Of a DNA stretch of 64,000 nt, positions 1 to 64,000 are shown one piece after another (within the stretch, counting starts at the first letter, position 1; the number at the start of each line of letters is the position of its first letter). Source of the stretch: Okeania sp. KiyG1 (GTDB taxonomy: Bacteria; Cyanobacteriota; Cyanobacteriia; Cyanobacteriales; Microcoleaceae); NCBI RefSeq assembly GCF_014132355.1, contig NZ_BLZO01000058.1, forward strand, positions 186,001 through 250,000, read 5' to 3'. The translations under genes and the position numbers were made by a program. The notes below the pieces were generated by a model. The model saw nothing but the letters and a program-made list of their open reading frames with translations, had not been told where the DNA came from and made no database searches.

Positions 1-1
1 G

Positions 2-433
2 CAGAGGATTTGTCCTCGCACAGATCATGGACACGTTATGCTTGGTCCAATTGTCAGTGATGGTCAACTTGTGGGTGGCATTGCCTTTACGCGTTATCGT
101 TATGACCAGGCTTTTAATGCAGATAATCTGGCAGATTTAAATGCGCTTTGTCTCCATCTTTCTACAAGACTAGCGGTGCTACGCTCGAAACCTTTTATGT
201 TTCAGATGAATTGCTCCAACATAACGCCACGGGAAGTACAAATTGCAGAATTGGTCGCTAGAGGATTTACCAATGCAAAGATTGGAGAAACTCTATGGAT
301 TACAGAAAATTCAGTAAAACAAGCTTTGAAGCGGATGTTTCGTAAACTTGGGGTTTCGTCACGAGCTGAAATGGTAGCAAAACTTTGCTTAAGAGAGGAT
401 AAGGAACAGGGGGCGGAAAATATTCCTGAGTAG
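2..433 (+). CDS. LuxR-family transcriptional regulator, C-terminal part (5' end outside window)
   Basis: The frame is open from the first bases, so the protein starts upstream of the window. What is seen is the end of a sensory-type domain (GPIVSDGQLVGGIAF, a GAF-like final strand) followed by a LuxR/GerE helix-turn-helix: ITPREVQIAELVARG, then a recognition helix around NSVKQALKRMFRKLG, then SRAEMVAKL. The family binds DNA as dimers and usually responds to a signal bound or received by the N-terminal domain; the signal here cannot be read. The last codons (GAENIPE, then TAG) lie in sequence that recurs, degenerated, in each large unit of the downstream tandem array. The helix-turn-helix assignment is secure; the sensory domain is tentative. 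Confidence 0.85.
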   Translation, partial: QRICPRTDHGHVMLGPIVSDGQLVGGIAFTRYRYDQAFNADNLADLNALCLHLSTRLAVLRSKPFMFQMNCSNITPREVQIAELVARGFTNAKIGETLWITENSVKQALKRMFRKLGVSSRAEMVAKLCLREDKEQGAENIPE

Positions 434-3130
434 TATATATATTACCCACCTTCGGTATCTCAATAACTTATGACTAAAAGTAGTCAGGAACAGAAACTTC
501 CTTTTTCTTACTTTACTTTGTGGATATTCAACAGAAATTAGAGATTTTTTCAGGGGAAACACTATATTTAGCGTGGCACTATAGTTTTTTATCCAGACAT
601 ATAGCATTTTTGCCTCATAAGAGCTGTTTGTGGTACCCATTCAATATCTGAATTTTATTACTCCACAGAAATTAGAGATTTTTCAGGAAAAACACTATAT
701 TTAGCATAGCACTATAGTTTTTTATCCAGACATATAGCATTTTGCCTCATAAGAGCTGCTTGTGGTACCCATTCAATATCTGAATTTTATGACTCCACAG
801 AAATTAGAGATTTTTTCATGGTAAATACTATATTTAGCGTAGCACTATAGTTTTTTATCCAGACATATAGCATTTTTACCTCATAAGAGCTGCAAGAGAT
901 AACAGGAAATAGGGAACGGAAAATATTTCTGAGTAGTATATATATTACCCACCTTCGGTATCTCAATAACTTATTACTAAAAGTAGTCAGGAGCAGAAAC
1001 TTTCTTTTTCCTACTTTCCTTTACAGAAATTAGAGATTTTTTCATGGTAAACACTATATTTAGCGTGGCACTATAGTTTTTTATCCAGACATATAGCATT
1101 TTTGCCTCATAAGAGCTGTTTGTGGTACCCATTCAATATCTGAATTTTATGACTCCACAGAAATTAGAGATTTTTTCAGGAAAAACACTATATTTAGCAT
1201 AGCACTATAGTTTTTTATCCAGACATATAGCATTTTTGCCTCATAAGAGCTGCTTGTGGTACCCATTCAATATCTGAATTTTATGACTCCACAGAAATTA
1301 GAGATTTTTTCATGGTAAATACTATATTTAGCGTAGCACTATAGTTTTTTATCCAGACATATAGCATTTTTACCTCATAAGAGCTGCAAGAGATAACAGG
1401 AAATAGGGAACGGAAAATATTTCTGAGTAGTATATATATTACCCACCTTCGGTATCTCAATAACTTATTACTAAAAGTAGTCAGGAGCAGAAACTTTCTT
1501 TTTCCTACTTTCCTTTACAGAAATTAGAGATTTTTTCATGGTAAACACTATATTTAGCGTGGCACTATAGTTTTTTATCCAGACATATAGCATTTTTGCC
1601 TCATAAGAGCTGTTTGTGGTACCCATTCAATATCTGAATTTTATTACTCCACAGAAATTAGAGATTTTTTCAGGAAAAACACTATATTTAGCATAGCACT
1701 ATAGTTTTTTATCCAGACATATAGCATTTTTGCCTCATAAGAGCTGCTTGTGGTACCCATTCAATATCTGAATTTTATGACTCCACAGAAATTAGAGATT
1801 TTTTCATGGTAAATACTATATTTAGCGTAGCACTATAGTTTTTTATCCAGACATATAGCATTTTTGCCTCATAAGAGCTGCAAGAGATAACAGAAAATAG
1901 GGAACGGAAAATATTTCTGAGTAGTATATATATTACCCACCTTCGGTATCTCAATAACTTATTACTAAAAGTAGTCAGGAGCAGAAACTTTCTTTTTCCT
2001 ACTTTCCTTTACAGAAATTAGAGATTTTTTCATGGTAAATACTATATTTAGCGTGGCACTATAGTTTTTTATCCAGACATATAGCATTTTTGCCTCATAA
2101 GAGCTGTTTGTGGTACCCATTCAATATCTGAATTTTATGACTCCACAGAAATTAGAGATTTTTTCAGGAAAAATACTATATTTAGCGTAGCACTATAGTT
2201 TTTTATCCAGGCATATAGCGTTTTGACTTAATATGAGCTGCTTGTGGTACCCATTCAATATCTGAATTTTATGACTCCACAGAAATTAGAGATTTTTTCA
2301 TGGTAAATACTATATTTAGCGTAGCACTATAGTTTTTTATCCAGACATATAGCGTTTTTGCCTCATAAGAGCTGCAAGAGATAACAGAAAATAGGGAACG
2401 GAAAATATTTCTGAGTAGTATATATATTACCCACCTTCGGTATCTCAATAACTTATGACTAAAAGTAGTCAGGAGCAGAAACTTTCTTTTTCCTACTTTC
2501 CTTTACAGAAATTAGAGATTTTTTCATGGTAAACACTATATTTAGCGTAGCACTATAGTTTTTTATCCAGACATATAGCATTTTTACCTCATAAGAGCTG
2601 TTTGTGGTACCCATTCAATATCTGAATTTTATTACCCCACAGAAATTAGAGATTTTTTCAGGGGAAACACTATATTTAGCGTAGCACTATAGTTTTTTAT
2701 CCAGACATATAGCATTTTTGCCTCATAAGAGCTGCTTGTGGTACCCATTCAATATCTGAATTTTATGACTCCACAGAAATTAGAGATTTTTTCAGGAAAA
2801 TACTATATTTAGCGTAGCACTATAGTTTTTTATCCAGACATATAGCATTTTTGCCTCATAAGAGCTGCTTGTGGTACCCATTAAATATCTGAATTTTATG
2901 ACTCCACAGAAATTAGAGATTTTTTCATGGTAAATACTATATTTAGCGTGGCACTATAGTTTTTTCTACAGACATATAGCGTTTTGACCTAATATGAGCT
3001 GCTTGTGGTACCCATTAAATATCTGAATTTTATGACTCCACAGAAATTAGAGATTTTTTCATGGTAAATACTATATTTAGCGTGGCACTATAGTTTTTCA
3101 TACAGACATATAGCGTTTTGACCTAATATG
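400..3130. repeat. Tandem array TR1: about 17 copies of a ~134-bp unit in ~494-bp higher-order blocks
   Basis: Landmark ACAGAAATTAGAGATTTTTT recurs at 531, 665, 797, 1023, 1157, 1291, 1517, 1651, 1785, 2011, 2145, 2279, 2505, 2639, 2773, 2906 and 3040. Spacing is 132-134 bp within groups of three, and the groups are separated by a longer linker. The linker begins with a copy of the end of the upstream LuxR gene, and its landmark GAGTAGTATATATATTACCC lies at 428, 931, 1425, 1919 and 2413 (spacings 503, 494, 494, 494). Each 134-bp unit holds ACTATA, then a 13-nt gap, then TATAGT followed by a T run, which resembles a weak intrinsic terminator. No reading frame is maintained. No spacer diversity is seen, so this is not a CRISPR array. 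Confidence 0.95.
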
Positions 3131-3187
3131 ACTCCAGAGCGGACTGTTATAGCAGTCGAAGGAAAGAGCGCGGACGTATCAAAATAT

Positions 3188-3640
3188 GGCGTTGCTGAAT
3201 TGAAGTATGAATGCGCGATTGTTTGGTTCTGGTCAAGCCCCCGCTGGTCCCCCAATGCGTGGGCAGGGCTGTTTCAAAGTCTCGTAAGTCAAGGATAAGC
3301 GAGAGAATGAGAGTAATGGGGATATGGAAATCGCGAAATTTGTCAAATTTTGCTAAAACTTGCGGATTTTTGTCAGTTTTGGAATATCGTTAAACTCTGA
3401 CTAAATTAGGTCAAATGACAATAAGAAGGTTAATTAACCTTCAAGGATAATTGATAAATTGAGACGAAATTCTGCTTATTTTACCAAAATCTCCCTTTTA
3501 TACCCATCTATCTATCTCTTTCTCTGTTTTTCGCAAGAATGAAACAGCCCTGCCAATGCGTGGGGGACTTTTAGAGTTTTATTCCCCCCACGCATTGGGG
3601 GGCGAGGGGGGCTTGCATCATACCCAGAATCAGCAACGCC
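3188..3640. mobile_element. GGCGTTGCTGA-ended MITE with 8-bp target duplication
   Basis: Ends are GGCGTTGCTGAATTGAAGTATGA on the left (shown here only as a landmark pair) and the complement of TCATACCCAGAATCAGCAACGCC on the right. Direct repeats CAAAATAT lie at 3180-3187 and 3641-3648. The interior folds into a long G/C hairpin: CCCCCAATGCGTGG on one arm, CCACGCATTGGGGG on the other. That interior is itself interrupted by the element at 3264-3552. Related copies: 28256-28423, 49137-49329 and 60786-61050. Confidence 0.85.
3264..3552. mobile_element. CAGGGCTGTTTCA-ended MITE with 12-bp direct repeats, innermost of three nested elements
   Basis: Inverted ends are CAGGGCTGTTTCA and TGAAACAGCCCTG. 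The flanking direct repeat CCAATGCGTGGG is at 3252-3263 and 3553-3564, which fits a target duplication of 10-12 bp as made by IS4-type enzymes. Part of the direct repeat was already in the host hairpin, so the exact duplication length is uncertain. No transposase is encoded; a 60-codon frame inside it looks random. Confidence 0.75.
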
Positions 3641-3789
3641 CAAAATATTAAAACTCAGACAACGCAAAATCTTTCCTTCTTCTTTCTGCTATAAGCTGAA
3701 AATCTGGAACGTCCTTATTTTTGAATGTGAAGCAGTACCAGATGTCCTACACTATCTGAAATAATCATTATTTCTACCAAGGAGCAACC

Positions 3790-5595
3790 ATGCGACTATC
3801 TCAAATGTTATCAGTCACCCTCCGAGACGACCCCGCAGAAGCAGAAATTCCTAGCCACAAACTCCTCATCCGTGCTGGATATATTCGTCGCATCGGCAGT
3901 GGTCTCTACGCATATCTACCTCTAATGTTGCGGGTCCTCAATAAAGTCTCCAAAATAGTCCGTGAAGAAATGGATGCTACTGGTGCCCAAGAATGTCTCC
4001 TCCCTCAACTTCAACCCGCCGACCTGTGGCGAGAGTCTGGTCGTTGGGATACTTATACTCAGGCTGAGGGTATTATGTTTTCTCTAATTGACCGTCAAAA
4101 TCGGGAATTAGGGTTAGGTCCAACTCACGAGGAGGTAATTACTACTATTGCTAAAGATATGATTCGCTCCTATCGCCAACTACCTCTACATCTCTATCAA
4201 CTACAGACCAAATTCCGGGATGAAATTCGCCCCAGGTTTGGGTTAATGCGAGGCCGGGAATTTATTATGAAGGATGGGTATTCTTTCCATGCTGACCAAG
4301 AAAGTCTCAAAAAGACTTATCAGGATATGGATAAGGCTTATCGAAATATGTTACGTCGCAGTGGATTAGAATTTCGCGCCGTCGATGCTGACTCTGGAGC
4401 TATTGGTGGGTCTGGGTCTCAAGAATTTATGGTTTTGGCTGATGCTGGTGAGGATGAAATTCTCTATACCCAGGATGGTAAGTACGCAGCAAATTTAGAA
4501 AAGGCTGTTTCTATGCCACCTGATGCCGAAGCTTCACCTTTTGAGAGTTATGAAAAATTGGAAACTCCTGGCACGGAGACTATTGAAAAGCTGTGCAAGT
4601 TTCTGAAATGTTCTCCTACTAATATTGTGAAAAATGTTTTATACCAAGCAGTCTATGACAATGGAATGACTGTTTTGGTTTTGGTGAATATTCGGGGAGA
4701 CCAAGATGTTAATGATGTGAAGTTGTTAAATGAGTTGACTAAGTTGGCTGGAAATTATGAAGCCAAAACAGTTTTGGCTTTGACTGTGCCAGATGTGGAG
4801 GCTCAAAAGAAATGGGCAGCTCAGTCTTTGCCTTTAGGTTATATTGCTCCAAATTTGTCTGATGATTATATTGCTTCTAGTAAAGAGGTAAGTTCTAAGT
4901 TCTTACGAATGGTAGACCAGACCGCTGTAGATTTGAAAAATTTCGCAACAGGTAGTAACGAATCTGGTTATCACGTTATGGGGGCAAATTGGGGCCAGGA
5001 ATTTGAATTGCCAAAGTTGGTAGTAGATGTACGAAAAGCTCAAAAAGGCGATCGCTCTATCCATGACCCCAGTCAAACCCTAGAAACTGCTAGAGGTATT
5101 GAGGTAGGTCATATATTCCAGTTAGGGACGAAATATTCTGAAGCTATGGGGGCAACTTATACAAATGAACAGGGTGAAGAAGTGCCTTTAGTAATGGGAT
5201 GTTATGGTGTGGGTGTGTCTCGTTTAGCTCAGTCAGCAGTGGAACAGTCTTATGATAAAGATGGGATTATTTGGCCTGTGGCGATCGCTCCTTATCATGT
5301 GGTTATTTGTATTCCTAATATTAAGGATGCTCAACAAATAGAAGTAGCAGAAAATCTCTATCAAGAATTAAATGAAGCTGGAATAGAGACTATTTTGGAT
5401 GACCGAGATGAGCGAGCGGGTGTTAAATTCAAAGATGCAGATTTAATTGGAATTCCCTATCGAATAGTTACCGGGCGATCGCTCAAGTCTGGCAAAGTTG
5501 AATTTGTAGAAAGAGCTAATCATCAATCTCAGGAAATACCTGTGGCGGAGGTGTTATCTACTATTAAAGATTTGATTGATAAAGCATTAAAATGA
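3790..5595 (+). CDS. proS: Prolyl-tRNA synthetase (class II, bacterial ProS type)
   Basis: A cytoplasmic enzyme that charges tRNA-Pro with proline using ATP. At 601 residues it has the usual length of the bacterial type with an inserted editing domain. Visible landmarks are PTHEE at residues 111-115 (substrate loop), class II motif 2 at about 140-162 ([11 protein letters not shown] then [13 protein letters not shown]), the editing insertion between roughly 225 and 385, motif 3 [10 protein letters not shown] at 470-479, and the C-terminal anticodon-binding domain ([23 protein letters not shown]). The start is ATG with AAGGAG about 6 nt upstream. Three HIP1 sites lie within the gene. It stands alone, with repeats on both sides. 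Confidence 0.98.
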
Positions 5596-5639
5596 TTTTT
5601 TCTCTCTGGAAAAATTCAACTTTGATTTTTATCTCAACG

Positions 5640-5950
5640 TTGGTTTAAGACCCGCGCTCTGCATTCCGGAGGAAAAACCAATCAATAAGAGCGGTTTTAC
5701 AGATAAGCATGTTAAAATGCAAGTGTTACTCAACCAAAAACCAAAGTTGAGAGTACTATCGCTTTTTAATCAAGTCGCCGACGGGCACCGGTCGATTATT
5801 TATCGGACGCGGAGGAAGCGTATTTACTGGCAAGCCAGCATTTTCCAGTGAGGTGTCAACCCGCCCTGAGTCATTTGTTCAGCTTAGTCTGCTTGAATGA
5901 TGGATGGGAATCCCGCGCTCTCCCGTAGGTCAGCGTCGGGAGGATGTCAA
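5640..5950 (+). mobile_element. Degenerate IS605/IS1341-type solo element with a TnpB guide-RNA-like 3' end
   Basis: The segment 5775-5950 follows the layout of the 3' end of the full element at 14616-15977: a GGGCACCGG.. stretch, CGCGGAGGAAGCG, ..GTGAGGTGTCAACCCGCC, then GGGAAT, a hairpin (CCCGCG..CGGG), GAGGATGTCAA. This is the position of the tnpB-associated guide (omega) RNA. No tnpB is present. The left end near 5640 has a hairpin (CCCGCGCTCTGCATTCCGG) but no clear TTAC, so the left boundary is uncertain. Confidence 0.65.
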
Positions 5951-5972
5951 CTTGTTAACCATTGCTGTTTTT

Positions 5973-6252
5973 TTACCGAAAAGCGACGTTTAAGGCCCCC
6001 GTGTTTTAGCCGGGGGATGAAAACAAGGGAGTTGTTTAGACTAGACAACTTTAGTTGTTTTGTGCTGTTGTTTTTAACAAAAAGTAAGCAGAACGCTTAG
6101 GTTTTTGACTTGGCCGACTGTGTAGGGGCACTTTTACTTGTCCCCAAACAATATATCTTTGGTCAGCTAAGAATAGACGAAGTAACACGGATTTATCCTG
6201 TTGCATAGTATCTACTTAGAATCTCCGTGACTTGAGTCCGGGGAGTAGTCAA
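5973..6252 (+). mobile_element. IS608-like PATE, family B copy 1 (no protein)
   Basis: The left end is TTAC + CGAAAAGCGAC.., then a hairpin CCCCCGTGTTTTAGCCGGGGG just after a purine guide-like motif. The right end is GAAT (here GAATCTCCGTGAC..), hairpin, GGGGAGTAGTCAA. TTAC and TCAA are the cleavage sites known for IS608. The middle is conserved with copy 2 at 10497-10781 and holds several short hairpins (GACAACTTTAGTTGT; GGGGCACTTTTACTTGTCCCC in two halves; CAACACGG..CTGTTG). Confidence 0.8.
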
Positions 6253-6311
6253 TAATAAGTAAGTTTCAGCAATGGTTTTCAGCCATAGTTTTTCAGTGCA
6301 GTATGTTAGGG

Positions 6312-7391
6312 TTATTGCAAGGCTAACCTTTCTATAGCATTAGGTATCTCATCTACATTCTCAATAAGATGACAGAAAGGAATTTGTGATGTCCAAGTAT
6401 CATAAAAAGCTGGTATTTTGTAATAAGAACCAGGTAACAATATATGAGGAATATTCAAAATCAAACATAAAATATGCACATGAAGACGGTTAGTAATAAC
6501 CAAATTATAGTTTTGGAGTTGATAAATACCACTGTGCATATATCCCCAAGATTTGCGATGTAGATCGGGACGATGGATTTGATTAAACACAGATGAATTA
6601 GGATGTAACCATTGCCATCCTTGACGAGAAGCCCATTCTTGGGGAGTTTTCAATCCCTTTTGCCAACCTTCTCTAATAAGACTGACAAGACCAGGAATAT
6701 AAATCCAACCTTTGGGAATTTTGCCCATCCAATTAAAAGATATCCAATCATCTACATCTAAATTCTCAACAGGGATATTTTTTGGTTTAAACTTTTTGTT
6801 CATCTCTGCATCTTTTCTACACAAATAAAGCGTTCGATTTGAACGAGAAAAATTGATATTTGTCTTAGGTAAATCAACCATTTGAAAAGCCATGTCAGGA
6901 GCTTTATAAACTTTACATTTGAAAAAAGCTTGCTGGGCAATAGCAAAACTCCTATCATCTCTCACAAAAATGGTTAAATCAGGATGTTCATTCAACACTT
7001 TAGCTGATTTTTCTAAAGCTTCTTCACTAGAGTAGTAAATAGTTTGAGGCAGAATAACAATTGCTCTATCTCTATATTGTTTGATAATTTTTTCCCGAAA
7101 CTTTTGAAAAGCTGGCCAGATATCGCCAAAATTTCCACCACCATGTAATAAGATTGGTCCGTCCTTGGAGCAGGATAAAAATTCAATTTCAGAAAAATCA
7201 TTTCCTCTTGCACATACATAGTCAATTTTAACTTTACGAACTTGAGTTAAGTAAAAAATATTACCTAACCAAATCATATGATCTCCAATGTTACGATCGT
7301 TGGGATAGTCAAGTAATGCACAATTATTAAAGTCTGGAATATTATTAAGTGCTTTGTGTAGATAGTTTTTGATATCTTGGGTAGTTTTCAT
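6312..7391 (-). CDS. Polysaccharide pyruvyl transferase family protein
   Basis: A 359-residue protein of the polysaccharide pyruvyl transferase superfamily (ExoV/CsaB/EpsO-like), which adds ketal pyruvate to sugars of exopolysaccharides or cell-wall polymers from phosphoenolpyruvate. Seen: the N-terminal NIGDHMIWLGN, the ILLHGGGNFGD glycine loop, VILPQTIYYSS (family pattern PQS/T), and near the C-terminus VITNRLHVHILCLILNIPHILLP, the conserved RLH site. It lies downstream of the glycosyltransferase-like gene on the same strand, 187 bp away, with a 136-bp MITE between them. Both probably serve surface polysaccharide assembly. The exact acceptor sugar is unknown. Confidence 0.88.
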   Translation of the reverse strand: MKTTQDIKNYLHKALNNIPDFNNCALLDYPNDRNIGDHMIWLGNIFYLTQVRKVKIDYVCARGNDFSEIEFLSCSKDGPILLHGGGNFGDIWPAFQKFREKIIKQYRDRAIVILPQTIYYSSEEALEKSAKVLNEHPDLTIFVRDDRSFAIAQQAFFKCKVYKAPDMAFQMVDLPKTNINFSRSNRTLYLCRKDAEMNKKFKPKNIPVENLDVDDWISFNWMGKIPKGWIYIPGLVSLIREGWQKGLKTPQEWASRQGWQWLHPNSSVFNQIHRPDLHRKSWGYMHSGIYQLQNYNLVITNRLHVHILCLILNIPHILLPGSYYKIPAFYDTWTSQIPFCHLIENVDEIPNAIERLALQ

Positions 7392-7421
7392 TTAGGTATT
7401 ATTAAGACTAATTTTTTTGGA

Positions 7422-7557
7422 TATAGCAATCCTATTTTATTCGTGTCAAAATCTTGCCACTTTTTGGGATATAGATAATAGGCAATAAGTAATGGGTAAG
7501 AGTTTCGGAGTTTATTTCTAGTTTTTGAATTGTGACAACTTATTTAGGATTGCTATA
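7422..7557. repeat. TATAGCAATCCTA-ended MITE (family M7)
   Basis: Inverted ends are TATAGCAATCCTATTT and AACTTATTTAGGATTGCTATA. The 136-bp element separates two co-directional polysaccharide genes. A GGGTAAGAGTTTCGGAG interior shows no coding potential. A similarly ended element is at 20752-21152. Confidence 0.75.
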
Positions 7558-7578
7558 GACTACCAATTGAAAATAATT

Positions 7579-8592
7579 TTAGAAAAATTTACGAACTTTT
7601 TTGATTACACTACTGACCTTACGATTAACCTTATTTAAAGTGCTGAGTTCTTTTAATGTTTGAGGTTTTTGACTTGGATCTTTCAAAAAACGGTAATCCA
7701 AAAAGGTATCTGCATATCGAATATTTACTGCTTCCCCTTGACATAAACGAGAGAAGTCAATGGAAGGATAATTCATATAATGAATGCGATGAATAGGCTT
7801 CAAACCTTGTTCGTTATACAGAACGCCATCTTTATAAATAAAAGGATCGGCATCAGCACAATTACCTGTGCGTTCTTGTCCATTCTCACTTTGGGTAAAA
7901 TTAAAAAAACTGCAATTTTCTTTAATTGTCATAATGCTAAAAAGTGCTGATGTAGACCACCAACAGCGATCTCGAACACATTGAATAGCCCCATCGTTAA
8001 TAAGAAAATTTTTGAGTCTAGCTAAAACTTCTCCATTAAAAAGCCCATATTTAGATCCGAAAAAACTGTCACAATGAAATTGAGGATAAATATCAGCCAC
8101 GGGACAGTTTAATTTTTCCGCTAACTTTTCTGGTATCACCTCTGTTTTATCGCCCCGCTTGGAATGTTCCCAGTCATTAAATACGAGATCGGTCTGGTCT
8201 AGGCGTTCAAATACATCATCAATAGGTTTCATTGCCAAGCTATCAGCATCAAAAAAAACAAAACGTTCAAATTCTCCTTCAAAGGCGGCAAACTTACGAT
8301 GAACAAAGCCTTTGTACCAACCTGGCCTCAGATGCTTAGGGTCTTTAGCTCTTGGATGTGCCTCCCAAACATCATTAATAAAATTATCCCATTGTTGAAT
8401 TACTGATAAGTTACTGAATAAGGTAACGTTAGGACGGGACTGAATCTCCCATTTTACTTTACTTAGGTTGTCATTATAGGGAATTATGCAGACAGGTATA
8501 TGAGTTCCAATATTTTTTTCTATACTGTTTAGCAGAGCGACCAGTTGATCGTAAACAGTATCATTAGCAAGGGTATAAATACCATAGAGCAT
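7579..8592 (-). CDS. Glycosyltransferase-like protein (nucleotide-diphospho-sugar transferase fold; cyanobacterial Npun_R2821/R2822-type)
   Basis: At 337 residues the protein begins MLYGIYTLANDTVYDQLVALLNSI, the start of a GT-A type fold. It carries a DxD-type metal motif in FVFFDADSLAMKP, which in this superfamily binds a nucleotide sugar with a divalent metal. Further motifs are WYKGFVHRKFAAFEGEFERF before it and QFHCDSFFGSKYGLF after it. It resembles a cyanobacterial family with no assigned substrate. The start is ATG at 8592. It is first in a two-gene minus-strand unit with the pyruvyl transferase. The function in exopolysaccharide or glycan synthesis is inferred from fold and neighbour. 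Confidence 0.72.
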   Translation of the reverse strand: MLYGIYTLANDTVYDQLVALLNSIEKNIGTHIPVCIIPYNDNLSKVKWEIQSRPNVTLFSNLSVIQQWDNFINDVWEAHPRAKDPKHLRPGWYKGFVHRKFAAFEGEFERFVFFDADSLAMKPIDDVFERLDQTDLVFNDWEHSKRGDKTEVIPEKLAEKLNCPVADIYPQFHCDSFFGSKYGLFNGEVLARLKNFLINDGAIQCVRDRCWWSTSALFSIMTIKENCSFFNFTQSENGQERTGNCADADPFIYKDGVLYNEQGLKPIHRIHYMNYPSIDFSRLCQGEAVNIRYADTFLDYRFLKDPSQKPQTLKELSTLNKVNRKVSSVIKKVRKFF

Positions 8593-8632
8593 GATTAATA
8601 ATTCTCCAGCTTTTGAGCAAAAGCAGTATACT

Positions 8633-8902
8633 TAGGGTTTGCTGAAAAAGTCTTATGAGTGAGGGTAGGAGACAGGAGACAGGAGACAACCCACCCCTGC
8701 CCCTCCCAGGAGGGGAAGACAGGAGACATGGGAATTATAGAGGAGGTAGTCGGAAAAATTGTTCCTCAATTTTTCTGCCATAATCATCTCAAAATACTAG
8801 CTTTATGCAGCTCTTGCCACCGAAAAGCTGGTACTTTTTTAAACCCAAAAACGCACTTGCCAATATCAGTCAATACTTTGAGAATTAATCAGCAAGCCCT
8901 AC
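8633..8902. repeat. TAGGGTTTGCTGA-ended MITE (family M2)
   Basis: Left end TAGGGTTTGCTGAAAAAGTC, right end ATTAATCAGCAAGCCCTA. The interior carries heptamers (GGAGACA), a GC-rich palindrome (CCCTCCCAGGAGGGG), and TATCAGTCAATACTTTGAG. Other copies are at 38956-39145, 57886-58183 and (intron-bearing) 44611-45612. It fills most of the 590-bp gap before the GerMN gene; the rest of that gap (8903-9184) is AT-rich with no gene seen. Confidence 0.85.
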
Positions 8903-9184
8903 TTAGTTTTTAGTACAAACAAACCTATTATAGCTACGCTTGACCATGATGTAAATCAGGAAGCTATAAATTAAATCATTGGTTCACTATGGCTAAACTA
9001 TAATTAACAATAAATAAATAACACACGAATTTAACTTGGACAAAACTTTCTTGAGATTCTATGTGTAAATCAGTTCTAGTATTTATAAATCAGTTCTAAT
9101 AGAAGTAACATAGTTAACCTAAGAGAAAGTTACAACTCAGCTCCTCACTGCCATTATGCCTAACTCTTAAGGAAAGTTCTCACA

Positions 9185-9874
9185 ATGAAAGATCAAAATC
9201 AAACTAATAATTTATCTCTCGGTATCGTGGCCAGTGTTTGTGCATTGGCAGTGGCGGTAGGTGGTGGCATCGCCTTATGGACAAATTTACAATCAACCAC
9301 CACAAAAACTTCTGATAATTCTCAGACCTTTACAACTCCCCCTACTTCAAGCTCACCTGATGACACTTTGCCTCCCCCACCTCCTGCTAAAGTTGAATCT
9401 CCAGACTCTGTTCCTTTGGATGTGCCTCAACCCAAAGCAGTTACAGAAAAAACTGTAGAACTTTATTGGGTCAAAAATGCTGCTGAAGAAATAGATTTAG
9501 TTTCTTCTAAAGTAAAACTAGAAACAGCAGATGAACCAGAAGCTATATTAAAAGCTGCTTTCGATCACTTGCTCGTAGGTCCAGCAAATACCGATGTCTT
9601 GAGTGCTATTCCCACAGGCACAAAAGTTCAAGCGCTTACTGTTGAAAATAATGGGGTCTACATCGACTTATCTGAAGAATTTACTTCTGGAGGTGGTAGT
9701 GCTTCGATGATAAGTCGCTTGGGACAAGTTATCTATACTGCCTCTAGTTTAGAACCAGATGTAAAAGTGTGGATTTTTGTCGGTGGTAAACCTTTAAAAA
9801 TGCTTGGGGGTGAAGGTTTAGAAGTATCTCAGCCCATTACTCGCAATAATTTTCAGCAAGAATTCCAATTTTAG
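9185..9874 (+). CDS. GerMN domain-containing membrane-anchored protein
   Basis: At 229 residues it has an N-terminal hydrophobic segment (LSLGIVASVCALAVAVGGGIALW, residues about 11-33), a Thr/Ser/Pro-rich linker with a run of prolines (about 35-90), then a GerMN domain (about 95-225): VELYWVKNAAEEIDLV, LLVGPANTDVLSAIPTGTKV, GVYIDLSEEF, VKVWIFVGGK. GerMN domains occur in spore germination proteins and in many cell-envelope proteins of non-sporulating bacteria. The cyanobacterial role is unknown. ATG start with AAGGAAAG upstream. It stands alone. Confidence 0.85.
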   Translation: MKDQNQTNNLSLGIVASVCALAVAVGGGIALWTNLQSTTTKTSDNSQTFTTPPTSSSPDDTLPPPPPAKVESPDSVPLDVPQPKAVTEKTVELYWVKNAAEEIDLVSSKVKLETADEPEAILKAAFDHLLVGPANTDVLSAIPTGTKVQALTVENNGVYIDLSEEFTSGGGSASMISRLGQVIYTASSLEPDVKVWIFVGGKPLKMLGGEGLEVSQPITRNNFQQEFQF

Positions 9875-10089
9875 CTACATCGCCGAGAAGCCTCACGCCA
9901 TATTTGAAAAATTGGCGACCAGATGAATCGGTGGTAAATCAATTGGATTCGATGTCTAATTGATTTACAATACTATTCTGGAGTTTTTCACCATTATTTA
10001 AAAATTTCTGTTATTCTAGCAAAAATCAAGCCTAAAACTTGGGCAATCAACTGGATGGGGACAATTTCTATTATTTAATTGTTAAAGCT

Positions 10090-10414
10090 GTTAGCGCAGC
10101 TCCGACCCAGGAGGCAAATGCTGGAGGTGAAGACTATAGTTGTGAATCCTCAAAAACAGAGCCAAAATTGTTCAAATTGTGGTGAGGGGGTCCCCAAAAA
10201 ATTACCAGAAAGAACTCATTATTGTGCCAATTGCTGTGTTATTATTGACCACGATTTGTTTGCGGAGCATGACAAACGGAAATGCAGCAATAAATATTAA
10301 AAATAGGGGGGTAGGGCATTCCGTTTTTAAAGCACGCGCTTGTCCGACGGGGTACCGGGACTGAGAAACGAGAAGCCTACGCCATACCTTAAGGTTGGCG
10401 TGGGATTATGTCAC
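10090..10414 (+). pseudogene. tnpB relic: C-terminal zinc finger and right end of an IS605/IS1341-type element
   Basis: A short frame reads IVVNPQKQSQNCSNCGEGVP then HYCANCCVIIDHD, the TnpB pattern of CxxC...CxxC followed by the last RuvC Asp region. The rest of the protein is missing and the DRDxNAA segment is degraded. Downstream lie remnants of the usual 3' region (a hairpin ACGCCATACCTTAAGGTTGGCGT then GGGATTATGTCAC), matching the right-end layout but with TCAC in place of TCAA. A GAGAAGCCTCACGCCATAT stretch at ~9887 may be the other fragment. The remaining sequence 9875-10090 shows nothing else. Confidence 0.75.
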
Positions 10415-10496
10415 ATATCATATATCATTTCAGCGGCGGTTTTAAAGTAAACAGATAGTTCAAAGCAGCTCCTACCATAGTCAACTTTTTCAGTAT

Positions 10497-10781
10497 TTAC
10501 CGAAAAGCGACCTTGAAAGCCCCCGTGTTTTAAACGGGGGATGAAAACAAGGGAGTCGTTTAGACTAGACAACTTTAGTTGTCCTGTGCTACTATTCTTA
10601 ACAAAAAGTAGGCAGAACGCGTAGGTATTAGCCTTAGCCGACTGTGTAGGGGCACTTTGACTTGTCCCCAAAGAATATATCTTTGGTCAGCTAAGAATAG
10701 ACGAAGCAAAGCAACACGGATTTATCCTGTTGCGTAGTATCTACTTAGAATCCCCGTGACTTGAGTCCGGGAAGTAGTCAA
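10497..10781 (+). mobile_element. IS608-like PATE, family B copy 2 (no protein)
   Basis: Ends and interior match the copy at 5973-6252: TTAC + CGAAAAGCGACC.., AAAG immediately before hairpin CCCCCGTGTTTTAAACGGGGG, and at the right GAAT + CCCCGTGACTTGAGTCCGGG.. + AGTAGTCAA. AAAG and GAAT sit exactly where IS608 keeps its left and right guide sequences. No tnpA or tnpB frame. The 315 bases from 10782 to 11096 hold only a 79-codon minus-strand frame that I do not consider a gene. Confidence 0.82.
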
Positions 10782-11096
10782 TCAGAATCACGATTTACAC
10801 CTTCTAAAAATCTAGACAATCCTAGACACGCTCTCCATCGGTGACTAAAAGCGATTTTCCGACTCACCTGTCCATAAGTCTACTGGCAGAGAAGGTTAAT
10901 GTTCCGCTCAAATACATTGAGTTTAGGATTCCCTCTGGGGCTTTCATCCTTATGAAAAGTCGAGTGCAAAACACTCCATAATCGTTGCTAAAATCCTCTG
11001 GTCTTAGCAGACGTATGTAATAATAACACAGATTAATGGCGTAAAAACATAGACATTTTGTAGATATAAGTCTTGGATAGTCTATATTTTTCAGCT

Positions 11097-11453
11097 CTAG
11101 CAAGCAACAGTATTAGGGGAAAAAGCAGGCAGACAAATGGCAACATATTCTGCTCCCTCAGCGCCAGGTGTACTGTATTTTACCCATTCTCCTTTGCGAG
11201 CTATTACTGCTTGGCCAGCATTAACTTCTAACTTACCGCCTTCATACTCAACACACAGTTTTCCCTTCAGTACCAAAGTAAATTCATCAAATTCTGGCCT
11301 TTGACCTGGTTCCATCCAGCCACTGGGAGAGTGCATTTGAGCAACACTAATAGCATCTGTTTGACTATTGACACGACCAATATACTCGTCAATTTGCTTA
11401 GGTTTGTTACCTGTAGGTTCAATCCGAGTTGGCTTTTCAATCAATTGTGGCAT
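11097..11453 (-). CDS. Cupin domain protein
   Basis: A 118-residue single-domain cupin. Seen: GWMEPGQRPEFDEFTLVLKGKLCVEYEGGK (cupin motif 1 region, read in two parts), then AGQAVIARKGEWVKYSTPGAEGAEYVAIC (motif 2 region). Metal-ligand histidines of the classical cupin are mostly absent; Glu residues occupy the motif 1 region. It begins 14 bp downstream of accB on the same strand, so the two are likely cotranscribed. Substrate unknown. Confidence 0.85.
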   Translation of the reverse strand: MPQLIEKPTRIEPTGNKPKQIDEYIGRVNSQTDAISVAQMHSPSGWMEPGQRPEFDEFTLVLKGKLCVEYEGGKLEVNAGQAVIARKGEWVKYSTPGAEGAEYVAICLPAFSPNTVAC

Positions 11454-11467
11454 GATTTTTATACACT

Positions 11468-11965
11468 CTAGTTGGGGTTAACTAACATTAAAGGCTGATT
11501 ATATTCTACGGGTTGCCCATTTTCGATTAAAATTTCTACTATTTGTCCAGATACCTCTGCTTCAATCTCATTCATAACTTTCATTGCTTCAATAATACAA
11601 ACTGTTTGGCCAGAAGTAACTCGATCGCCCACTTCTACAAATGGTGGCTCATCAGGAGCAGGAGCGCGGTAAAAAGTGCCCACAACTGGAGATAAAATTT
11701 CTTCAAATTTGCTGGAGACCGTAGGAGGCGTTCCTAGAGTCATAGGAACAGTTTTGGTCGCTGTTGTGTCTAATGGGGCAGCAGCAGGAGAAACAAATTC
11801 GGAAGCGTCAGTCCGGTCGGAAGAAGGTAATGGGAGGCGATCGCTAAATGAAGTTCCTTTTCGTACTGTTAATTCTAAATCTCCACTTTTTAAAGTCAAC
11901 TCCGAAATATTAGTTTGGTCTATTGCTGTTAGCAGTTCTCGCAGTTGATGTAAATCTAATTGCAC
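11468..11965 (-). CDS. accB: Biotin carboxyl carrier protein of acetyl-CoA carboxylase
   Basis: The carrier subunit of acetyl-CoA carboxylase, committed step of fatty acid synthesis. At 165 residues it has an N-terminal dimer/assembly segment, a Ser/Pro/Thr-rich linker (about 40-85) and a C-terminal biotinyl domain with EAMKVMNE; Lys129 is the biotinylated residue. The start is GTG at 11965; no nearby in-frame ATG fits and the N-terminus [10 protein letters not shown] aligns with the family. In cyanobacteria efp and accB are normally adjacent. Here the gap is 691 bp and filled with repeats, so cotranscription with efp is uncertain. Confidence 0.96.
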
Positions 11966-12194
11966 TGTTTTTATATCCTCACTTAATCGCCGTTAAACTC
12001 AATTAATTTTGCATAAAAAGAAGAGTTTATTACTGTTTTAGTATAGATGTAGAAGCGTGAAATTAAAAGCTATATATTTTTTTGACTGACAGAAGTTAGC
12101 TTGATATTTAAGTTTTAGCAGAATTACTACTTATTAATAAAAAAATGTAGCAGTTTAGAGAAAAATACAGGAGAATTATTAGCTGCTAAGGATA

Positions 12195-12510
12195 CTATAG
12201 CAATCAGGAATCAGATGCGAGAATTGAAGTGTTCCTTTAAAGCATAGAATATAGCAGTTATCTTAATTCTTATGTATTCGTTTCTTCCCTCCATACCTAT
12301 TCCCTCCATACCTATTCCCTAGAACAAAAGTCTCCAATATCTCACAACTAAAATCATATTGCTATAAATTAGACTTATTAATAAAACCAAAATTAAAATA
12401 AATTATCCTTTTATATCTGTTATAGCAGTGGAAGGAAAGGGCGCGGGCAAATCGAGATATTAAAACTCAGACAAAGTAAGATTTTTCTTTCTTCATTCTT
12501 CCTTGTGCTA
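12195..12510. repeat. Two MITEs in the efp-accB gap (TATAGCAAT type and M1)
   Basis: First: 12195-12367, CTATAGCAATC at the left and ATTGCTATAAATT at the right, with a heptamer-like CCCTCCATACCTATT repeat inside. Second: 12421-12510, TATAGCAGTGGAAGGAAAGG at the left, AAAACTCAGACAAAG in the core and CTTCCTTGTGCTA at the right. The remaining sequence 11966-12194 and 12511-12656 is AT-rich; a piece at 12565-12640 (TTCCGCAC.. and CTTCCGCA) resembles the palindrome at 19305-19330. Confidence 0.7.
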
Positions 12511-12656
12511 TGTTGCTCTTTTAAGTAAATCTTAGAGTCTGCTAAAGGGGCCTTGTGCCACGATAATTCCGCACATTTATTAACCCCCGTAAACAGACCT
12601 CAGAATTACACAATCAATGCATAACTTACTTCCGCAATAAATCTAGTTTTCTGTTA

Positions 12657-13214
12657 TTACTCTCTACCCAAATAAGAATCATTTCGAGTATCTATCTTAA
12701 TCCGTTCTCCTTTAGATATAAATAAAGGAACCATAATTTGAGCACCTGTTTCGACAATAGCAGGTTTACTACCACCAGTAGCAGTATCTCCTTTAACACC
12801 AGGGTCAGTTTCTGTTACTTCTAAAGTAACTGAGTTGGGCAGTTCCACTTCTATTACTTGTTCGCCCCACTTAATAACATTAACCTCCATACCTTCACTT
12901 AGATACTTAACACGCTCGCCAATTTGCTCTGAACTTAAACTGGCCTCTTCAAAAGTTTCCATATCCATAAACACAAATTGGTCAACATCTTTATAGGTAT
13001 GCTGCATAGCTCTCTTGTCCAAAGTAGCTTGAGGTACGGTTTCTCCAGCTCTAAATGTTCGTTCCACTACACTGCCAGTTTGTGCATTTTTGAGCTTTGT
13101 TCGGACAAAAGCAGAACCTTTACCTGGTTTAACGTGCAGAAATTCTACTACCCGCCAAACTGAACCATCCAATTCAATAGTCACACCGGGGCGAAAATCA
13201 TTACTAGAAATCAT
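12657..13214 (-). CDS. efp: Translation elongation factor P
   Basis: EF-P relieves ribosome stalling at polyproline. Length 185, normal for the family. Domain I holds the tip loop [10 protein letters not shown] with Lys32 at the position modified in other bacteria. Domains II-III follow, with the closing signature region about 150-180 ([25 protein letters not shown]). ATG start. It is co-directional with accB and cupin and divergent from the PPIase gene beyond the mobile elements. No modification enzyme gene is seen nearby. Confidence 0.97.
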
Positions 13215-13371
13215 ATAACACCGTTATTGCGGTTTTTAATTATTCAGATTAGAACTTAACATTAGACATCGTACAATACTCTCTAGAAATATTTGAAGGA
13301 GTTTCTTCGTTAGGAGCAAAGATTCAGGAGTTGAAATAATGGTTGAATATTGTGGGAGATGAAAGAAATTT

Positions 13372-13611
13372 TTACCGAAAAATTGGGTTTAAAGCCTCGC
13401 CCTTGTAGGGCGACTTTTTATTTTTATGTTAAGTGAATTGAATATATGCTATAGTGTTATTAGTTGCCGGGGGGCACTCGGAAACTCTAAACGGACGTGG
13501 AGGGAAGCGTTAGACTACCGCCAAGGAAGCAGCACCCTGTGAAGTGTCAACCCGCCGAGGAGCTATGACTCAGTAGGAATCCCCGTGCCTTTAGGCCGGG
13601 GAGGATGTCAA
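13372..13611 (+). mobile_element. IS608-like solo element with guide-RNA-like 3' end, family A copy 1
   Basis: Left end TTAC + CGAAAAATTGGGTTT, AAAG, hairpin CCTCGCCCTTGTAGGGCGA. Right end GAAT + CCCCGTGCCTTTAGGCCGGGG + AGGATGTCAA. Between them about 150 nt match the 3' end of the tnpB element at 14616-15977 (CTAAACGGACGTGGAGG, AGACTACCGCCAAGGAAGC, GTGTCAACCCGCCGAGGAGC), where the TnpB guide RNA is encoded. It is nearly identical to the inverted copy at 60533-60772. No protein is encoded. Confidence 0.88.
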
Positions 13612-13635
13612 CACCTCATTCATCGTAAAATTTCG

Positions 13636-13928
13636 GTAAATGGGAAACCACCGTCTTTTAAGCGGTGGATGGAAACGACGGGCGCGGATTTTAATCCGTA
13701 GTCAAAAAATGTGTTATAATTAACCTTAAACTTAAAAAGTAGCCTCAATGGTCTTTTGGCCGGAGAGAGTAGTGGCAATTGACACCGTAAGCGTGGACTG
13801 CTGCTGTATACGTACTACGGTACGGTACTGGCAATGTGGTTGTTGCGAGCAATGTGAAAATCGAGGTTTTAACCCGATTTACAACTCCTAGTCACGAATC
13901 CACGCGGATTTATCCCGTGGAGTGTCAA
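13636..13928 (+). mobile_element. IS608-like PATE, family C (no protein)
   Basis: Left hairpin ACCACCGTCTTTTAAGCGGTGG; right end GAAT + CCACGCGGATTTATCCCGTGG + AGTGTCAA. Interior has CGTACTACGGTACGG and an AATCGAGGTTTTAACCCGATT hairpin. The left TTAC is not evident. It abuts the family A copy, 25 bp downstream. Right end secure, left end approximate. Confidence 0.7.
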
Positions 13929-13956
13929 AATCACCTATATTTTTGTCCCTAAAAAT

Positions 13957-14582
13957 ATTATCAAAATAATTGGGTTGCCCAACCCCTCCTTGATTAGCGA
14001 AACGTTTTTGGAAGGTTGCTCAAAATTCCTGTTAAGCACATACACAGAATTATTGAGGGATTGAAAAAGTCTTGTTAAGGAATAGGGGACTCACCCCTAA
14101 CGTCTCCCAGGAGGGGAGATTAGAGTAGTTAGGAGGAACAGGGAATTATAGAACCCCTAACCGTATCTTTTAGCTCTCTCCACCAAATGAGGGAGTAGGG
14201 AGTAGGGACCCACCCCTAACCCCTCCCAGGAGGGGAAAAAGGGAGTAGAGGGAAATAATTGATGACACGCTCTACGATAATTGATTTTATTTTTGATGGT
14301 TGGAGATGTCTTTTGAGGATAAAGATATATGCTTAAGTTAAGTAATAAGAGCGATTGCTGACGCAAAGCTCCGAATGGCGCCTAAATTTTTAGAAATACC
14401 AAACAGGTTCTATAGAGGAAATAGTCGGATCTATTTGTCCCTTAATTTTTCTGCTTTTGTCTGCCCAAAATCCTAACTTTTTGAGCTTTTTACACTAAAA
14501 ACCTGGCACTTTTTAAAGGCCCCAAAAATGCTAAAGCCTTTATCTGTCAATACTTTGAGATTTGATCGGCAAGCCGTATTTA
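13957..14582. repeat. Mosaic of repeat fragments between IS608-like elements
   Basis: 13957-14040 is a fragment of the family F repeat (ATTATCAAAATAATTGGGT.., CGTTTTTGGAAGGTTGCTC). 14057-14582 resembles family M2 (GAAAAAGTCTTGTTAAGG at one side, GTCAATACTTTGAG..GGCAAGCC at the other). Inside are two GC-rich palindromes (CCCTCCCAGGAGGGG at ~14105 and ~14223). No gene is supported here. Confidence 0.6.
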
Positions 14583-14717
14583 CACAAACAATACTATCTA
14601 TATAGAGTAAGGGTTTTACCGAAAAATTGGGTTTAAAGCCTCGCCCTTCTAGGGCGACTTTTTAGTTTATTTTTGCCACAGGTTATGTTATCATATTGTT
14701 AGTTCAAAAGTCATTTT

Positions 14718-15942
14718 ATGAAAGCAAGATTTAAGTACCGTATATATCCAACATTGGGACAAAAATACCGATTAGCAAGGCTATTTGGTTGTGTCCGTGT
14801 TGTCTGGAATGATAGTCTAGCTTGCTGTCAGGAAAAGTACAAATCTGGAGAGAAGAAACCTATTAACTCTGAGCTACAAAAACAGTTTATTACTCAAGCT
14901 AAAAAAACTGAATATAGAGAATGGTTATCAGAGGTTTCTGCTATACCACTGCAGCAATCTTTGAATGATTTAAACCAGGCTTATCAAAACTTTTTTAAAT
15001 CAACTCAAGGTAAGAGAAAGGGCAGACCTGTTAAACCTCCTAAATTCAAAACTAGAAAGTCAAGACAGACTGCAAGGTTTACAAAAGGTGGATTTAAAGT
15101 TGGCCAGCATAAGGTGTATTTAGCCAAAATAGGAAAGCTGAAAATTGTCTGGTCAAGGGAACTACCAAATGTTCCATCATCAGTAACAATAATCAAAGAT
15201 TCAGCTAACAGATATTTCTTAAGTTTTGTAGTAGAAATTTTGCCTGAAACCTTACCTAAAACTGATAATTCAGTAGGTATAGATTTAGGAATTAAAACTT
15301 TTGCTACTTTGAGTAATGGTCAAAAATTTGATGCACCAAAACCACTAAAGAAACGAATCAATAAATATCGAAAGTTAAGTAAATCATTATCTAAGAAAGC
15401 TAAAGGTACAAATCGTCATGAAAAAGCTAGACTAAAAATAGCTAAATTTTCCTACGGAATGCTACGCAAACATGCTAAACTGAAAGATACAAGAATAGAT
15501 TTTCTACATAAATTATCTACTGAAATAATTCGTGAAAACCAAACAATTGTTTTAGAGGTATGACAATGTTTCAGGAATGGTTAAAAATCGGAAATTATCT
15601 AGAGCTATTTCTGATTTAGGTTGGAGGCAATTTAGGACATTTTTAGAAGGAAAAGCAGAAAAATACGGTCGTGATTTTAGGGTGATTAGCCGTTGGGAAC
15701 CCACATCCCAAACTTGTTCTAGTTGTGGATTTAAGGGTGGAAGATTAGATTTATCAATTCGTGAGTGGGAATGTTTAAATTGCGGAAGTAAGCACGATAG
15801 AGACGAAAATGCAGCAAGAAATATATTAGTCGCGGGTGGGCAATCCGAGACATTAAACGGACATGGAGGCAAGCATGAGACTACTGCCAAAGTAGCAGCA
15901 GCCTGTGAGATGTCAACCCGCCGAGGAGCTACGGCTCGGTAG
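14718..15942 (+). pseudogene. tnpB: TnpB, RNA-guided nuclease of IS200/IS605 elements (frameshifted)
   Basis: Frame 1 (14718-15563, 281 codons) carries the N-terminal region MKARFKYRIYPTLGQK, the zinc-free helical part, and the first RuvC motif VGIDLGIKTFATLSNG. The second RuvC motif begins IVLE and the frame then meets TGA at 15561. From 15562 a second frame continues with NVSGMVKNRKLSRAISDLG, the zinc finger CSSCGFKGG..CLNCGSKHDRDENAARN (third RuvC Asp), and the C-terminus. About one extra base near 15558-15564 explains the break. All catalytic residues are otherwise kept, so the loss looks recent. TnpB in this family is an RNA-guided DNA nuclease using the RNA encoded at the element's 3' end. 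Confidence 0.9.
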
Positions 15943-15977
15943 GAATCCCCGTGCCTAACAGCCGGGGAGGATGTCAA
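15830..15977 (+). ncRNA. Probable TnpB-associated guide RNA (omega/reRNA) scaffold
   Basis: It overlaps the tnpB 3' end and runs to the element's right end. Conserved blocks shared with 5775-5950, 13460-13611 and the complement of 60533-60690 are: TTAAACGGACATGGAGG, ..TGAGACTACTGCCAAAG, GTGAGATGTCAACCCGCCG, GGAGCTACGGCTCGG, then GAAT, hairpin, GGATGTCAA. Conservation in copies lacking tnpB supports a functional or transposition-linked RNA/DNA structure. The guide would be the flank after TCAA. Inferred by analogy with characterised TnpB systems. Confidence 0.65.
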
Positions 15978-16118
15978 ACTCTAAAATGTGTAATTAATTT
16001 TGTTTCCCTGATTACAAAAAGGGACTTGCACAAAAATTAAGTACCAGTTAAACAAACTGTACTTAAGCAATGGCAAAACCCGATCAGTATATTAATAAAC
16101 AGCAAGTCCCAAACAACT

Positions 16119-16147
16119 TCTGACTTCTGACTTCTGACTTCTGACTT
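16119..16147 (+). repeat. Heptamer repeat (ACTTCTG)n
   Basis: Four units of ACTTCTG just before the second tnpB element. The same heptamer is in family F repeats. Confidence 0.9.
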
Positions 16148-16231
16148 TTTTAAGACTGTGGACAGCCATGTAATATTAGTAAGGGATTGACATCCTCCCG
16201 GCGTTGAATCACATAGATAAAACGCGGGTTC

Positions 16232-17442
16232 CTAACCATCACGGGTTAGGGCTTTCTGCTTCTTTACACCTGCCTTCCGGGATTTACTCCCTTCGGGTCT
16301 TACAGTCGCTCCACAGACTGACACTGCGAGTCCCGCAGCCAAAATGTTTATACTTGCATTGATATCTCGATCGTGGTGACTACCACATTTAGGACAATCC
16401 CACTCTCTAATATTTAGAGGTAATTTCTCTACTATATGACCACAATTAGAGCAACGTTTAGAATTAGGGAAATATCGATCGATTTTGACTAATTCCCGTC
16501 CATACCATTCAGCCTTGTATTCTAACTGTCTGACTAACTCCCCCCAGTTAGCGTCACTACCCACCCCTCTTGCTCCCCTCCGGGAGGGGATGGGGGTGGG
16601 TTATGATTCTTGACCATGTTTTTTACAGCTAAATCTTCAACTACTATCGTTTGATTTTCACGAATCAGTTGAGTCGTCAGCTTGTGAGTAAAGTCAAGTC
16701 TTGAGTCTTTAATCTTAGCCTGTATTCTCGCTACTTTCAGTCTGGCTTTTTGATAGTTATTAGAACCTTTAGTTTTACGGGAGAGTGACTTCTGAGCTAA
16801 CCTGAGCTTTTTGTATAACTTGTTGAGATTCTTCGGGTTAGCAAATTTTTCTCCATCACTGGTAGTTAAAAGGCTGGTAATGCCTAAGTCTATCCCTACT
16901 TGTTTGTTCGTCGGTTTGAGGCTCAAATCTCTAGTGTCATTAACTCTCAAAGATACAGACCACCTACCACTGGGGCTAAGTTTTACGGTAATTGTACTAG
17001 GGGTACAACCTGGTGGTAATTGCCTACTCCATCTGATAGGTAATGGTTCAACACATTTAGCTAGATAGACTTGACCATCTTTCCACTTAAATGCAGACTT
17101 AGTAAATTCAGCACTACCACCATTGCGCTTTTTCTTAAAGTTAGGATAAAGAGCGCGTCCACTAAAGAAGTTAGTGAAAGAAGTTTGTAGATGTCTCAAA
17201 CCTTGCTGCAATGGAACACTACTGACTTCTTTGAGGAAATCTAAATCTTCCTGCTTTTTCCAAGAAGTCAGCATAGCTGAAGTTTGCTTGTAGCTTATTC
17301 TTTCCTTGTTTTCATACCAGGCTTGAGTTCTGGCAGTTAAAGCTTTGTTGTAGATCAGTCGAACACAGCCTAAAGTCCTCCTTAACAGGTTTTCCTGTTC
17401 TGGAGTAGGATAGAACCTAAACTTGTAAGCTTTTTCAACCAT
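16232..17442 (-). pseudogene. tnpB: TnpB disrupted by a 44-bp GC-rich palindromic insert
   Basis: The N-terminal part (17442 down to about 16603) reads MVEKAYKFRFYPTPEQENLL, then VGIDLGITSLLTTSDGEKF (RuvC I) and IVVEDLAVKNMVKNH (RuvC II). The frame is then broken by the insert at 16559-16602. The protein resumes in another frame as SDANWGELVRQLEYKAEWYG, CSNCGHIVE..CPKCGSHHDRDINASINILAAG (zinc finger and RuvC III). About six residues of the usual linker are missing at the join. Catalytic residues remain on both sides. It belongs to a TnpB subgroup different from the one at 14718. Confidence 0.9.
16559..16602. repeat. GC-rich palindromic mini-element inserted in tnpB
   Basis: The 44 bp between ..GCGTCACT and ATGATT.. 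read ACCCACCCCT...CCCCTCCGGGAGGGG...GGGGGTGGGTT. The same palindrome type occurs at about 8690, 14105, 14223, 39085, 58084-58142 and 60948-61000. Here its insertion is clear because it splits a protein frame. Confidence 0.82.
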
Positions 17443-17603
17443 TTACTGCTTGCTAATTCTACGTTTAAATTTTAACATATTCTGTGTAAATATCAATATT
17501 GATTAGCATTCCCATAGGACACCTTAGCGGAGCCATGCCGTTAGGCTTTAGCTACGCTATGGTGCGGGTATAAAAGCTAACGTTTTGATAAAAATTGATA
17601 AAT

Positions 17604-18743
17604 ATGCTAAATCTACACAATTCCGTAATTAACACTTGTAAACGGTTGCTGAAAACTGGCATCCTAGCACTATTACTTTTCACTTTGTCCGTTGGCCTTA
17701 GTGCTGCTTGGTGGGACTTTGGTGGGGGCACAACAACTCGTGAAAGTCGTTTGCCCCAAGGCGATCCGATTACCGATGGTAAGGCATTATTAAGGTATGC
17801 TCTACCGATAGACAATGAACCAGTGCGTAAAATACAACGCAGTCTGGAGGATATTGCTAATAGACTGCGAGGTAAACGTTGGTCTTCTGTTAGTAGTGAT
17901 ATTGCTGCTGCATCTAGGGTTCTTAATATTAGTAAATCTAAGTTATTAGCTGGTGTTTCTGAGTCGAAACAATCTGAGGCAGAGGCCATAATTGAAAAAC
18001 TTGAGCAGGGCATTATTAATATTCGAGAAGTTGCTGAAGCTAAAGATGGGGAACAAGTATTGGAGCAACGGGCACAACTATTGGCATTAGTGGGTCAGCT
18101 TGAAGAGTTGATGCTAGAAGGATTTCCCTATGAAGTCTCCTCAGAGTTTGCTAATTTACCTCAACTCAAAGGTCGCGCTACTATTGAGATGGAAACGGAA
18201 AAGGGTTCTTTGACTTTGGTTGTTGATGGTTATAGTGCCCCTATTACAGCAGGTAATTTTGTAGATTTGGTTCAGAGGGGTTTTTATGATGGCCTAGAGT
18301 TTATTCGCTCAGAACAGTCTTACGTTTTACAAACTGGAGATCCTCCTGGCCCAGAAGTTGGTTTTATTGACCCTGGTAGTGGTGAGTATCGTAATATCCC
18401 ACTGGAAATTTTGGTCAAGGGAGATGAAGAGCCAATATATAGTTTTACTTTAGAAGAAATTGGTCGTTTTCGGGAACAACCTGTTCTGCCTTTTTCTGCT
18501 TATGGTACAGTGGCAATGGCTCGTCCTGAATCTGAAAATGATGGTGGTTCTTCTCAATTTTTCTTTTTCTTATTCCAACCAGAATTAACGCCTGCAGGAG
18601 TAAATTTACTGGATGGTCGTTATACGGTTTTTGGTTATGTGGTGGAAGGGAAAAAGATTTTGGAAAAATTAGGTAAAGGAGACAAAATTATTTCTGCTAA
18701 GGTAGTTGCTGGATTAGAAAATCTTGTTGAACCTGAAGCTTAA
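17604..18743 (+). CDS. Cyclophilin-type peptidyl-prolyl cis-trans isomerase, thylakoid-lumen TLP38-like
   Basis: With ATG at 17604 the product is 379 residues; a TTG nine bases earlier is also in frame but less likely. An N-terminal signal sequence (LLKTGILALLLFTLSVGLSAAWW) predicts export to lumen or periplasm. The middle (about 45-175) is a helical domain like that of plant TLP38/cyanobacterial homologues. The cyclophilin domain follows (about 180-370): IEMETEKGSLTLVVDGYSAP, AGNFVDLVQRGFYDGLEFIR, PFSAYGTVAMARP, SSQFFFFLF, LDGRYTVFGYVVEGKKIL. Several active-site residues of classical cyclophilin are changed, so isomerase activity may be weak. It is divergent from efp, 4.4 kb away across mobile elements. 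Confidence 0.9.
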   Translation: MLNLHNSVINTCKRLLKTGILALLLFTLSVGLSAAWWDFGGGTTTRESRLPQGDPITDGKALLRYALPIDNEPVRKIQRSLEDIANRLRGKRWSSVSSDIAAASRVLNISKSKLLAGVSESKQSEAEAIIEKLEQGIINIREVAEAKDGEQVLEQRAQLLALVGQLEELMLEGFPYEVSSEFANLPQLKGRATIEMETEKGSLTLVVDGYSAPITAGNFVDLVQRGFYDGLEFIRSEQSYVLQTGDPPGPEVGFIDPGSGEYRNIPLEILVKGDEEPIYSFTLEEIGRFREQPVLPFSAYGTVAMARPESENDGGSSQFFFFLFQPELTPAGVNLLDGRYTVFGYVVEGKKILEKLGKGDKIISAKVVAGLENLVEPEA

Positions 18744-18971
18744 ATTAAAATAGTGAGGTAAAACTTAGCCTAAAATTAGGGTAATTGGATAATTTAGTGA
18801 CTAAAATATTCTTGAGATTTTAAGACTAAGCTACCGATTACTCTAATTAGTTTAAATTATAAAAATTCTAGCTATAAAAACCAGGAAAAATTGAGGATAA
18901 CTAGGGTAAAAAGCATAAATATTCATTGATTTTATCCCATTAGCCTTAACAAGCTTAATAGGCAAAAAGTT

Positions 18972-19122
18972 TTACCGAATAATTAATAATTATTAGTTGT
19001 TAATTAAATAATTCAGCTTACTCTGCCTCCCCTTTCAAGGGGAAAAAAAGTGCTAGGATGTTTCCTTATATTCAATCAAGAATGGTTTTAACCAAAGGTA
19101 ATTATCCATTATCCATTAATGA
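18972..19122 (+). repeat. Hairpin-heptamer composite element C1
   Basis: TTAC + CGAATAATT, hairpin CCTCCCCTTTCAAGGGG, ATTCAATC, a short GGTTTTAACC hairpin, AAAGGTAATTATCCATTATCC ending in the heptamer TTATCCA. Same architecture as 36750-36905. The 228 bases before it (18744-18971) are AT-rich with no gene. Confidence 0.75.
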
Positions 19123-19183
19123 ATATACATCCGTAGTTTTGTTTTTATTCTACATTTTGCTCTACCTAATATTCTAAATTTAT

Positions 19184-19398
19184 CAAAATAACATGGGTCG
19201 CGCAACCCCGCCTTTTAAGGCGAAATATTTTTGGAGGCTTGCTCAAATTCCCGTTACAAAAATAACTTCTGACTGTGGTGAAGTGTGTCTTACATTCTGG
19301 AGGGCTGTGTGCGGAATTACTTCCGCACAGTAGGCGCCCCGTAGGGGACCTCAGAATTACACACTCGCTTCTGACTTCTGACTTCTGACTTCGTTAAC
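19184..19398 (+). repeat. Family F repeat: hairpin plus (ACTTCTG)n tail, with an inserted TTCCGCAC palindrome
   Basis: ATCAAAATAACATGGGTCG, hairpin CGCCTTTTAAGGCG, ATATTTTTGGAGGCTTGCTC, CGTTACAAAAATAACTTCTG, then after about 90 foreign bp (TGTGCGGAATTACTTCCGCACA palindrome) the ACTTCTG heptamers and CGTTAA. Other copies: 28588-28708, 39159-39290 and 54024-54165. Copy 28588 lacks the foreign piece, which marks it as an insert. Confidence 0.72.
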
Positions 19399-19457
19399 CC
19401 TCGTACTTTTGATTTATTCTGATTTCTTACTTATTACTTTTTTCTCTTTTTGATCGA

Positions 19458-19775
19458 ATGGCTATTATCGAATTCGTAATACTTACAGGATTAGGGGTTA
19501 TATTAGGTGCATTTATTTTTAATCTATCTAATGATAAACAACAAAAGCGTATTTTAGATTATGCTTTTTACAGGTTACTAGAGCTGCAAAATGGTAAAAT
19601 TTCTTTGATTCAATTAGCTGCTGCTGCTAAAGTTGATGCTCAAATAGCTCAGAAATATCTTGAACGTCAAGTAGAAGTATTCACCGCAACTTTAGAAGTT
19701 GATGAACAAGGAGATACATTCTACAGATTTCCTAAACTAAGTTTACCTTCTGTTTTAGATCAACAACAATGGTAA
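19458..19775 (+). CDS. Conserved hypothetical small membrane protein
   Basis: A 105-residue protein: an N-terminal transmembrane segment (IIEFVILTGLGVILGAFIFNL, residues 3-23), then a soluble part with a winged-helix-like pattern (YRLLELQNGKISLIQLAAAAKVDAQIAQKYLERQ) and a final strand TFYRFP. The layout suggests a membrane-tethered small domain resembling DNA-binding HTH folds. I do not recognise a named family. ATG start; it stands alone. Confidence 0.75.
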   Translation: MAIIEFVILTGLGVILGAFIFNLSNDKQQKRILDYAFYRLLELQNGKISLIQLAAAAKVDAQIAQKYLERQVEVFTATLEVDEQGDTFYRFPKLSLPSVLDQQQW

Positions 19776-19924
19776 TAAATTAGGTTTGAAGTGTTATTTT
19801 TGAGGTTCGATCACAAGTGTCAAATAAATAATTTTACAAATAATTTGAGTAATTAAAAGATTTTCATTCGTTATGTCTTTTTGACTGAAAATAGAGATTA
19901 CCCTCATAAATTTTGAAATACTAT

Positions 19925-20057
19925 TTACCGAAAAATTGTGGTTTAAAGCCTCCCCTTTTAAAGGGATAAAAAGAAAAATTTTCCTTTTAGTCAATCCTCT
20001 TCTTTAAAAGGAAAGAATTGTTAATTAATAATTATTAATTATTAATTATTAATTGTT
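19925..20057 (+). repeat. Hairpin-heptamer composite element C3
   Basis: TTAC + CGAAAAATTGTGGTTT, AAAG, hairpin CCTCCCCTTTTAAAGGG, about 35 nt, TAGTCAATCC, hairpin CTTCTTTAAAAGGAAAG, then (AATTATT)n. It lies downstream of and convergent with lepB. Confidence 0.82.
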
Positions 20058-20069
20058 GAACCCTACTCC

Positions 20070-20672
20070 CTAATTAATTAATTGTCCAAATCTTGGATAA
20101 GGCCAAAAGCGAAATATTGCCCTACCTATAATATTTTTCTTAGGCAAAAAACCCCAAACATGAGAGTCATTACTATTATTACGATTATCTCCCATCACAA
20201 AGTATTGATTGTTAGGAACTTCGACTGAAATTGGCAAAGTATATTCAGGAGGTTCAGCAATATAATTTTCAGTCAGCGGTTGGTCATTTATATACACTAG
20301 ACCATTCTCAATTCTAATAGTATCTCCTGGCAGGCCAATAACTCTTTTGATAAAAGCTTGATTTTTAGCATAACCATAGCGCTGTAACTGTTGGGGTGGT
20401 TGAAAAACAATAATATCCCCTGCTACTGGTGGATGAAAATAATAAGATACTTTTTCTACTACCAGGCGATCGCCTACCTCTAAAGTAGGTATCATTGAGT
20501 CTGAAGGTATATATCTTGGTTCTGCAATAAATACTCTGACTAATAAAGATAAAGATAAAGCGATCGCCAAAACTTTAATATTTTCTTTTTGTTGTTGCCA
20601 TATTTTTAACCACCAGGGAGTTGTTGAATTGTCTGTTATTTGTTGATTTAAGGATTCTTTTTCTGATGTCAT
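20070..20672 (-). CDS. lepB: Signal peptidase I
   Basis: Membrane-bound serine/lysine protease that removes signal peptides from exported proteins. At 200 residues it has one N-terminal transmembrane segment (VLAIALSLSLLVRVFIA, about 34-50). The catalytic Ser59 is in PSDSMIPTL, the catalytic Lys109 in FIKRVIGLPGD, and the family's closing motifs are MGDNRNNSNDSHVWG and IIGRAIFRFWP. Single transmembrane topology is typical of cyanobacterial and Gram-positive forms. ATG start. Two HIP1 sites are inside. It stands alone between repeats. Confidence 0.97.
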   Translation of the reverse strand: MTSEKESLNQQITDNSTTPWWLKIWQQQKENIKVLAIALSLSLLVRVFIAEPRYIPSDSMIPTLEVGDRLVVEKVSYYFHPPVAGDIIVFQPPQQLQRYGYAKNQAFIKRVIGLPGDTIRIENGLVYINDQPLTENYIAEPPEYTLPISVEVPNNQYFVMGDNRNNSNDSHVWGFLPKKNIIGRAIFRFWPYPRFGQLIN

Positions 20673-20751
20673 TTCTATGATTTTATTCTTGAGTATTTCT
20701 ATTTTATAGTAAAACTCCTGGGAATGAGCATTTATTTATTCTAAATATATA

Positions 20752-21152
20752 TAGCAATCCTATTTCAGTTGCGGGTCATTTCAGTTATCAGTTATCAGTT
20801 ATCAGTTAGCCTCCTATGGTCGGAGCTACGCTATCAGTACCTCCTGCAATAAGGAGGCTTGAAATACGGATTTTTTTCCTTTTTTATCCCCTTAAAAGGG
20901 AAGGCGCATACCCACAATTTATCGGTAAAAATATCTTTGAATTTAGGAAACAAGGAATAGGCTTCAACAATGAATAATGAATAATGAATAATGAATAATT
21001 ACCTCTCCTTGAAAAGAAGAGGATTGACTAATAATGAAATTTTTATTTATTATCCCCTTAAAAGGGGAGGCTTTAAACCACAATTTTTCGGTAAAAGTTT
21101 CAGAGTTTTTATATATCCTGAAATTTTTTATAAATGATTTTTGATTGCTATA
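20752..21152. repeat. TATAGCAATC-ended element carrying two nested hairpin-heptamer composites (C4, C5)
   Basis: Outer ends are TATAGCAATCCTATTTCAG and GATTTTTGATTGCTATA. Inside, 20773-20938 (minus strand) is composite C4: TTAC, hairpin CCTTCCCTTTTAAGGGG, TTTCAAG, hairpin CCTCCTTATTGCAGGAGG, heptamers (ACTGATA)n ending AAATGACC. 20968-21094 (minus strand) is C5: TTAC, hairpin CCTCCCCTTTTAAGGGG, TAGTCAATCC, hairpin, (ATTCATT)n. The stretch 21153-21487 is AT-rich and may contain the promoter of the RloA-like gene. Confidence 0.75.
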
Positions 21153-21487
21153 GCACTATAATTTTTCCCTACTAGACTGTTTCAGCTAAAATAGTGCTTT
21201 AGATTTGTTATTACAACTAGAAGAAGTTATCTCTTAAAAATTTACTATTGCAAAATTTAAGATGAAACAGTTCACTACTATATACAATACACATATTAAA
21301 ATTGTATATGTAATCTGAAAGATTAAAATATTGGCTATATACTTTCTCCCTTTTCAGGAGGGGGTTATGTGAGATATTCCGTAGCGGTAATTATTCTATT
21401 TAATATAAAGTAATCATCAATAGTATAATTAGTGTAAATTTGTAATTTTTTCACAAATTTACCACTCGACCTATTCTTTATAATTCT

Positions 21488-22770
21488 ATACTGATTCAAT
21501 TCAGTGTTGGTAACTATTTATCTTTTGAAAAAATTGTCACTTTGAGTATGGTGGCTACAGATGTGACTGCAAATAATCAAAATATTGATGAAAATAATAT
21601 TTTTCAAGTTGATGATGAATTAAATTTGCTGAAAAGTTGTGCTGTTTATGGCGCGAATGCTAGTGGCAAAAGTAATTTGGTTAAAGCATTAGATTTTATG
21701 CGTCTGTTTGTGCTTAATTCTTCAAAAGAAACTCAGATAGAAGATGCTATTAATGTAGAGGAATTTAGATTAAATACGGAGACACAAGGAAAACCTTCTT
21801 TTTTGAAATAGTTTTTATTTTAGACCATAAATTATATAAGTATGGTTTTGAAGTCGATAACAAACAAGTGGTTTCTGAATGGTTATTTTATTTACCAAAA
21901 GTTAGGGAGACTAGACTATTTGAACGTGATGAAAATGGCATTAAGATGACCAAGGTTTTTAAAGAAGGAGAATTAATTGCTGATAAGACAAGAAATAATG
22001 CACTTTTTCTTTCTGTCAATGGTCAATTTAATGGCAAAATCTCTACAAGTATTTTGCGGTGGTTTATGAATTTGAATGTAATTTCAGGATTGCATAGCGA
22101 TTTTTATCAACAAGTAACAGTTGAATATTTTAAAGATAGTAAATACAAAAATGAAATTATTCAATTAATTAAGGAATGGGATTTAGGTATTGATGATATT
22201 AAAATTGAGACCAAAAAGGTTTTACAAGAACAGTTACCTAATTTTATTTCAGAGGAATTTAGAAAAGTCATGCTAGATTATGGAGCACTAACTTATGATA
22301 TTCAAAGTTTTCATAAGAAGTATAACTCTGAAGGAAAAATGGAATCTTTAGAAGTATTTGATTTTGAGAAAAATGAGTCAGAAGGAACTAAAAAATTGTT
22401 TGCTTTTGCCGTGCCAATTTTGGATACTTTAAAAAATGGAGAAATTTTAATAATTGATGAACTTGACGCTAGGTTACATCCAATCATCACTCGCACAATT
22501 ATTGATTTATTTAACTCTAATAAAACGAATCCTAAAAACGCCCAATTAATTTTTACGACTCACGACACTAACTTACTTAGTAATAAGATTTTTAGACGAG
22601 ACTAAATATGGTTTACAGAAAAAAATCGGCAGGGATCGACTGATTTATATTCTTTAGTTGAATACAAAGTACCGAATGATGCGACTTTTGAAAGTGATTA
22701 TATTAAGGGTAAATATGGAGCCATACCTTTTCTGGGGAATTTAACTGAATTATTTGAGAAAAATGGCTAA
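21488..22770 (+). pseudogene. RloA-like AAA-type ATPase of an RloAB/abortive-infection pair (decayed)
   Basis: The protein is a P-loop ATPase of the OLD/RloA type: Walker A GANASGKSN, Walker B ILIIDELDARLHP, switch histidine TTHDTNLL. The conserved beginning FSVGNYLSFEKIVTLS is encoded from about 21497, but the expected ATG reads ATA at 21488. The frame breaks at a run of six T (21799-21804), where one more T would continue as FFEIVFILDHKLYKYGFEVDNK. A TAA at 22603 stands where CAA would give the same frame (..FRRD(Q)IWFTEKNRQG). The last codons overlap the RloB start by 8 bp (ATGGCTAA). Defence by RloAB is inferred from relatives; at least three lesions argue it is inactive as read. Confidence 0.85.
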
Positions 22771-23444
22771 ACAAAAAGCATCTAAGAAAAATTATAAAAA
22801 TTCCCGTAAAAGTAAATATAGTCATTATTCAAGAAATGAAACAGTAGCAATACGAGAAGTTATTGAGCGTTTTTTGATAGTTTGTGAGGGAGAAGAAACG
22901 GAACCAAATTATTTGCGGAGTTTTCGTGTGCCTAAAGATGTGATTGATGTACGAGGATTGGGTGAAGAACCCAGCAAACTTGTTAAAGAACCAATAAAAA
23001 TTAGAGATAAGGAAGATAATAATGATCTAGTTTGGTGTGTATTTGACAACTGATAACTGATAACTGATAACTGATAACTGAAATGACCGTGATTCATTTC
23101 CGGTAAAAAATTTTAATCAAGCTATAAAAGATGCTGAAAATAATAATATTAAAGTTGCTTATTCAAATGAAGCATTTGAAATTTGGTATTTGTTACATTT
23201 TGAATATCGAGATACCGCCATGTCTCGCAAAGAATATAAAAAAGCTTTGACTGAGAAGCTAAATCAAGAATATGAGAAAAATAGTAAGAAAATGTATGAA
23301 ATCTTGAAAAATAAGCAACCTCAAGCAATTAAAAATGCTGAGAAGTTGTTAGAGCAATATAATCCACCTAATCCTGTTAATGATAATCCTTCCACAACTG
23401 TACATTTATTGGTTAAACAACTTAATAAATTTGTTCGTCCATAG
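22763..23444 (+). pseudogene. RloB-like protein split by a 40-bp heptamer-repeat insert
   Basis: The N-terminal part reads a basic start (MAKQKASKKNYKNSRKSKYS) then RFLIVCEGEETEPNYLRSF and VWCVFD, the start of the Toprim-like RloB domain. After the insert (23048-23087) it resumes in a different frame with RDSFPVKNFNQAIKDAENN, VAYSNEAFEIWYLLHFEY, and the C-terminus ending KQLNKFVRP. Removing the 40 bp restores a single frame of about 213 codons. It is translationally coupled to the ATPase by an ATGGCTAA overlap. RloB partners OLD/RloA-type ATPases in restriction-linked or abortive-infection loci. Confidence 0.87.
23048..23087 (-). repeat. Heptamer-tail insertion in rloB
   Basis: Inserted sequence: AACTGATAACTGATAACTGA (first part) ... 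ending ACTGAAATGAC, flanked by the 4-bp direct repeat TGAC. It equals the distal tail of the composite elements at 20773, 27211, 42611 and 61546, which end AAATGAC(C). Only the tail is here, not the hairpins. Confidence 0.88.
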
Positions 23445-23489
23445 ATGGGAAAGTAAGCACCTGGGCAAAAATTATAGCAGTTTTGACTA

Positions 23490-25237
23490 ATGACTATTGC
23501 CACATCCGCACTAAAAAGAGGAAGTAGATATTTTCCTACTACAGACTCTCTAGTTATGCGCTTCACAAAATGATTGACTATTGCCACATCCGCAACTAAA
23601 AAGAGGAAGTAGATATTTTCCTACTACAGACTCTCTAGTTATGCGCTTCACAAAATGATTTGACTATTGCCACATCCGCAACTAAAAAGAGGAAGTAGAT
23701 ATTTTCCTACTACAGACTCTCTAGTTATGCGCTTCACAAAATGATTGACTATTGCCACATCCGCAACTAAAAGAGGAAGTAGATATTTTCCTACTACAGA
23801 CTCTCTAGTTATGCGCTTCACAAAATGATTGACTATTGCCACATCCGCAACTAAAAAGAGGAAGTAGATATTTTCCTACTACAGACTCTCTAGTTATGCG
23901 CTTCACAAAATGATTGACTATTGCCACATCCGTAACTAAAGAGAGGAAGTAGATATTTTCCTATTACACACTCTCAAGTTATGCGCTTCACAAAATGATT
24001 TGACTATTGCCACATCCGCAACTAAAAAGAGGAAGTAGATATTTTCCTACTACAGACTCTCTAGTTATGCGCTTCACAAAATGATTTGACTGTTGTGACA
24101 TCCGTAATAGAGAGAGAGAGTAGATATTTTCCTACTACAGACTCTCAAGTTATGCGCTTCACAAAATGATTAACTATTGCGGATGTGGCAATAGAGGGGA
24201 GGTAGATATTTTCCTACTACAGACTCTCAAGTTATGCGCTTCATAAAATGATTTGACGATTGCCACATCCGCAACTAAAGAGAGGAAGTAGATATTTTCC
24301 TATTACACACTCTCAAGTTATGCGCTTCATAAAATGATTTGACGATTGCCACATCCGCAACTAAAGAGAGGAAGTAGATATTTTCCTATTACACACTCTC
24401 AAGTTATGCGCTTCATAAAATGATTTGACGATTGCCACATCCGCAACTAAAAAGAGGAAGTAGATATTTTCCTATTACACACTCTCAAGTTATGTGCTTC
24501 ACAAAATGATTGACTATTGCCACATCCGCAACTAAAAAGAGGAAGTAGATATTTTCCTATTACACACTCTCAAGTTATGAGCTTCACAAAATGATTGACT
24601 ATTGCCACATCCGCAACTAAAGAGAGGAAGTAGATATTTTCCTACTACAGACTCTCTAGTTATGCGCTTCACAAAATGATTTGACTGTTGTGACATCCGT
24701 AATAGAGAGAGAGAGTAGATATTTTCCTACTACAGACTCTCAAGTTATGCGCTTCACAAAATGATTAACTATTGCGGATGTGGCAATAGAGGGGAGGTAG
24801 ATATTTTCCTACTACAGACTCTCAAGTTATGCGCTTCATAAAATGATTTGACGATTGCCACATCCGCAACTAAAGAGAGGAAGTAGATATTTTCCTATTA
24901 CACACTCTCAAGTTATGCGCTTCATAAAATGATTTGACGATTGCCACATCCGCAACTAAAGAGAGGAAGTAGATATTTTCCTATTACACACTCTCAAGTT
25001 ATGCGCTTCATAAAATGATTTGACGATTGCCACATCCGCAACTAAAAAGAGGAAGTAGATATTTTCCTATTACACACTCTCAAGTTATGTGCTTCACAAA
25101 ATGATTGACGATTGCCACATCCGCAACTAAAAAGAGGAAGTAGATATTTTCCTATTACACACTCTCAAGTTATGAGCTTCACAAAATGATTGACTATTGC
25201 CACATCCGCAACTAAAGAGAGGAAGTAGATATTTTCC
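23490..25237. repeat. Tandem array TR2: about 21 copies of an ~85-bp unit, with a 595-bp duplication
   Basis: Unit: ATTGCCACATCCGCAACTAA, AGAGGAAGTAGATATTTTCC, TACTACAGACTCTC, TATGCGCTTCACAAAATGATT. Early unit starts at 23496, 23580, 23666, 23751, 23835, 23920 (spacing 84-86). A marked unit with TGTTGTGACATCCG recurs at 24091 and 24686, so seven units (595 bp) were duplicated as a block. Two units (about 24175 and 24770) have the 15-bp core inverted, TTGCGGATGTGGCAA instead of TTGCCACATCCGCAA. Minus-strand frames in the array are repeats of noise, not genes. Confidence 0.93.
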
Positions 25238-25287
25238 CTCCACATTATCCGTATTATTTATTATTCAAAAATTTTTCTAACTTTAAT

Positions 25288-25372
25288 TATAGTAGTCGAA
25301 AGAAAAGGCGCGGACATATTAACAGCTTAAAACTCAGACAACGCCAGATTTTTCCTTCTCTCCTAGATTGCT
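25288..25372. repeat. M1 MITE fragment
   Basis: TATAGTAGTCGAAAGAAAAGG, core AAAACTCAGACAACGCC, TTTTTCCTTC. The right TATA end is degraded. Confidence 0.6.
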
Positions 25373-25446
25373 AAACACCTCCTTCCTTATCTACTTCTTC
25401 CTTTTCTACCTCTCTCCTTCCTCCTTATTTCTTCTTCCTTCTTCCT

Positions 25447-26514
25447 TCATTTTTGAACGCAAACTTTATCTCGACCACTTTCTGTACAATCTTCAAACTT
25501 CAGTTTTCCAGCCAACATTTGCTGCTGAACTTCTTCCACTTTTTGCTTAACTTCCTCTGGCAAAACATCATTAAAACGACCCAACTTAGTAATATCTGGA
25601 TTTTCAATTCCTAAAATATATTTTTCTCCCTTAACTTGATTATTTTTAACAAGATTAGCAATATAAGCGATCGCCCCTCCCACATCCTGCACTGCACTGG
25701 TCAACACTGCTTTTGGCGCAACATCAAGCTGGTCAGTTGTATTACCCACCGCATAAATTCCTTTTTCTTGTGCCGTTTTCAAAACTGCCGGAGCAGCATT
25801 ATCTAATAAGTGATAAATCACATCAACCCCAGTAGAAATTAAAGCCAAAGTTGCCTCCTTTCCTTTAGCAATATCATTAAAATCTCCAGTGTAACTAATG
25901 ACAACTTCAACACTGGAATTTACTGACTTAGCACCTAACTCAAATGCCTTACCTTGTAAATTAGTTCCTTTAAAAGATAAACCTGTAAGATAAGCAACTT
26001 TATTAGTCTTAGTCATCAAACCAGCAATTACACCAGCAAGATAACCCATTTGGAAATAATTTGTTGTCACTGAAGCATAATTTTCACCAGCAATATTACC
26101 ATTAACTCCCAAAAAAAATGTATTGGGAAATTGACTAGCTACTTGTTGAATAGCTGCATCAAATTGTCCGCCATGACCTACCACTAAATCGTAATCTTTC
26201 CTGGCAAAATCAGAAAGAGTTTCTACCTGGTCTGGTTGTGCAATATTTTCCACATAAATCATCTCACCATTGAGAATTTCGGCTGCTTTTTTCACCCCTT
26301 CATAACCAGATTGATTCCATCCTCCATCTGTAATAACTCCAGGTAAAGCAATAGCAATTTTAAAAGTTTCAGAATTATCTATAGAATCATTACTAGGATT
26401 TTCTGTAAGAATCACTGTAGAGGGAGAATCAGCACAAGCTTTTAATAATAAGCTAGTTACTAAAGTTACTGAACCATAACAAATAAACGAGCGTCGATTT
26501 AATTTTTTAGTCAT
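25447..26514 (-). CDS. BMP family (PnrA-like) ABC transporter substrate-binding lipoprotein
   Basis: A 355-residue exported binding protein. The start MTKKLNRRSFICYGSVTLV carries a Tat-like RRSF motif followed by a hydrophobic stretch and a lipobox LLKAC, so a membrane-anchored lipoprotein is predicted. The mature part matches the BMP/PnrA family: IAIALPGVITDGGWNQSGYEG, VVGHGGQFDAAIQ, ASVTTNYFQMGYLAGVIAGLMTK, DVIYHLLDNAAPAVLKTAQEKG, GNTTDQ. The family binds purine nucleosides in characterised cases. No permease or ATPase gene is adjacent, so its transporter partners lie elsewhere. It ends in a downstream pyrimidine-rich tract. Confidence 0.93.
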   Translation of the reverse strand: MTKKLNRRSFICYGSVTLVTSLLLKACADSPSTVILTENPSNDSIDNSETFKIAIALPGVITDGGWNQSGYEGVKKAAEILNGEMIYVENIAQPDQVETLSDFARKDYDLVVGHGGQFDAAIQQVASQFPNTFFLGVNGNIAGENYASVTTNYFQMGYLAGVIAGLMTKTNKVAYLTGLSFKGTNLQGKAFELGAKSVNSSVEVVISYTGDFNDIAKGKEATLALISTGVDVIYHLLDNAAPAVLKTAQEKGIYAVGNTTDQLDVAPKAVLTSAVQDVGGAIAYIANLVKNNQVKGEKYILGIENPDITKLGRFNDVLPEEVKQKVEEVQQQMLAGKLKFEDCTESGRDKVCVQK

Positions 26515-26545
26515 ATTGAAGTAGTTCTATAGATGTAGTTATTTA

Positions 26546-26777
26546 GTAAGTATTTCCTGCGGAATGCTGCGCAAACAGCTATTAGCGGTCAGCTCTTCTT
26601 AGGTCATGCTGCGAAACAGCTTTTTAATGAATGAAGCAAGCATTTGCTTAACTTCTACTACATTTTTAAACAAAGAATTGAAGCACAAGAACAACGAGCT
26701 TAAATTGTCCACTAAAGGTAATAAAGCTGATGACGCAGTTCCGACCTTATGATGCTAGCTGACTGCTGAATGCTTAC
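26546..26777. repeat. GTAAGCATT-ended MITE (family M3)
   Basis: Ends GTAAGTATTTCCTGCGGAAT and CTGACTGCTGAATGCTTAC; interior with AGCTGTTTGCGCAGC-like pieces, AAGCAAGCATTTGCTTAACT. Inverted copies are at 36346-36539 and 39357-39604. Confidence 0.82.
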
Positions 26778-26842
26778 GTTATTTACGATAGAGTCAGGGA
26801 ATAGGAAATATCTCTAATTTTAAGTTTCAAAATAATACTATT

Positions 26843-26949
26843 TATCAACGCAGAAGGAAGTAGGAAGGAAAAAAAGAAGAAAGAAAAATCTTGGCTTATC
26901 TGAGTTTTAAGCTTTTGATATGTCCGCACTCTTTCCTTCGATTGCTATA
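26843..26949. repeat. M1 MITE copy
   Basis: GCAGAAGGAAGTAGGAAGG at the left, CTTATCTGAGTTTTAAGC in the core, CTTTCCTTCGATTGCTATA at the right; same family as 28083-28188. Confidence 0.7.
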
Positions 26950-27210
26950 TCTACCAATAGTAATTGTTAGTGCTTGTCTTAGTTCTATTTTCAAATCTAA
27001 AGGCACTATAGTCGGAGAAAAAAGTTATGTTAATTGGGGTTATATAGGAGAAAGTAGACTAGAAAATTTCGCAGAACTATCACCAGAATATCAGATTTGT
27101 CAGACTGTTCAAAATCAATCGCAAATTAATATCAAATCACCTATATCTATTGAAGCACCTCAAACTTCAATTAATGTCAAGTCTGGCAGCATTGGTATTA
27201 TTAAAGTTCA
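26950..27210 (+). pseudogene. Alpha-carbonic anhydrase relic (N-terminal fragment)
   Basis: The frame reads a hydrophobic leader (YLPIVIVSACLSSIF), then VNWGYIGESRLENFAELSPEYQIC and QNQSQINIKSPISIEAPQTS. This is the N-terminal signature of alpha (EcaA-type) carbonic anhydrases (WGY..., L.PEY..C, NQSPINI) with the Pro of QSPINI changed to Gln. The catalytic His-containing parts are missing: the frame runs into a composite repeat at 27211. An M1 element abuts the other side. The family hydrates CO2 in the periplasm. As it stands it cannot be active. Confidence 0.72.
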
Positions 27211-27364
27211 GGTTATTTCAGTTATCAGTTAGCCCCATAAGGTCGGAACTGCGGACTTCAGTTATCAGTTATAAGTACCTCTGTAATCAGGAGGCTTGAC
27301 ATAAGGAATAGTCTGTTTTTTATCCCTTTAAAAAGGGAGGCGCATACCCACAATTTTTCGGTAA
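27211..27364 (-). repeat. Hairpin-heptamer composite element C6
   Basis: On the minus strand: TTAC + CGAAAAATTGTGGGTATG, hairpin CCTCCCTTTTTAAAGGG, GTCAAG, hairpin CCTCCTGATTACAGAGG, (ACTGATA)n, AAATAACC. It truncates the carbonic anhydrase relic. 27365-27556 holds nothing recognisable. Confidence 0.8.
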
Positions 27365-27556
27365 GGAAGAAGGCTTTAGTTATATTTTGAACATAGTTTT
27401 CGAGGGTTGAATTAAGTCTCAAATATATTTTCTGTTTCTTAGTCAACAAATTGTTAAATAATTTTTTGATTATCCAATCTTGAATCTACCACTTTGACTA
27501 AGGAGTGAAATATATCTCGCACCACTTTTCAAGCAAAAATGGATTAAGTAAATAAA

Positions 27557-28039
27557 TTAACTAAGAATATTTTTCATTTCTATTTTAAAAATATTTTCAA
27601 TGGTTTTTCCGGCAGTTTTTTCCTCCCAGTTAAGGATATTGAGAAAAGTTTCTGCTGAGTGAGTTTCTACAACATCAATACCCCATTCTCCTGTTTGGAG
27701 AGTGTCGGGAGAATCACTTAATGGAGGAGTTTTTTTCAAACCTCCGAGAATCAAAATATCAACAATTAAATCCTTGTCATTTTTTTGAATTATTCGCTTT
27801 TCTCTTAAAGCTTCAGCACATTTTTCACCAACTTGAGGCGGAGAAAAAACTTGATGTTCAAATAAAATTTCTACCATCCAATGAGGATGATTTAATTGCC
27901 GACATTTAAGTTGTGGGTACTTACTTAAACCATTAATGAAAACTTGAGCAAATTCTTTCCTATTTAATTCAGGCAGAGTATTTTCTGAGAGTTCAAAATT
28001 GTGGGAAAGCAACATTCGTCCAGTTTTAGATTCAGTCAT
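27557..28039 (-). CDS. Hypothetical protein
   Basis: A 160-residue acidic soluble protein, not recognised. Features: no signal or membrane segment; a central LIVDILILGGLKKTPP strand-loop; a C-terminal part with TGEWGIDVVETHSAETFLNIL. ATG start with AGGATAA upstream. It lies between repeats with no partner gene, and codon use looks like its neighbours. It may be a real lineage-specific gene. Confidence 0.6.
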   Translation of the reverse strand: MTESKTGRMLLSHNFELSENTLPELNRKEFAQVFINGLSKYPQLKCRQLNHPHWMVEILFEHQVFSPPQVGEKCAEALREKRIIQKNDKDLIVDILILGGLKKTPPLSDSPDTLQTGEWGIDVVETHSAETFLNILNWEEKTAGKTIENIFKIEMKNILS

Positions 28040-28082
28040 TATTTTATTTATCCTATGTTCTAGAAATTTTAATTCACAATTT

Positions 28083-28188
28083 TATAGCAGAAGGAAGAAC
28101 GAAGAAGGAAGAAGGAGGAAGGAAAAATCTTACGTTGTCTTAGTTTTAAGCTTTTGACTTGTCCGCGCCCTTTCTTTCGACTGCTATA
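28083..28188. repeat. M1 MITE, full copy
   Basis: TATAGCAGAAGGAAGAACG ... GTCTTAGTTTTAAGC ... CTTTCTTTCGACTGCTATA, with inverted TATAGCAG ends. Confidence 0.8.
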
Positions 28189-28255
28189 TATCCTATTAGA
28201 CCATACATCAAGACCATAGATAAAATTGATATGTCTATAAATTTCGGCATTGCTG

Positions 28256-28423
28256 AATTAAGGTATAAAAGTAGGTTTGTAGGGAATAGGGAATAGGGAA
28301 TAGGGAATAGGGAATAGGGAATAGGGAATAGGGAACAGTTAATATTAACAAGTAGTTCAAAGCATCCAAAATACAAAAACCAAAATATAAAATTATCAAA
28401 TCATACCCAGAATCAGCAACGGC
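28256..28423. mobile_element. GGCATTGCTGA-ended MITE with 8-bp target duplication and heptamer interior
   Basis: Ends GGCATTGCTGAATTAAGGTAT and ATCATACCCAGAATCAGCAA plus CGGC. Direct repeats TAAATTTC at 28248-28255 and 28424-28431. The interior is mostly (GGGAATA)n, about seven copies. Related to 3188-3640. Confidence 0.85.
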
Positions 28424-28587
28424 TAAATTTCCAATAAAAACAGTATAAATCAGAGGAATTGATATTAGACAAAAATTATTAGTTATTCAGACAATATTTT
28501 GATTTTCGATAAATTTTGGTAGAAATGTTCCATGGAAAATCTCTACATTCTTTTTCATACCTATATTTATGTCAAGAAAGCTTAGAT

Positions 28588-28708
28588 AAAAATTATCAAA
28601 ATAATTGGGTCGTGCAACCCCACCTTTTAAGGCGAAATATTTTTGGAGCGAAGCTCAAATCGCCGTTACAAAAATAACTTCTGACTTTTGATTTCTTACT
28701 TCTGACTT
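28588..28708 (+). repeat. Family F repeat
   Basis: ATTATCAAAATAATTGGGTC, hairpin CACCTTTTAAGGCG, ATATTTTTGGAGCGAAGCTC, CGTTACAAAAATAACTTCTG, degenerate heptamers, CTTCGTTAA. It ends 2 bp from the stop of the next gene. Confidence 0.75.
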
Positions 28709-28710
28709 CG

Positions 28711-29715
28711 TTAAGATTTTCCATTTTTTTCTGGAGGAGAAAATTCAACATAAATTAGACTTATTTTATTTTGATTGCGGATAAATGATGTTCCTAAATT
28801 TAAGTCAGTTAAGTTTTGTAGTAATCCTTCTGCTAGCCCTATTTTTCCTGAAATAGAATAAGAGTCATCATTAGTTAATTCAATGGAAGCTGTTAAACAT
28901 TTTCCGTATAAACGACTATGAGCAACTGCTGTCCATGCTGGTTCATAAGGAAGCCAACTATAGTTTTTTTCGTCAAATTTTTCTACTATTTCCGAACTCC
29001 AGGGTTGTCCTCCAAGTGATAATTTTCTGATTGATTCATCTGATTTATTAATATCTCCTTCTATTTTTCCTTCTACTCCACCTGCTCCGGTAAGTTTAGT
29101 ATTTGCTTCTATTTCCGTTGCTGTTTTACCGACTTTTTTTTCTTTAATTGTAATTTGAGTTGCTCCTAAATCTACCAATAAGCGAATTAGTTCAGCTTCT
29201 CTTTCTGCATAAAGTAAAGAGTCAAATACTTCTATAGGAATATATTTATTACTTTTAGATTTTAAGGGATGCGCTCTATATAATTTTCCTGGTAATGGAT
29301 GACCGGGAGGAAAGTCAAAATCTTCTGGTATATCTGAGTAAGGAGTTTCTGTAATAAATTCTGACCAACCTTCTAAATTAAATTCACTTAAAGCTAATTT
29401 TGTATTTTCGTCAAGTTTTGCTTGTTCGCTATCTTGAATATTTTGTTGGCGAGCAATAATTCTTTTTACTAATCGTTTTAAGGCATAATAGGAAAAAGGA
29501 AAAGGAAGAAACAAATCTGTCTCTATCAAAATCTCTGTGTTTAATAGATTTAGGATATTTGATGTAAAACTATTTGATTGATTATTATCTTGTTCAGTAG
29601 CTACAGTAGTTATTGCTGAATATAGAGATTGTTGTAAACTGGATTTATCATTAGGGGTAATGTAAAGTAGTGGTTTATATTTTTTGACTTGTTGAATTTC
29701 TGAAGACTGATTCAT
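28711..29715 (-). CDS. Conserved hypothetical protein, unknown function
   Basis: A 334-residue protein with a strong ribosome site (CAGGAGG) before ATG. No signal peptide. The N-terminal ~100 residues are helical; the middle has a conserved-looking block GHPLPGKLYRAHPLKSK then YIPIEVFDSLLYAEREAELIRLLVDLGATQITIKEK; a Gly/Lys-rich beta segment follows (LTGAGGVEGKIEGD); the end is LGTSFIRNQNKISLIYVEF. The layout suggests a two-domain protein with a beta-rich C-terminal half. I do not recognise a family. It is followed upstream by the 126-bp array and stands without partners. Confidence 0.75.
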   Translation of the reverse strand: MNQSSEIQQVKKYKPLLYITPNDKSSLQQSLYSAITTVATEQDNNQSNSFTSNILNLLNTEILIETDLFLPFPFSYYALKRLVKRIIARQQNIQDSEQAKLDENTKLALSEFNLEGWSEFITETPYSDIPEDFDFPPGHPLPGKLYRAHPLKSKSNKYIPIEVFDSLLYAEREAELIRLLVDLGATQITIKEKKVGKTATEIEANTKLTGAGGVEGKIEGDINKSDESIRKLSLGGQPWSSEIVEKFDEKNYSWLPYEPAWTAVAHSRLYGKCLTASIELTNDDSYSISGKIGLAEGLLQNLTDLNLGTSFIRNQNKISLIYVEFSPPEKNGKS

Positions 29716-29814
29716 AACAAATCCTCCTGCAAAACTTTTAGCAATAATATTAGAGATTGATTGATGATTCGATACTTATAATTTACAGATTTTACAGTCA
29801 AGCAAACTATAAGT

Positions 29815-31690
29815 ACAAACTCATACTTACTTTTGCTTTACCTCCTAAAAAAACTTCAAAAGAGAATTTGCTATTTACGGATTTTCCCCTTTGACCATCA
29901 AAAAATCTTCAGAGGAACTTATACTTACCCTTGCTTTAGCTCCTGAAAAAATTGGCAGTTAGGTAAAATCTGAGAAACCCAATGATGGAAAATTTACTAC
30001 TCCTGAATTTTCCCCTCCGACTATCAAAAAATCTTCAGAGAAACTCATACTTACTCTTGCTTTAGCTCCTGAAAAAATTTGCACAAGTAAAAATCTGAGA
30101 AACCCAATTATGGAAAATGTACTACTCCTGAATTTTCCCCTCCGACTATCAAAAAATCTTCAGAGAAACTCATACTTACTCTTGCTTTAGCTCCTGAAAA
30201 AATTGGCAGTTAGGCAAAATCTGAGAAACCCAATGATGAAAAATGTACTACTCCTGAATTTTCCCCTCCGACTATCAAAAAATCTTCAGAGAAACTCATA
30301 CTTACTCTTGCTTTAGCTCCTGAAAAAATTGGCAGTTAGGCAAAATTTGAAAAACCCAATGATGGAAAATTTACTACTCCTGAATTTTCCCCTCCGACTA
30401 TCAAAAAATCTTCAGAGAAACTCATACTTACTCTTGCTTTAGCTCCTGAAAAAATTGGCAGTTAGGCAAAATCTGAGAAACCCAATGATGAAAAATGTAC
30501 TACTCCTGAATTTTCCCCTCCGACTATCAAAAAATCCTAAGATTCACCTATACTTACCCTAAATTTATCTCCTAAAAAAATTGGCAGTTAGGCAAAATCT
30601 GAGAAACCCAATGATGAAAAATGTACTACTCCTGAATTTTCCCCTCCGACTATCAAAAATCCTAAGATTCACCTATACTTACCCTAAATTTATCTCCTAA
30701 AAAAATTGGCAGTTAGGCAAAATCTGAGAAACCCAATGATGAAAAATGTACTACTCCTGAATTTTCCCCTCCGACTATCAAAAAATCCTAAGATTCACCT
30801 ATACTTACCCTAAATTTATCTCCTAAAAAAATTGGCAGTTAGGCAAAATCTGAGAAACCCAATGATGAAAAATGTACTACTCCTGAATTTTCCCCTCCGA
30901 CTATCAAAAAATCTTCAGAGTCACCTGTACTTACCCTAACTTTAGCTTCAGAAAAAATTGGCAGTTAGGCAAAATCTGAAAAACCCAATGATGGAAAATG
31001 CACTACTTCTGAATTTTCCTCTCCGACCATCAAAAAAGTTCTAGAGGAACTCATACTTACTCTTGCTTTATCCCCTAAAAAAAATGGCAGTTAGGCAAAA
31101 TCTGAGAAACCCAATGATGAAAAATTTACTGCTCCTGAAATTTCCCCTCTAACCATCAAAAAATTTTCAGACTCACCTATACTTACTCTTACTTTATCCT
31201 CTAAAAAAATTGGCAGTTAGGCAAAATCTGAGAAACCCACTGATGGAAAATGTACTATTTCCAGATTTTCCCCTCTGACCATCAAAAAATTTCCAGAGTA
31301 ACCCATATTTAATCTTGCTTTCTCTTCAGAAAAAATCAGAAAAAATTTGTACAAGCCAAAATCTGAGAAACCGACTGATAGAAAATTTACTACTTCTGAA
31401 TTTTCCCTTCTGACCATCAAAAAATCTTCAGAGAAACTCATACTTACTCTGACTTTATCCCCTGAAAAAATTTGCACCAGCCAAAATTTGAGAAACCGAC
31501 TGATAGAAAATTTACGATTTCTAGATTTTCTCCTTGAAACGTCAAAAAAATTCCAGAGGAACCCATACTTATTCTAGTTTTACCGTTAAAAAATTTCCCA
31601 CAAAGCAAAATTTAATAAATCTGCTAATAGATAATTTAGTAGTCAGGATTTTCAGCTTTGATAATCAACTAAAATCCTAGACTACAAACT
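29815..31690. repeat. Tandem array TR3: about 14-15 copies of a 126-bp unit
   Basis: Landmark AACCCAATGATG recurs at about 29978, 30103, 30229, 30355, 30481, 30607, 30732, 30858, 30984, 31110, 31236, then diverged units near 31371 and 31496. Spacing is 125-126. Unit content: ATACTTACTCTTGCTTTAGC, TCCTGAAAAAATTGGCAGTT, TTTTCCCCTCCGACTATCAA. The 3' units are the most diverged. The minus strand of each unit reads ..GFSDF then a stop in most copies; 126 is 42 codons, but no copy set keeps an open frame. The array lies between an unknown gene and mnmA. Confidence 0.93.
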
Positions 31691-31695
31691 AACAT

Positions 31696-32775
31696 TTATT
31701 CTGACTTTTCTATAATCCCCCCACCTAACAAAATATCTTCGTCATACCAAACAGCAGCTTGCCCAGGAGTTATGCCAAAAACTGCCTCTTCAAACATTAA
31801 CTTAACTCGAAAACCATCCTGTGGTTTCTCCTCATTAATACCCAAAGGAATAATATTTGCTGCTACGGGTAAACTACGATATCTCACTTGCACCTCCGCT
31901 TGTATAGGCATAGCTGGTGGGACAATAGAAACCCAATTAACTAACTTCACAGTGGACTCCATTTTTGAAGCACTGTCGCGATCGCCCACTATTACCCGAT
32001 TCATTACTGGGTCTAAATCAATTACATATAAAGGATGAGGGGCTGAAACTCCTAAACCTTTTCTTTGGCCAATTGTATAATGATGGACACCATCATGGTT
32101 TCCTAAGACTCGCCCCTCTTGGTCAACTATTTGACCTTGATGGGGAGTAATATATTTATCCAAAAATGCTCGCATCGAACCGCTAGCTTCCACTAGACAT
32201 AAATCCTGACTTTCTGGTTTATCAGCAGTTTTCAAACCATATTCTGCTGCAATGCGTCGGGTTTCACTTTTCACCATTTTTCCTAGAGGAAATACGGAAC
32301 CAGCTAATAAGTCCTGTGTTAAATCGTACAGAAAATAAGACTGGTCTTTATTACGGTCAATAGCACGTTTTAATTGATAGCGATCGCTTTCTGAATCATA
32401 ATCAATTCGTGCATAATGCCCGGTGGCAATTTTGTCAATACCTAATTTTTCACGACCATAAGCCAGCATCGGGCCAAATTTCACAGCTTTATTACATTGA
32501 GAACAAGGTAGTGGAGTAATTCCAGCACTGTATCCTGTTACTAAATAATCAACAATATTTGCTTGAAATAAATCGCGACTATCCACAATATGATGGGGAA
32601 TACCTAACTGTTCACAAATATGAGCAGCATCGACCATTCCCTCGGAACAACATTGACCTTTTCCTTTCATTAACCAAAGAGTTAAACCCTCAACTTGATA
32701 TCCTTGATGATGTAGTATTGCTGCGGTTGTGGAACTATCAACTCCACCAGAAAGACCGACTATAATTTTATTCAT
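31696..32775 (-). CDS. mnmA: tRNA-specific 2-thiouridylase MnmA
   Basis: Makes the 2-thio group of s2U34 in tRNA-Lys, -Glu and -Gln. At 359 residues it has the PP-loop GLSGGVDSS (residues 7-15), the catalytic cysteine C94 in [17 protein letters not shown] at 119-124, and C193 in SQDLCLV. The C-terminal part has [12 protein letters not shown] and the beta-barrel [17 protein letters not shown]. Length and motifs are complete. ATG at 32775. It is preceded and followed by tandem arrays (TR4 and TR3) and is an isolated housekeeping gene. Confidence 0.98.
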
Positions 32776-32835
32776 TGAATTTGAGGTTATAAAATCAAAA
32801 CTAAGTTTATTTATCTTGCATTATAGATTTTTTGA

Positions 32836-34754
32836 AGAAGGAAGAAGGAAAAAGGAAGAGGGAAGAGGGAAGAGGGAAGAGAGAAAAATATTACTTTCTC
32901 TGAGTTTTAAGTTCTCGATATTTCCTCATCTTTCCTTCCACTGCTATATATGAGACTGCACAGAATGATGAAATTTCTTAATTTGTCTGTCTTAATTTCA
33001 AGTCAGGAAGAAAGAAGAAGGAACAAGGAAGAGGGAAGAGAGAAAAATATTACTTTCTCTGAGTTTTAAGTTCTCGATATTTCCTCATCTTTCCTTCCAC
33101 TGCTATATATGAGACTGCACAGAATGATGAAATTTCTTAATTTGTCTGTCTTAATTTCAAGTCAGGAAGAAAGAAGAAGGAACAAGGAAAAGGGAAGCAG
33201 GAAAAATATTACTTTCTCTGAGTTTTAAGTTCTCGATATTTCCTCATCTTTCCTTCCACTGCTATATATGAGACTGCACAGAATGATGAAATTTCTTAAT
33301 TTGTCTGTCTTAATTTCAAGTCAGGAAGAAAGAAGAAGGAACAAGGAAGAGGGAAGAGAGAAAAATATTACTTTCTCTGAGTTTTAAGTTCTCGATATTT
33401 CCTCATCTTTCCTTCCACTGCTATATATGAGACTGCACAGAATGATGAAATTTCTTAATTTGTCTGTCTTAATTTCAAGTCAGGAAGAAAGAAGAAGGAA
33501 CAAGGAAAAGGGAAGCAGGAAAAATATTACTTTCTCTGAGTTTTAAGTTCTCGATATTTCCTCATCTTTCCTTCCACTGCTATATATGAGACTGCACAGA
33601 ATGATGAAATTTCTTAATTTGTCTGTCTTAATTTCAAGTCAGGAAGAAAGAAGAAGGAACAAGGAAAAGGGAAGCAGGAAAAATATTACTTTCTCTGAGT
33701 TTTAAGTTCTCGATATTTCCTCATCTTTCCTTCCACTGCTATATATGAGACTGCACAGAATGATGAAATTTCTTAATTTGTCTGTCTTAATTTCAAGTCA
33801 GGAAGAAAGAAGAAGGAACAAGGAAAAGGGAAGCAGGAAAAATATTACTTTCTCTGAGTTTTAAGTTCTCGATATTTCCTCATCTTTCCTTCCACTGCTA
33901 TATATGAGACTGCACAGAATGATGAAATTTCTTAATTTGTCTGTCTTAATTTCAAGTCAGGAAGAAAGAAGAAGGAACAAGGAAAAGGGAAGCAGGAAAA
34001 ATATTACTTTCTCTGAGTTTTAAGTTCTCGATATTTCCTCATCTTTCCTTCCACTGCTATATATGAGACTGCACAGAATGATGAAATTTCTTAATTTGTC
34101 TGTCTTAATTTCAAGTCAGGAAGAAAGAAGAAGGAACAAGGAAAAGGGAAGCAGGAAAAATATTACTTTCTCTGAGTTTTAAGTTCTCGATATTTCCTCA
34201 TCTTTCCTTCCACTGCTATATATGAGACTGCACAGAATGATGAAATTTCTTAATTTGTCTGTCTTAATTTCAAGTCAGGAAGAAAGAAGAAGGAACAAGG
34301 AAAAGGGAAGCAGGAAAAATATTACTTTCTCTGAGTTTTAAGTTCTCGATATTTCCTCATCTTTCCTTCCACTGCTATATATGAGACTGCACAGAATGAT
34401 GAAATTTCTTAATTTGTCTGTCTTAATTTCAAGTCAGGAAGAAAGAAGAAGGAACAAGGAAAAGGGAAGCAGGAAAAATATTACTTTCTCTGAGTTTTAA
34501 GTTCTCGATATTTCCTCATCTTTCCTTCCACTGCTATATATGAGACTGCACAGAATGATGAAATTTCTTAATTTGTCTGTCTTAATTTCAAGTCAGGAAG
34601 AAAGAAGAAGGAACAAGGAAAAGGGAAGCAGGAAAAATATTACTTTCTCTGAGTTTTAAGTTCTCGATATTTCCTCATCTTTCCTTCCACTGCTATATAT
34701 GAGACTGCACGGAATGATGAAATTTCTTAATTTGTCTGTCTTAATTTCAAGTCA
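32836..34754. repeat. Tandem array TR4: 12 copies of a 159-bp unit, nearly identical
   Basis: Landmark GACTGCACAGAATGATG at 32954, 33113, 33272, 33431, 33590, 33749, then every 159 bp to 34703: exactly eleven periods. Two variants differ in the purine tract: GGAAGAGGGAAGAGAG (early) and GGAAAAGGGAAGCAGG (all later copies), in the order A, A, B, A, B, then B throughout. Each unit joins an M1-like piece (ending CTTCCACTGCTATATA) to a 60-bp piece (GACTGCACAG..TTTCAAGTCAGG) found singly at 60395 and 62930. Such homogeneity implies recent unequal crossover or amplification. Confidence 0.95.
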
Positions 34755-34981
34755 ACTCTGATTAAAATATTGTTATATGCAATTTAGAAATGAATTTGGC
34801 ATTAGACTTTTAGGGAAAAGTAAATAGAAAATGGCAAATAGCAAGCAATAAAATTTTCACTATTGAAGAAGAAAGAAGAAGGAAGAAAAAATGGATGGGG
34901 ACTCAAACCCCAACCAATTGTTAATATCGTGTAGACGGTGGGGTATTAAACCCAAAATAAAAAGGTAATTTAGGACTGCTA

Positions 34982-35103
34982 TATAGTGTTTCTCAAGTTA
35001 CTGATGTACAGTTGTTTTTCTTATTTTCTACTCCCTACTCCCTACTCTCTACTCCCTAAAGCAAAATAATTTTGTACCTCACGCTTTTTGGGAATTGCTA
35101 TAT
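34982..35103. repeat. TATAG-ended MITE (family M4)
   Basis: TATAGTGTTTCTCAAGTTAC at the left, GGGAATTGCTATA at the right, (CTACTCC)n heptamers inside. Copies at 39667-39808 and (inverted) 42899-43031. The 34755-34981 stretch has a GGACTCAAACCCC/GGGGTATTAAACCC pair of short hairpins and no gene. Confidence 0.78.
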
Positions 35104-35184
35104 ATAATTTCACTTTGTTTTACCCATGTAATAAACTATGTTCAAACCCATGCTAAAAATCATCATTTATTTGCTCGACTCACC

Positions 35185-36033
35185 ATGCTAAACCAATTAT
35201 TTTTAATATTAGACTACAGAATTTCAAAAATCTCATTCTTATCAATTATATTAGGAGGATTTTTAGCTATAAATCACCAAACTATCGCCCAGGGAAAAGT
35301 CATTAAAACTCAAATTTCACCCGCCAATCAAAGTCAAAGCAAAACCACAAATTTCACCTCCAATAGCAATACAAAAAAACAAACACCATTAATAGCAGAA
35401 AATTTTAGTTTTCCAAAATATCCTGAAGTATTACCTCCATCAATAATCAGACCATCAATTCCACAACAAGAACCAATATTTAATCCCATAGAAGTAAATC
35501 CATTTCCCAATTTACGATATGTTGTCTATATTGAATCAGACAGTGCGTTATTGTTAGGAATTATTCGGCGAAAAATCGAACCAAGAGCAGTATTGCGTTC
35601 TTTTGCAGGCGATACTGTAATTCAAGTAGGAAGTTTTTCTCAGCTATTTTTTGCTTTAGATTTGTTAGATTATTTGGAAGAAAGAGGAATTAATGCCCAA
35701 CTAGAAAAACTTGATTCAAATGAAGCTTTTGGTGAACCTGTAAAACGTGCAATTTTAGCATCTAGTGTATATCCTCCAGTTAGACGTTCAATTGCTTATG
35801 GACTAAGTAATAGTAAATCTTATTATTTATTAATTCCTAGTAAGTCAACAGATTTATCTTTAATTACATATAAATTACGATTATTAGGAGTTCCCGACAA
35901 AGGTATCCAGGTAACAGAAATTCCCGAAAATGTAGCTATAGGACCTTTTGAAAAAGAAGAAATAGCAGAAAAGTGGCAACGCTATTTATTAGACTCGGGG
36001 TTTGTTAATGTGGTTATTTACTTTGGTCGTTAA
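35185..36033 (+). CDS. Secreted protein with SPOR-like repeats, unknown function
   Basis: ATG at 35185 gives 282 residues; a TTG at 35095 opens the frame further but lies inside a MITE and is not used here. A signal sequence is clear (ISFLSIILGGFLAINHQTIAQG). After a Gln/Ser/Thr-rich linker comes RYVVYIESDSALLLGIIRRKIEPRAVL, then AGDTVIQVGSFSQLFFALDLLDYLEERGINAQLEKL, a pattern like SPOR peptidoglycan-binding domains (IQVGSF..A..L...L...G..A.L), and a second similar end (VAIGPFEKEEIAEKWQRYLLDSGF). A role at the cell wall or septum is inferred only from that likeness. Confidence 0.75.
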   Translation: MLNQLFLILDYRISKISFLSIILGGFLAINHQTIAQGKVIKTQISPANQSQSKTTNFTSNSNTKKQTPLIAENFSFPKYPEVLPPSIIRPSIPQQEPIFNPIEVNPFPNLRYVVYIESDSALLLGIIRRKIEPRAVLRSFAGDTVIQVGSFSQLFFALDLLDYLEERGINAQLEKLDSNEAFGEPVKRAILASSVYPPVRRSIAYGLSNSKSYYLLIPSKSTDLSLITYKLRLLGVPDKGIQVTEIPENVAIGPFEKEEIAEKWQRYLLDSGFVNVVIYFGR

Positions 36034-36034
36034 A

Positions 36035-36154
36035 AGTCAGTAATTTCAGTTATCAGTTATCAGTACCTCCTGTAATAAGGAGGCTTGAAATCTGGAATAT
36101 TCTCTTTTTTTATTCCCTTAAAAGGGCAGGGTATTGACCAAAAAAATTCGGGAA
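36035..36154 (-). repeat. Hairpin-heptamer composite element C7 (degenerate left end)
   Basis: (ACTGATA)n, hairpin CCTCCTTATTACAGGAGG, a second hairpin CCCTTTTAAGGG, and TTCCCGAATTTTTTTGG in place of TTACCGAA. Confidence 0.72.
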
Positions 36155-36345
36155 GATATAGCAAAAATGCGTGATATTTGGTCTTATACCAATTATCGTC
36201 TATGAATACTACAAAAAAGAAAACTCAAATTTTTCACCTAAGCTATTGAGAATTTAAACTATATATAACTTTTTTGTCAAAGAGAACAGGAAAACAGAAA
36301 ACATATACAATTAAGGCTTTTAAGTAAACAAATTATGTCCTAACC

Positions 36346-36702
36346 GTAAGCATTCAGCAGTCAGCTATCAGCTATCAGCTTCATTACCTTAAGTTAGCAA
36401 CTCAAACTCGTTATGATTGTGTTTCAATTCTCTAGTTGAAAATGTAGTAAAAGTTAAGCGAATGCTTGCTTCATTCATTAAAAAGCTGAGAGCTGACTGC
36501 TAATAGCTGTTTGCGCAGCATTCCGCAGGAAATGCTTACTCCTAACCTACCTTGGTAATGCGATAAAATCTAAATTTGTCTTAGCTTAAAATTAGCTACT
36601 TATAGCAGTCGCTATTACTGTATTTGACATATCAAATAAAATTCAGACAATACCAGATTTTTCCTTGTTGCTTTTTGCTTGTTCCTTCTTCCTTCTGCTA
36701 TA
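36346..36702. repeat. M3 and M1 MITEs
   Basis: 36346-36539 is M3 (GTAAGCATTCAGCAGTCAGC ... AGCTGTTTGCGCAGCATTCC ... AATGCTTAC), inverted relative to 26546. 36601-36702 is M1 (TATAGCAGTCGC ... CAGACAATACCAG ... CCTTCTGCTATA). The rest of 36155-36749 has nothing recognisable. Confidence 0.78.
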
Positions 36703-36749
36703 TTTCTATCATTATTTCTGTTTTTTCTTCTTCCAACTTCAGTTCTTCC

Positions 36750-36905
36750 TTACCGAATAATTAATCATTAATTATTATTAATTAAATAATTCAGCTAATT
36801 CCGCCTCCCCTTTCAAGGGAAAATAAAGAAATAATATTTCCTTATATTCAATTCCGTAACGGTTAAAACCCGAGGTAATTATCCATTATCCATTATCCAT
36901 TAATG
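36750..36905 (+). repeat. Hairpin-heptamer composite element C12
   Basis: TTAC + CGAATAATTAATC, hairpin CCTCCCCTTTCAAGGG, ATTCAATTCC, GGTTAAAACCC, GGTAATTATCCATTATCC and TTATCCA heptamers. Twin of 18972-19122. From here to 37107 a 70-bp piece (AGTGAATTAAATTAGAATAA) occurs twice (36918 and 37075). Confidence 0.78.
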
Positions 36906-37107
36906 AACTTTCCTTTTTCTAGTGAATTAAATTAGAATAATAGATCAGTAAAAATGCGTCTTAACTTAGAAGTAGCTGATAAGATTGGAGAATCTACTTA
37001 TCTCTATTATTATTTTTGTTTTTTATTCCAACTTCAGTTATTCCCTCTTTCTTAGCTTTACTTTTTTATAGTGAAGAGAATTAAATTAGAATAATAGATC
37101 GACAAAA

Positions 37108-38633
37108 ATGAACAATACTAAAGAAAAATTTGTAGTTACTGCTGCACAAATGCGACAAATAGAAGAACGAATATTTGTTGCCGGAATGCCAGTAGCAGCA
37201 TTAATGGAAAAAGTTGCAGGATTAGTAACACGAAAAATCGTAAAATTATTAAATCCTAATATTAGTAAAATTGGTATATTAGTAGGTCCTGGTCATAATG
37301 GCGGAGATGCTTTAGTCATAGCCAGAGAATTACATTTCCAAGGTTATGAAATAATAGTTTACTGCCCGATGCAAAAACTTAAAGAATTAACAAATGCTCA
37401 TAGTAAATATCTCCAATCTTTAGGAGTTAATTTTGTTGATAATATTTCCCCGGTCAAAAATTGCGATTTGCTCATAGACGGTTTATTTGGCTTTGGTTTA
37501 GAACGAGAAATTACTGGATATTTAGCTAAAGCAATCAATGAAATTAATAGCTGGAAAAAACATATATTTAGTATCGACTTACCTTCTGGAATTCATACAG
37601 ATACAGGAGCAATTTTAGGAACAGCAATTTCTGCTAACCACACATTTTGTTTAGGTCTGTGGAAACAAGCATTTTTACAAGACCAAGCCTTAGAATATAT
37701 AGGTACATCCGAACTAATAGATTTTGATATTCCTCTGGCAGATATTACAGCAATTTTAGGAGAATTTCCCACTATTGAAAGAATCACAAAAACATCTGCC
37801 ACAGCAAATTTCCCCTTACCTCTTTCTCCAATAACTTATAAATATAAAAACGGTAATTTATTATTAATTGTAGGTTCCCATCGTTATAGTGGAGCAGCAA
37901 TTTTAACAGGATTAGGAGCCAGAGCAACAGGTGTCGGAATGTTATCAATTGCCGTACCAAAATCAATTAAACCCATACTAAATAATCACTTACCAGAAGC
38001 ACTAATTATTGGTTGTCCCGAAACAGAAACCGGAACAATAAAACAATTACCAGAAGATATAGATTTAAGTAAATTTGAAGCGATCGCCTGCGGACCTGGT
38101 TTAACCACAGAACCTAAATCTATAGTAGAAGTAATATTATCTGTAAATTGTCCGATAGTTCTAGATGCTGATGCTTTAAATATTTGTGATAATTTAGAAA
38201 AAATTATTTAGTCAGTCAACGCCAAGCACCAACAATTATTACACCCCACCCAGGAGAATTTAAACGTCTATTTCCTCACCTAGAAAATCAAATTAATAAT
38301 CGGATATTAGTAGCTCAAAAAGCAGTTCAAAATAGTAATCTTATTTTAGTTTTCAAAGGAGCAAAAACAATTATTGCCAATAGTCAAAAAATATTGATTA
38401 ATCCAGAAAGTACCCCTGCATTAGCAAGAGGAGGTAGTGGAGATGTATTAACAGGTTTAGTTGGAGGTTTATTAGCTATTACTTCAACTCAAACCCCACC
38501 ACTTGAAGCAGTCAAAACAGCAGTTTGGTGGCACGCTCAAACAGCAATATTAGCAGCAAAAAAACGAACCGAATTAGGAGTAGATGCTTTTACCTTAACT
38601 CAATATTTAATCCCCGCACTAGAAAAAATATAA
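37108..38633 (+). pseudogene. nnr: Bifunctional NAD(P)H-hydrate repair enzyme (epimerase + ADP-dependent dehydratase), frameshifted
   Basis: Repairs hydrated NAD(P)H. The N-terminal epimerase half (about 1-215) has GPGHNGGDALVIAREL and DLLIDGLFGFGL. The C-terminal dehydratase half has GSHRYSGAAILTGLGA, ACGPGL, PIVLDADALN, and then, in another frame, APTIITPHPGEF, VFKGAKTII and ALARGGSGDVLTGLVGGLLA, the ADP/substrate site. The break is at 38207-38209: adding one T changes the TAG and restores the frame. Nothing else is damaged, so a sequencing error or slippage rescue is as likely as a dead gene. The 3' end of this gene is duplicated downstream (38731). Confidence 0.9.
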
Positions 38634-38866
38634 CCTTTCTTAGTGGGCGCATCTCAATTTTAGGGAACAGGGAACAGGGAATGGGGAATAGGGAATAGGG
38701 AATGGGGAATAGGAAAAAAGTATTTCTGCAACTCAATATTTAATCCCCGCACTAGAAAAAATATAACCTTTCTTAGTGGGCGCATCTCAATTTTAGGGAA
38801 CAGGGAACAGGGAATAGAGAATAGGGAATGGGGAATAGGAAAAAAGTATTTCTGCAAATATGAGAT
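38598..38866 (+). repeat. 133-bp tandem duplication including the end of nnr, with GGGAACA/GGGAATA heptamers
   Basis: ACTCAATATTTAATCCCCGC begins at 38598 (in nnr) and again at 38731. Both copies continue through the nnr stop codon, CTTTCTTAGTGGGCGCATCT and a heptamer run. The second copy is non-coding. Confidence 0.9.
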
Positions 38867-38955
38867 GCACCCTTTTTAGTTTGATAAAAAATAAAAATAT
38901 GGAAACATAAATACCTCCTTATCTATGCCTAAAAATTCGATCCGTACTTATTAAT

Positions 38956-39145
38956 TAGGGCTTGCTGATTAAATTTAAAAGTCTTTACAGATAAAGGTAA
39001 GTTCCTTTTTAAGTATCAAAAATTGCGAGGTTTTAGTTGGTAATGGTTCAAAAATGAGCGAATTTTAGGCGCATAGTTGTCTCCTACCTTCCCCTCCACG
39101 GTCGGGGTTAGGGGTGGGTTAAAAGACTTTTTCAGCAAACCCTAA
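38956..39145. repeat. M2 MITE
   Basis: TAGGGCTTGCTGATTAAA ... GACTTTTTCAGCAAACCCTA, with a GC-rich CCCCTCCACGGTCGGGG piece inside. Confidence 0.85.
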
Positions 39146-39158
39146 TTAGGTAGGCTTA

Positions 39159-39290
39159 ATGAAGTCAGAAGTTAGAAGTCAGAAGTTATTTTTGTAACGG
39201 GGATTTGAGCAAGTCTCCAAAAATATTTCACCTTAAAAGACGGGGTGGTGCGACCCATATTATTTTGATAAAAATATACATCAAACTTGG
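39159..39290 (-). repeat. Family F repeat
   Basis: (AGTCAGA)n-type heptamers, TTATTTTTGTAACGGGGATT, hairpin ACCTTAAAAGACGGGGT region, GACCCATATTATTTTGATA. Confidence 0.72.
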
Positions 39291-39356
39291 ATATAGTGTT
39301 AGGTTTTGAGGAGTCATAATCACCCTTTTTCTCTTTATATATTGCCCAAAAAATCC

Positions 39357-39808
39357 GTAAGTATTCAGCTATTAGCAATCAGCTAGCCTCCTCCGGAGGA
39401 ACTACGCTCTTCAGCAATTAATAATGAATAATTACTTCTCAGGTTGGGGAAGGAGACTTTGAGAGTAACTTTTTGTTCTATCCTCAATTTCAAAAGTTGC
39501 TTTTACCTTTCCCAACATTAATAGCTGAAGTCCGCAGTTCCGACCATAGGAGGCTAGCTAATAGCTGACGGCTGTTTGCGCAGCATTCCGCAGGAAATGC
39601 TTACAAAAATCCTGTCTCAATCCTCCTCTTTATAAAGAGATAAAAAAGAAATAAATTTACCAAAAATATAGCGTTTCTCAAATCAGTGAGATAAAATTGT
39701 TTTGATTTTTTTCTATCCCCTATTTATCGAATTACTACTCCCTACTCCCTACTCCCTACTCTCTAAAACAAACGAATTTTTTACCTCACCAATATGAGAA
39801 TTGCTATA
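39357..39808. repeat. M3 MITE (39357-39604) and M4 MITE (39667-39808)
   Basis: M3: GTAAGTATTCAGCTATTAGC ... AGCATTCCGCAGGAAATGC ending TTAC, carrying a nested GGAGGCTAGC palindrome. M4: TATAGCGTTTCTCAAATCAG ... (CTACTCC)n ... TGAGAATTGCTATA. Confidence 0.78.
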
Positions 39809-39979
39809 AGTTTGATTAATATAAAATCCGGTTATATAATATATACTGAGATAATTCTATAATTACTTCGAGCCTTCAATCTCCCCCACTCCTTTGAGAA
39901 CTCAGAAGTCAGAAGTTAGAAGTCAGAAGACGCGAAATCATATAGAATCTAGTTATATACTATATGTTGATAATTTCTT

Positions 39980-40125
39980 AAATTACTTAAATCTCCCTCA
40001 CTCCCCCACTCCCCTACTCCCTTACTCCCCCACTCCCTTACTCCCCACTCCCCACTCCCCACTCCCTACTCCCCCCACTCCCCCACTCCCCCACTCCCCC
40101 ACTCCCCACCCCACCCCCAACTATT
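39980..40125 (+). repeat. Pyrimidine heptamer tract (CCCCACT)n
   Basis: About 20 units of CCCCACT/CCCTACT variants immediately upstream of speE, ending 6 bp before its GGAGG ribosome site region. Its position in the presumed leader may affect speE expression. Confidence 0.85.
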
Positions 40126-40146
40126 TTATTCGGAGGAAAACGATTA

Positions 40147-41079
40147 ATGGCAGGTGCTAAACTTAATACAAACTTATGGTTTGCTGAACAAATTACACCT
40201 TGGGATATCTATAAACATGGCATTGATCGGGTGCTGGTTTATCAAAAAACTAAATATCAGGAAATGTATATTGTTGAAGGTATTTATGGCAAAGCTTTAA
40301 TACTAGATAATAAGTGGCAGTCTTGCACCGAAGAAGAATTTCTCTACCATGAATGCTTAGTACATCCAGCAATGATTTTTCATGGGTCGCCACGCAAAGT
40401 CTTAGTGCTTGGAGGTGCAGAAGGAGCAACATTACGAGAAGTATTACGCTGGAAAACTGTAGAAAAATTAGTTATGGTTGATATAGATGGGGAAGTAGTA
40501 GATGCCTGCAAAAAGTATTTGCCAGAAATGCACCAAAATTCTTTTGAAGACCCCCGCGTAGAATTAATTATTGATGATGCCCAGAATTTTTTAAACTCTT
40601 CTTCAGAAACTTGGGACGTCATTATTTCCGATCTGACAGACCCTATTGAGTCTGGTCTGTCTTTTCCCTTATTTACTCAGGAATACTTTCAAAAAATTTA
40701 TCAACATTTGTCTCCTGATGGAGTTTTTATGATACAAGCAGGCTCAATTTCTCCTGCTGAAATGTATCTTCATGTCCCTGTGGTTAAAACTTTACAGACA
40801 GTGTTTAATTATGTTCATTCTGTAGAAGCTTATTCTACAAGTTATGGAACTCCATTAGGATTTGTTATTGCTTCTCAGCAAGAAATTTCCTCTACACCAA
40901 ACCCAGAAAAAGTAGACCTTTTGTTAGCAGAAAAAACTATCGGTGGTTTAAAAGTTATGGATGGTATTTCTTTGTTAGGAATGTTGCAAATACCTTTGAA
41001 TATACGACAGGCGATCGCCACAGAAACTCAGATATATACTTTGAAATCTCCACCAAAAGCTCTTCAGATTTCAGATTGA
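40147..41079 (+). CDS. speE: Polyamine aminopropyltransferase (spermidine/thermospermine synthase family)
   Basis: Transfers an aminopropyl group from decarboxylated SAM to a polyamine. At 310 residues: N-terminal beta domain with YQEMYIVEGIYGKALILDN, then a Rossmann domain with the SAM loop VLVLGGAEGATLREVLRW (residues 85-102), acidic VDIDGEVVDACKKYLP, DDAQNF and the family SDLTDP. The GGAEGATLRE loop is closer to the thermospermine-synthase-like subgroup than to GGGDGG of classical SpeE, so the exact product is uncertain. ATG start with GGAGG about 10 nt upstream. It is not linked to other polyamine genes. Confidence 0.92.
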   Translation: MAGAKLNTNLWFAEQITPWDIYKHGIDRVLVYQKTKYQEMYIVEGIYGKALILDNKWQSCTEEEFLYHECLVHPAMIFHGSPRKVLVLGGAEGATLREVLRWKTVEKLVMVDIDGEVVDACKKYLPEMHQNSFEDPRVELIIDDAQNFLNSSSETWDVIISDLTDPIESGLSFPLFTQEYFQKIYQHLSPDGVFMIQAGSISPAEMYLHVPVVKTLQTVFNYVHSVEAYSTSYGTPLGFVIASQQEISSTPNPEKVDLLLAEKTIGGLKVMDGISLLGMLQIPLNIRQAIATETQIYTLKSPPKALQISD

Positions 41080-41195
41080 AAATTAATAAGAAAATTACTA
41101 TTCAATTAAGCAGTTTTAAAGAATTTCATAACTTAAATTTGAACAGATAAAGCTGTCGGTAGAAAAACATACAGGAGAGGGCTACTTTCAATTTA

Positions 41196-41820
41196 TTATA
41201 GATAAGTAAAAAACCACAGAGAATAATCTTCTAACAATTCAGCATTCTCAGAATCTTCCATAACAGCCTCTAATTCAGCTAGTGGTAATGTAAATTTCTG
41301 ACGATCTGTAGTGCGCTCCAGTTCTGCTAAAATTCCCGACTCTAAATTTAATCGGTCGTCTAATTTCAGCAGATTAAACACATCTGTATAGGATGGTTTT
41401 TTCTTCTTCAGCTTTTGATATTCTTTTTCACTTCCTGGACCCATAGTATAATGTTCTTCCCACTCAAATTCTTCTATTCCTGTCACTAAACAAGGAAATT
41501 CAAGATTTTGCTTGAGATATTTAAAATATTTTTTAAATTACTTTGATTAACTTTTAAATTACTTGTATTGAAAATTTCCTCTAACTTTTGCTCAAAAACT
41601 TCTAAATTAATTTCTTCTGCTTCATCATCTTCTTCCATCCCTTGAAAAGCACCAATACGTTGTAAAAATCCTCAATAGGTACACTGATAGTTATATTTTC
41701 TCCATTATTCAACTTACCAGTTTTCCCTGATATAATAGTCTCATCAATCTCAATTGGTTTTAGTTTCCTGGTATCAGGTTGAGACTTATTTTTATTTTGT
41801 CTTTGATTAGATTTTGCCAT
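41196..41820 (-). pseudogene. Conserved hypothetical protein with two frameshifts
   Basis: Reading from ATG at 41820 (GGGGAG ribosome site): a Lys/Gln/Asn-rich start, GKTGKLNNGENITISVPIEDF. At a five-A run (plus strand 41664-41668) the frame must shift by one to give LQRIGAFQGMEEDDEAEEINLEVFEQKLEEIF. At a six-T run (41529-41534) it must shift again to give KYLKQNLEFPCLVTGIEEFEWEEHYTMGPGSEKEY and on to the stop at 41196. Reassembled, it is one acidic ~208-residue protein. Function unknown. Both shifts are single missing bases in homopolymers. Confidence 0.75.
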
Positions 41821-41908
41821 GAAGTTCTCCCCTTATCCAGGTTTATGATTAAAGAATATCTATAAAGTTAAAAAAATCAGTCGATCTATCTCTCTTTAGG
41901 AGTAAATT

Positions 41909-42565
41909 ATGACACAAATACTACAATCCCCAGAACCCATAGTTTATCAAGGACATTTTGGAGAATTTACTATCACAAAAAGCGATCGCCTTAGTGTCAT
42001 TATTTACCGCAGTGGCCTCACGATCGCTGCCCTGAGTTTTGCATTAGGCAGCGCTTTAGTCCTATGGCCAGGTGACAACCCAACCATTATTAAAGCACTT
42101 ACGCCTATCTATGGTTGTTTTTGTCTAGCTTTAGGCCTAAGTTTAGCGACTATTCATATCTATATGGCCATTTTACACCGACTACTCCAGGTATTTTGGA
42201 TTATAGGGACTATTACTACAGTAATTTTAGCAATTAACAGTAGTCAGCCCCTGTTCTTAGTAGTTTACACTAATCCAATTACCATTTTGGGTGTTGGTTT
42301 TACCTTTGCTGCTTTGACTGGTATTTATTTCAAAGAAGCTTTTTGTTTTAACCGCCTAGAAACAAAATTCCTCACACCTTTAGTACCTTTTTTACTCCTA
42401 TCTCATATGGCTGGTTTTTTATCACTGGAAGTCAAAGAATTTTTATTAGGAATTTGGGCATTTCTATTTATAGTTTTGCTATGCGAAAGGTATTTCAAGC
42501 AATACCTCCAGATATTGGAGACAAGAGTGTTTTTGAATATTTACACAAAAAACAGGAAGAAGTAG
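41909..42565 (+). CDS. DUF2301 integral membrane protein
   Basis: A 218-residue protein with about six to seven transmembrane segments: SGLTIAALSFALGSALVLWP, LTPIYGCFCLALGLSLATIHIYM, VFWIIGTITTVILAI, ITILGVGFTFAALTGIYFKEAFCFNRLE, LVPFLLLSHMAGFL, FLLGIWAFLFIVLLCERYFKQY. The loop GIYFKEAFCFNRLE is typical of the cyanobacterial/plastid DUF2301 family, whose function is unknown. AGGAG lies 6-7 nt before ATG. Two HIP1 sites are present near the start. Confidence 0.88.
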   Translation: MTQILQSPEPIVYQGHFGEFTITKSDRLSVIIYRSGLTIAALSFALGSALVLWPGDNPTIIKALTPIYGCFCLALGLSLATIHIYMAILHRLLQVFWIIGTITTVILAINSSQPLFLVVYTNPITILGVGFTFAALTGIYFKEAFCFNRLETKFLTPLVPFLLLSHMAGFLSLEVKEFLLGIWAFLFIVLLCERYFKQYLQILETRVFLNIYTKNRKK

Positions 42566-42610
42566 CTCATAGCTAGAAAGAACTATTAGCAATAAATCTT
42601 ACTAAAATTA

Positions 42611-42730
42611 AGTCATTTCAGTTATCAGTTATCAGTTATCAGTACCTCTGCGATAAGAAGACAATAAAATACGGAATATTCTTTTTTTATCCTCTTAAAA
42701 GAGAAGACTTCAGACCAAAATTTTTCGGTG
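42611..42730 (-). repeat. Hairpin-heptamer composite element C8 (degenerate left end)
   Basis: Plus strand: AGTCATTTCAG, (TTATCAG)n, CCTCTGCGATAAGAAG, CCTCTTAAAAGAG hairpin, ..AAAATTTTTCGGTGAA, i.e. TTCACCGAAAAATTTT on the minus strand. Confidence 0.72.
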
Positions 42731-42898
42731 AAGAAGATTGAGCCTTTTTTAATAGATAATAGTTATACCAAATGTGACATACTCCCACACTGAACGCCTG
42801 ATTGAATATGCTGTCTCAAAAGTTGTGCTAACCTCATAACTTTGATTTTGCAAATTTATAAGGCACTCAAGTATAGCAAAATTTTTAGTAATTGGTAT

Positions 42899-43031
42899 TA
42901 TAGCAATTCCCAACCAGCATGAGGTACAAAATTCGTAATTTTTAGTAGAGAAGTTGCATGCAACGTCCGTACCTAGTAGGGAGTAGAAAAGAAGAAAACA
43001 ACTGTACCTCAGTAACTTGAGAAACGCTATA
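42899..43031. repeat. M4 MITE, inverted copy
   Basis: TATAGCAATTCCCAACCAGC ... CTTGAGAAACGCTATA. The 42731-42898 and 43032-43156 stretches show nothing else. Confidence 0.76.
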
Positions 43032-43156
43032 TCTGTATATATAAAATTCAGTTAAATAAATTACTTATGAAACTCAATAGTAAAGAACAGAAAAAATTAT
43101 AAATCTGTTTTATTAAAAGGATTTAATGTGATCTGGAATCTATGTTGATTACTTAA

Positions 43157-43815
43157 ATGTATCCAAAAACATTTTATTACAATGGCAGAAAAAATTAATT
43201 TTAACAATCCAGATATGGATATTAATTCTAGGATTAATTATCTTTCTAATTGCGATTTGCTGCTTTAATATTTATTCATTCTTAGCAGTAAACTCCCCCA
43301 TAAAAGCAGATATACTAATAGTTGAGGGTTGGATGTCTGACTATGCAGTAAAATTAGCGATCGCTGAATTTCATCAAGGCACTTATCAAAAATTAATTAC
43401 CACAGGTTCGCCAATAGGAAAAGGACATTATCTATCAGAATATGATAACTTTGCCGAACTAACAGCCGCAACTTTAATTGCCTTGGGTGTCCATCCAGAC
43501 CAAGTAGTTGCCATACCCACTCCTCAAGTTGTTAAGTATCGCACTGCTGCCTCTGCTATTGCAGTTAAAGAATGGCTAACAACTTCTAATCTGAAAGTAG
43601 ACTCTATCAATATCTATACCTTAGGACCCCACGCTCGCCGTAGCTGGATGATTTACCGAAATATTTTCAGTCCAGATATTCAGGTAGGCGTAATTGCTCT
43701 TGAGCCTAAAGGTTATAATCCTAAGAGATGGTGGCAGTCCAGTGCAGGTATGCGGACTGTTGTTGGAGAAGCGATCGCTTATTATTATACCCGTTTTGTC
43801 AATTGGAAATCTTGA
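43157..43815 (+). pseudogene. DUF218/YdcF-SanA-ElyC-type membrane-anchored protein, frameshifted near the start
   Basis: An ATG at 43333 opens a 160-residue frame, but it would lack the first strand of the fold. The same frame extends upstream through SPIKADILIVEGW and a transmembrane helix (ILILGLIIFLIAICCFNIYSFLAV) to a run of six A (43189-43194). Adding one A there joins it to ATG 43157 (MYPKTFYYNGRKK..). The domain holds LITTGSPIGKGHYLSEYDNF, LGVHPDQVVAIP, YRTAASAIAVKEWL, YTLGPHARRSWMIY and RWWQSSAGMRTVVGEAIAY. The superfamily acts on envelope or peptidoglycan-lipid metabolism; the cyanobacterial role is unknown. Confidence 0.8.
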
Positions 43816-44076
43816 ATAAGAATGTTATGAGTTAGTAGACAGGAAAGATTATGAATGAGTAGGCATTTAAGACTAGTTACTCTTTCAAGACTAACAAAAA
43901 TTAAGATTTGGTAGGGAGTCTTCAATGGACTTCCGAAACACACAAAAACTACAGAATTCAATTCAAAATTCTGCACTTTGTTAATTCGATGCTTCCCCTA
44001 CCTGAATTTCTTCTCGATCACTATAGGAACTAAACTAACTCCTATAATTAAGTTTGAATGAAAATCAATTAAATTA

Positions 44077-44370
44077 TTAGCGACGATAGTTGTTTCTGCC
44101 GCCACCGCCACCAGAGGAATATCTTTCCTCCCGTGGCTTGGCTTTGTTAACTTTTATTTCACGACCCATCCATTCAGCACCATCAAGTGCAGCAATGGCC
44201 GCTTCTTCTTCTTCCTCTGTACTCATTTCCACAAAGCCAAACCCACGCGGACGCGCTGTTTCACGGTCAGTTGGTAACTGGACTCGCAAGACAGAACCAT
44301 ATTCCTTAAAAACTTCAGATAGGTCCTCCTGCGTGACCTGGTAGGATAAGTTGCCTACATAAATTGACAT
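44077..44370 (-). CDS. RRM RNA-binding protein with glycine-rich tail (cyanobacterial Rbp type)
   Basis: A 97-residue single-RRM protein: RNP2 IYVGNL at residues 3-8, RNP1 RGFGFVEM at 42-49, and a short tail YSSGGGGGRNNYRR. The family binds RNA, and in cyanobacteria several members are cold-induced or help locate thylakoid mRNAs. GGAG lies before the ATG. The upstream ~150 bases are very AT-rich and could form the leader of a cold-regulated mRNA, but no specific element is visible. Confidence 0.95.
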   Translation of the reverse strand: MSIYVGNLSYQVTQEDLSEVFKEYGSVLRVQLPTDRETARPRGFGFVEMSTEEEEEAAIAALDGAEWMGREIKVNKAKPREERYSSGGGGGRNNYRR

Positions 44371-44610
44371 AGATATTCTCCAAAATTAAGATTTTTGTAG
44401 AGATTTAGATTTCGGAGAGAAGCTTGTCAATAGCGACAGGAAAGTAGCTCTCAATATAAACAAACATTATAACCGAATTTATTCTCGCCTTCTATAATAC
44501 CATAATAGATATTAATATTCAGAAACTTTTTGAAAATATTAAAAATATTTAAGTAGCCAATTAACAAGAGTAAGCAATGGAGAAACTTTCAACCCTAAAT
44601 TCCTAAATAA

Positions 44611-45612
44611 TTAGGGCGTGGCTGATTAAATATCAAAGCACTATTCAATAAAGATTTAAAGGATTTGAGGTACTGAAAAAGTACCAGCTTTTAGGTTGAT
44701 GGATCTCAAAAAGTGAGAACTTTGGGATAATGATGATAGAAAAATTAAGGGTAATTATGAATGACCACTTCTTCTACAACTCCCCGCTTATCCTAACTCT
44801 TAACTACTCCCTACTCCCTACTCCCTACTCCCTACCTTAACAAAAAGACTTTTGATAGAGTCGATGGGGGGATTTCGCCCCCTCACCTCTCCTTCAGAAC
44901 CGTACATGAGAGTTTCCAGCTCATACGGCTCCTGGTACTAGATAAATGTTTCAGGTTTCGCCGTTCATACTACTTGATGCCACGCTTGCTATAGCTGCGT
45001 TCTCGTCATTGTAAGTAGTTTCAACTTAGGCTAATGCCTCTAGTACCGTCCCACGTCTGCGTATCCCAGCTATTAGGTTGGGATGAGTGCTTCTTGAGAC
45101 ATCCTTAATCCTTGAGCCTTCTGGCTTTCGCTTTACCTACCTTCAAACGGAGGAGAACTCAAGGGGTTACTTCGTTCCCACAATCCTTTTCACGTCTGTT
45201 TTAGGACTCCTAAATCTGCCGGGTTCTACCAGGAACGTCCTGAGTCATGCTGAAATACTCAGGGGCAAACAAACCGTACCGTTTTGGTTTCAGGGGATTT
45301 AAGGACAATTACCCTGATCTAGGGTTACGACAGTTTCATAGGATTCGTATTCCTATCCATGACAGACTCCTCTAGCAGCTTCGGCTACAGTCCTTATAGC
45401 CTTGGCTTACATTTAGGCCATGCACCGAGAGTAATGAGCGCTACCTCATTAAACCTGACCTACGAAGTCACTCCCGTTCCCAAGAGGAGAGGAATTTAAC
45501 CTAATTACGAGATGTGAGTTATCATCCCTGATGATTATTAATCATTCGAGAGATGTGAACCATGTTGCCTAGTGGCTTCTTTGGTTCAACGAGTCGCACT
45601 CAGCAAGCCCTA
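44611..45612 (-). repeat. M2 MITE containing a group II intron
   Basis: One end TTAGGGCGTGGCTGATTAAA at 44611, the other CAGCAAGCCCTAA at about 45612. On the minus strand TTAGGGCTTGCTGA joins AAAAGTCTTTTTG across the intron at 44855-45599, as in the uninterrupted TTTGCTGAAAAAGTCTT at 8637. The rest of 44371-44610 and 45613-45740 is AT-rich and featureless. Confidence 0.82.
44855..45599 (-). ncRNA. Group II intron without ORF
   Basis: On the minus strand the 5' end is GTGCGACTCG, the group II intron 5' consensus. Domain V is at about 44905-44939: GAGCCGTATGAGC, a GGAAAC loop, CATGTACGGTTC, with the AGC/GTT catalytic pairing. Domain VI follows (GGGGGCGAAATCCCCCC) and the 3' end is ..GACTCTAT. 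About 745 nt long with no reverse transcriptase, so mobility and perhaps splicing need an enzyme from elsewhere. The 3' boundary may be off by one or two bases. Confidence 0.88.
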
Positions 45613-45740
45613 ATTAAAAATGACTTTCTCTCTAAAACTTAAAATGAGCATTGCTCAATGAACAATGCTCAGTATCAATAGGTTAGAGATAAGCGCCTCA
45701 AGAAAAATTCATAGTTCGCTTACCATAGCTCAATTTAATT

Positions 45741-47144
45741 TTAAAGTTGCTTAACCTCAGAAACCAACTTAGCAACCATATCCTTAGCACTGCCAAATAA
45801 CATCATAGTTTTATCCTTGTAGAACAAATCATTGTCCACACCAGCAAAACCAGTGCTAAGACCGCGCTTAATCACAATAGTATGCTTTGCCTTATCAACA
45901 TCAAGAATAGGCATCCCATAAATTGGACTATTCTGATCCGCACGGGCCGCCGGGTTGACCACATCATTCGCTCCAATTACCAAAGCAACATCTGCTTGGT
46001 CAAACTGAGGATTAATGTCATCCATATCATACAACTGAGGATAAGGCACATTTGCCTCCGCCAACAATACATTCATGTGTCCAGGCATCCGTCCTGCAAC
46101 TGGGTGAATAGCATACTTAACCTCAACACCCAATCCTTCCAACTGGTCTGTCAACTCACGGACAGAATGTTGTGCTTGAGCAACAGCCATACCATAACCA
46201 GGTACAATCACCACAGAACGAGCATAACCCAACATCATTGCACCCTCTTCAGGGTCGATGCTGCGGACAGACTTATCAGTTGTACCACCAGCAGCAGCAG
46301 GACCGCCACCTTCACCAGTACCAAATGCAGCAAACAGTACATTAGTCAAGGAACGGTTCATACCCTTACACATAATTACTGTGAGGATAATTCCAGAAGC
46401 ACCAACCAATGCACCAGCAATGATCAACATATTGTTCATCACCACAAAACCAGCAGCACTAGCAGCTAGTCCAGAGAATGAGTTCAACAAAGAAATCACA
46501 ACTGGCATATCGCCACCACCAATGGGGATGACAAACATTATACCCAATACTAGGGATACACCTACCAATGCTAAAAACACGGGTAAGTTGAATGGCGTGA
46601 CACATAGATAGACACTACCAACAATAAATCCACCAAATAGGAGAGCATTAACAGGTTGTTGCAATGGGAAAGTGATCGGAGAACCACTCATAATTCCCTG
46701 TAGTTTAGCAAAAGCAATTACAGAACCTGTAAAAGTTACACCACCAATTAATACGCCCAATAAAGCTGTAATAGTAGTAGGCAATGGAGGAGACTGAGCA
46801 ACAGCCAAATACCGCCAAAACTCACCTACTGCCACCATAGCAGAAGCAGCACCACCCAAACCGTTGAATAAACCAACCATTTGAGGCATATCAGTCATTT
46901 CTACTTTGTAAGCACCGATCGCTCCAATAATGGAACCGACAACAATTGCTACCAAAATCATTTCATAGTTGATTACTTCTTTTTCTAGCAGGGTTGCTAC
47001 AATAGCAATCAACATTCCCACTGATGCTAACAAATTACCATTACGAGCTGTAGCTGGAGAACCCAACTTTTTCAGCCCCACGAAAAATAGAGATACTGCT
47101 ACTAGGTAGCTTAATTGAATTCCAGTTGGTATAAAATCGCTCAT
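45741..47144 (-). CDS. pntB: NAD(P) transhydrogenase beta subunit
   Basis: Membrane partner of proton-translocating transhydrogenase, reducing NADP+ with NADH. At 467 residues: about eight transmembrane segments, then the NADP-binding domain III with VPGYGMAVAQAQHSVRELTDQL, HPVAGRMPGHMNVLLAEANVPY, VALVIGANDVVNPAA, IYGMPILDVDKAKHTIVIKRGLSTGFAGVDNDLFY (read in parts). Its ATG overlaps the stop of pntA2 (TAATG). It is the last of a three-gene unit. Confidence 0.97.
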   Translation of the reverse strand: MSDFIPTGIQLSYLVAVSLFFVGLKKLGSPATARNGNLLASVGMLIAIVATLLEKEVINYEMILVAIVVGSIIGAIGAYKVEMTDMPQMVGLFNGLGGAASAMVAVGEFWRYLAVAQSPPLPTTITALLGVLIGGVTFTGSVIAFAKLQGIMSGSPITFPLQQPVNALLFGGFIVGSVYLCVTPFNLPVFLALVGVSLVLGIMFVIPIGGGDMPVVISLLNSFSGLAASAAGFVVMNNMLIIAGALVGASGIILTVIMCKGMNRSLTNVLFAAFGTGEGGGPAAAGGTTDKSVRSIDPEEGAMMLGYARSVVIVPGYGMAVAQAQHSVRELTDQLEGLGVEVKYAIHPVAGRMPGHMNVLLAEANVPYPQLYDMDDINPQFDQADVALVIGANDVVNPAARADQNSPIYGMPILDVDKAKHTIVIKRGLSTGFAGVDNDLFYKDKTMMLFGSAKDMVAKLVSEVKQL

Positions 47145-47434
47145 TATGCAGCCTCCTTTTTCTTGAACATTTGCAACATCCGGTCTGTAACTAAAAATCC
47201 ACCAACTACGTTAATGGTGGCAAATACTACGGCAATTAAACCTAAAATCACAGTGACATTCCAATCTTTGTCACCAGCGATAATTAGTGCGCCCAAAACT
47301 GCAATTCCAGAGATAGCATTTGCTCCAGACATTAGGGGTGTATGCAGAGTTGGCGGCACTTTATTAATTACTTCAAATCCGGCAAATGATGCCAAGACGA
47401 ATACAAATAAAGCTGCAATTAATGTTTCACTCAT
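47144..47434 (-). CDS. pntA2: NAD(P) transhydrogenase alpha subunit 2 (membrane part)
   Basis: A 96-residue membrane subunit, the C-terminal part of PntA encoded separately, as common in cyanobacteria. Transmembrane segments: LIAALFVFVLASFAGFEVI, PLMSGANAISGIAVLGALIIAG, VTVILGLIAVVFATINVVGGFLV. The HTPLMSGANAISG loop is typical. Starts 108 bp after the pntA1 stop and overlaps pntB. Confidence 0.96.
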   Translation of the reverse strand: MSETLIAALFVFVLASFAGFEVINKVPPTLHTPLMSGANAISGIAVLGALIIAGDKDWNVTVILGLIAVVFATINVVGGFLVTDRMLQMFKKKEAA

Positions 47435-47542
47435 AGTCTTTTCAGAGTTAATTTTTGACTTTTATAGGGCATTAGCAAGATTTTAAATTCCTTCTCAACA
47501 AGAAAAAACTCTTGCTGAATGCTGAGTGCTGAGTGCTGACTG

Positions 47543-48682
47543 CTAACTAACAGCAACACCTAAAGCATTTTTGACTCTTTGATTGCGAATTTCACCACCA
47601 TGGGCAACACAAGCACCAGCAATGATATCATCCTCAAAATCAAGATTTAGCTCTCCATCTTTAATCATCAACTTGAGTAAAGCGGAAATATTTTTGGCAT
47701 ACAATTCACTAGCATGAACTGGCATAGTTGCTGGCAAGTTTACCGGACCGATAATAGTCACGCCATTCCACTGTACGTTTTTGCCTGCTTCAGTACATTC
47801 ACAGTTTCCACCCTGTGATGCTGCCATATCAACTATCACTGCACCTGGTTTCATTTGGTCTACCATTTCTTTAGTTACTAGCAATGGTGCTTTTTTGCCA
47901 GGAACTTGAGCAGTAGTAATTACAATATCCGAAGCAGCAACGTGCTGTGTGAGAACTTCGCGAGTGTGTTGTTTAGCTTGCTCAGAAAGTTCTTTGGCAT
48001 AACCACCCTCAGCAACAGTATCTTCCTGGAGAGTCACATCTACAAACTTTGCTCCCAAACTTTGCACTTGCTCTTTAACTTCTGGACGAATATCAAATGC
48101 TTCTACTACCGCACCTAGACGACGAGCAGTAGCGATCGCCTGTAAACCTGCAACCCCTGCACCCATTATTAATGCCTTGGCAGGTTTAATTGTACCTGCT
48201 GCAGTAGTTAACATTGGGAAAAACTTGGGTAAAGCAGCAGAGGCCAGCAAAACTGCTTTATATCCACCAATATTAGCTTGGGAAGATAAAGCATCCATAA
48301 CTTGCGCCCTACTGGTACGAGGAATCAACTCCATACTGAATGCAGTTATTTTCCGTTCCGCTAAACGTTGCACAATAGCAGGGTTGCCTAAAGGATCGAG
48401 GAAACTAATTAAAACAGTACCCTCTGGTAATTTATCAATTTCTGATTCCTGTAGTACCCCAATTTTTAGAAGTACATCTGTTTCACGCCACAGGGCGTCA
48501 CTATCAGAAATTATTTTTGCTCCGACTTGTTCGTAAGCTCCATCAAAGAAGAAAGACTTTTCTCCCGCACCTGCTTCTACCTGAATTTCTAATCCCTGTT
48601 TGACTAATCGTGCTATCACATCGGGAACTAAGGCCACACGGGATTCATTGACCAGAGTTTCCTTAGCTACTGCTATTCTCAT
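47543..48682 (-). CDS. pntA1: NAD(P) transhydrogenase alpha subunit 1 (NAD-binding part)
   Basis: A 379-residue soluble subunit with alanine-dehydrogenase/PntA-like halves: N-terminal MRIAVAKETLVNESRVALVPD, SRAQVMDALSSQANIGGYKA, the NAD loop KALIMGAGVAGLQAIATARRLGA, VEAFDIRPEVKEQVQSLGAKF, and MVDQMKPGAVIVDMAASQGGNCE. CAAGGAG lies 6 nt before ATG. First gene of pntA1-pntA2-pntB. Complete. Confidence 0.97.
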   Translation of the reverse strand: MRIAVAKETLVNESRVALVPDVIARLVKQGLEIQVEAGAGEKSFFFDGAYEQVGAKIISDSDALWRETDVLLKIGVLQESEIDKLPEGTVLISFLDPLGNPAIVQRLAERKITAFSMELIPRTSRAQVMDALSSQANIGGYKAVLLASAALPKFFPMLTTAAGTIKPAKALIMGAGVAGLQAIATARRLGAVVEAFDIRPEVKEQVQSLGAKFVDVTLQEDTVAEGGYAKELSEQAKQHTREVLTQHVAASDIVITTAQVPGKKAPLLVTKEMVDQMKPGAVIVDMAASQGGNCECTEAGKNVQWNGVTIIGPVNLPATMPVHASELYAKNISALLKLMIKDGELNLDFEDDIIAGACVAHGGEIRNQRVKNALGVAVS

Positions 48683-49136
48683 AAATTCTCCTTGTCTACT
48701 AAAGTTTGATTTTCTTACTTAGTGCAGGATAGCGGAAATAACTAACCAGTGACAAAATCCTAAAAGCCTTACTAAGCAAGACTTTTGACTTTTAACTTCC
48801 GCGTAGCGGCACTAGGAACCGTACCTAAAATAATTGGCCTGAGTTAGCTAGCAATTTTATTGTTCTTTTTAGTTGTTATCTAATTATTATTAGATTAGGC
48901 TGATATTTAGTTGCTTGTTGCTATCTTTAACTTGTCTTATGAATTCAAGATGGCCATGAGAATATATGTAATTTTTAATACTAAAATATTGGTCATTGTT
49001 GAAGGTGTAACAAATTCAAAAAAACTTCCTCAATTTCACAGTGAGACTTGCAAAAAAAATCAACTATTTGTGTGGTTACGAGCGATCACGGTTGTGGAGC
49101 ATTCCGTCTGAAAATTAATTTCAGAGATAATTTATA

Positions 49137-49329
49137 GGCGTTAGTAAATTACTGTATGATATGAATCTTAATTCTTTAGGAGTCAGAACTCAGAACTCAG
49201 GAGTCAGGAGCAAAGAATGAAGTTGAAACCTCGAGTATAAAGATAAAGTTTTTCGGGGAGCGTAAAAGTGACGGAGTTCTATACGCGCTCTTATCTGGAG
49301 ATGGTATCATACCTCAAATTACCAACGCC
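49137..49329. mobile_element. GGCGTTAGT-ended MITE with exact 8-bp target duplication
   Basis: Ends GGCGTTAGTAAATTACTGTA and CATACCTCAAATTACCAACG plus CC; direct repeats AATTTATA at 49129-49136 and 49330-49337. The interior carries (AACTCAG)n heptamers. The region 48683-49128 shows nothing else; a 66-codon frame there is not convincing. Confidence 0.88.
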
Positions 49330-49352
49330 AATTTATAAAAATAATCTTAAAA

Positions 49353-49635
49353 CCCACATTCCGCACGACAAAATGTAGTATGCAAAGATGGTAAAACTTG
49401 AGTAAGTATTTAGACTCAAGAAAAAAAACCTCAAAGTGTAATTCTAGATAATAAGTGAAGATAAAAAGAGGAGAAAATGTCAATAGAAGTGACTAATGTA
49501 GACCACTTAGGAATAGTCGCAGGAATTATTGATGAGATTGGTATAGAACAGAAAATTAATCAACTATTAGGAGAAGAACTATCAGAAAAAATAACAGGGG
49601 GTCAAGTAGTCAAAGGAATGGTTTTAAATGGGTAG
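49353..49635 (+). pseudogene. Truncated IS1634-type transposase (DUF4277 N-terminus) with its left IS end
   Basis: CCCACATTCCGCACGACAAA at 49353 is an IS end, seen also at 61675. The frame at 49477-49635 reads MSIEVTNVDHLGIVAGIIDE, IGIEQKINQLLGEE, GGQVVKGMVLNG, the start of the DUF4277/IS1634-like transposase, and stops at TAG. Beyond 49635 the sequence (AACCCCTAACCGTATCTT) is foreign and matches 14152. About 90% of the transposase is missing. Confidence 0.82.
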
Positions 49636-49816
49636 AACCCCTAACCGTATCTTCATAAATATGCGCGTTTTTTGGGCTAGGAGTCAGGTAGACAGGATAC
49701 AGGAGACAGGAGGGTAGATGTGGGGAGAAATAATATAAAAAATTCAACCTACTCCCTACTCCCTATGAGGAAAACCAGTCTTTTGACCTGACACAATCTC
49801 ATAACTTAACTTGATT

Positions 49817-49905
49817 AGGACTTACGCAGATACGCTATATATAGCGCTCGAAACTATTGGACAATAGTCTTTATACTCTATAAATAGTGCCTGTGCGTAA
49901 GTCCT
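49817..49905. mobile_element. AGGACTTACGCA-ended MITE (89 bp)
   Basis: Perfect ends AGGACTTACGCA and TGCGTAAGTCCT, with inner CGCTATATATAGCG and ACTATTGGACAATAGT palindromes. It lies upstream of rbsK. Confidence 0.85.
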
Positions 49906-50003
49906 GTTTATTATATGATATAATATACTATTTTAAATAGGCTACGCTCACGGATACATGAAATCCATGTCTAACCAAGCTCAATTTGAAAATTGCTTTA
50001 AAT

Positions 50004-50921
50004 ATGAGTATAATTATTTTTGGCAGCATTAACATTGATTTAATTACAACCACTCCTCGCTTACCGACTTCAGGAGAAACTATTAATGGCAACAACTTTT
50101 TTACCGCAGGTGGTGGTAAAGGAGGAAATCAAGCTGTTGCTGCTGCTCGTCTTGGCATTCCAACAACAATGGTGGGGCGGGTAGGAAATGATAGTTTTGG
50201 GCAACAACTTTTGGCAAGTTTGCAAGGTGCTAATGTTGACACAATAGGTGTGGTAGTTGATGAGAATATTCATACGGGGGTGGCAGTTATTGCTGTGGAT
50301 GCTCGTGGGGAAAATAGTATTATTGTAGTTCCGGGTGCTAACCATAGTATTAATAATATAGATGTGGAACGCCTGAGAAATTTGCTATTGGATGTCACAG
50401 TTTTACTTTTACAATTAGAAATTCCCCTAGAATTTGCTATGAGTGCAGCAAAAGTAGCTCAAGAAATGGGAGTGAAGGTTATTCTCGATCCAGCACCAAT
50501 GCCAGTAAATTTTCCTAATGATTTTTATGGTTTGATTGATATTATTACTCCTAATGAAATTGAAGCAAGTCAACTGGTTGGGTTTTCAGTAAACGATCGA
50601 GAAACTGCTACTCAGGCAGCTATTGAATTATGTAAGCGTGGTGTAAAAAATGCTGTGGTGAAAATAGGCGATAGGGGTGTTGTTTGTGCAACTGAAGAGG
50701 AAACGTTTTTTCAACCTGCTTTTGTCGTAGAAGCGATCGATACTGTGGCTGCAGGTGATGCTTTTAATGGTGGTTTAGCAGCAGCATTGGATACAGGTTT
50801 GTCATTAAAAGATGCTGTGAAATGGGGTGCTGCTGCTGGTGCTTTATGTGTTACAAAATCAGGCGCTCAACCTGCTATGACAGATAGAAAAACATTTGAC
50901 AATTTTCTTTTAAGAAGGTAG
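50004..50921 (+). CDS. rbsK: Ribokinase (PfkB family)
   Basis: Phosphorylates ribose to ribose-5-phosphate. ATG at 50004 gives 305 residues; a TTG at 49986 is in frame but MSIIIFGSINID is the usual family start. Motifs: GSINIDLI, GGGKGGNQAVAAARLG (first PfkB signature), NHSINNIDVERL, and DTVAAGDAFNGGLAAALDTG with the catalytic Asp (second signature). Complete. No ribose transporter adjacent; specificity for ribose is inferred from GGGKGGNQ and overall likeness. Confidence 0.93.
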   Translation: MSIIIFGSINIDLITTTPRLPTSGETINGNNFFTAGGGKGGNQAVAAARLGIPTTMVGRVGNDSFGQQLLASLQGANVDTIGVVVDENIHTGVAVIAVDARGENSIIVVPGANHSINNIDVERLRNLLLDVTVLLLQLEIPLEFAMSAAKVAQEMGVKVILDPAPMPVNFPNDFYGLIDIITPNEIEASQLVGFSVNDRETATQAAIELCKRGVKNAVVKIGDRGVVCATEEETFFQPAFVVEAIDTVAAGDAFNGGLAAALDTGLSLKDAVKWGAAAGALCVTKSGAQPAMTDRKTFDNFLLRR

Positions 50922-51058
50922 TAATGGCATGGCGGTGACATACTCCCAAACTAAGCTGGCACTATAGTGTGGGCTTCTCGTTTCGTAGCCCTGCCATTGC
51001 ATAGAATACAATTATCCCAAAATAATATGCAACGCCATATTTTCTTATTTCGCTATAG

Positions 51059-51553
51059 CTACTCCCACAAGACTGTGCTATCATAAACTAGAGCGTTTCG
51101 TTTCTCCTTCAGTTTCTGTTCTTCAATAATTACTGCCTCAATTTCTTCTACAATCTGCTCAGAAATTCCCATTAGACCAGCCATCTTCCGAACTGCCGCT
51201 TTTTCTTGATTATTATATTCTGCATCCGCAGAACAGGCTTTTATTGCCCAATAGATCATGCCTTTTTTCGCTTTTTGGACTATTGAACTACGGGACATTA
51301 TGTCTGCAATGTCTTCGTTCGCATCATACGCTCTCGCTGCCTCAATCACAGACAAAGGCAATTCTCGGCAAGCAGCAAAACCGATTACATACTCTCGCTC
51401 TGGTTTGCTGATAACGCCATCACCTTTGGTACAAACTAACAATGCTTTTAAAAAGTCTAATGCATCTTCATCGCTGATGTAAGAATCATAAGACCATCCC
51501 CATTGTTCTTTTACATACCAACGGGAAGCTATTAAAGAATTTTCGTTACTCAT
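51059..51553 (-). CDS. TerB-like domain protein
   Basis: A 164-residue soluble helical protein. The pattern LDFLKALLVCTKGDGVISKPEREYVIGF .. AIKACSADAEYNNQEKAAVRKMAGLMGI matches TerB-type domains: two acidic GDGVIS/ADAEYN motifs per helical bundle that may bind metal. The TerB family is linked to tellurite resistance and stress responses, but many members have no known role. ATG start, isolated. Confidence 0.75.
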   Translation of the reverse strand: MSNENSLIASRWYVKEQWGWSYDSYISDEDALDFLKALLVCTKGDGVISKPEREYVIGFAACRELPLSVIEAARAYDANEDIADIMSRSSIVQKAKKGMIYWAIKACSADAEYNNQEKAAVRKMAGLMGISEQIVEEIEAVIIEEQKLKEKRNALVYDSTVLWE

Positions 51554-51925
51554 ATTTTATTTTTCCTGGAAAAACAATAAACTTACAGAAACCATCCATA
51601 GATTATGTGTTTTGTAAGCCCTGAATTATGTGAAATATCGTAGCAACTCTAAATATATCTGTCAAGAAGAAATTATTCAAATTTATTTGTATTATTCGAG
51701 CCTACTACTCCCCGCACTCATTTTTAAATAAAAATAATTTTTTGGCAACAGCAAGACTGGCAATCGATGCCGTAAAATCCAAAATATCATATAATATCCT
51801 ATTTTTTAGTAATTATCCTGATTTTTTTGTTATTAAATATCTTCAAAAATTAATTTCAAATATTTGTAATTCAAGAGTTAAAACTTAATTCCTGGAAGTG
51901 TCTATTCTATATTTGAATTAGTGGT
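51554..51925. other. Gene-free AT-rich gap
   Basis: Between the TerB-like gene and the methyltransferase gene I see no coding frame, clear inverted ends or tandem repeat, only a short AAATATT-rich region. Confidence 0.6.
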
Positions 51926-52933
51926 CTATATTTGATATTTCACTGCTTCGATTATACTAATTTCTGATTCTGTTGGAACTATTTTAGTGAGTTTGAAGCC
52001 CGCCTTTTTCAATAAATTTCTATATTCAGTCTCAGTTCGCTCCCGCCCACCAGGACATATTGTCAACATATTTATATCCATAAATTTACCTGTGCAAGGC
52101 TCATTTCCTGGAGGTATTACTATCTCCATCAGTAATAGTACTCCTGGATCTCTCATTGCTTGATAACAGTTCTGGAGAATAGCGATCGCCTCTTCATCAC
52201 CCCAGTTATGAATGATATGTTTTAGCATATAAGCATCTCCCCCTACTGGGACTGCCTTAAAGAAATCACCTTTTGCTAGTTGAAGGCTATTGCTCAGTCC
52301 TATTGTTTCGAGTAAATCAGAAGCTCTGTCAATGACATCGGGTTGATCGAACAACACCCCAGTCATAGTACGGTAAGCTTCAAGAATAGAAGATAACAGT
52401 TTACCATTACCACCACCCACATCAACCAATTTACCAATAGATGAAAAATTGTAAGCAGCTAAGATACTAACATTTACTACTCCTGAAAGGTCTGTCATCG
52501 CCCGATCAAAAGTTTTTGCTGAGGAAGTGTTGTGCTTAAAGAACTCGTAAAAATTCATACCATACAAGTTCTCAAAAGCGTTCTCTCCTGTCTGCATGCT
52601 ATACATTATACTTCCCCAAGCTTGATAATGTTCTTCTCCTAACATGATTGCATAGGCTTTTAAGGAGTTAGGAACATCACTTTGCAAATATGCTGCTAGT
52701 GGAGTTAGCTGAAAATAGTGAGGCTGAGTTTCAGCAAAAATGCCGACACTGGCTAAAGCTCTTAACAATCGATAAATTGCATCTTTGTTGGTATTAGTGG
52801 CAGTGGCCAAAACATCAGAGTGTTGTTCTCCATCTTTGAGCAGATCGGCAATTCCGAGTTTGGCAGCAATATAAATACACTGTGAAATACGGTAACCTCG
52901 AATTGCCTCTAGTAGAGTTGTTGGAGATGACAT
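51926..52933 (-). CDS. SAM-dependent O-methyltransferase (acetylserotonin/hydroxyneurosporene type)
   Basis: At 335 residues: N-terminal dimerisation/winged-helix domain (ISQCIYIAAKLGIADLL, DAIYRLLRALASVGIF), then the SAM-binding domain with KLVDVGGGNGKLLSSILEAY, GVLFDQPDVIDRA, GDFFKAVPVGGDAYMLKHIIHNWGDEEAIAIL with the catalytic-type His, and RTETEYRNLLKKAGF. This family modifies small aromatic or polyketide substrates. No biosynthetic cluster is adjacent, so the substrate is unknown. Confidence 0.9.
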   Translation of the reverse strand: MSSPTTLLEAIRGYRISQCIYIAAKLGIADLLKDGEQHSDVLATATNTNKDAIYRLLRALASVGIFAETQPHYFQLTPLAAYLQSDVPNSLKAYAIMLGEEHYQAWGSIMYSMQTGENAFENLYGMNFYEFFKHNTSSAKTFDRAMTDLSGVVNVSILAAYNFSSIGKLVDVGGGNGKLLSSILEAYRTMTGVLFDQPDVIDRASDLLETIGLSNSLQLAKGDFFKAVPVGGDAYMLKHIIHNWGDEEAIAILQNCYQAMRDPGVLLLMEIVIPPGNEPCTGKFMDINMLTICPGGRERTETEYRNLLKKAGFKLTKIVPTESEISIIEAVKYQI

Positions 52934-53148
52934 TGAAAAAATATATAGTGAGTGAATATCAACTATTTTACAAAATTATATCAACTTGTTTAGTTACCAC
53001 AGCAAGGCATTTTTATGAAATACTAAAAAAAGGGAATAGGAAACAAAAAATAGGGAAATTATGCTCAATTTTTTCTATAAGGGTTGAGAAAAAATTAGTC
53101 GCAATTTGCAATTTTTCATATAGTTAGTTAGTAAATTGCGACATAAAG

Positions 53149-53369
53149 AAAAAAAAATCCTTTGATCCAATCCTCTTAATTTATAAGAAGAGGTAATTCT
53201 AAATTCTTAATTCTAAATTCTAAATTCTTATAGAGCTATTACTTTACCGAAAAATTCAGGTATAAAGCTTCTCCATTCATGGAGAAAAATAAAAAAATCC
53301 TTTGATCCAATCCTCTTAATTTATAAGAAGAGGTAATTCTAAATTCTAAATTCTTAATTCTAAATTCTT
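53149..53369 (+). repeat. Hairpin-heptamer composite element C9, with its 3' half duplicated upstream
   Basis: Full copy from TTAC at 53244: CGAAAAATTCAGGTAT, AAAG, hairpin CTTCTCCATTCATGGAG, about 30 nt, CCAATCC, hairpin CTCTTAATTTATAAGAAGAG, GTAATTCTAAATTCT heptamers. The segment from AAAAAAATCCTTTGATCCAA to the heptamers occurs also at 53149-53230. Confidence 0.82.
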
Positions 53370-53467
53370 GAAGAATATTCTCTCTTCAAAGATAAAGATT
53401 TCCTAGCCGTATATATAAAATATTGATAAAGTTTTAGTTAAGAGATTTTCAAGTTAGAGGAAATTTT

Positions 53468-53995
53468 ATGAAACGTATACTTTCTACTTTGCTAGTTAGT
53501 AGTTGCTTATTAACAGGTCTCCCAATTGCTAGCTTGGCTCAAGGGATGCCAGGATTTACATTGTTTGGTGGCCCAGAACAAAAAAATCAGTTAAACTTTC
53601 GTTTAGATTCTGGTAGGTCTGGGACTTGGGATCGTTATCGACTGCGGATACCAGCAAACAAATTAAATTTGGCAGTTGCCCAGTTATCAATTTTTTATCC
53701 CAATTACTACAAGGGTTCATTTGATACTGAGAAAATAGAAATTCGTGTTGGGGGAGGAAGTTCAGAAAAACCAGAATCAATACCTATCGATGAAATAGTA
53801 TGGGACAAAGAAAATAATTTTGTCGAAATTTACCCTGCTGAACCTATTCCTGCTGGTAATAAAATTGAGGTAGTTTTCAGCAATGTCAGAAATCCCAGAT
53901 TTGGTGGAATGTACCACTTTAATGCCAATATTAGGACTCCTGGTGATGTGCCTTTACTACGTTATATTGGCACATGGCTTTTGACCATAGAATAG
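53468..53995 (+). CDS. DUF2808 exported protein
   Basis: A 175-residue protein with a signal peptide (MKRILSTLLVSSCLLTGLPIASLAQG) and the DUF2808 pattern: SGTWDRYRLRIPANKLNLAVAQL, IFYPNYYKGSFDTEKIEIRV, NFVEIYPAEPIPAGNKIEVVFSNVRNP, GMYHFNANI (read in parts). The family is common and multi-copy in cyanobacteria; its function is unknown, likely in periplasm or outer membrane. GAGG precedes ATG. Confidence 0.9.
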   Translation: MKRILSTLLVSSCLLTGLPIASLAQGMPGFTLFGGPEQKNQLNFRLDSGRSGTWDRYRLRIPANKLNLAVAQLSIFYPNYYKGSFDTEKIEIRVGGGSSEKPESIPIDEIVWDKENNFVEIYPAEPIPAGNKIEVVFSNVRNPRFGGMYHFNANIRTPGDVPLLRYIGTWLLTIE

Positions 53996-54023
53996 GATAG
54001 AGAATATTTGATTGAGAAATAGA

Positions 54024-54165
54024 CGTTAACGAAGTCAGAAGTCATAATTCAGAACTCAGAAGTCAGAAGTGATTTTTGTAAGGGGGATTTGAGCTTCGCT
54101 CCAAAAATATTTCGCTTTAAAAGGCGGGGTTTTAGACCCAATTATTTTGATAGATTTGCCAAATT
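54024..54165 (-). repeat. Family F repeat upstream of rpmH
   Basis: CGTTAACGAAGTCAGAAGTC heptamer tail, GTGATTTTTGTAAGGGGGAT, hairpin CGCTTTAAAAGGCG, GACCCAATTATTTTGATAG. The rpmH promoter probably lies in the 80 bp between this and the gene. Confidence 0.75.
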
Positions 54166-54246
54166 TAACATTATACGATATATATGCTACTATTAGAGAT
54201 TGTGACTTTAAATTGTGATTAGATTAGTGGCTAAGGAGTAGAAAAA

Positions 54247-54387
54247 ATGACTCAAAGGACTTTACATGGTACAACTAGAAAAAGAAGAAGAGTGTCTGGG
54301 TTTAGAACAAGAATGCGTACTAGAAATGGCCGAGCAGTAATTAAAGCACGTCGGCAAAAAGGGCGGGAGCGTCTAGCAGTCTATTAG
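54247..54387 (+). CDS. rpmH: 50S ribosomal protein L34
   Basis: A 46-residue, very basic protein: [46 protein letters not shown]. Complete L34 with the cyanobacterial TQRTLHGT start. ATG is preceded by AAGGAG. First gene of the rpmH-rnpA-PH-yidC-jag cluster. Confidence 0.97.
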
Positions 54388-54444
54388 AAAAAGAAAATTA
54401 GAAATAATTATGATGATTATAGACAAATTTTAAATAATCTCACT

Positions 54445-54852
54445 ATGTTGCCTATCGAAAACAGGCTGCGTCATTATAAAGATTTTGGTACTGTATATCA
54501 AAAAGGAATTCGCAAGAATAGTTATTATCTGACATTAAAGGCTCTGCGTCATCAGCAAGAGCCTAAATTACCTCAAGGTACAGATAATTTAGAATCTCCG
54601 CGACCTACTAGGATAGGTATTACTATTAGCAAAAAAGTGAGCAAAGGAGCAGTAGTCCGAAATCGAATTAAACGCCAAATCAGAGCAGCTTTACGTCAAA
54701 TGTTGCCATTTATCTCCAAAGGATGGGATATAGTCATTGTAGTTAAACCAACAGCTCAACAGTGCAATTATTCTCAATTTCTGCAACAATTAGAAGAGTT
54801 ATTGACACAAGTGGAGGTGTTGGATGGGTATTCGAGAGGAAGCCTTTTATGA
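54445..54852 (+). CDS. rnpA: Ribonuclease P protein component
   Basis: Protein subunit for 5' processing of tRNA precursors. At 135 residues: LPIENRLRHYKDFGTVYQKG, IGITISKKVSKGAVVRNRIKRQIRAALR with the family signature, and KGWDIVIVVKPTA. The start is ATG at 54445. The 3' end overlaps the next gene by 29 bp, so coupling is likely. Confidence 0.96.
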   Translation: MLPIENRLRHYKDFGTVYQKGIRKNSYYLTLKALRHQQEPKLPQGTDNLESPRPTRIGITISKKVSKGAVVRNRIKRQIRAALRQMLPFISKGWDIVIVVKPTAQQCNYSQFLQQLEELLTQVEVLDGYSRGSLL

Positions 54853-55213
54853 AGGTGGTCCCCACATAGGAGATTTAATTCTTAACTTATTTATTGGTTT
54901 AACAATTATTGGCCTACCTTTAACTGTTGCTGCTATTGTTAGGGCTTTATGGCTACGCTATAGAATTACTAATCGCCGAGTTTCCGTGATTGGAGGCTGG
55001 ATGGGACAAGATAGAACAGATATTGTTTACTCAGAAATTGTCAAAATAGCAAAAGTCCCCAGAGGATTAGGAGCTTGGGGGGACTTAGTAGTTACTCTCA
55101 GAAATGGTACTCGTTTAGAACTAAGAGCAATACCAAGATTTAGAGAAATTGAATCTTACATAACTGAAAAGATGGCTGCAAAAGCTCAAAAAACTAATAG
55201 TCCTACTAATTGA
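54824..55213 (+). CDS. PH domain (bPH2) membrane protein
   Basis: At 129 residues it has a membrane hairpin (LILNLFIGLTIIGLPLTVAAIVRALWLRY), then a bacterial PH-like domain: YRITNRRVSVIGGWMGQDRTDIVYSEIVKI, WGDLVVTLRNGTRLELRAIP, FREIESYI (read in parts). It lies between rnpA and yidC, where cyanobacteria commonly have such a gene. Role unknown, perhaps linked to membrane insertion by neighbourhood. ATG start inside the rnpA frame. Confidence 0.88.
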   Translation: MGIREEAFYEGGPHIGDLILNLFIGLTIIGLPLTVAAIVRALWLRYRITNRRVSVIGGWMGQDRTDIVYSEIVKIAKVPRGLGAWGDLVVTLRNGTRLELRAIPRFREIESYITEKMAAKAQKTNSPTN

Positions 55214-55417
55214 TAGTTATTTAACTATTATTTTATTTTTCAAACTCATGTATTTTTCAATTAGCTACTACTATAATATCGACCTAGTAAAAGTTCTTAT
55301 AAATGACTAATTTATAGGCATTGAACTAGATACCTTTATTATATAGTAATTAAAAATTCAAGCATAGTCGAAATTAGAAATTAGAAATATCACCAGCCCC
55401 AAGGTTGACATAAAATA

Positions 55418-56566
55418 ATGGATTTTGGTATAGGTTTTCTTTCCAACAATATAATGCTACCGATCCTAGATTTTTTCTACGGGATCGTACCAAGTTATGG
55501 TCTAGCGATCGTAGCTTTAACTCTTGTAATTCGCGCAAGTCTCTACCCGTTAAATGCGGGGTCAATTAGGAATATGCGTAAGATGAAAGTGACGCAACCT
55601 TTGATGAAAAAGCGACAAGAGGAGATTCAAAAACGCTATAAAGACGATCCACAAAAACAGCAGGAAGAAATGGGTAAACTGATGAAAGAGTTTAATCCAT
55701 TGGCAGGATGTTTGCCACTGCTATTTCAAATGCCTATACTTTTTGCCTTGTTTGCAACTTTGCGTGGATCGCCCTTTACTAATATTAACTACACTGTAGA
55801 TATACAAATATTTCCTCAAGAACAACTAGAGCGAATTCAACCACAAGCTTATATAACTTCACCTCAAAATATATACGTTAATGATGGAGTCCACTTTCCG
55901 ATTTTTGCCTTGATACCTAGTGGTAATAAGTTAGTTGTTGGAGATCGAGCTCAGGTCGAATTTCAAACAGTAGAGGGTAAATCTCTAGAAACTCTGAAAC
56001 AGGAATATAATCAAACCGAAGTTAAACCTACATGGACTATAACTAAAGGTTCGGAAAGAGTTCAAATCGATCAAGATGGTAACTTAGTAGCTTTACAATC
56101 AGGAGACGCTACAATTCAAGGTACTATCCCAGGAATTGCAGCAAATAAAGGATTTCTATTTATTAAAGCTCTAGGTCGTGTGGGTGCCTTTGATGAAAAT
56201 GGGGCGATTCACTGGGATATATTAATTATGGTGATTGGTTTTGGAGTTAGTATTTATGCTAGTCAGACAATATCAGGTAAGGGACCTGGGGCTAACAATG
56301 CTAATCCTAATCAAGACTCCATCAACAAAATCACTCCCTTTTTGTTTTCAGGAATATTTCTGTTTACTCCTTTACCGGCAGGTGTGTTACTCTATATGCT
56401 CATAGCTAACATATTTCAAACGGTTCAGGCTTTTATTTTATCCAAAGAACCATTACCTGAGAATCTACAGAAATTAGTAGAAGAGTCACAACCAAAAACA
56501 ACAAAAACAGGAAAGGGAAGAGAAGCACTACCCTTTGAACCAGGACGTTCTAAGAAGAAAGCTTAA
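55418..56566 (+). CDS. yidC: Membrane protein insertase YidC/Alb3
   Basis: Inserts proteins into cytoplasmic and thylakoid membranes. At 382 residues: [22 protein letters not shown] with the conserved Arg of the groove; [53 protein letters not shown]; a lumenal/periplasmic region with a Big2-like stretch ([19 protein letters not shown]); [34 protein letters not shown]. The C-terminus is basic ([20 protein letters not shown]). The stop overlaps the start of the next gene. Confidence 0.97.
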
Positions 56567-57066
56567 TGCTAGTAATGAACGATAGTTATTATATAGAGCA
56601 AGGACTAGACCAAGGAAAGCAATGGCTAGAGAAACTGCTAATTTTAGCAGAAATTCCAGCAAAAGTCATAGGTCAACAACAAGAAGACGGCTATTGGTTA
56701 ATCATAGATGAGACAAATCTGACACCAGAACAAATTTCTATTCTAGTAGGATTCGATGGTAAAGCAATTGATGCAATTGAGTATCTTGTTAATACAATTA
56801 TGAACATAGCTCATGATTCAGAACAGCATTTGTCCTACACTGTGGAAATAGCCGGTTATCGAGTTCGCCGTCAAGAAGAACTCCTATTAATAGCAGAGTA
56901 TGCAGCAAAAAAAGTACGTTTGACTGGTGAAGAGCATGAGTTAACATCTCTATCTTCTGCCGAACGTCGTCAAATACATACTATGCTTCAAGACTGTGAA
57001 GATTTAGAAACTTACAGTCATGGACAGGAGCCAGACCGCCGTTTAGTAGTAAAAATTAGAAACTAA
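56566..57066 (+). CDS. Jag/KhpB-type R3H (KH-R3H) RNA-binding protein
   Basis: A 166-residue protein: a KH-II-type part (EIPAKVIGQQQEDGYWLIID, LVGFDGKAIDAIEYLVN) and a C-terminal R3H-like end (LTSLSSAERRQIHTMLQDCEDLETYSHGQEPDRRLVVKIR). The family binds RNA and is always found next to yidC. The first ATG overlaps the yidC stop (TTAATG); ATG at 56575 is an alternative start. Confidence 0.93.
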   Translation: MLVMNDSYYIEQGLDQGKQWLEKLLILAEIPAKVIGQQQEDGYWLIIDETNLTPEQISILVGFDGKAIDAIEYLVNTIMNIAHDSEQHLSYTVEIAGYRVRRQEELLLIAEYAAKKVRLTGEEHELTSLSSAERRQIHTMLQDCEDLETYSHGQEPDRRLVVKIRN

Positions 57067-57197
57067 TGACCAATAGAAAATATTTGGAGAAAAGAATGAG
57101 TTATTGAGATTAAAATCATTAGTTATGTAAAGCAAATTCAGAATTCTCTACTCAGAATTCTGAATCGCTGTTATGGAATAAGTGAGGTGAAGTGCAG

Positions 57198-57713
57198 ATG
57201 GAAGTAATACATATTCCCAGTCTACTGAAAAAAACTGAGCAGACTGAGGCTATTAAGTTTGAGGAATTTATATCAGACTTGGAAACACTGACTCCAGTTA
57301 GGGGGTATTTACAAGTAACTCATCATGGAAATTATCTGGAAGTTAAAGGAAAAGTAGAAACAATTATTACTCTCACTTGTGACAGATGTTTAAACCAGTA
57401 CAACCATAAGTTATTGATTAATCCAAAAGAATTAATTTGGCTGAAAGAAGTTAAAGAACAAAAAGATTTATTTTATCTAGAAGTAGAAAACTCTGTGGAA
57501 GATTTGGTAGAAACTTTACCCCCAGATGGATATTTTAACCCTAAAGAATGGATATATGAACAGTTTTGTTTGGCAGTTCCTCCTAGAAAGTTATGCGATA
57601 AAAATTGTCAGGGAATTAAATTATCCGATACAAATGGCTCCTCATCAATTATAGACCGGCGATGGGCTGGTTTAGAATCTATTAAAAAACAACTGAATAT
57701 AAATAATAATTGA
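57198..57713 (+). CDS. YceD/DUF177 family protein (large ribosomal RNA accumulation protein type)
   Basis: With ATG at 57198 (GAGGTG seven nt upstream; a GTG two codons earlier is also possible) the protein has 171 residues. Seen: GYLQVTHHGNYLEVKGKVETIITLTCDRCLNQYNH with the CxxC pair, and a C-terminal CLAVPPRKLCDKNCQGI with two more cysteines, suggesting a zinc site. Family members are linked to 23S rRNA/rpmF expression. Here it follows jag by 130 bp. Confidence 0.88.
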   Translation: MEVIHIPSLLKKTEQTEAIKFEEFISDLETLTPVRGYLQVTHHGNYLEVKGKVETIITLTCDRCLNQYNHKLLINPKELIWLKEVKEQKDLFYLEVENSVEDLVETLPPDGYFNPKEWIYEQFCLAVPPRKLCDKNCQGIKLSDTNGSSSIIDRRWAGLESIKKQLNINNN

Positions 57714-57736
57714 GATTTTGATCGGAAAGTTAGCTG

Positions 57737-57867
57737 TTAATAATTAATAATTAATAATTAATAATTAATAATCACCTCTTCTTTATCAAGGATAGGATTG
57801 ACTCAAAGGAAAATGTTTGCTTGTTTATCCTTTAAAGGAGAGGCTTTAAACCTTAATTATTCGGTAA
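57737..57867 (-). repeat. Hairpin-heptamer composite element C10
   Basis: Minus strand: TTAC + CGAATAATTAAGGTTT, AAAG, hairpin CCTCTCCTTTAAAGGA, GAGTCAATCC, hairpin, then (AATTATT)n. Confidence 0.8.
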
Positions 57868-57885
57868 ATTGGATATTGAATTAAT

Positions 57886-58183
57886 TAGGGTTTGCTGATT
57901 AAATATCAAAGCATTGACTGATATTGGTTGTAGCCTTTTTTGATCTAAAAAAGTGCACCTGTTTTCAGTGGCAAGAGCTGCAAAAAGCTAGTATTTTGGG
58001 AGGATTATGGCAGACAAATCAAGGGACAATTTTTCCGACTACCTCCTCTATAATTCCCATTTCTCCTATCTCCTGTCTCCTGTCTTCCCCTCCCCTCCTG
58101 GGAGGGGCTAGGGGTGGGTTGGGAGGGGCTAGGGGTGGGTTGTCTCCTACCCTCACCTATAAGACTTTTTCAGCAAACCCTAA
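57886..58183. repeat. M2 MITE with duplicated GC-rich palindrome
   Basis: TAGGGTTTGCTGATTAAATA ... GACTTTTTCAGCAAACCCTA. Inside, GGGAGGGGCTAGGGGTGGGT occurs twice in tandem at 58100-58141. Confidence 0.87.
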
Positions 58184-58239
58184 TTATAGAATTATCAACA
58201 TATACTATATAACTGGATTCTATATAACAAAAAAATCTT

Positions 58240-59738
58240 ATGAGTTTTCAAGAAGAGTTTGAACTGCTATTACGCTCGCGCTATTCAATAATTTATATTC
58301 AGACAAGGGAAGAAGAACGAGTAGAAATTACAATTACTGAATCAGCAAAAAAACAAGGTAATAGAGCAGTTTATATATGGGATTTTGTTGAAGGATATCA
58401 AAATAATCCTAATGATACAGGTTGGGGAAAAAGAAATCCTCTCCAAGGTTTAGAGCTTGTGGAAAAGTTGCCAGAATCTGCTCCGGCAATCTTTATTTTG
58501 CGTGATTTTCAAAGATTTTGGAAGATATTTCTATTTCGAGAAAACTACGAAATTTGGCAAAGAAATTAAAATCTCAACCTAAAAATATAGTTATTCTTGC
58601 TCCTCAAATATCTGTTCCAGAAGATTTAACTGAAGTTATTACAATCATAGAATTCCCACTGCCAAATAGTCAAGAAATTGCTCAAGAGGTAGAACGTTTA
58701 TTAGTGGCAATGGGTCAATCTTTAGATAAACGTTTATTAGATGAAGTAGTTCGAGCAGCTCAAGGATTATCTATTGAAAGAATTAGAAGAGTTTTGGCTA
58801 AAGCTATTGCTACTCACGGAGAATTACAGCTTAATGATGTTGATTTAATATTAGAAGAAAAACGTCAAACTATCCGCCAAACTCAAATATTAGATTTCTA
58901 TCCTGCTCGTGAAAATATTTCTGATATTGGGGGTTTAGATAACCTTAAAGATTGGTTATTGCGACGGGGAGGAGCATTTTCTGAACGAGCGAGACAATAT
59001 GGTTTACCTCATCCGAGAGGTTTACTTTTGGTAGGAATACAAGGTACTGGTAAGTCTCTTACTGCTAAGGCGATCGCTCATCATTGGCATTTACCTCTAT
59101 TACGTTTGGATGTGGGACGTTTGTTTGGAGGGTTGGTGGGAGAGTCGGAGTCTCGTACCCGACAGATGATTTCTATTGCGGAAGCTTTAGCGCCTTGTGT
59201 TGTGTGGATAGATGAAATTGATAAGGGTTTTGCAGGGTTGAAAAGTCAAGGAGATGCTGGTACTACGAGTCGCGTTTTTGGTACTTTTATTACTTGGTTA
59301 GCTGAGAAAAAATCTCCTGTATTTGTGGTAGCTACTGCTAATAATATTCAATCTTTACCTCCTGAGATATTACGAAAAGGGAGGTTTGATGAAATATTTT
59401 TTGTTGGTTTGCCTAACCAGGAAGAAAGAACAGCTATTTTTGAGGTACATTTATCTCGGTTAAGACCTCACAATATCAAAAATTATGATATAAATCGTCT
59501 AGCTTATGAAACTCCTGATTTTTCTGGTGCAGAAATAGAACAATCTTTAATTGAAGCTATGCACATTGGATTTAGTCAAAATCGTGAGTTTACTACTGAG
59601 GATATTTTAGAGTCTGCTAGTCAAATTATACCTTTAGCTAGAACTGCAGAGGAACAAATTAAGTTTTTACAAGATTGGGCAGCAGCAGGTAAAGCACGTC
59701 TTGCTTCTAGATATGGTGGCTTAAAAGGTAATTTTTAG
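58240..59738 (+). pseudogene. ycf46: Ycf46-like AAA ATPase (one apparent frameshift)
   Basis: The first frame (58240-58569) carries the N-terminal region MSFQEEFELLLRSRYSIIYI and ends prematurely; the second (used from about 58520) has the rest: SDIGGLDNLKDWLLRR, Walker A GIQGTGKS, GGLVGESESRTRQMI, Walker B CVVWIDEIDKGFAG, the arginine-finger region ILRKGRFDEIFFVGLP. Adding one T at 58516-58519 joins them as ..FILRDFQRFLEDISISRK... The family is conserved in cyanobacteria and plastids; some members are linked to CO2 response. The gene otherwise looks intact and its position after yceD is normal. Confidence 0.88.
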
Positions 59739-59742
59739 TTTA

Positions 59743-59853
59743 GTAGAAGGAAGAAGGAAGAAGGAAGAAGGAAGAAGGAAGAAAGAAGTAGGAAGAAGGA
59801 AGAAGGAAGAAGGAAGAAGGAAGAAGGAAGAAGGAAGAAGGAAGAAGAAGGTA
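59743..59853 (+). repeat. Heptamer repeat (GAAGGAA)n
   Basis: About 15 copies of GAAGGAA immediately after the ATPase gene. Confidence 0.95.
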
Positions 59854-59908
59854 ATTATACTAAATTGATGAATGTGTCCTACAAATAACTTTCTAGGTGT
59901 TATACCAT

Positions 59909-60375
59909 TGACATCTCCAGGGGTTGAAACACCCTGGATTCTGTAGTAAATCTACCGCAAATGGGACGGGGCGAATAAATGTGCGGAATTTACTTCCGCA
60001 CGCAGCCCCTCATAAATCCACATTTGCTTAAGCCTGAAGGGCAGACTCCTAAACTCCTCGGCTTAGACCGAAATCTAGCTGTGAGTTTACTTTTTTTTAT
60101 TAGCTTTCACGAGTGGTTTTACTCGCACTGGTTGGAGCAATCTTCTCGCTGCTTTAGCTGCCTGCTTACTTTTCCTGCGGAATGCGCTCGCATTCAGCCG
60201 TCGTAGGAAATCAAGTCCCCGTCTCCTGTCCGCCGGAATTTCACCGCAAAGCACGGTCATGTCATGGCGACAAACCTTGTTCCTTATTCCTCTAGTATAC
60301 CAGGCTTTTCTCCGGGTTGAAACCCGCGTGTCGTTATTCAACCAGGGGATAAATCTTCCGGGAACTTTCCTCCCG
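59909..60375 (-). mobile_element. IS608-like PATE, large family D (no clear protein)
   Basis: Minus strand: left hairpin CGGGTTTCAACCCG within GGTTGAATAACGACACG..; right end GAAT + CCAGGGTGTTTCAACCCCTGG + AGATGTCAA at 59909. The 350-bp middle is GC-richer than its surroundings and holds several palindromes (GAATGCGAGCGCATTC, GCGGAAGTAAATTCCGC). A minus-strand 84-codon Arg-rich frame (60087-60341) is probably a by-product of structured RNA or DNA; no known protein is recognised. Confidence 0.62.
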
Positions 60376-60394
60376 TTATTTTTTTAGGTTTTAT

Positions 60395-60497
60395 ATGAAG
60401 TTGCATAGAATGATGAAATTTATTAAATCTATCTATCCTTATCTAAGCTTACCTGTGGTCAATTATGCTTTAAATATTATTCTGTGCAGCTTCATTT
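60395..60497. repeat. GAAGTTGCATAGAAT-ended MITE
   Basis: ATGAAGTTGCATAGAATGAT and ATTCTGTGCAGCTTCAT are inverted ends. The left half matches part of the TR4 unit (ATGATGAAATTT..), and one end recurs at 62930. Confidence 0.72.
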
Positions 60498-60532
60498 CAA
60501 TTTGGTATTAGGTTTTAGGTGTTAGATGCTAG

Positions 60533-60772
60533 TTGACATCCTCCCCGGCCTAAAGGCACGGGGATTCCTACTGAGTCATAGCTCCTCGGCGGGTTGACAC
60601 TTCACAGGGTGCTGCTTCCTTGGCGGTAGTCTAACGCTTCCCTCCACGTCCGTTTAGAGTTTCCGAGTGCCCCCCGGCAACTAATAACACTATAGCATAT
60701 ATTCAATTCACTTAACATAAAAATAAAAAGTCGCCCTACAAGGGCGAGGCTTTAAACCCAATTTTTCGGTAA
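60533..60772 (-). mobile_element. IS608-like solo element with guide-RNA-like end, family A copy 2
   Basis: The reverse complement of 13372-13611, almost identical over 240 bp including both hairpins, TTAC and TCAA ends, and the guide-RNA-like segment. It has no protein. Near identity of two distant copies indicates recent movement. Confidence 0.88.
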
Positions 60773-60785
60773 ATTGGAAATATTT

Positions 60786-61050
60786 GGCGTTGGTAATTTG
60801 AGGTATGATATCATGTCCCGATAAGAGTGCGATAGAAGTCCGTTCCGCGTTCCGCGTTAAGGTGCGTTGTGCGCCAGCAAACAAAAACTTTCTCCTTCTA
60901 CTCCTGTTCTTTCTTCTTTCTTCCCTCCTGACTAGGTCTTCCTGACTTCCCCTCCCCTCCTGGGAGGGGCTAGGGGTGGGTTGGGAGGGTTAGGGGTGGG
61001 TAGACTCCTGAGTAATTAAGATTAATATTATACACTAATTCACCAACGCC
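60786..61050. mobile_element. GGCGTTGGT-ended MITE, 7 of 8 bp target duplication
   Basis: Ends GGCGTTGGTAATTTGAGGTA and TACACTAATTCACCAACGCC; flanks AAATATTT and TAATATTT. The interior includes GTTCCGCGTTCCGCGTTAAG and a GC-rich palindrome pair at 60948-61000. Confidence 0.82.
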
Positions 61051-61070
61051 TAATATTTTATGAAATTGGT

Positions 61071-61508
61071 ATGAAAATTATGAATTTTTATAGCTTATTC
61101 AAATTTTTAGTGGGGTTTATTTTAGCAATATTATTGTTGGCTGGTGCTAGTGCAGCAGCAGTTCTCTACTTTGCTGCAAAACTAACGAGAATGCCTGAAA
61201 AACCAATATTTACTAATGAAAAACCTATCGCCCAAAAAGTGAGTACGTCTTCTCCTGGAGCTACAAATACAAATTTATCTAATCAATTAGATCCTGGAGC
61301 TTACAGAGCTATTGTAGTTGAGCCTATTGGTTTGATTTTGCGGGATACTCCTAGTAGAGATGCTAATCGTATTGGTGGTATTTCTTATCAAGAGAAAGTT
61401 ATAGTTTTGGAAGAAAGTTCAGATAAAAGATGGCAAAAGGTTAGAGTGGATGATGGGAGTAATCGTACAGGATGGGTATCAGGTGGTAATACTGAAAAAT
61501 TGGAGTAA
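61071..61508 (+). CDS. Membrane-anchored bacterial SH3 domain protein
   Basis: A 145-residue protein: a transmembrane anchor near the start (FLVGFILAILLLAGASAAAVLYFA), a short linker, then an SH3-type domain: YRAIVVEPIGLILRDTPSRDANRIGGISYQEKVIVLEES and WQKVRVDDGSNRTGWVSGGN (read in parts). Such domains often bind peptidoglycan. ATG at 61071; a second at 61080 is possible. Confidence 0.85.
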   Translation: MKIMNFYSLFKFLVGFILAILLLAGASAAAVLYFAAKLTRMPEKPIFTNEKPIAQKVSTSSPGATNTNLSNQLDPGAYRAIVVEPIGLILRDTPSRDANRIGGISYQEKVIVLEESSDKRWQKVRVDDGSNRTGWVSGGNTEKLE

Positions 61509-61545
61509 TAATATCATGTCCGATAGCATTAGTATTGTCAGCTAA

Positions 61546-61966
61546 GGGTCATTTCAGTTATCAGTTATCAGTTATCAGTTATCATTACCTCTAGCTGTTT
61601 TGTTTGCGCAGCATGACCTAGGAAAGCAAAGTGAATTGAAACACGGAATTCTCTTTTTTTTTATCCCCTTAAAACCCACATTCCGCACTTCAATTTGTAA
61701 GATGAAAATTAGTATAAAATCCGTAGCTTGCTTAGGTATTTATACTATATAAATTATCTTCATTTACCTCGATCAGGAGTCAAATTCTCAGTGAAATCTT
61801 AAGCATAAATACTTACTGAATCCTTTACTCCTATTGACCACTATAATTTTCTTCTTACTTCTTACTTCTTACTTCTTAATGCATGACTTTTGACTTTTGA
61901 CTTATGTTTTTTATGCTACATTTTGTGGTGTGGAATGTGGGTGCTTTAGACCACAATTTTTCGGTA
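61546..61966 (-). repeat. Composite element C11 split by an IS1634-derived MITE
   Basis: Composite parts: AGGGTCATTTCAG, (TTATCAG)n at 61551-61585, ..TTTTATCCCCTTAAAA to 61674; then TGCTTTAGACCACAATTTTTC and GGTAA at 61942-61966. Between them is 61675-61941: CCCACATTCCGCACTTCAAT at the left and TTTTGTGGTGTGGAATGTGG plus G at the right. The latter ends match the IS fragment at 49353. The insertion falls in the composite's left hairpin. Confidence 0.82.
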
Positions 61967-62351
61967 AGGAAGAAGGGAGAAGGAAGAGGGAAAAAGGCTT
62001 TTAAGAAAAAACTTAAATTTCTTGTAGATATTTACCCTGGGGTTTACATAAACGTGCCCCAGCAGACATTGCATAAATTCTCTTTATTTATTTATTTTTA
62101 TTAGCGAGAATTTTTTTCTGTGCAGAATGTGGAGCAAACAAATTTCTCCTTGCTCTGTATTGCCTAAATTTTTTCTTGTGGGTATTTCAACAGACATAAT
62201 ATAATTCTCTTCATTTGTTAAGAAATTTAGAGAAATTTAAATCTTAATTGCAAAACCAGGATAATCTCCATCTTAATTATTAATTCAATGATAGGTTTAG
62301 ACAACATTGTTAGTTATGAATTGTTGAAAAAATCTATCTGGATTAATAATT

Positions 62352-62528
62352 ATGTACAAAAATCGTTCAAACCGTGACCCATTAGTTGCTGCTGTTACTG
62401 CTGCTTTAGGAGCTGGTGTAGTGACTTCCTTTGCTGTAAGTCAAGGTCAACATCCTTTAACTGCTTTAGGAATAACTATTTTTGCTGCTTTAGTAGCTCT
62501 GATTTTTGACCGTGCAGGGTTAGTTTAA
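62352..62528 (+). CDS. Small conserved membrane protein
   Basis: A 58-residue protein: MYKNRSNRDPLVAAVTAALG, AGVVTSFAVSQGQHPLTALG, ITIFAALVALIFDRAGLV. Two transmembrane segments (about 11-28 and 37-53) joined by a short loop. Such small two-helix proteins occur across cyanobacteria; I know no function. ATG at 62352. The gap 62529-63039 is AT-rich; a partial repeat end (ATTTTGTGCAGTCTCACATA) lies at 62935. Confidence 0.72.
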   Translation: MYKNRSNRDPLVAAVTAALGAGVVTSFAVSQGQHPLTALGITIFAALVALIFDRAGLV

Positions 62529-63039
62529 GCATTTTTTAGTACAATAAAATGATATAATTTATATAGGTAAAGTTGAAATTAAATTAACCTATATATATTC
62601 TTTCAGTAGGTTATTGTACTAATAATTTGATACCCTAATACCAGTTTAAGAACGAATACACATAAATTAAAATAGAGAAGTATTTCAAGGAGAGAAAAGT
62701 GCCTCTCTGTTCATGGGGAAAGTTGTTTGAATATTTGAATCTATAACTTCAAACATTTCCCTCTGCTGATGAGCTAGATATTTTATTACATAAAGTCTCC
62801 ACCTCTATAGTTTTATGATAATACTAGATTAATAATTGCTGTAATACCAAATTTATAATAAATTGTATAAAATAATCGACTATTTTAATTCAGATTTGAA
62901 TGTAGATTGAGACAGACAAGTAATAAATTTCATGATTTTGTGCAGTCTCACATAAAATTGGTATAACTTATGTAAGATAACAAAATAAATCAATTTAGCT
63001 TGTTAGTATTAAAATTTTAAAGTCCCCCAGGAAAATTTA

Positions 63040-64000
63040 TGGAATCCCTTGCATATATAGAAGTTTTTCTGGCTAATCAAGAAAACAAAGACTTCAAACT
63101 TATTGAAAGACTTAACTGGAACAAACTGTCTAGCTTCGCTTACATAAACTTTTTATCAATAATGATGATTAATTTAATTATTATTGATTCTTGTTGGGCT
63201 AGAAGGCCAGAAATTCCTAGTCCTGAAACAAATAGTTATTCTAATATTAGTCAAACAGACCAAGGACAAATAGCAACAAACTCTTTTTTTTCTGGCACTT
63301 CTAACTTTAGACCAGAAAGCAATGCAATTCTTTCCCCTAATAGTGCAGTCTATCTAAGACGTGGAGATAAAGCCACAACGGTGGCTGCAGTTCAAAGAAA
63401 ACTTAGAGAATTAGGTTATTTTTCTGCTAATCTAACTGGTTTTTATGGCCCTATTACAGAAAGAGCTGTAAGACAGTTCCAGCAAGACAATGGTATTACA
63501 GCAACAGGCGAAATTGAACCTACTACTTGGTCATTACTATTTGCAGGTAAGAGGTCTAATCAAATTCATTCTTCCCTATTGAATTACTCAACAAGACCAT
63601 TATCTTTTGGACAAGTTAGCCCTCAAGTAGCAATTATTCAAAGAAGGTTAGCAGAATTAGGGTTTTACAGAGGTCCTATCAATAGTATTTATGACCAAAA
63701 TACTAGAACTGCAGTTATCAGATTTCAAAACTCTCACAGAATTACGCCTACGGGTCAGGTAGGTATTACCACTAGAGAATATTTGTTTGGCACTAGACCT
63801 GTTCCTGTGGAGAGAGTATTTCTTCGACCTGGAGAAACAGGTGTAGAGATAGGAAGATTACAACAACGTTTGAAAAATTTAGGTTATTATCAAGGACAAA
63901 TAACTAACTATTTTGATCGAAATACTGAGATAGCAGTAATTGAATTTCAAAAGAGAAATAGAATTACTCCTACAGGTATAGTAGGACCAACAACTCAATC
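63040..64000 (+). CDS. Exported peptidoglycan-binding protein with repeated PG_binding_1 domains (3' end outside window)
   Basis: The frame from ATG 63040 is open to the window end (320 codons). A hydrophobic signal or anchor lies at residues 34-50 (YINFLSIMMINLIIID). Three PG_binding_1 domains follow: about 108-168 (VQRKLRELGYFSANLTGFYG, AVRQFQQDNGITATGEI), 193-250 (IIQRRLAELGFYRG, AVIRFQNSHRITPTGQVG) and 266-320 (LQQRLKNLGYYQGQ, AVIEFQKRNRITPTGIVGP). GGAAAAT before the ATG is a weak ribosome site. Role: binding cell-wall peptidoglycan, perhaps fused to a hydrolase beyond the window. Confidence 0.92.

Follow-up and report, generated by a model that had tools for sequence, protein, structure and literature searches.

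Heptanucleotide repeat tracts as probable right-end linkers of non-autonomous IS608-like elements in the cyanobacterium Okeania sp. KiyG1

STRRs are a common repeat class of the cyanobacteria, to which we take tandem heptanucleotide repeats to belong, and we know of no mechanism behind the dispersed heptamers of these genomes. Three tandemly repetitive heptanucleotides of Calothrix PCC 7601 are cited in PMC4692102, which states, in the part consulted, that detailed literature on heptameric repeats is unavailable. How such repeats might spread is the question raised by a stretch of 64,000 nucleotides from Okeania sp. KiyG1 (NZ_BLZO01000058.1, positions 186,001 to 250,000; the window), in which an initial annotation had described at least ten copies of a single plan, a pair of IS608-like hairpins joined to a tail of perfect heptamers that was proposed to move with them. 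All 11 of the copies that it listed are present (Table 1), including the one at 61546, whose outer coordinate had been displaced by an insertion inside the element.

Table 1. Features of the window (the caret marks the insertion junction; G001 to G005 are related genomes).
Feature	Position	Strand	Empty site or other evidence
Element, ATTATCC tail, long left linker, right end TTAATGAA	18976..19123	+	Target TTAC; no clean empty site
Element, AATTATT tail, right end TTGTTGAA	19929..20060	+	Site occupied by related copies in G001, G002, G005; no clean empty site
Element, ACTGATA tail, guide CAAG, right end TGAC	20775..20924	-	G002, TTAC^CAGCAACC
Element, ATTCATT tail, guide CAAT, right end TTGAA	20963..21090	-	G002, G003, G004, G005, TTAC^CCCTAT
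Element, ACTGATA tail, right end reads TAAC	27212..27360	-	No clean empty site
Element, decayed left end, ACTGATA tail, right end TTAC	36040..36150	-	No clean empty site
Element, ATTATCC tail, right end TTAATGAA	36754..36907	+	G004, G005, TTAC^CTTTCC
Element, ACTGATA tail, target TCAC, left guide GAAG, right end TGAC	42612..42727	-	G001, TCAC^TTAATT
Element, AAATTCT tail, right end TTCTTGAA	53248..53372	+	Orthologous flank absent from fetched loci; no clean empty site
Element, AATTATT tail, no recognisable TGAA, right end approximate	~57734..57863	-	Sequence; no clean empty site
Element split by 268-nt insertion (61675-61942), ACTGATA tail at right end	61548..61963	-	No clean empty site
Tail-only insertion (AACTGAT)4AACTGAAATGAC, no hairpins, flush after TTTGAC	23048..23087	+	Empty in G001, G002, G004, G005
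tnpB-type element, same left end, guide GAAT, cleavage site TCAA, broken tnpB frame	14620..15977	+	Sequence
236-bp derivative, ends as tnpB-type element (TCAA)	13376..13611	+	G001, TTAC^CAACTCATTC; window flank CACCTCATTC
236-bp tnpB-type derivative, second copy	60533..60768	-	Sequence

In the TGAA subfamilies the hairpin elements read TTAC^CGAAAAATT…AAAG–left hairpin … CAAT–right hairpin–(heptamer)n–TGAA^, while the ACTGATA subfamily has CAAG as its right guide and ends at TGAC^. The TCAA that had been placed before the second hairpin proves to be (T)CAA(T/G), which is the right guide itself, and the right cleavage site is the TGAA or TGAC that follows the heptamers. Leaving aside the decayed copy at 36040-36150, uninterrupted copies in the window are 116-154 nt long; they carry no transposase gene, their palindromes lie near the termini, and each end consists of a subterminal hairpin with a tetranucleotide guide on its 5' side, as is characteristic of the IS200/IS605 group. 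Of 119 parsed left ends, 83 have a left linker of 15-16 nt, and some left ends also contain a heptamer-expanded linker. The left-end pattern, which includes the left end of the tnpB-type element, occurs 363 times in the genome and its reversed form never. On these sequence features the window copies are very probably transposase-free members of the IS200/IS605 group (IS608-like), and the element copies would represent hundreds of small, presumably mobile hairpins in a single marine cyanobacterial genome.

Whether the heptamers belong to these elements can be read from empty sites in related genomes. Both ends are exact to the base in 10 independent insertions, and in an 11th the empty sites read TTAT; four of these 11 resolved insertions lie in the window and seven in the relatives. 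All begin directly after TTAC (TCAC once) and end at TGAA or TGAC with no target duplication, so that a short fixed target and precise empty sites, both hallmarks of the IS200/IS605 group, are found together. Had the tails been independent of the hairpins, as the initial annotation allowed, some empty sites should have retained them; in all 11 full-length pairs the empty site is without an array and the tail was gained together with the hairpins. This comparison places the heptamer tract inside the element, where it extends from the right hairpin to the right cleavage site. The reading of the empty site at 20775..20924 is the same in the printed segments of G003, G004 and G005, and at 20963..21090 the same TTAC is occupied in G001 by a different subfamily. 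Tail length is polymorphic: the copy at 36754..36907 has three units in the window and two in G002, and the tail at 36040..36150 differs in length in G002 and G005. A clean empty site was sought without success for seven window copies (those first listed at 18972, 19925, 27211, 36035, 53244, 57737 and 61546).

The length of the tract is itself informative. In the TGAA subfamilies it consists of complete heptads and runs to about 14–49 nt, and we know of no structural precedent for a right linker of this size, which is far above the 6 nt that take its place in the tnpB-type element. Among 167 seven-periodic right linkers, in which orthologs and paralogs were each counted singly and are hence not independent, 106 are exact multiples of seven and 54 share one other common phase; in the length table, the entries at 59 and 65 nt and one of those at 56 nt appear to be spurious. 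The dominant guide and cleavage-site pairs (AAAG/TTAC, GAAT/TCAA, CAAT/TGAA and CAAG/TGAC) obey the logic of IS608, although single copies often deviate. GAAT/TCAA was found in 13 of 13 matches to that hairpin pattern, and CAAG/TGAC in 15 of 33 copies of the ACTGATA family. For the TGAA families an automatic count was unreliable because its pattern ends within the array (TAAT), and it was set aside for a table of 100 parsed rows; this contains misparsed and doubled rows, with the guide column one base off in many, and CAAT/TGAA accounts for 51 of the 100 when a one-base shift of that column is allowed, some elements entering twice. Copy by copy, complementarity between guide and site is weak: of the 33 ACTGATA copies, 19 have a complementary first guide base and 26 a complementary fourth. 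The copy at 42612 matches a GAAG guide to its TCAC target, but this is a single case, as the other printed GAAG left ends stand at TTAC; neither GTATGCG nor most GAAG left ends fit the pairing. A left-end variant, GGGTATGCGCC, has no AAAG and yet lies behind TTAC in 13 of 14 cases, which counts against pairing of guide and target. In the one copy that was folded as DNA, the right hairpin, with CAAT just before its base, gave a z of -4.06 (1 of 200 shuffles as good), the left hairpin region a modest -1.34 and the whole copy -1.95.

We therefore favor, with a probability of roughly 0.85, a reading in which these are non-autonomous IS608-like elements moved in trans by TnpA, with the heptamer tract as an expanded right linker. 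A Y1 (HUH) TnpA would presumably mobilize them as single strands, with AAAG on the left pairing to the TTAC target and CAAT or CAAG on the right to TGAA or TGAC at the cleavage site. The tract, on this reading an enlarged spacer that separates the right hairpin from the right cleavage site, would perhaps be looped out in the transpososome. As it lies within the element ends it would be copied and moved with the element, the number of units changing afterwards, possibly by slippage or by alternative cleavage within the array. Y1-type transposase genes are present in the genome. Ends of the element type enclosed tnpA in none of 54 loci (24 of 24 in G000 and 30 of 94 in the relatives G001-G005 and G017), these being PF01797 matches, some clipped by contig ends, that were scanned for the left end only and read where one lay near. 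Four candidate autonomous partners (L005, L023, L246 and L251) were rejected, since the element adjoins the tnpA match and does not surround it, as was a fifth (L252), in which an ACTGATA element and a left end of the tnpB type lie upstream of a broken tnpA without enclosing it. The tnpB-type element at 14620-15977, which we presume to be IS1341-like, has its left end (TTAC^CGAAAAATTGGGTTTAAAG) and hairpin in common with the hairpin elements and differs at the right, where the guide GAAT is followed by the linker AGGATG plus TCAA and heptamers are absent.

A short MITE that ends at its right hairpin and inserts beside or into pre-existing STRR arrays would produce a similar arrangement, and heptamer arrays that lack a recognized element are indeed common: a sampled 450 kb holds 170 arrays, of which 37 have a left end 70-420 nt upstream. 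For the resolved copies this account is refuted by the 11 array-free empty sites, and the arrays themselves are oriented, those of family units ending in TGAA or TGAC in 51 of 86 cases in the element orientation versus 2 of 86 on the opposite strand; we regard it as exceedingly improbable. Small size, palindromes, high copy number and the presence of Y1-type transposase genes would also suit REP or REPIN elements moved by TnpA-REP. REPs bear a GTAG tetranucleotide, according to the part of PMC8266576 consulted. The dominant guides here are AAAG, CAAT and CAAG, and the difference between the two ends, the targeting of TTAC and the precision of the empty sites likewise make that origin very improbable. 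Strict testing for a hairpin stem at array starts gave no signal (2 of 86 family, 1 of 84 other and 57 of 3000 random positions), and a looser test at its lowest threshold gave a modest enrichment (26 of 86, 11 of 84 and 85 of 800); sequence hallmarks, a hairpin foot plus TGAA or TGAC, were used after these two tests. Both hallmarks occur at 36 of the 170 arrays: at 36 of 86 arrays of the six family units, as compared to a single one of the 86 when the opposite strand is read and none in 168 strand-wise tests of other units. The elements thus account for a minority of the heptamer arrays, and most in the sampled genome are unexplained.

The notion of one composite element is supported, subject to the frequency of arrays unlinked to elements in the same genome and to the occurrence of the ACTGATA tail without hairpins. 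The (AACTGAT)n tail is found alone, flush after a TGAC of the genome, which is the tetranucleotide of its own cleavage site. Clean empty counterparts exist for 4 of the 32 tail-only entries, a total that counts orthologs and tandem copies; in all four both flanks are complete, the tail alone was gained and the right junction is the cleavage tetranucleotide. The insertion at 23048..23087 disrupts a frame that is open in G002, G004 and G005. Other entries were self-matches, filled or otherwise uninformative sites, or had no row, and gave no clean empty site. Those rejected include L163, contradictory in that relatives read TTAC instead of TGAC; L169, where relatives carry shorter arrays; L156, with a rearranged relative; and one copy at L161, a deletion product. 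Comparison of the flanks of five more hairpin-poor arrays (L261, L264, L272, L274 and L278) yielded no empty sites. The six tail-only matches of the TGAA families fail (three have altered hairpins, one lies next to other arrays and two are one duplicated locus, C58:142802/142977), and tail-only movement is therefore claimed for ACTGATA only. We suggest tentatively, at rather less than even odds, that these tails are mobile on their own, two right-end transposase complexes guided by CAAG cutting at TGAC and at the look-alike TGAT and pasting the tail behind a genomic TGAC. Each heptamer of the (AACTGAT)n tract contains this look-alike, and cleavage there would shift the repeat number by sevens. 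It is also conceivable, with a likelihood approaching an even chance, that TnpA moves the elements and that tail-only arrays have another origin, either template switching during replication where TGAC/TGAT microhomology occurs or an element's loss of its left part. TGAC at both tail-only junctions is also expected from microhomology, and one locus resembles such a loss: G004 (L171) has a full element 20 nt from TGAC, the site is vacant in G003 (L158), and G005 (L161) shows the tail fused straight to the upstream TGAC, the 20 nt and the hairpins missing. Against this stand the four other sites, where the tail alone was gained between whole flanks (that at 23048 being empty in four relatives) with the cleavage tetranucleotide at the right junction.

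Among known systems, the elements resemble IS608 of Helicobacter pylori as described in the part of PMC5934647 consulted, in which the guides precede the hairpins on the 5' side and the pairs are AAAG/TTAC and GAAT/TCAA: TTAC is kept at the left, AAAG lies 5' of the left hairpin, the dominant right guides correspond to the right site, and the elements start with the C that IS608 prefers after TTAC. They differ in having neither tnpA nor tnpB, in replacing GAAT/TCAA by CAAT/TGAA or CAAG/TGAC, and in a right linker made of heptamers that is much longer than in the tnpB-type relative. Like the PATEs of Haloquadratum walsbyi (PMC3119063, consulted in part), they lack a transposase, have near-terminal palindromes in common with IS605-type elements, cause no duplication and are inserted strain-specifically. 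The same portion of that paper reports core-deleted, end-only versions and does not mention tandem heptamers; its supplementary legend describes the 5' end as the one with the greater distance to the palindrome, while in the present elements the 3' linker frequently exceeds the 5' one. As to an origin by core deletion from an IS605-type element, the left end is that of the tnpB-type element and the right end is different. Like the STRRs of cyanobacteria, the repeats are dispersed, perfect tandem heptanucleotides of several units and variable number; unlike them, a subset is internal to a mobile element with defined ends. The consulted part of PMC4369082 contains nothing that bears on these findings.

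Since a defined subset of heptamers belongs to a transposon end for which the boundaries are exact and empty sites exist, the spread of these repeats becomes testable. The IS608 transpososome is compact, and its geometry would be put in question by so long and variable a linker ahead of the cleavage site. Differing guide and site pairs on related elements would be a natural counterpart of the engineered programmability of IS608. Tail-only insertions at their own cleavage tetranucleotide, if made by a transposase, would be a new class of product. Tail mobility, if true, would mean that some of the cyanobacterial heptamers were made by a transposase and would be an instance of guide-programmed targeting in nature, and lone tail insertions of one repeat type may thus partially explain the heptamers that are otherwise unexplained in these genomes.

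In the genome of Okeania sp. KiyG1 (10.98 Mb, G+C 36%), the transposase-free, IS608-like elements follow a common plan, which we read from 78 copies compared side by side, some of them truncated, interrupted or of a tnpB-bearing type. The left half runs TTAC^CGA(A/T)(A/T)AATT..GGTTT AAAG CC-TCCCC TTTT GGGGA (left hairpin; ^ marks the element boundary) and leads into a spacer, and the right half runs (T)CAAT-CCTC…GAGG (right hairpin), TAATT(heptamer)n … TGAA^, followed by unique flank. In the ACTGATA subfamily the right half is (T)CAAG-CCTCC…GAGG-TACTGAT(AACTGAT)nAACTGAAATGAC^. Target and left guide lie 15 or 16 nt apart in 83 of the 119 left ends that were parsed, part of the remainder being misparses, and a separate left-end subtype has a heptamer-expanded linker of its own (39, 46, 53 or 38, 45 nt). 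Among 167 seven-periodic right linkers, a count that includes orthologs and paralogs, the stretch between hairpin foot and TGAA measures an exact multiple of seven in 106 (14 to 49 nt, with one 56-nt row that looks spurious), most commonly 35 nt (n=62); 54 are in phase 7k+3 and seven in other phases. The 7k+3 examples of 17, 24, 31, 38 and 52 nt are ACTGATA copies measured to an internal TGAA, and those of 45 and 59 nt are not ACTGATA. Many copies (L030, L052, L097, L098, L107 and other fetched loci) also carry, at a near-constant place between both hairpins, a palindromic sequence, GCGGTCG … GACCAAGAG, as if a second small element were targeting or riding in the first.

The eleven copies named in the initial annotation are all present in the window, and its proposal that hairpins and heptamer tail form one composite element is borne out, as is its central guess that hairpins and tail move together. 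When the flanks of filled copies were set against the orthologous flanks of relatives to fix exact ends (G000 being this genome, whose contig C58 holds the window at 186001-250000, and the syntenic relatives G001 to G005 corresponding to Okeania sp. SIO3B5, SIO2B3, O. hirsuta, SIO2C9 and SIO1I7), heptamers were gained along with hairpins in every resolved filled/empty pair (see table). Flanks were rearranged or altered, with no flush pair, for the copies at 18972 and 27211, G002 copy 19798 and G005 copy 34333; no empty site was found for 19925 and 36035, at which relatives are filled, and the flanks of 53244, 57737 and 61546 were not found in the fetched loci of relatives. Tails vary in length between orthologs, with three units at 36754 vs two in G002, and a longer (G002) or shorter (G005) tail at 36035; element-free arrays vary between relatives as well (AGAAGGA at 28089, TAGGGAA at 28280).

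Features and their positions (window positions unless a genome, contig or locus is named; ^ marks the point of insertion)
Feature	Location	Particulars
Filled copy	36754-36907	empty in G004, G005: TTAC^CTTTCC
Filled copy	20963-21090	empty in G002, G003, G004, G005: TTAC^CCCTAT
Filled copy	20775-20924	empty in G002: TTAC^CAGCAACC; displayed G003, G004, G005 segments identical
Filled copy	42612-42727	empty in G001: TCAC^TTAATT; element also absent from G003, G004, with TTGA at this point
Filled copy	G002:C177 46032	empty in G003; G000, G004 without element, flanks altered
Filled copies	G004:C24, stretch positions 7080 and 22376	both empty in G003
Filled copy	G004:C24 29233	empty sites of G002, G003 read TTAT
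Filled copy	G005:C34 2736	empty in G002
Filled copy	L171 (G004)	empty in L158 (G003)
Filled copy, second subfamily	G001	same TTAC as 20963-21090
Tail-only	23048-23087	TTTGAC^(AACTGAT)4AACTGAAATGAC^CGTG, no hairpin; G001, G002, G004, G005 empty: TTTGACCGTG
Tail-only	L145	empty in G000, G001, G003; tetranucleotide TGAG in G002, G005
Tail-only	L166	eight paralogous empty sites listed
Tail-only	C58:153566	four paralogous empty sites; insert begins with variant unit AACTGAC
tnpB-type element	14620-15977	left end common to heptamer elements; right end GAAT, hairpin, AGGATG, TCAA; tnpB frame broken
236-bp derivatives	13376-13611, 60533-60768	ends as in tnpB-type element
268-nt insertion	61675-61942	interrupts one element; termini resemble inverted repeat (ACCCACATTCC / GGAATGTGGG)
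Large tandem repeats	414-3128, 23491-25237, 29881-31582, 32846-34754	units ~133/494, 86, 126, 159 bp; up to 20 copies
Group II intron match	44855-44933 (-)	Rfam RF00029

Heptamer arrays are abundant, with 170 in 450 kb (~4% of the genome). For the six family units, the array ends in TGAA or TGAC in element orientation in 51/86 and has both this end and a hairpin foot in 36/86, against 2/86 and 1/86 on the opposite strand and 11/168 and 0/168 in strand-wise tests of other units. Arrays of AATAGGG, AAGAAGG, ACTCCCT and AACAGGG are unaccounted for by the hairpin element.

The tnpB-type element shares the left end and has a short right end, and it is therefore in the right end that the heptamer elements diverge from a canonical-looking element. 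In the pairing of guides with cleavage sites, guide base 1 corresponds to the third-last base of the site, base 2 to the fourth-last and base 4 to the last. This position rule agrees with both published IS608 pairs, guides AAAG and GAAT lying 5' of the hairpins and pairing with TTAC and TCAA, respectively (PMC5934647). Here, GAAT accompanies TCAA in all 13 tnpB-type right ends found with their hairpin pattern, CAAG accompanies TGAC in 15 of 33 ACTGATA-family right ends, and CAAT accompanies TGAA in 51 of 100 parsed rows of the remaining families, a one-base shift of the guide being allowed. One copy with left guide GAAG has the target TCAC, as the rule demands. Counting against the rule are the copy-by-copy complementarity in the ACTGATA family (base 1 in 19/33, base 4 in 26/33), a left-end variant in which GTATGCG replaces TTTAAAG and which still lies behind TTAC in 13 of 14 cases, and the other displayed GAAG left ends, whose target is TTAC and could be matched only through a G-T wobble. 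Some of these mismatches may be due to decay of copies once inserted.

Matches to Y1_Tnp number 24 in this genome, four of them above 100 bits and stop-free, and 94 across six relatives; at the 54 loci inspected, none was enclosed by ends of the hairpin-element type. In two species, at L246 (G004:C277) and L251 (G005:C30), an element tail directly adjoins the end of a tnpA-like gene, and the sequence that comes next, AGTTCCTTTTGAATGATG-like, is the same in both; this is probably an old shared insertion. Very small repeated elements have reportedly been described in cyanobacteria. In the open-licence literature searched, no title or abstract opening described an IS200/IS605 element in which tandem heptamers separate a hairpin from its cleavage site, and the closest elements found were PATEs (PMC3119063). 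Judged from sequence, the elements are best described as IS608-like and non-autonomous, with a right linker expanded by heptamers, and it is this linker that appears to be new.

A degenerate left-end pattern, which takes in the tnpB-type left end as well, has 363 matches in this genome and none when reversed. The relatives G001 to G005 and G017 (SIO3I5) have 266, 194, 122, 484, 191 and 127 matches, G012, G011, G015 and G027 have 38, 5, 1 and 1, and the pattern is absent from the remaining 19 of the 30 genomes searched. A class-wide draw of 388 genomes, containing none of G001-G005 or G017, yielded eight with a match, KiyG1 among them; the remaining seven have one or two copies each, in the GGGT(T/A)TAAAGC form found on the tnpB-type element. 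Among the genomes searched, the expansion thus belongs to Okeania and its close relatives.

Some arrays stand without hairpins. At 23048 a reading frame, presumably RloB-like from its appearance, is open across the site in G002, G004 and G005 and broken at the insertion in the window (no open frame >150 codons was returned for G001); the tail-only insertion is thus most simply the derived state. A search for TGAC followed by the array gave 60 exact matches in seven genomes, 19 of them in this one, vs a total of 954 for the array end. Clean empty sites were found for four of 32 tail-only entries examined (see table). TGAC was part of the search pattern, so the evidence free of this bias is more limited: of 16 arrays lying in the long stretches that were sampled, all three that clearly lack hairpins lie behind TGAC, a fourth (C91:22690) resembling a decayed right end, and among 30 arrays fetched irrespective of TGAC, two are flush behind it, as one multiplied locus, at least two are hairpin-less with no TGAC (L264, L272), and three are ambiguous (L267, L278, L287). 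In L261 and L274, also among the 30, a foreign left flank is joined at the TGAC that elsewhere lies in the hairpin loop; no empty site was found for either. Loss is seen as well, L161 having the tail fused to an upstream TGAC and the hairpins gone where L171 has the full element and L158 is empty.

In other respects, the right end GAAATGAC carries an ATG that opens a frame at four of eight tail-only arrays checked (136, 187, ≥208 and 346 codons at L145, L147, L264 and L272), the frames at L148, L150, L166 and L168 having just 5-15 codons. Stretches of ~100-550 bp with a tail-only array inside are locally multiplied at G002:C1:209788-210642 (L146) and G005:C22:70024-70257 (L161), and the (AACTGAT)n array at L169 (G000:C33:46364) is extremely expanded, at 182 nt vs 28 nt in three relatives.

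The tail-only arrays fit a reaction of the transposase between two right ends, and they fit template switching at TGAC equally as an explanation. Of the whole system, it is these tail-only insertions that could go beyond a variant of a known element type.
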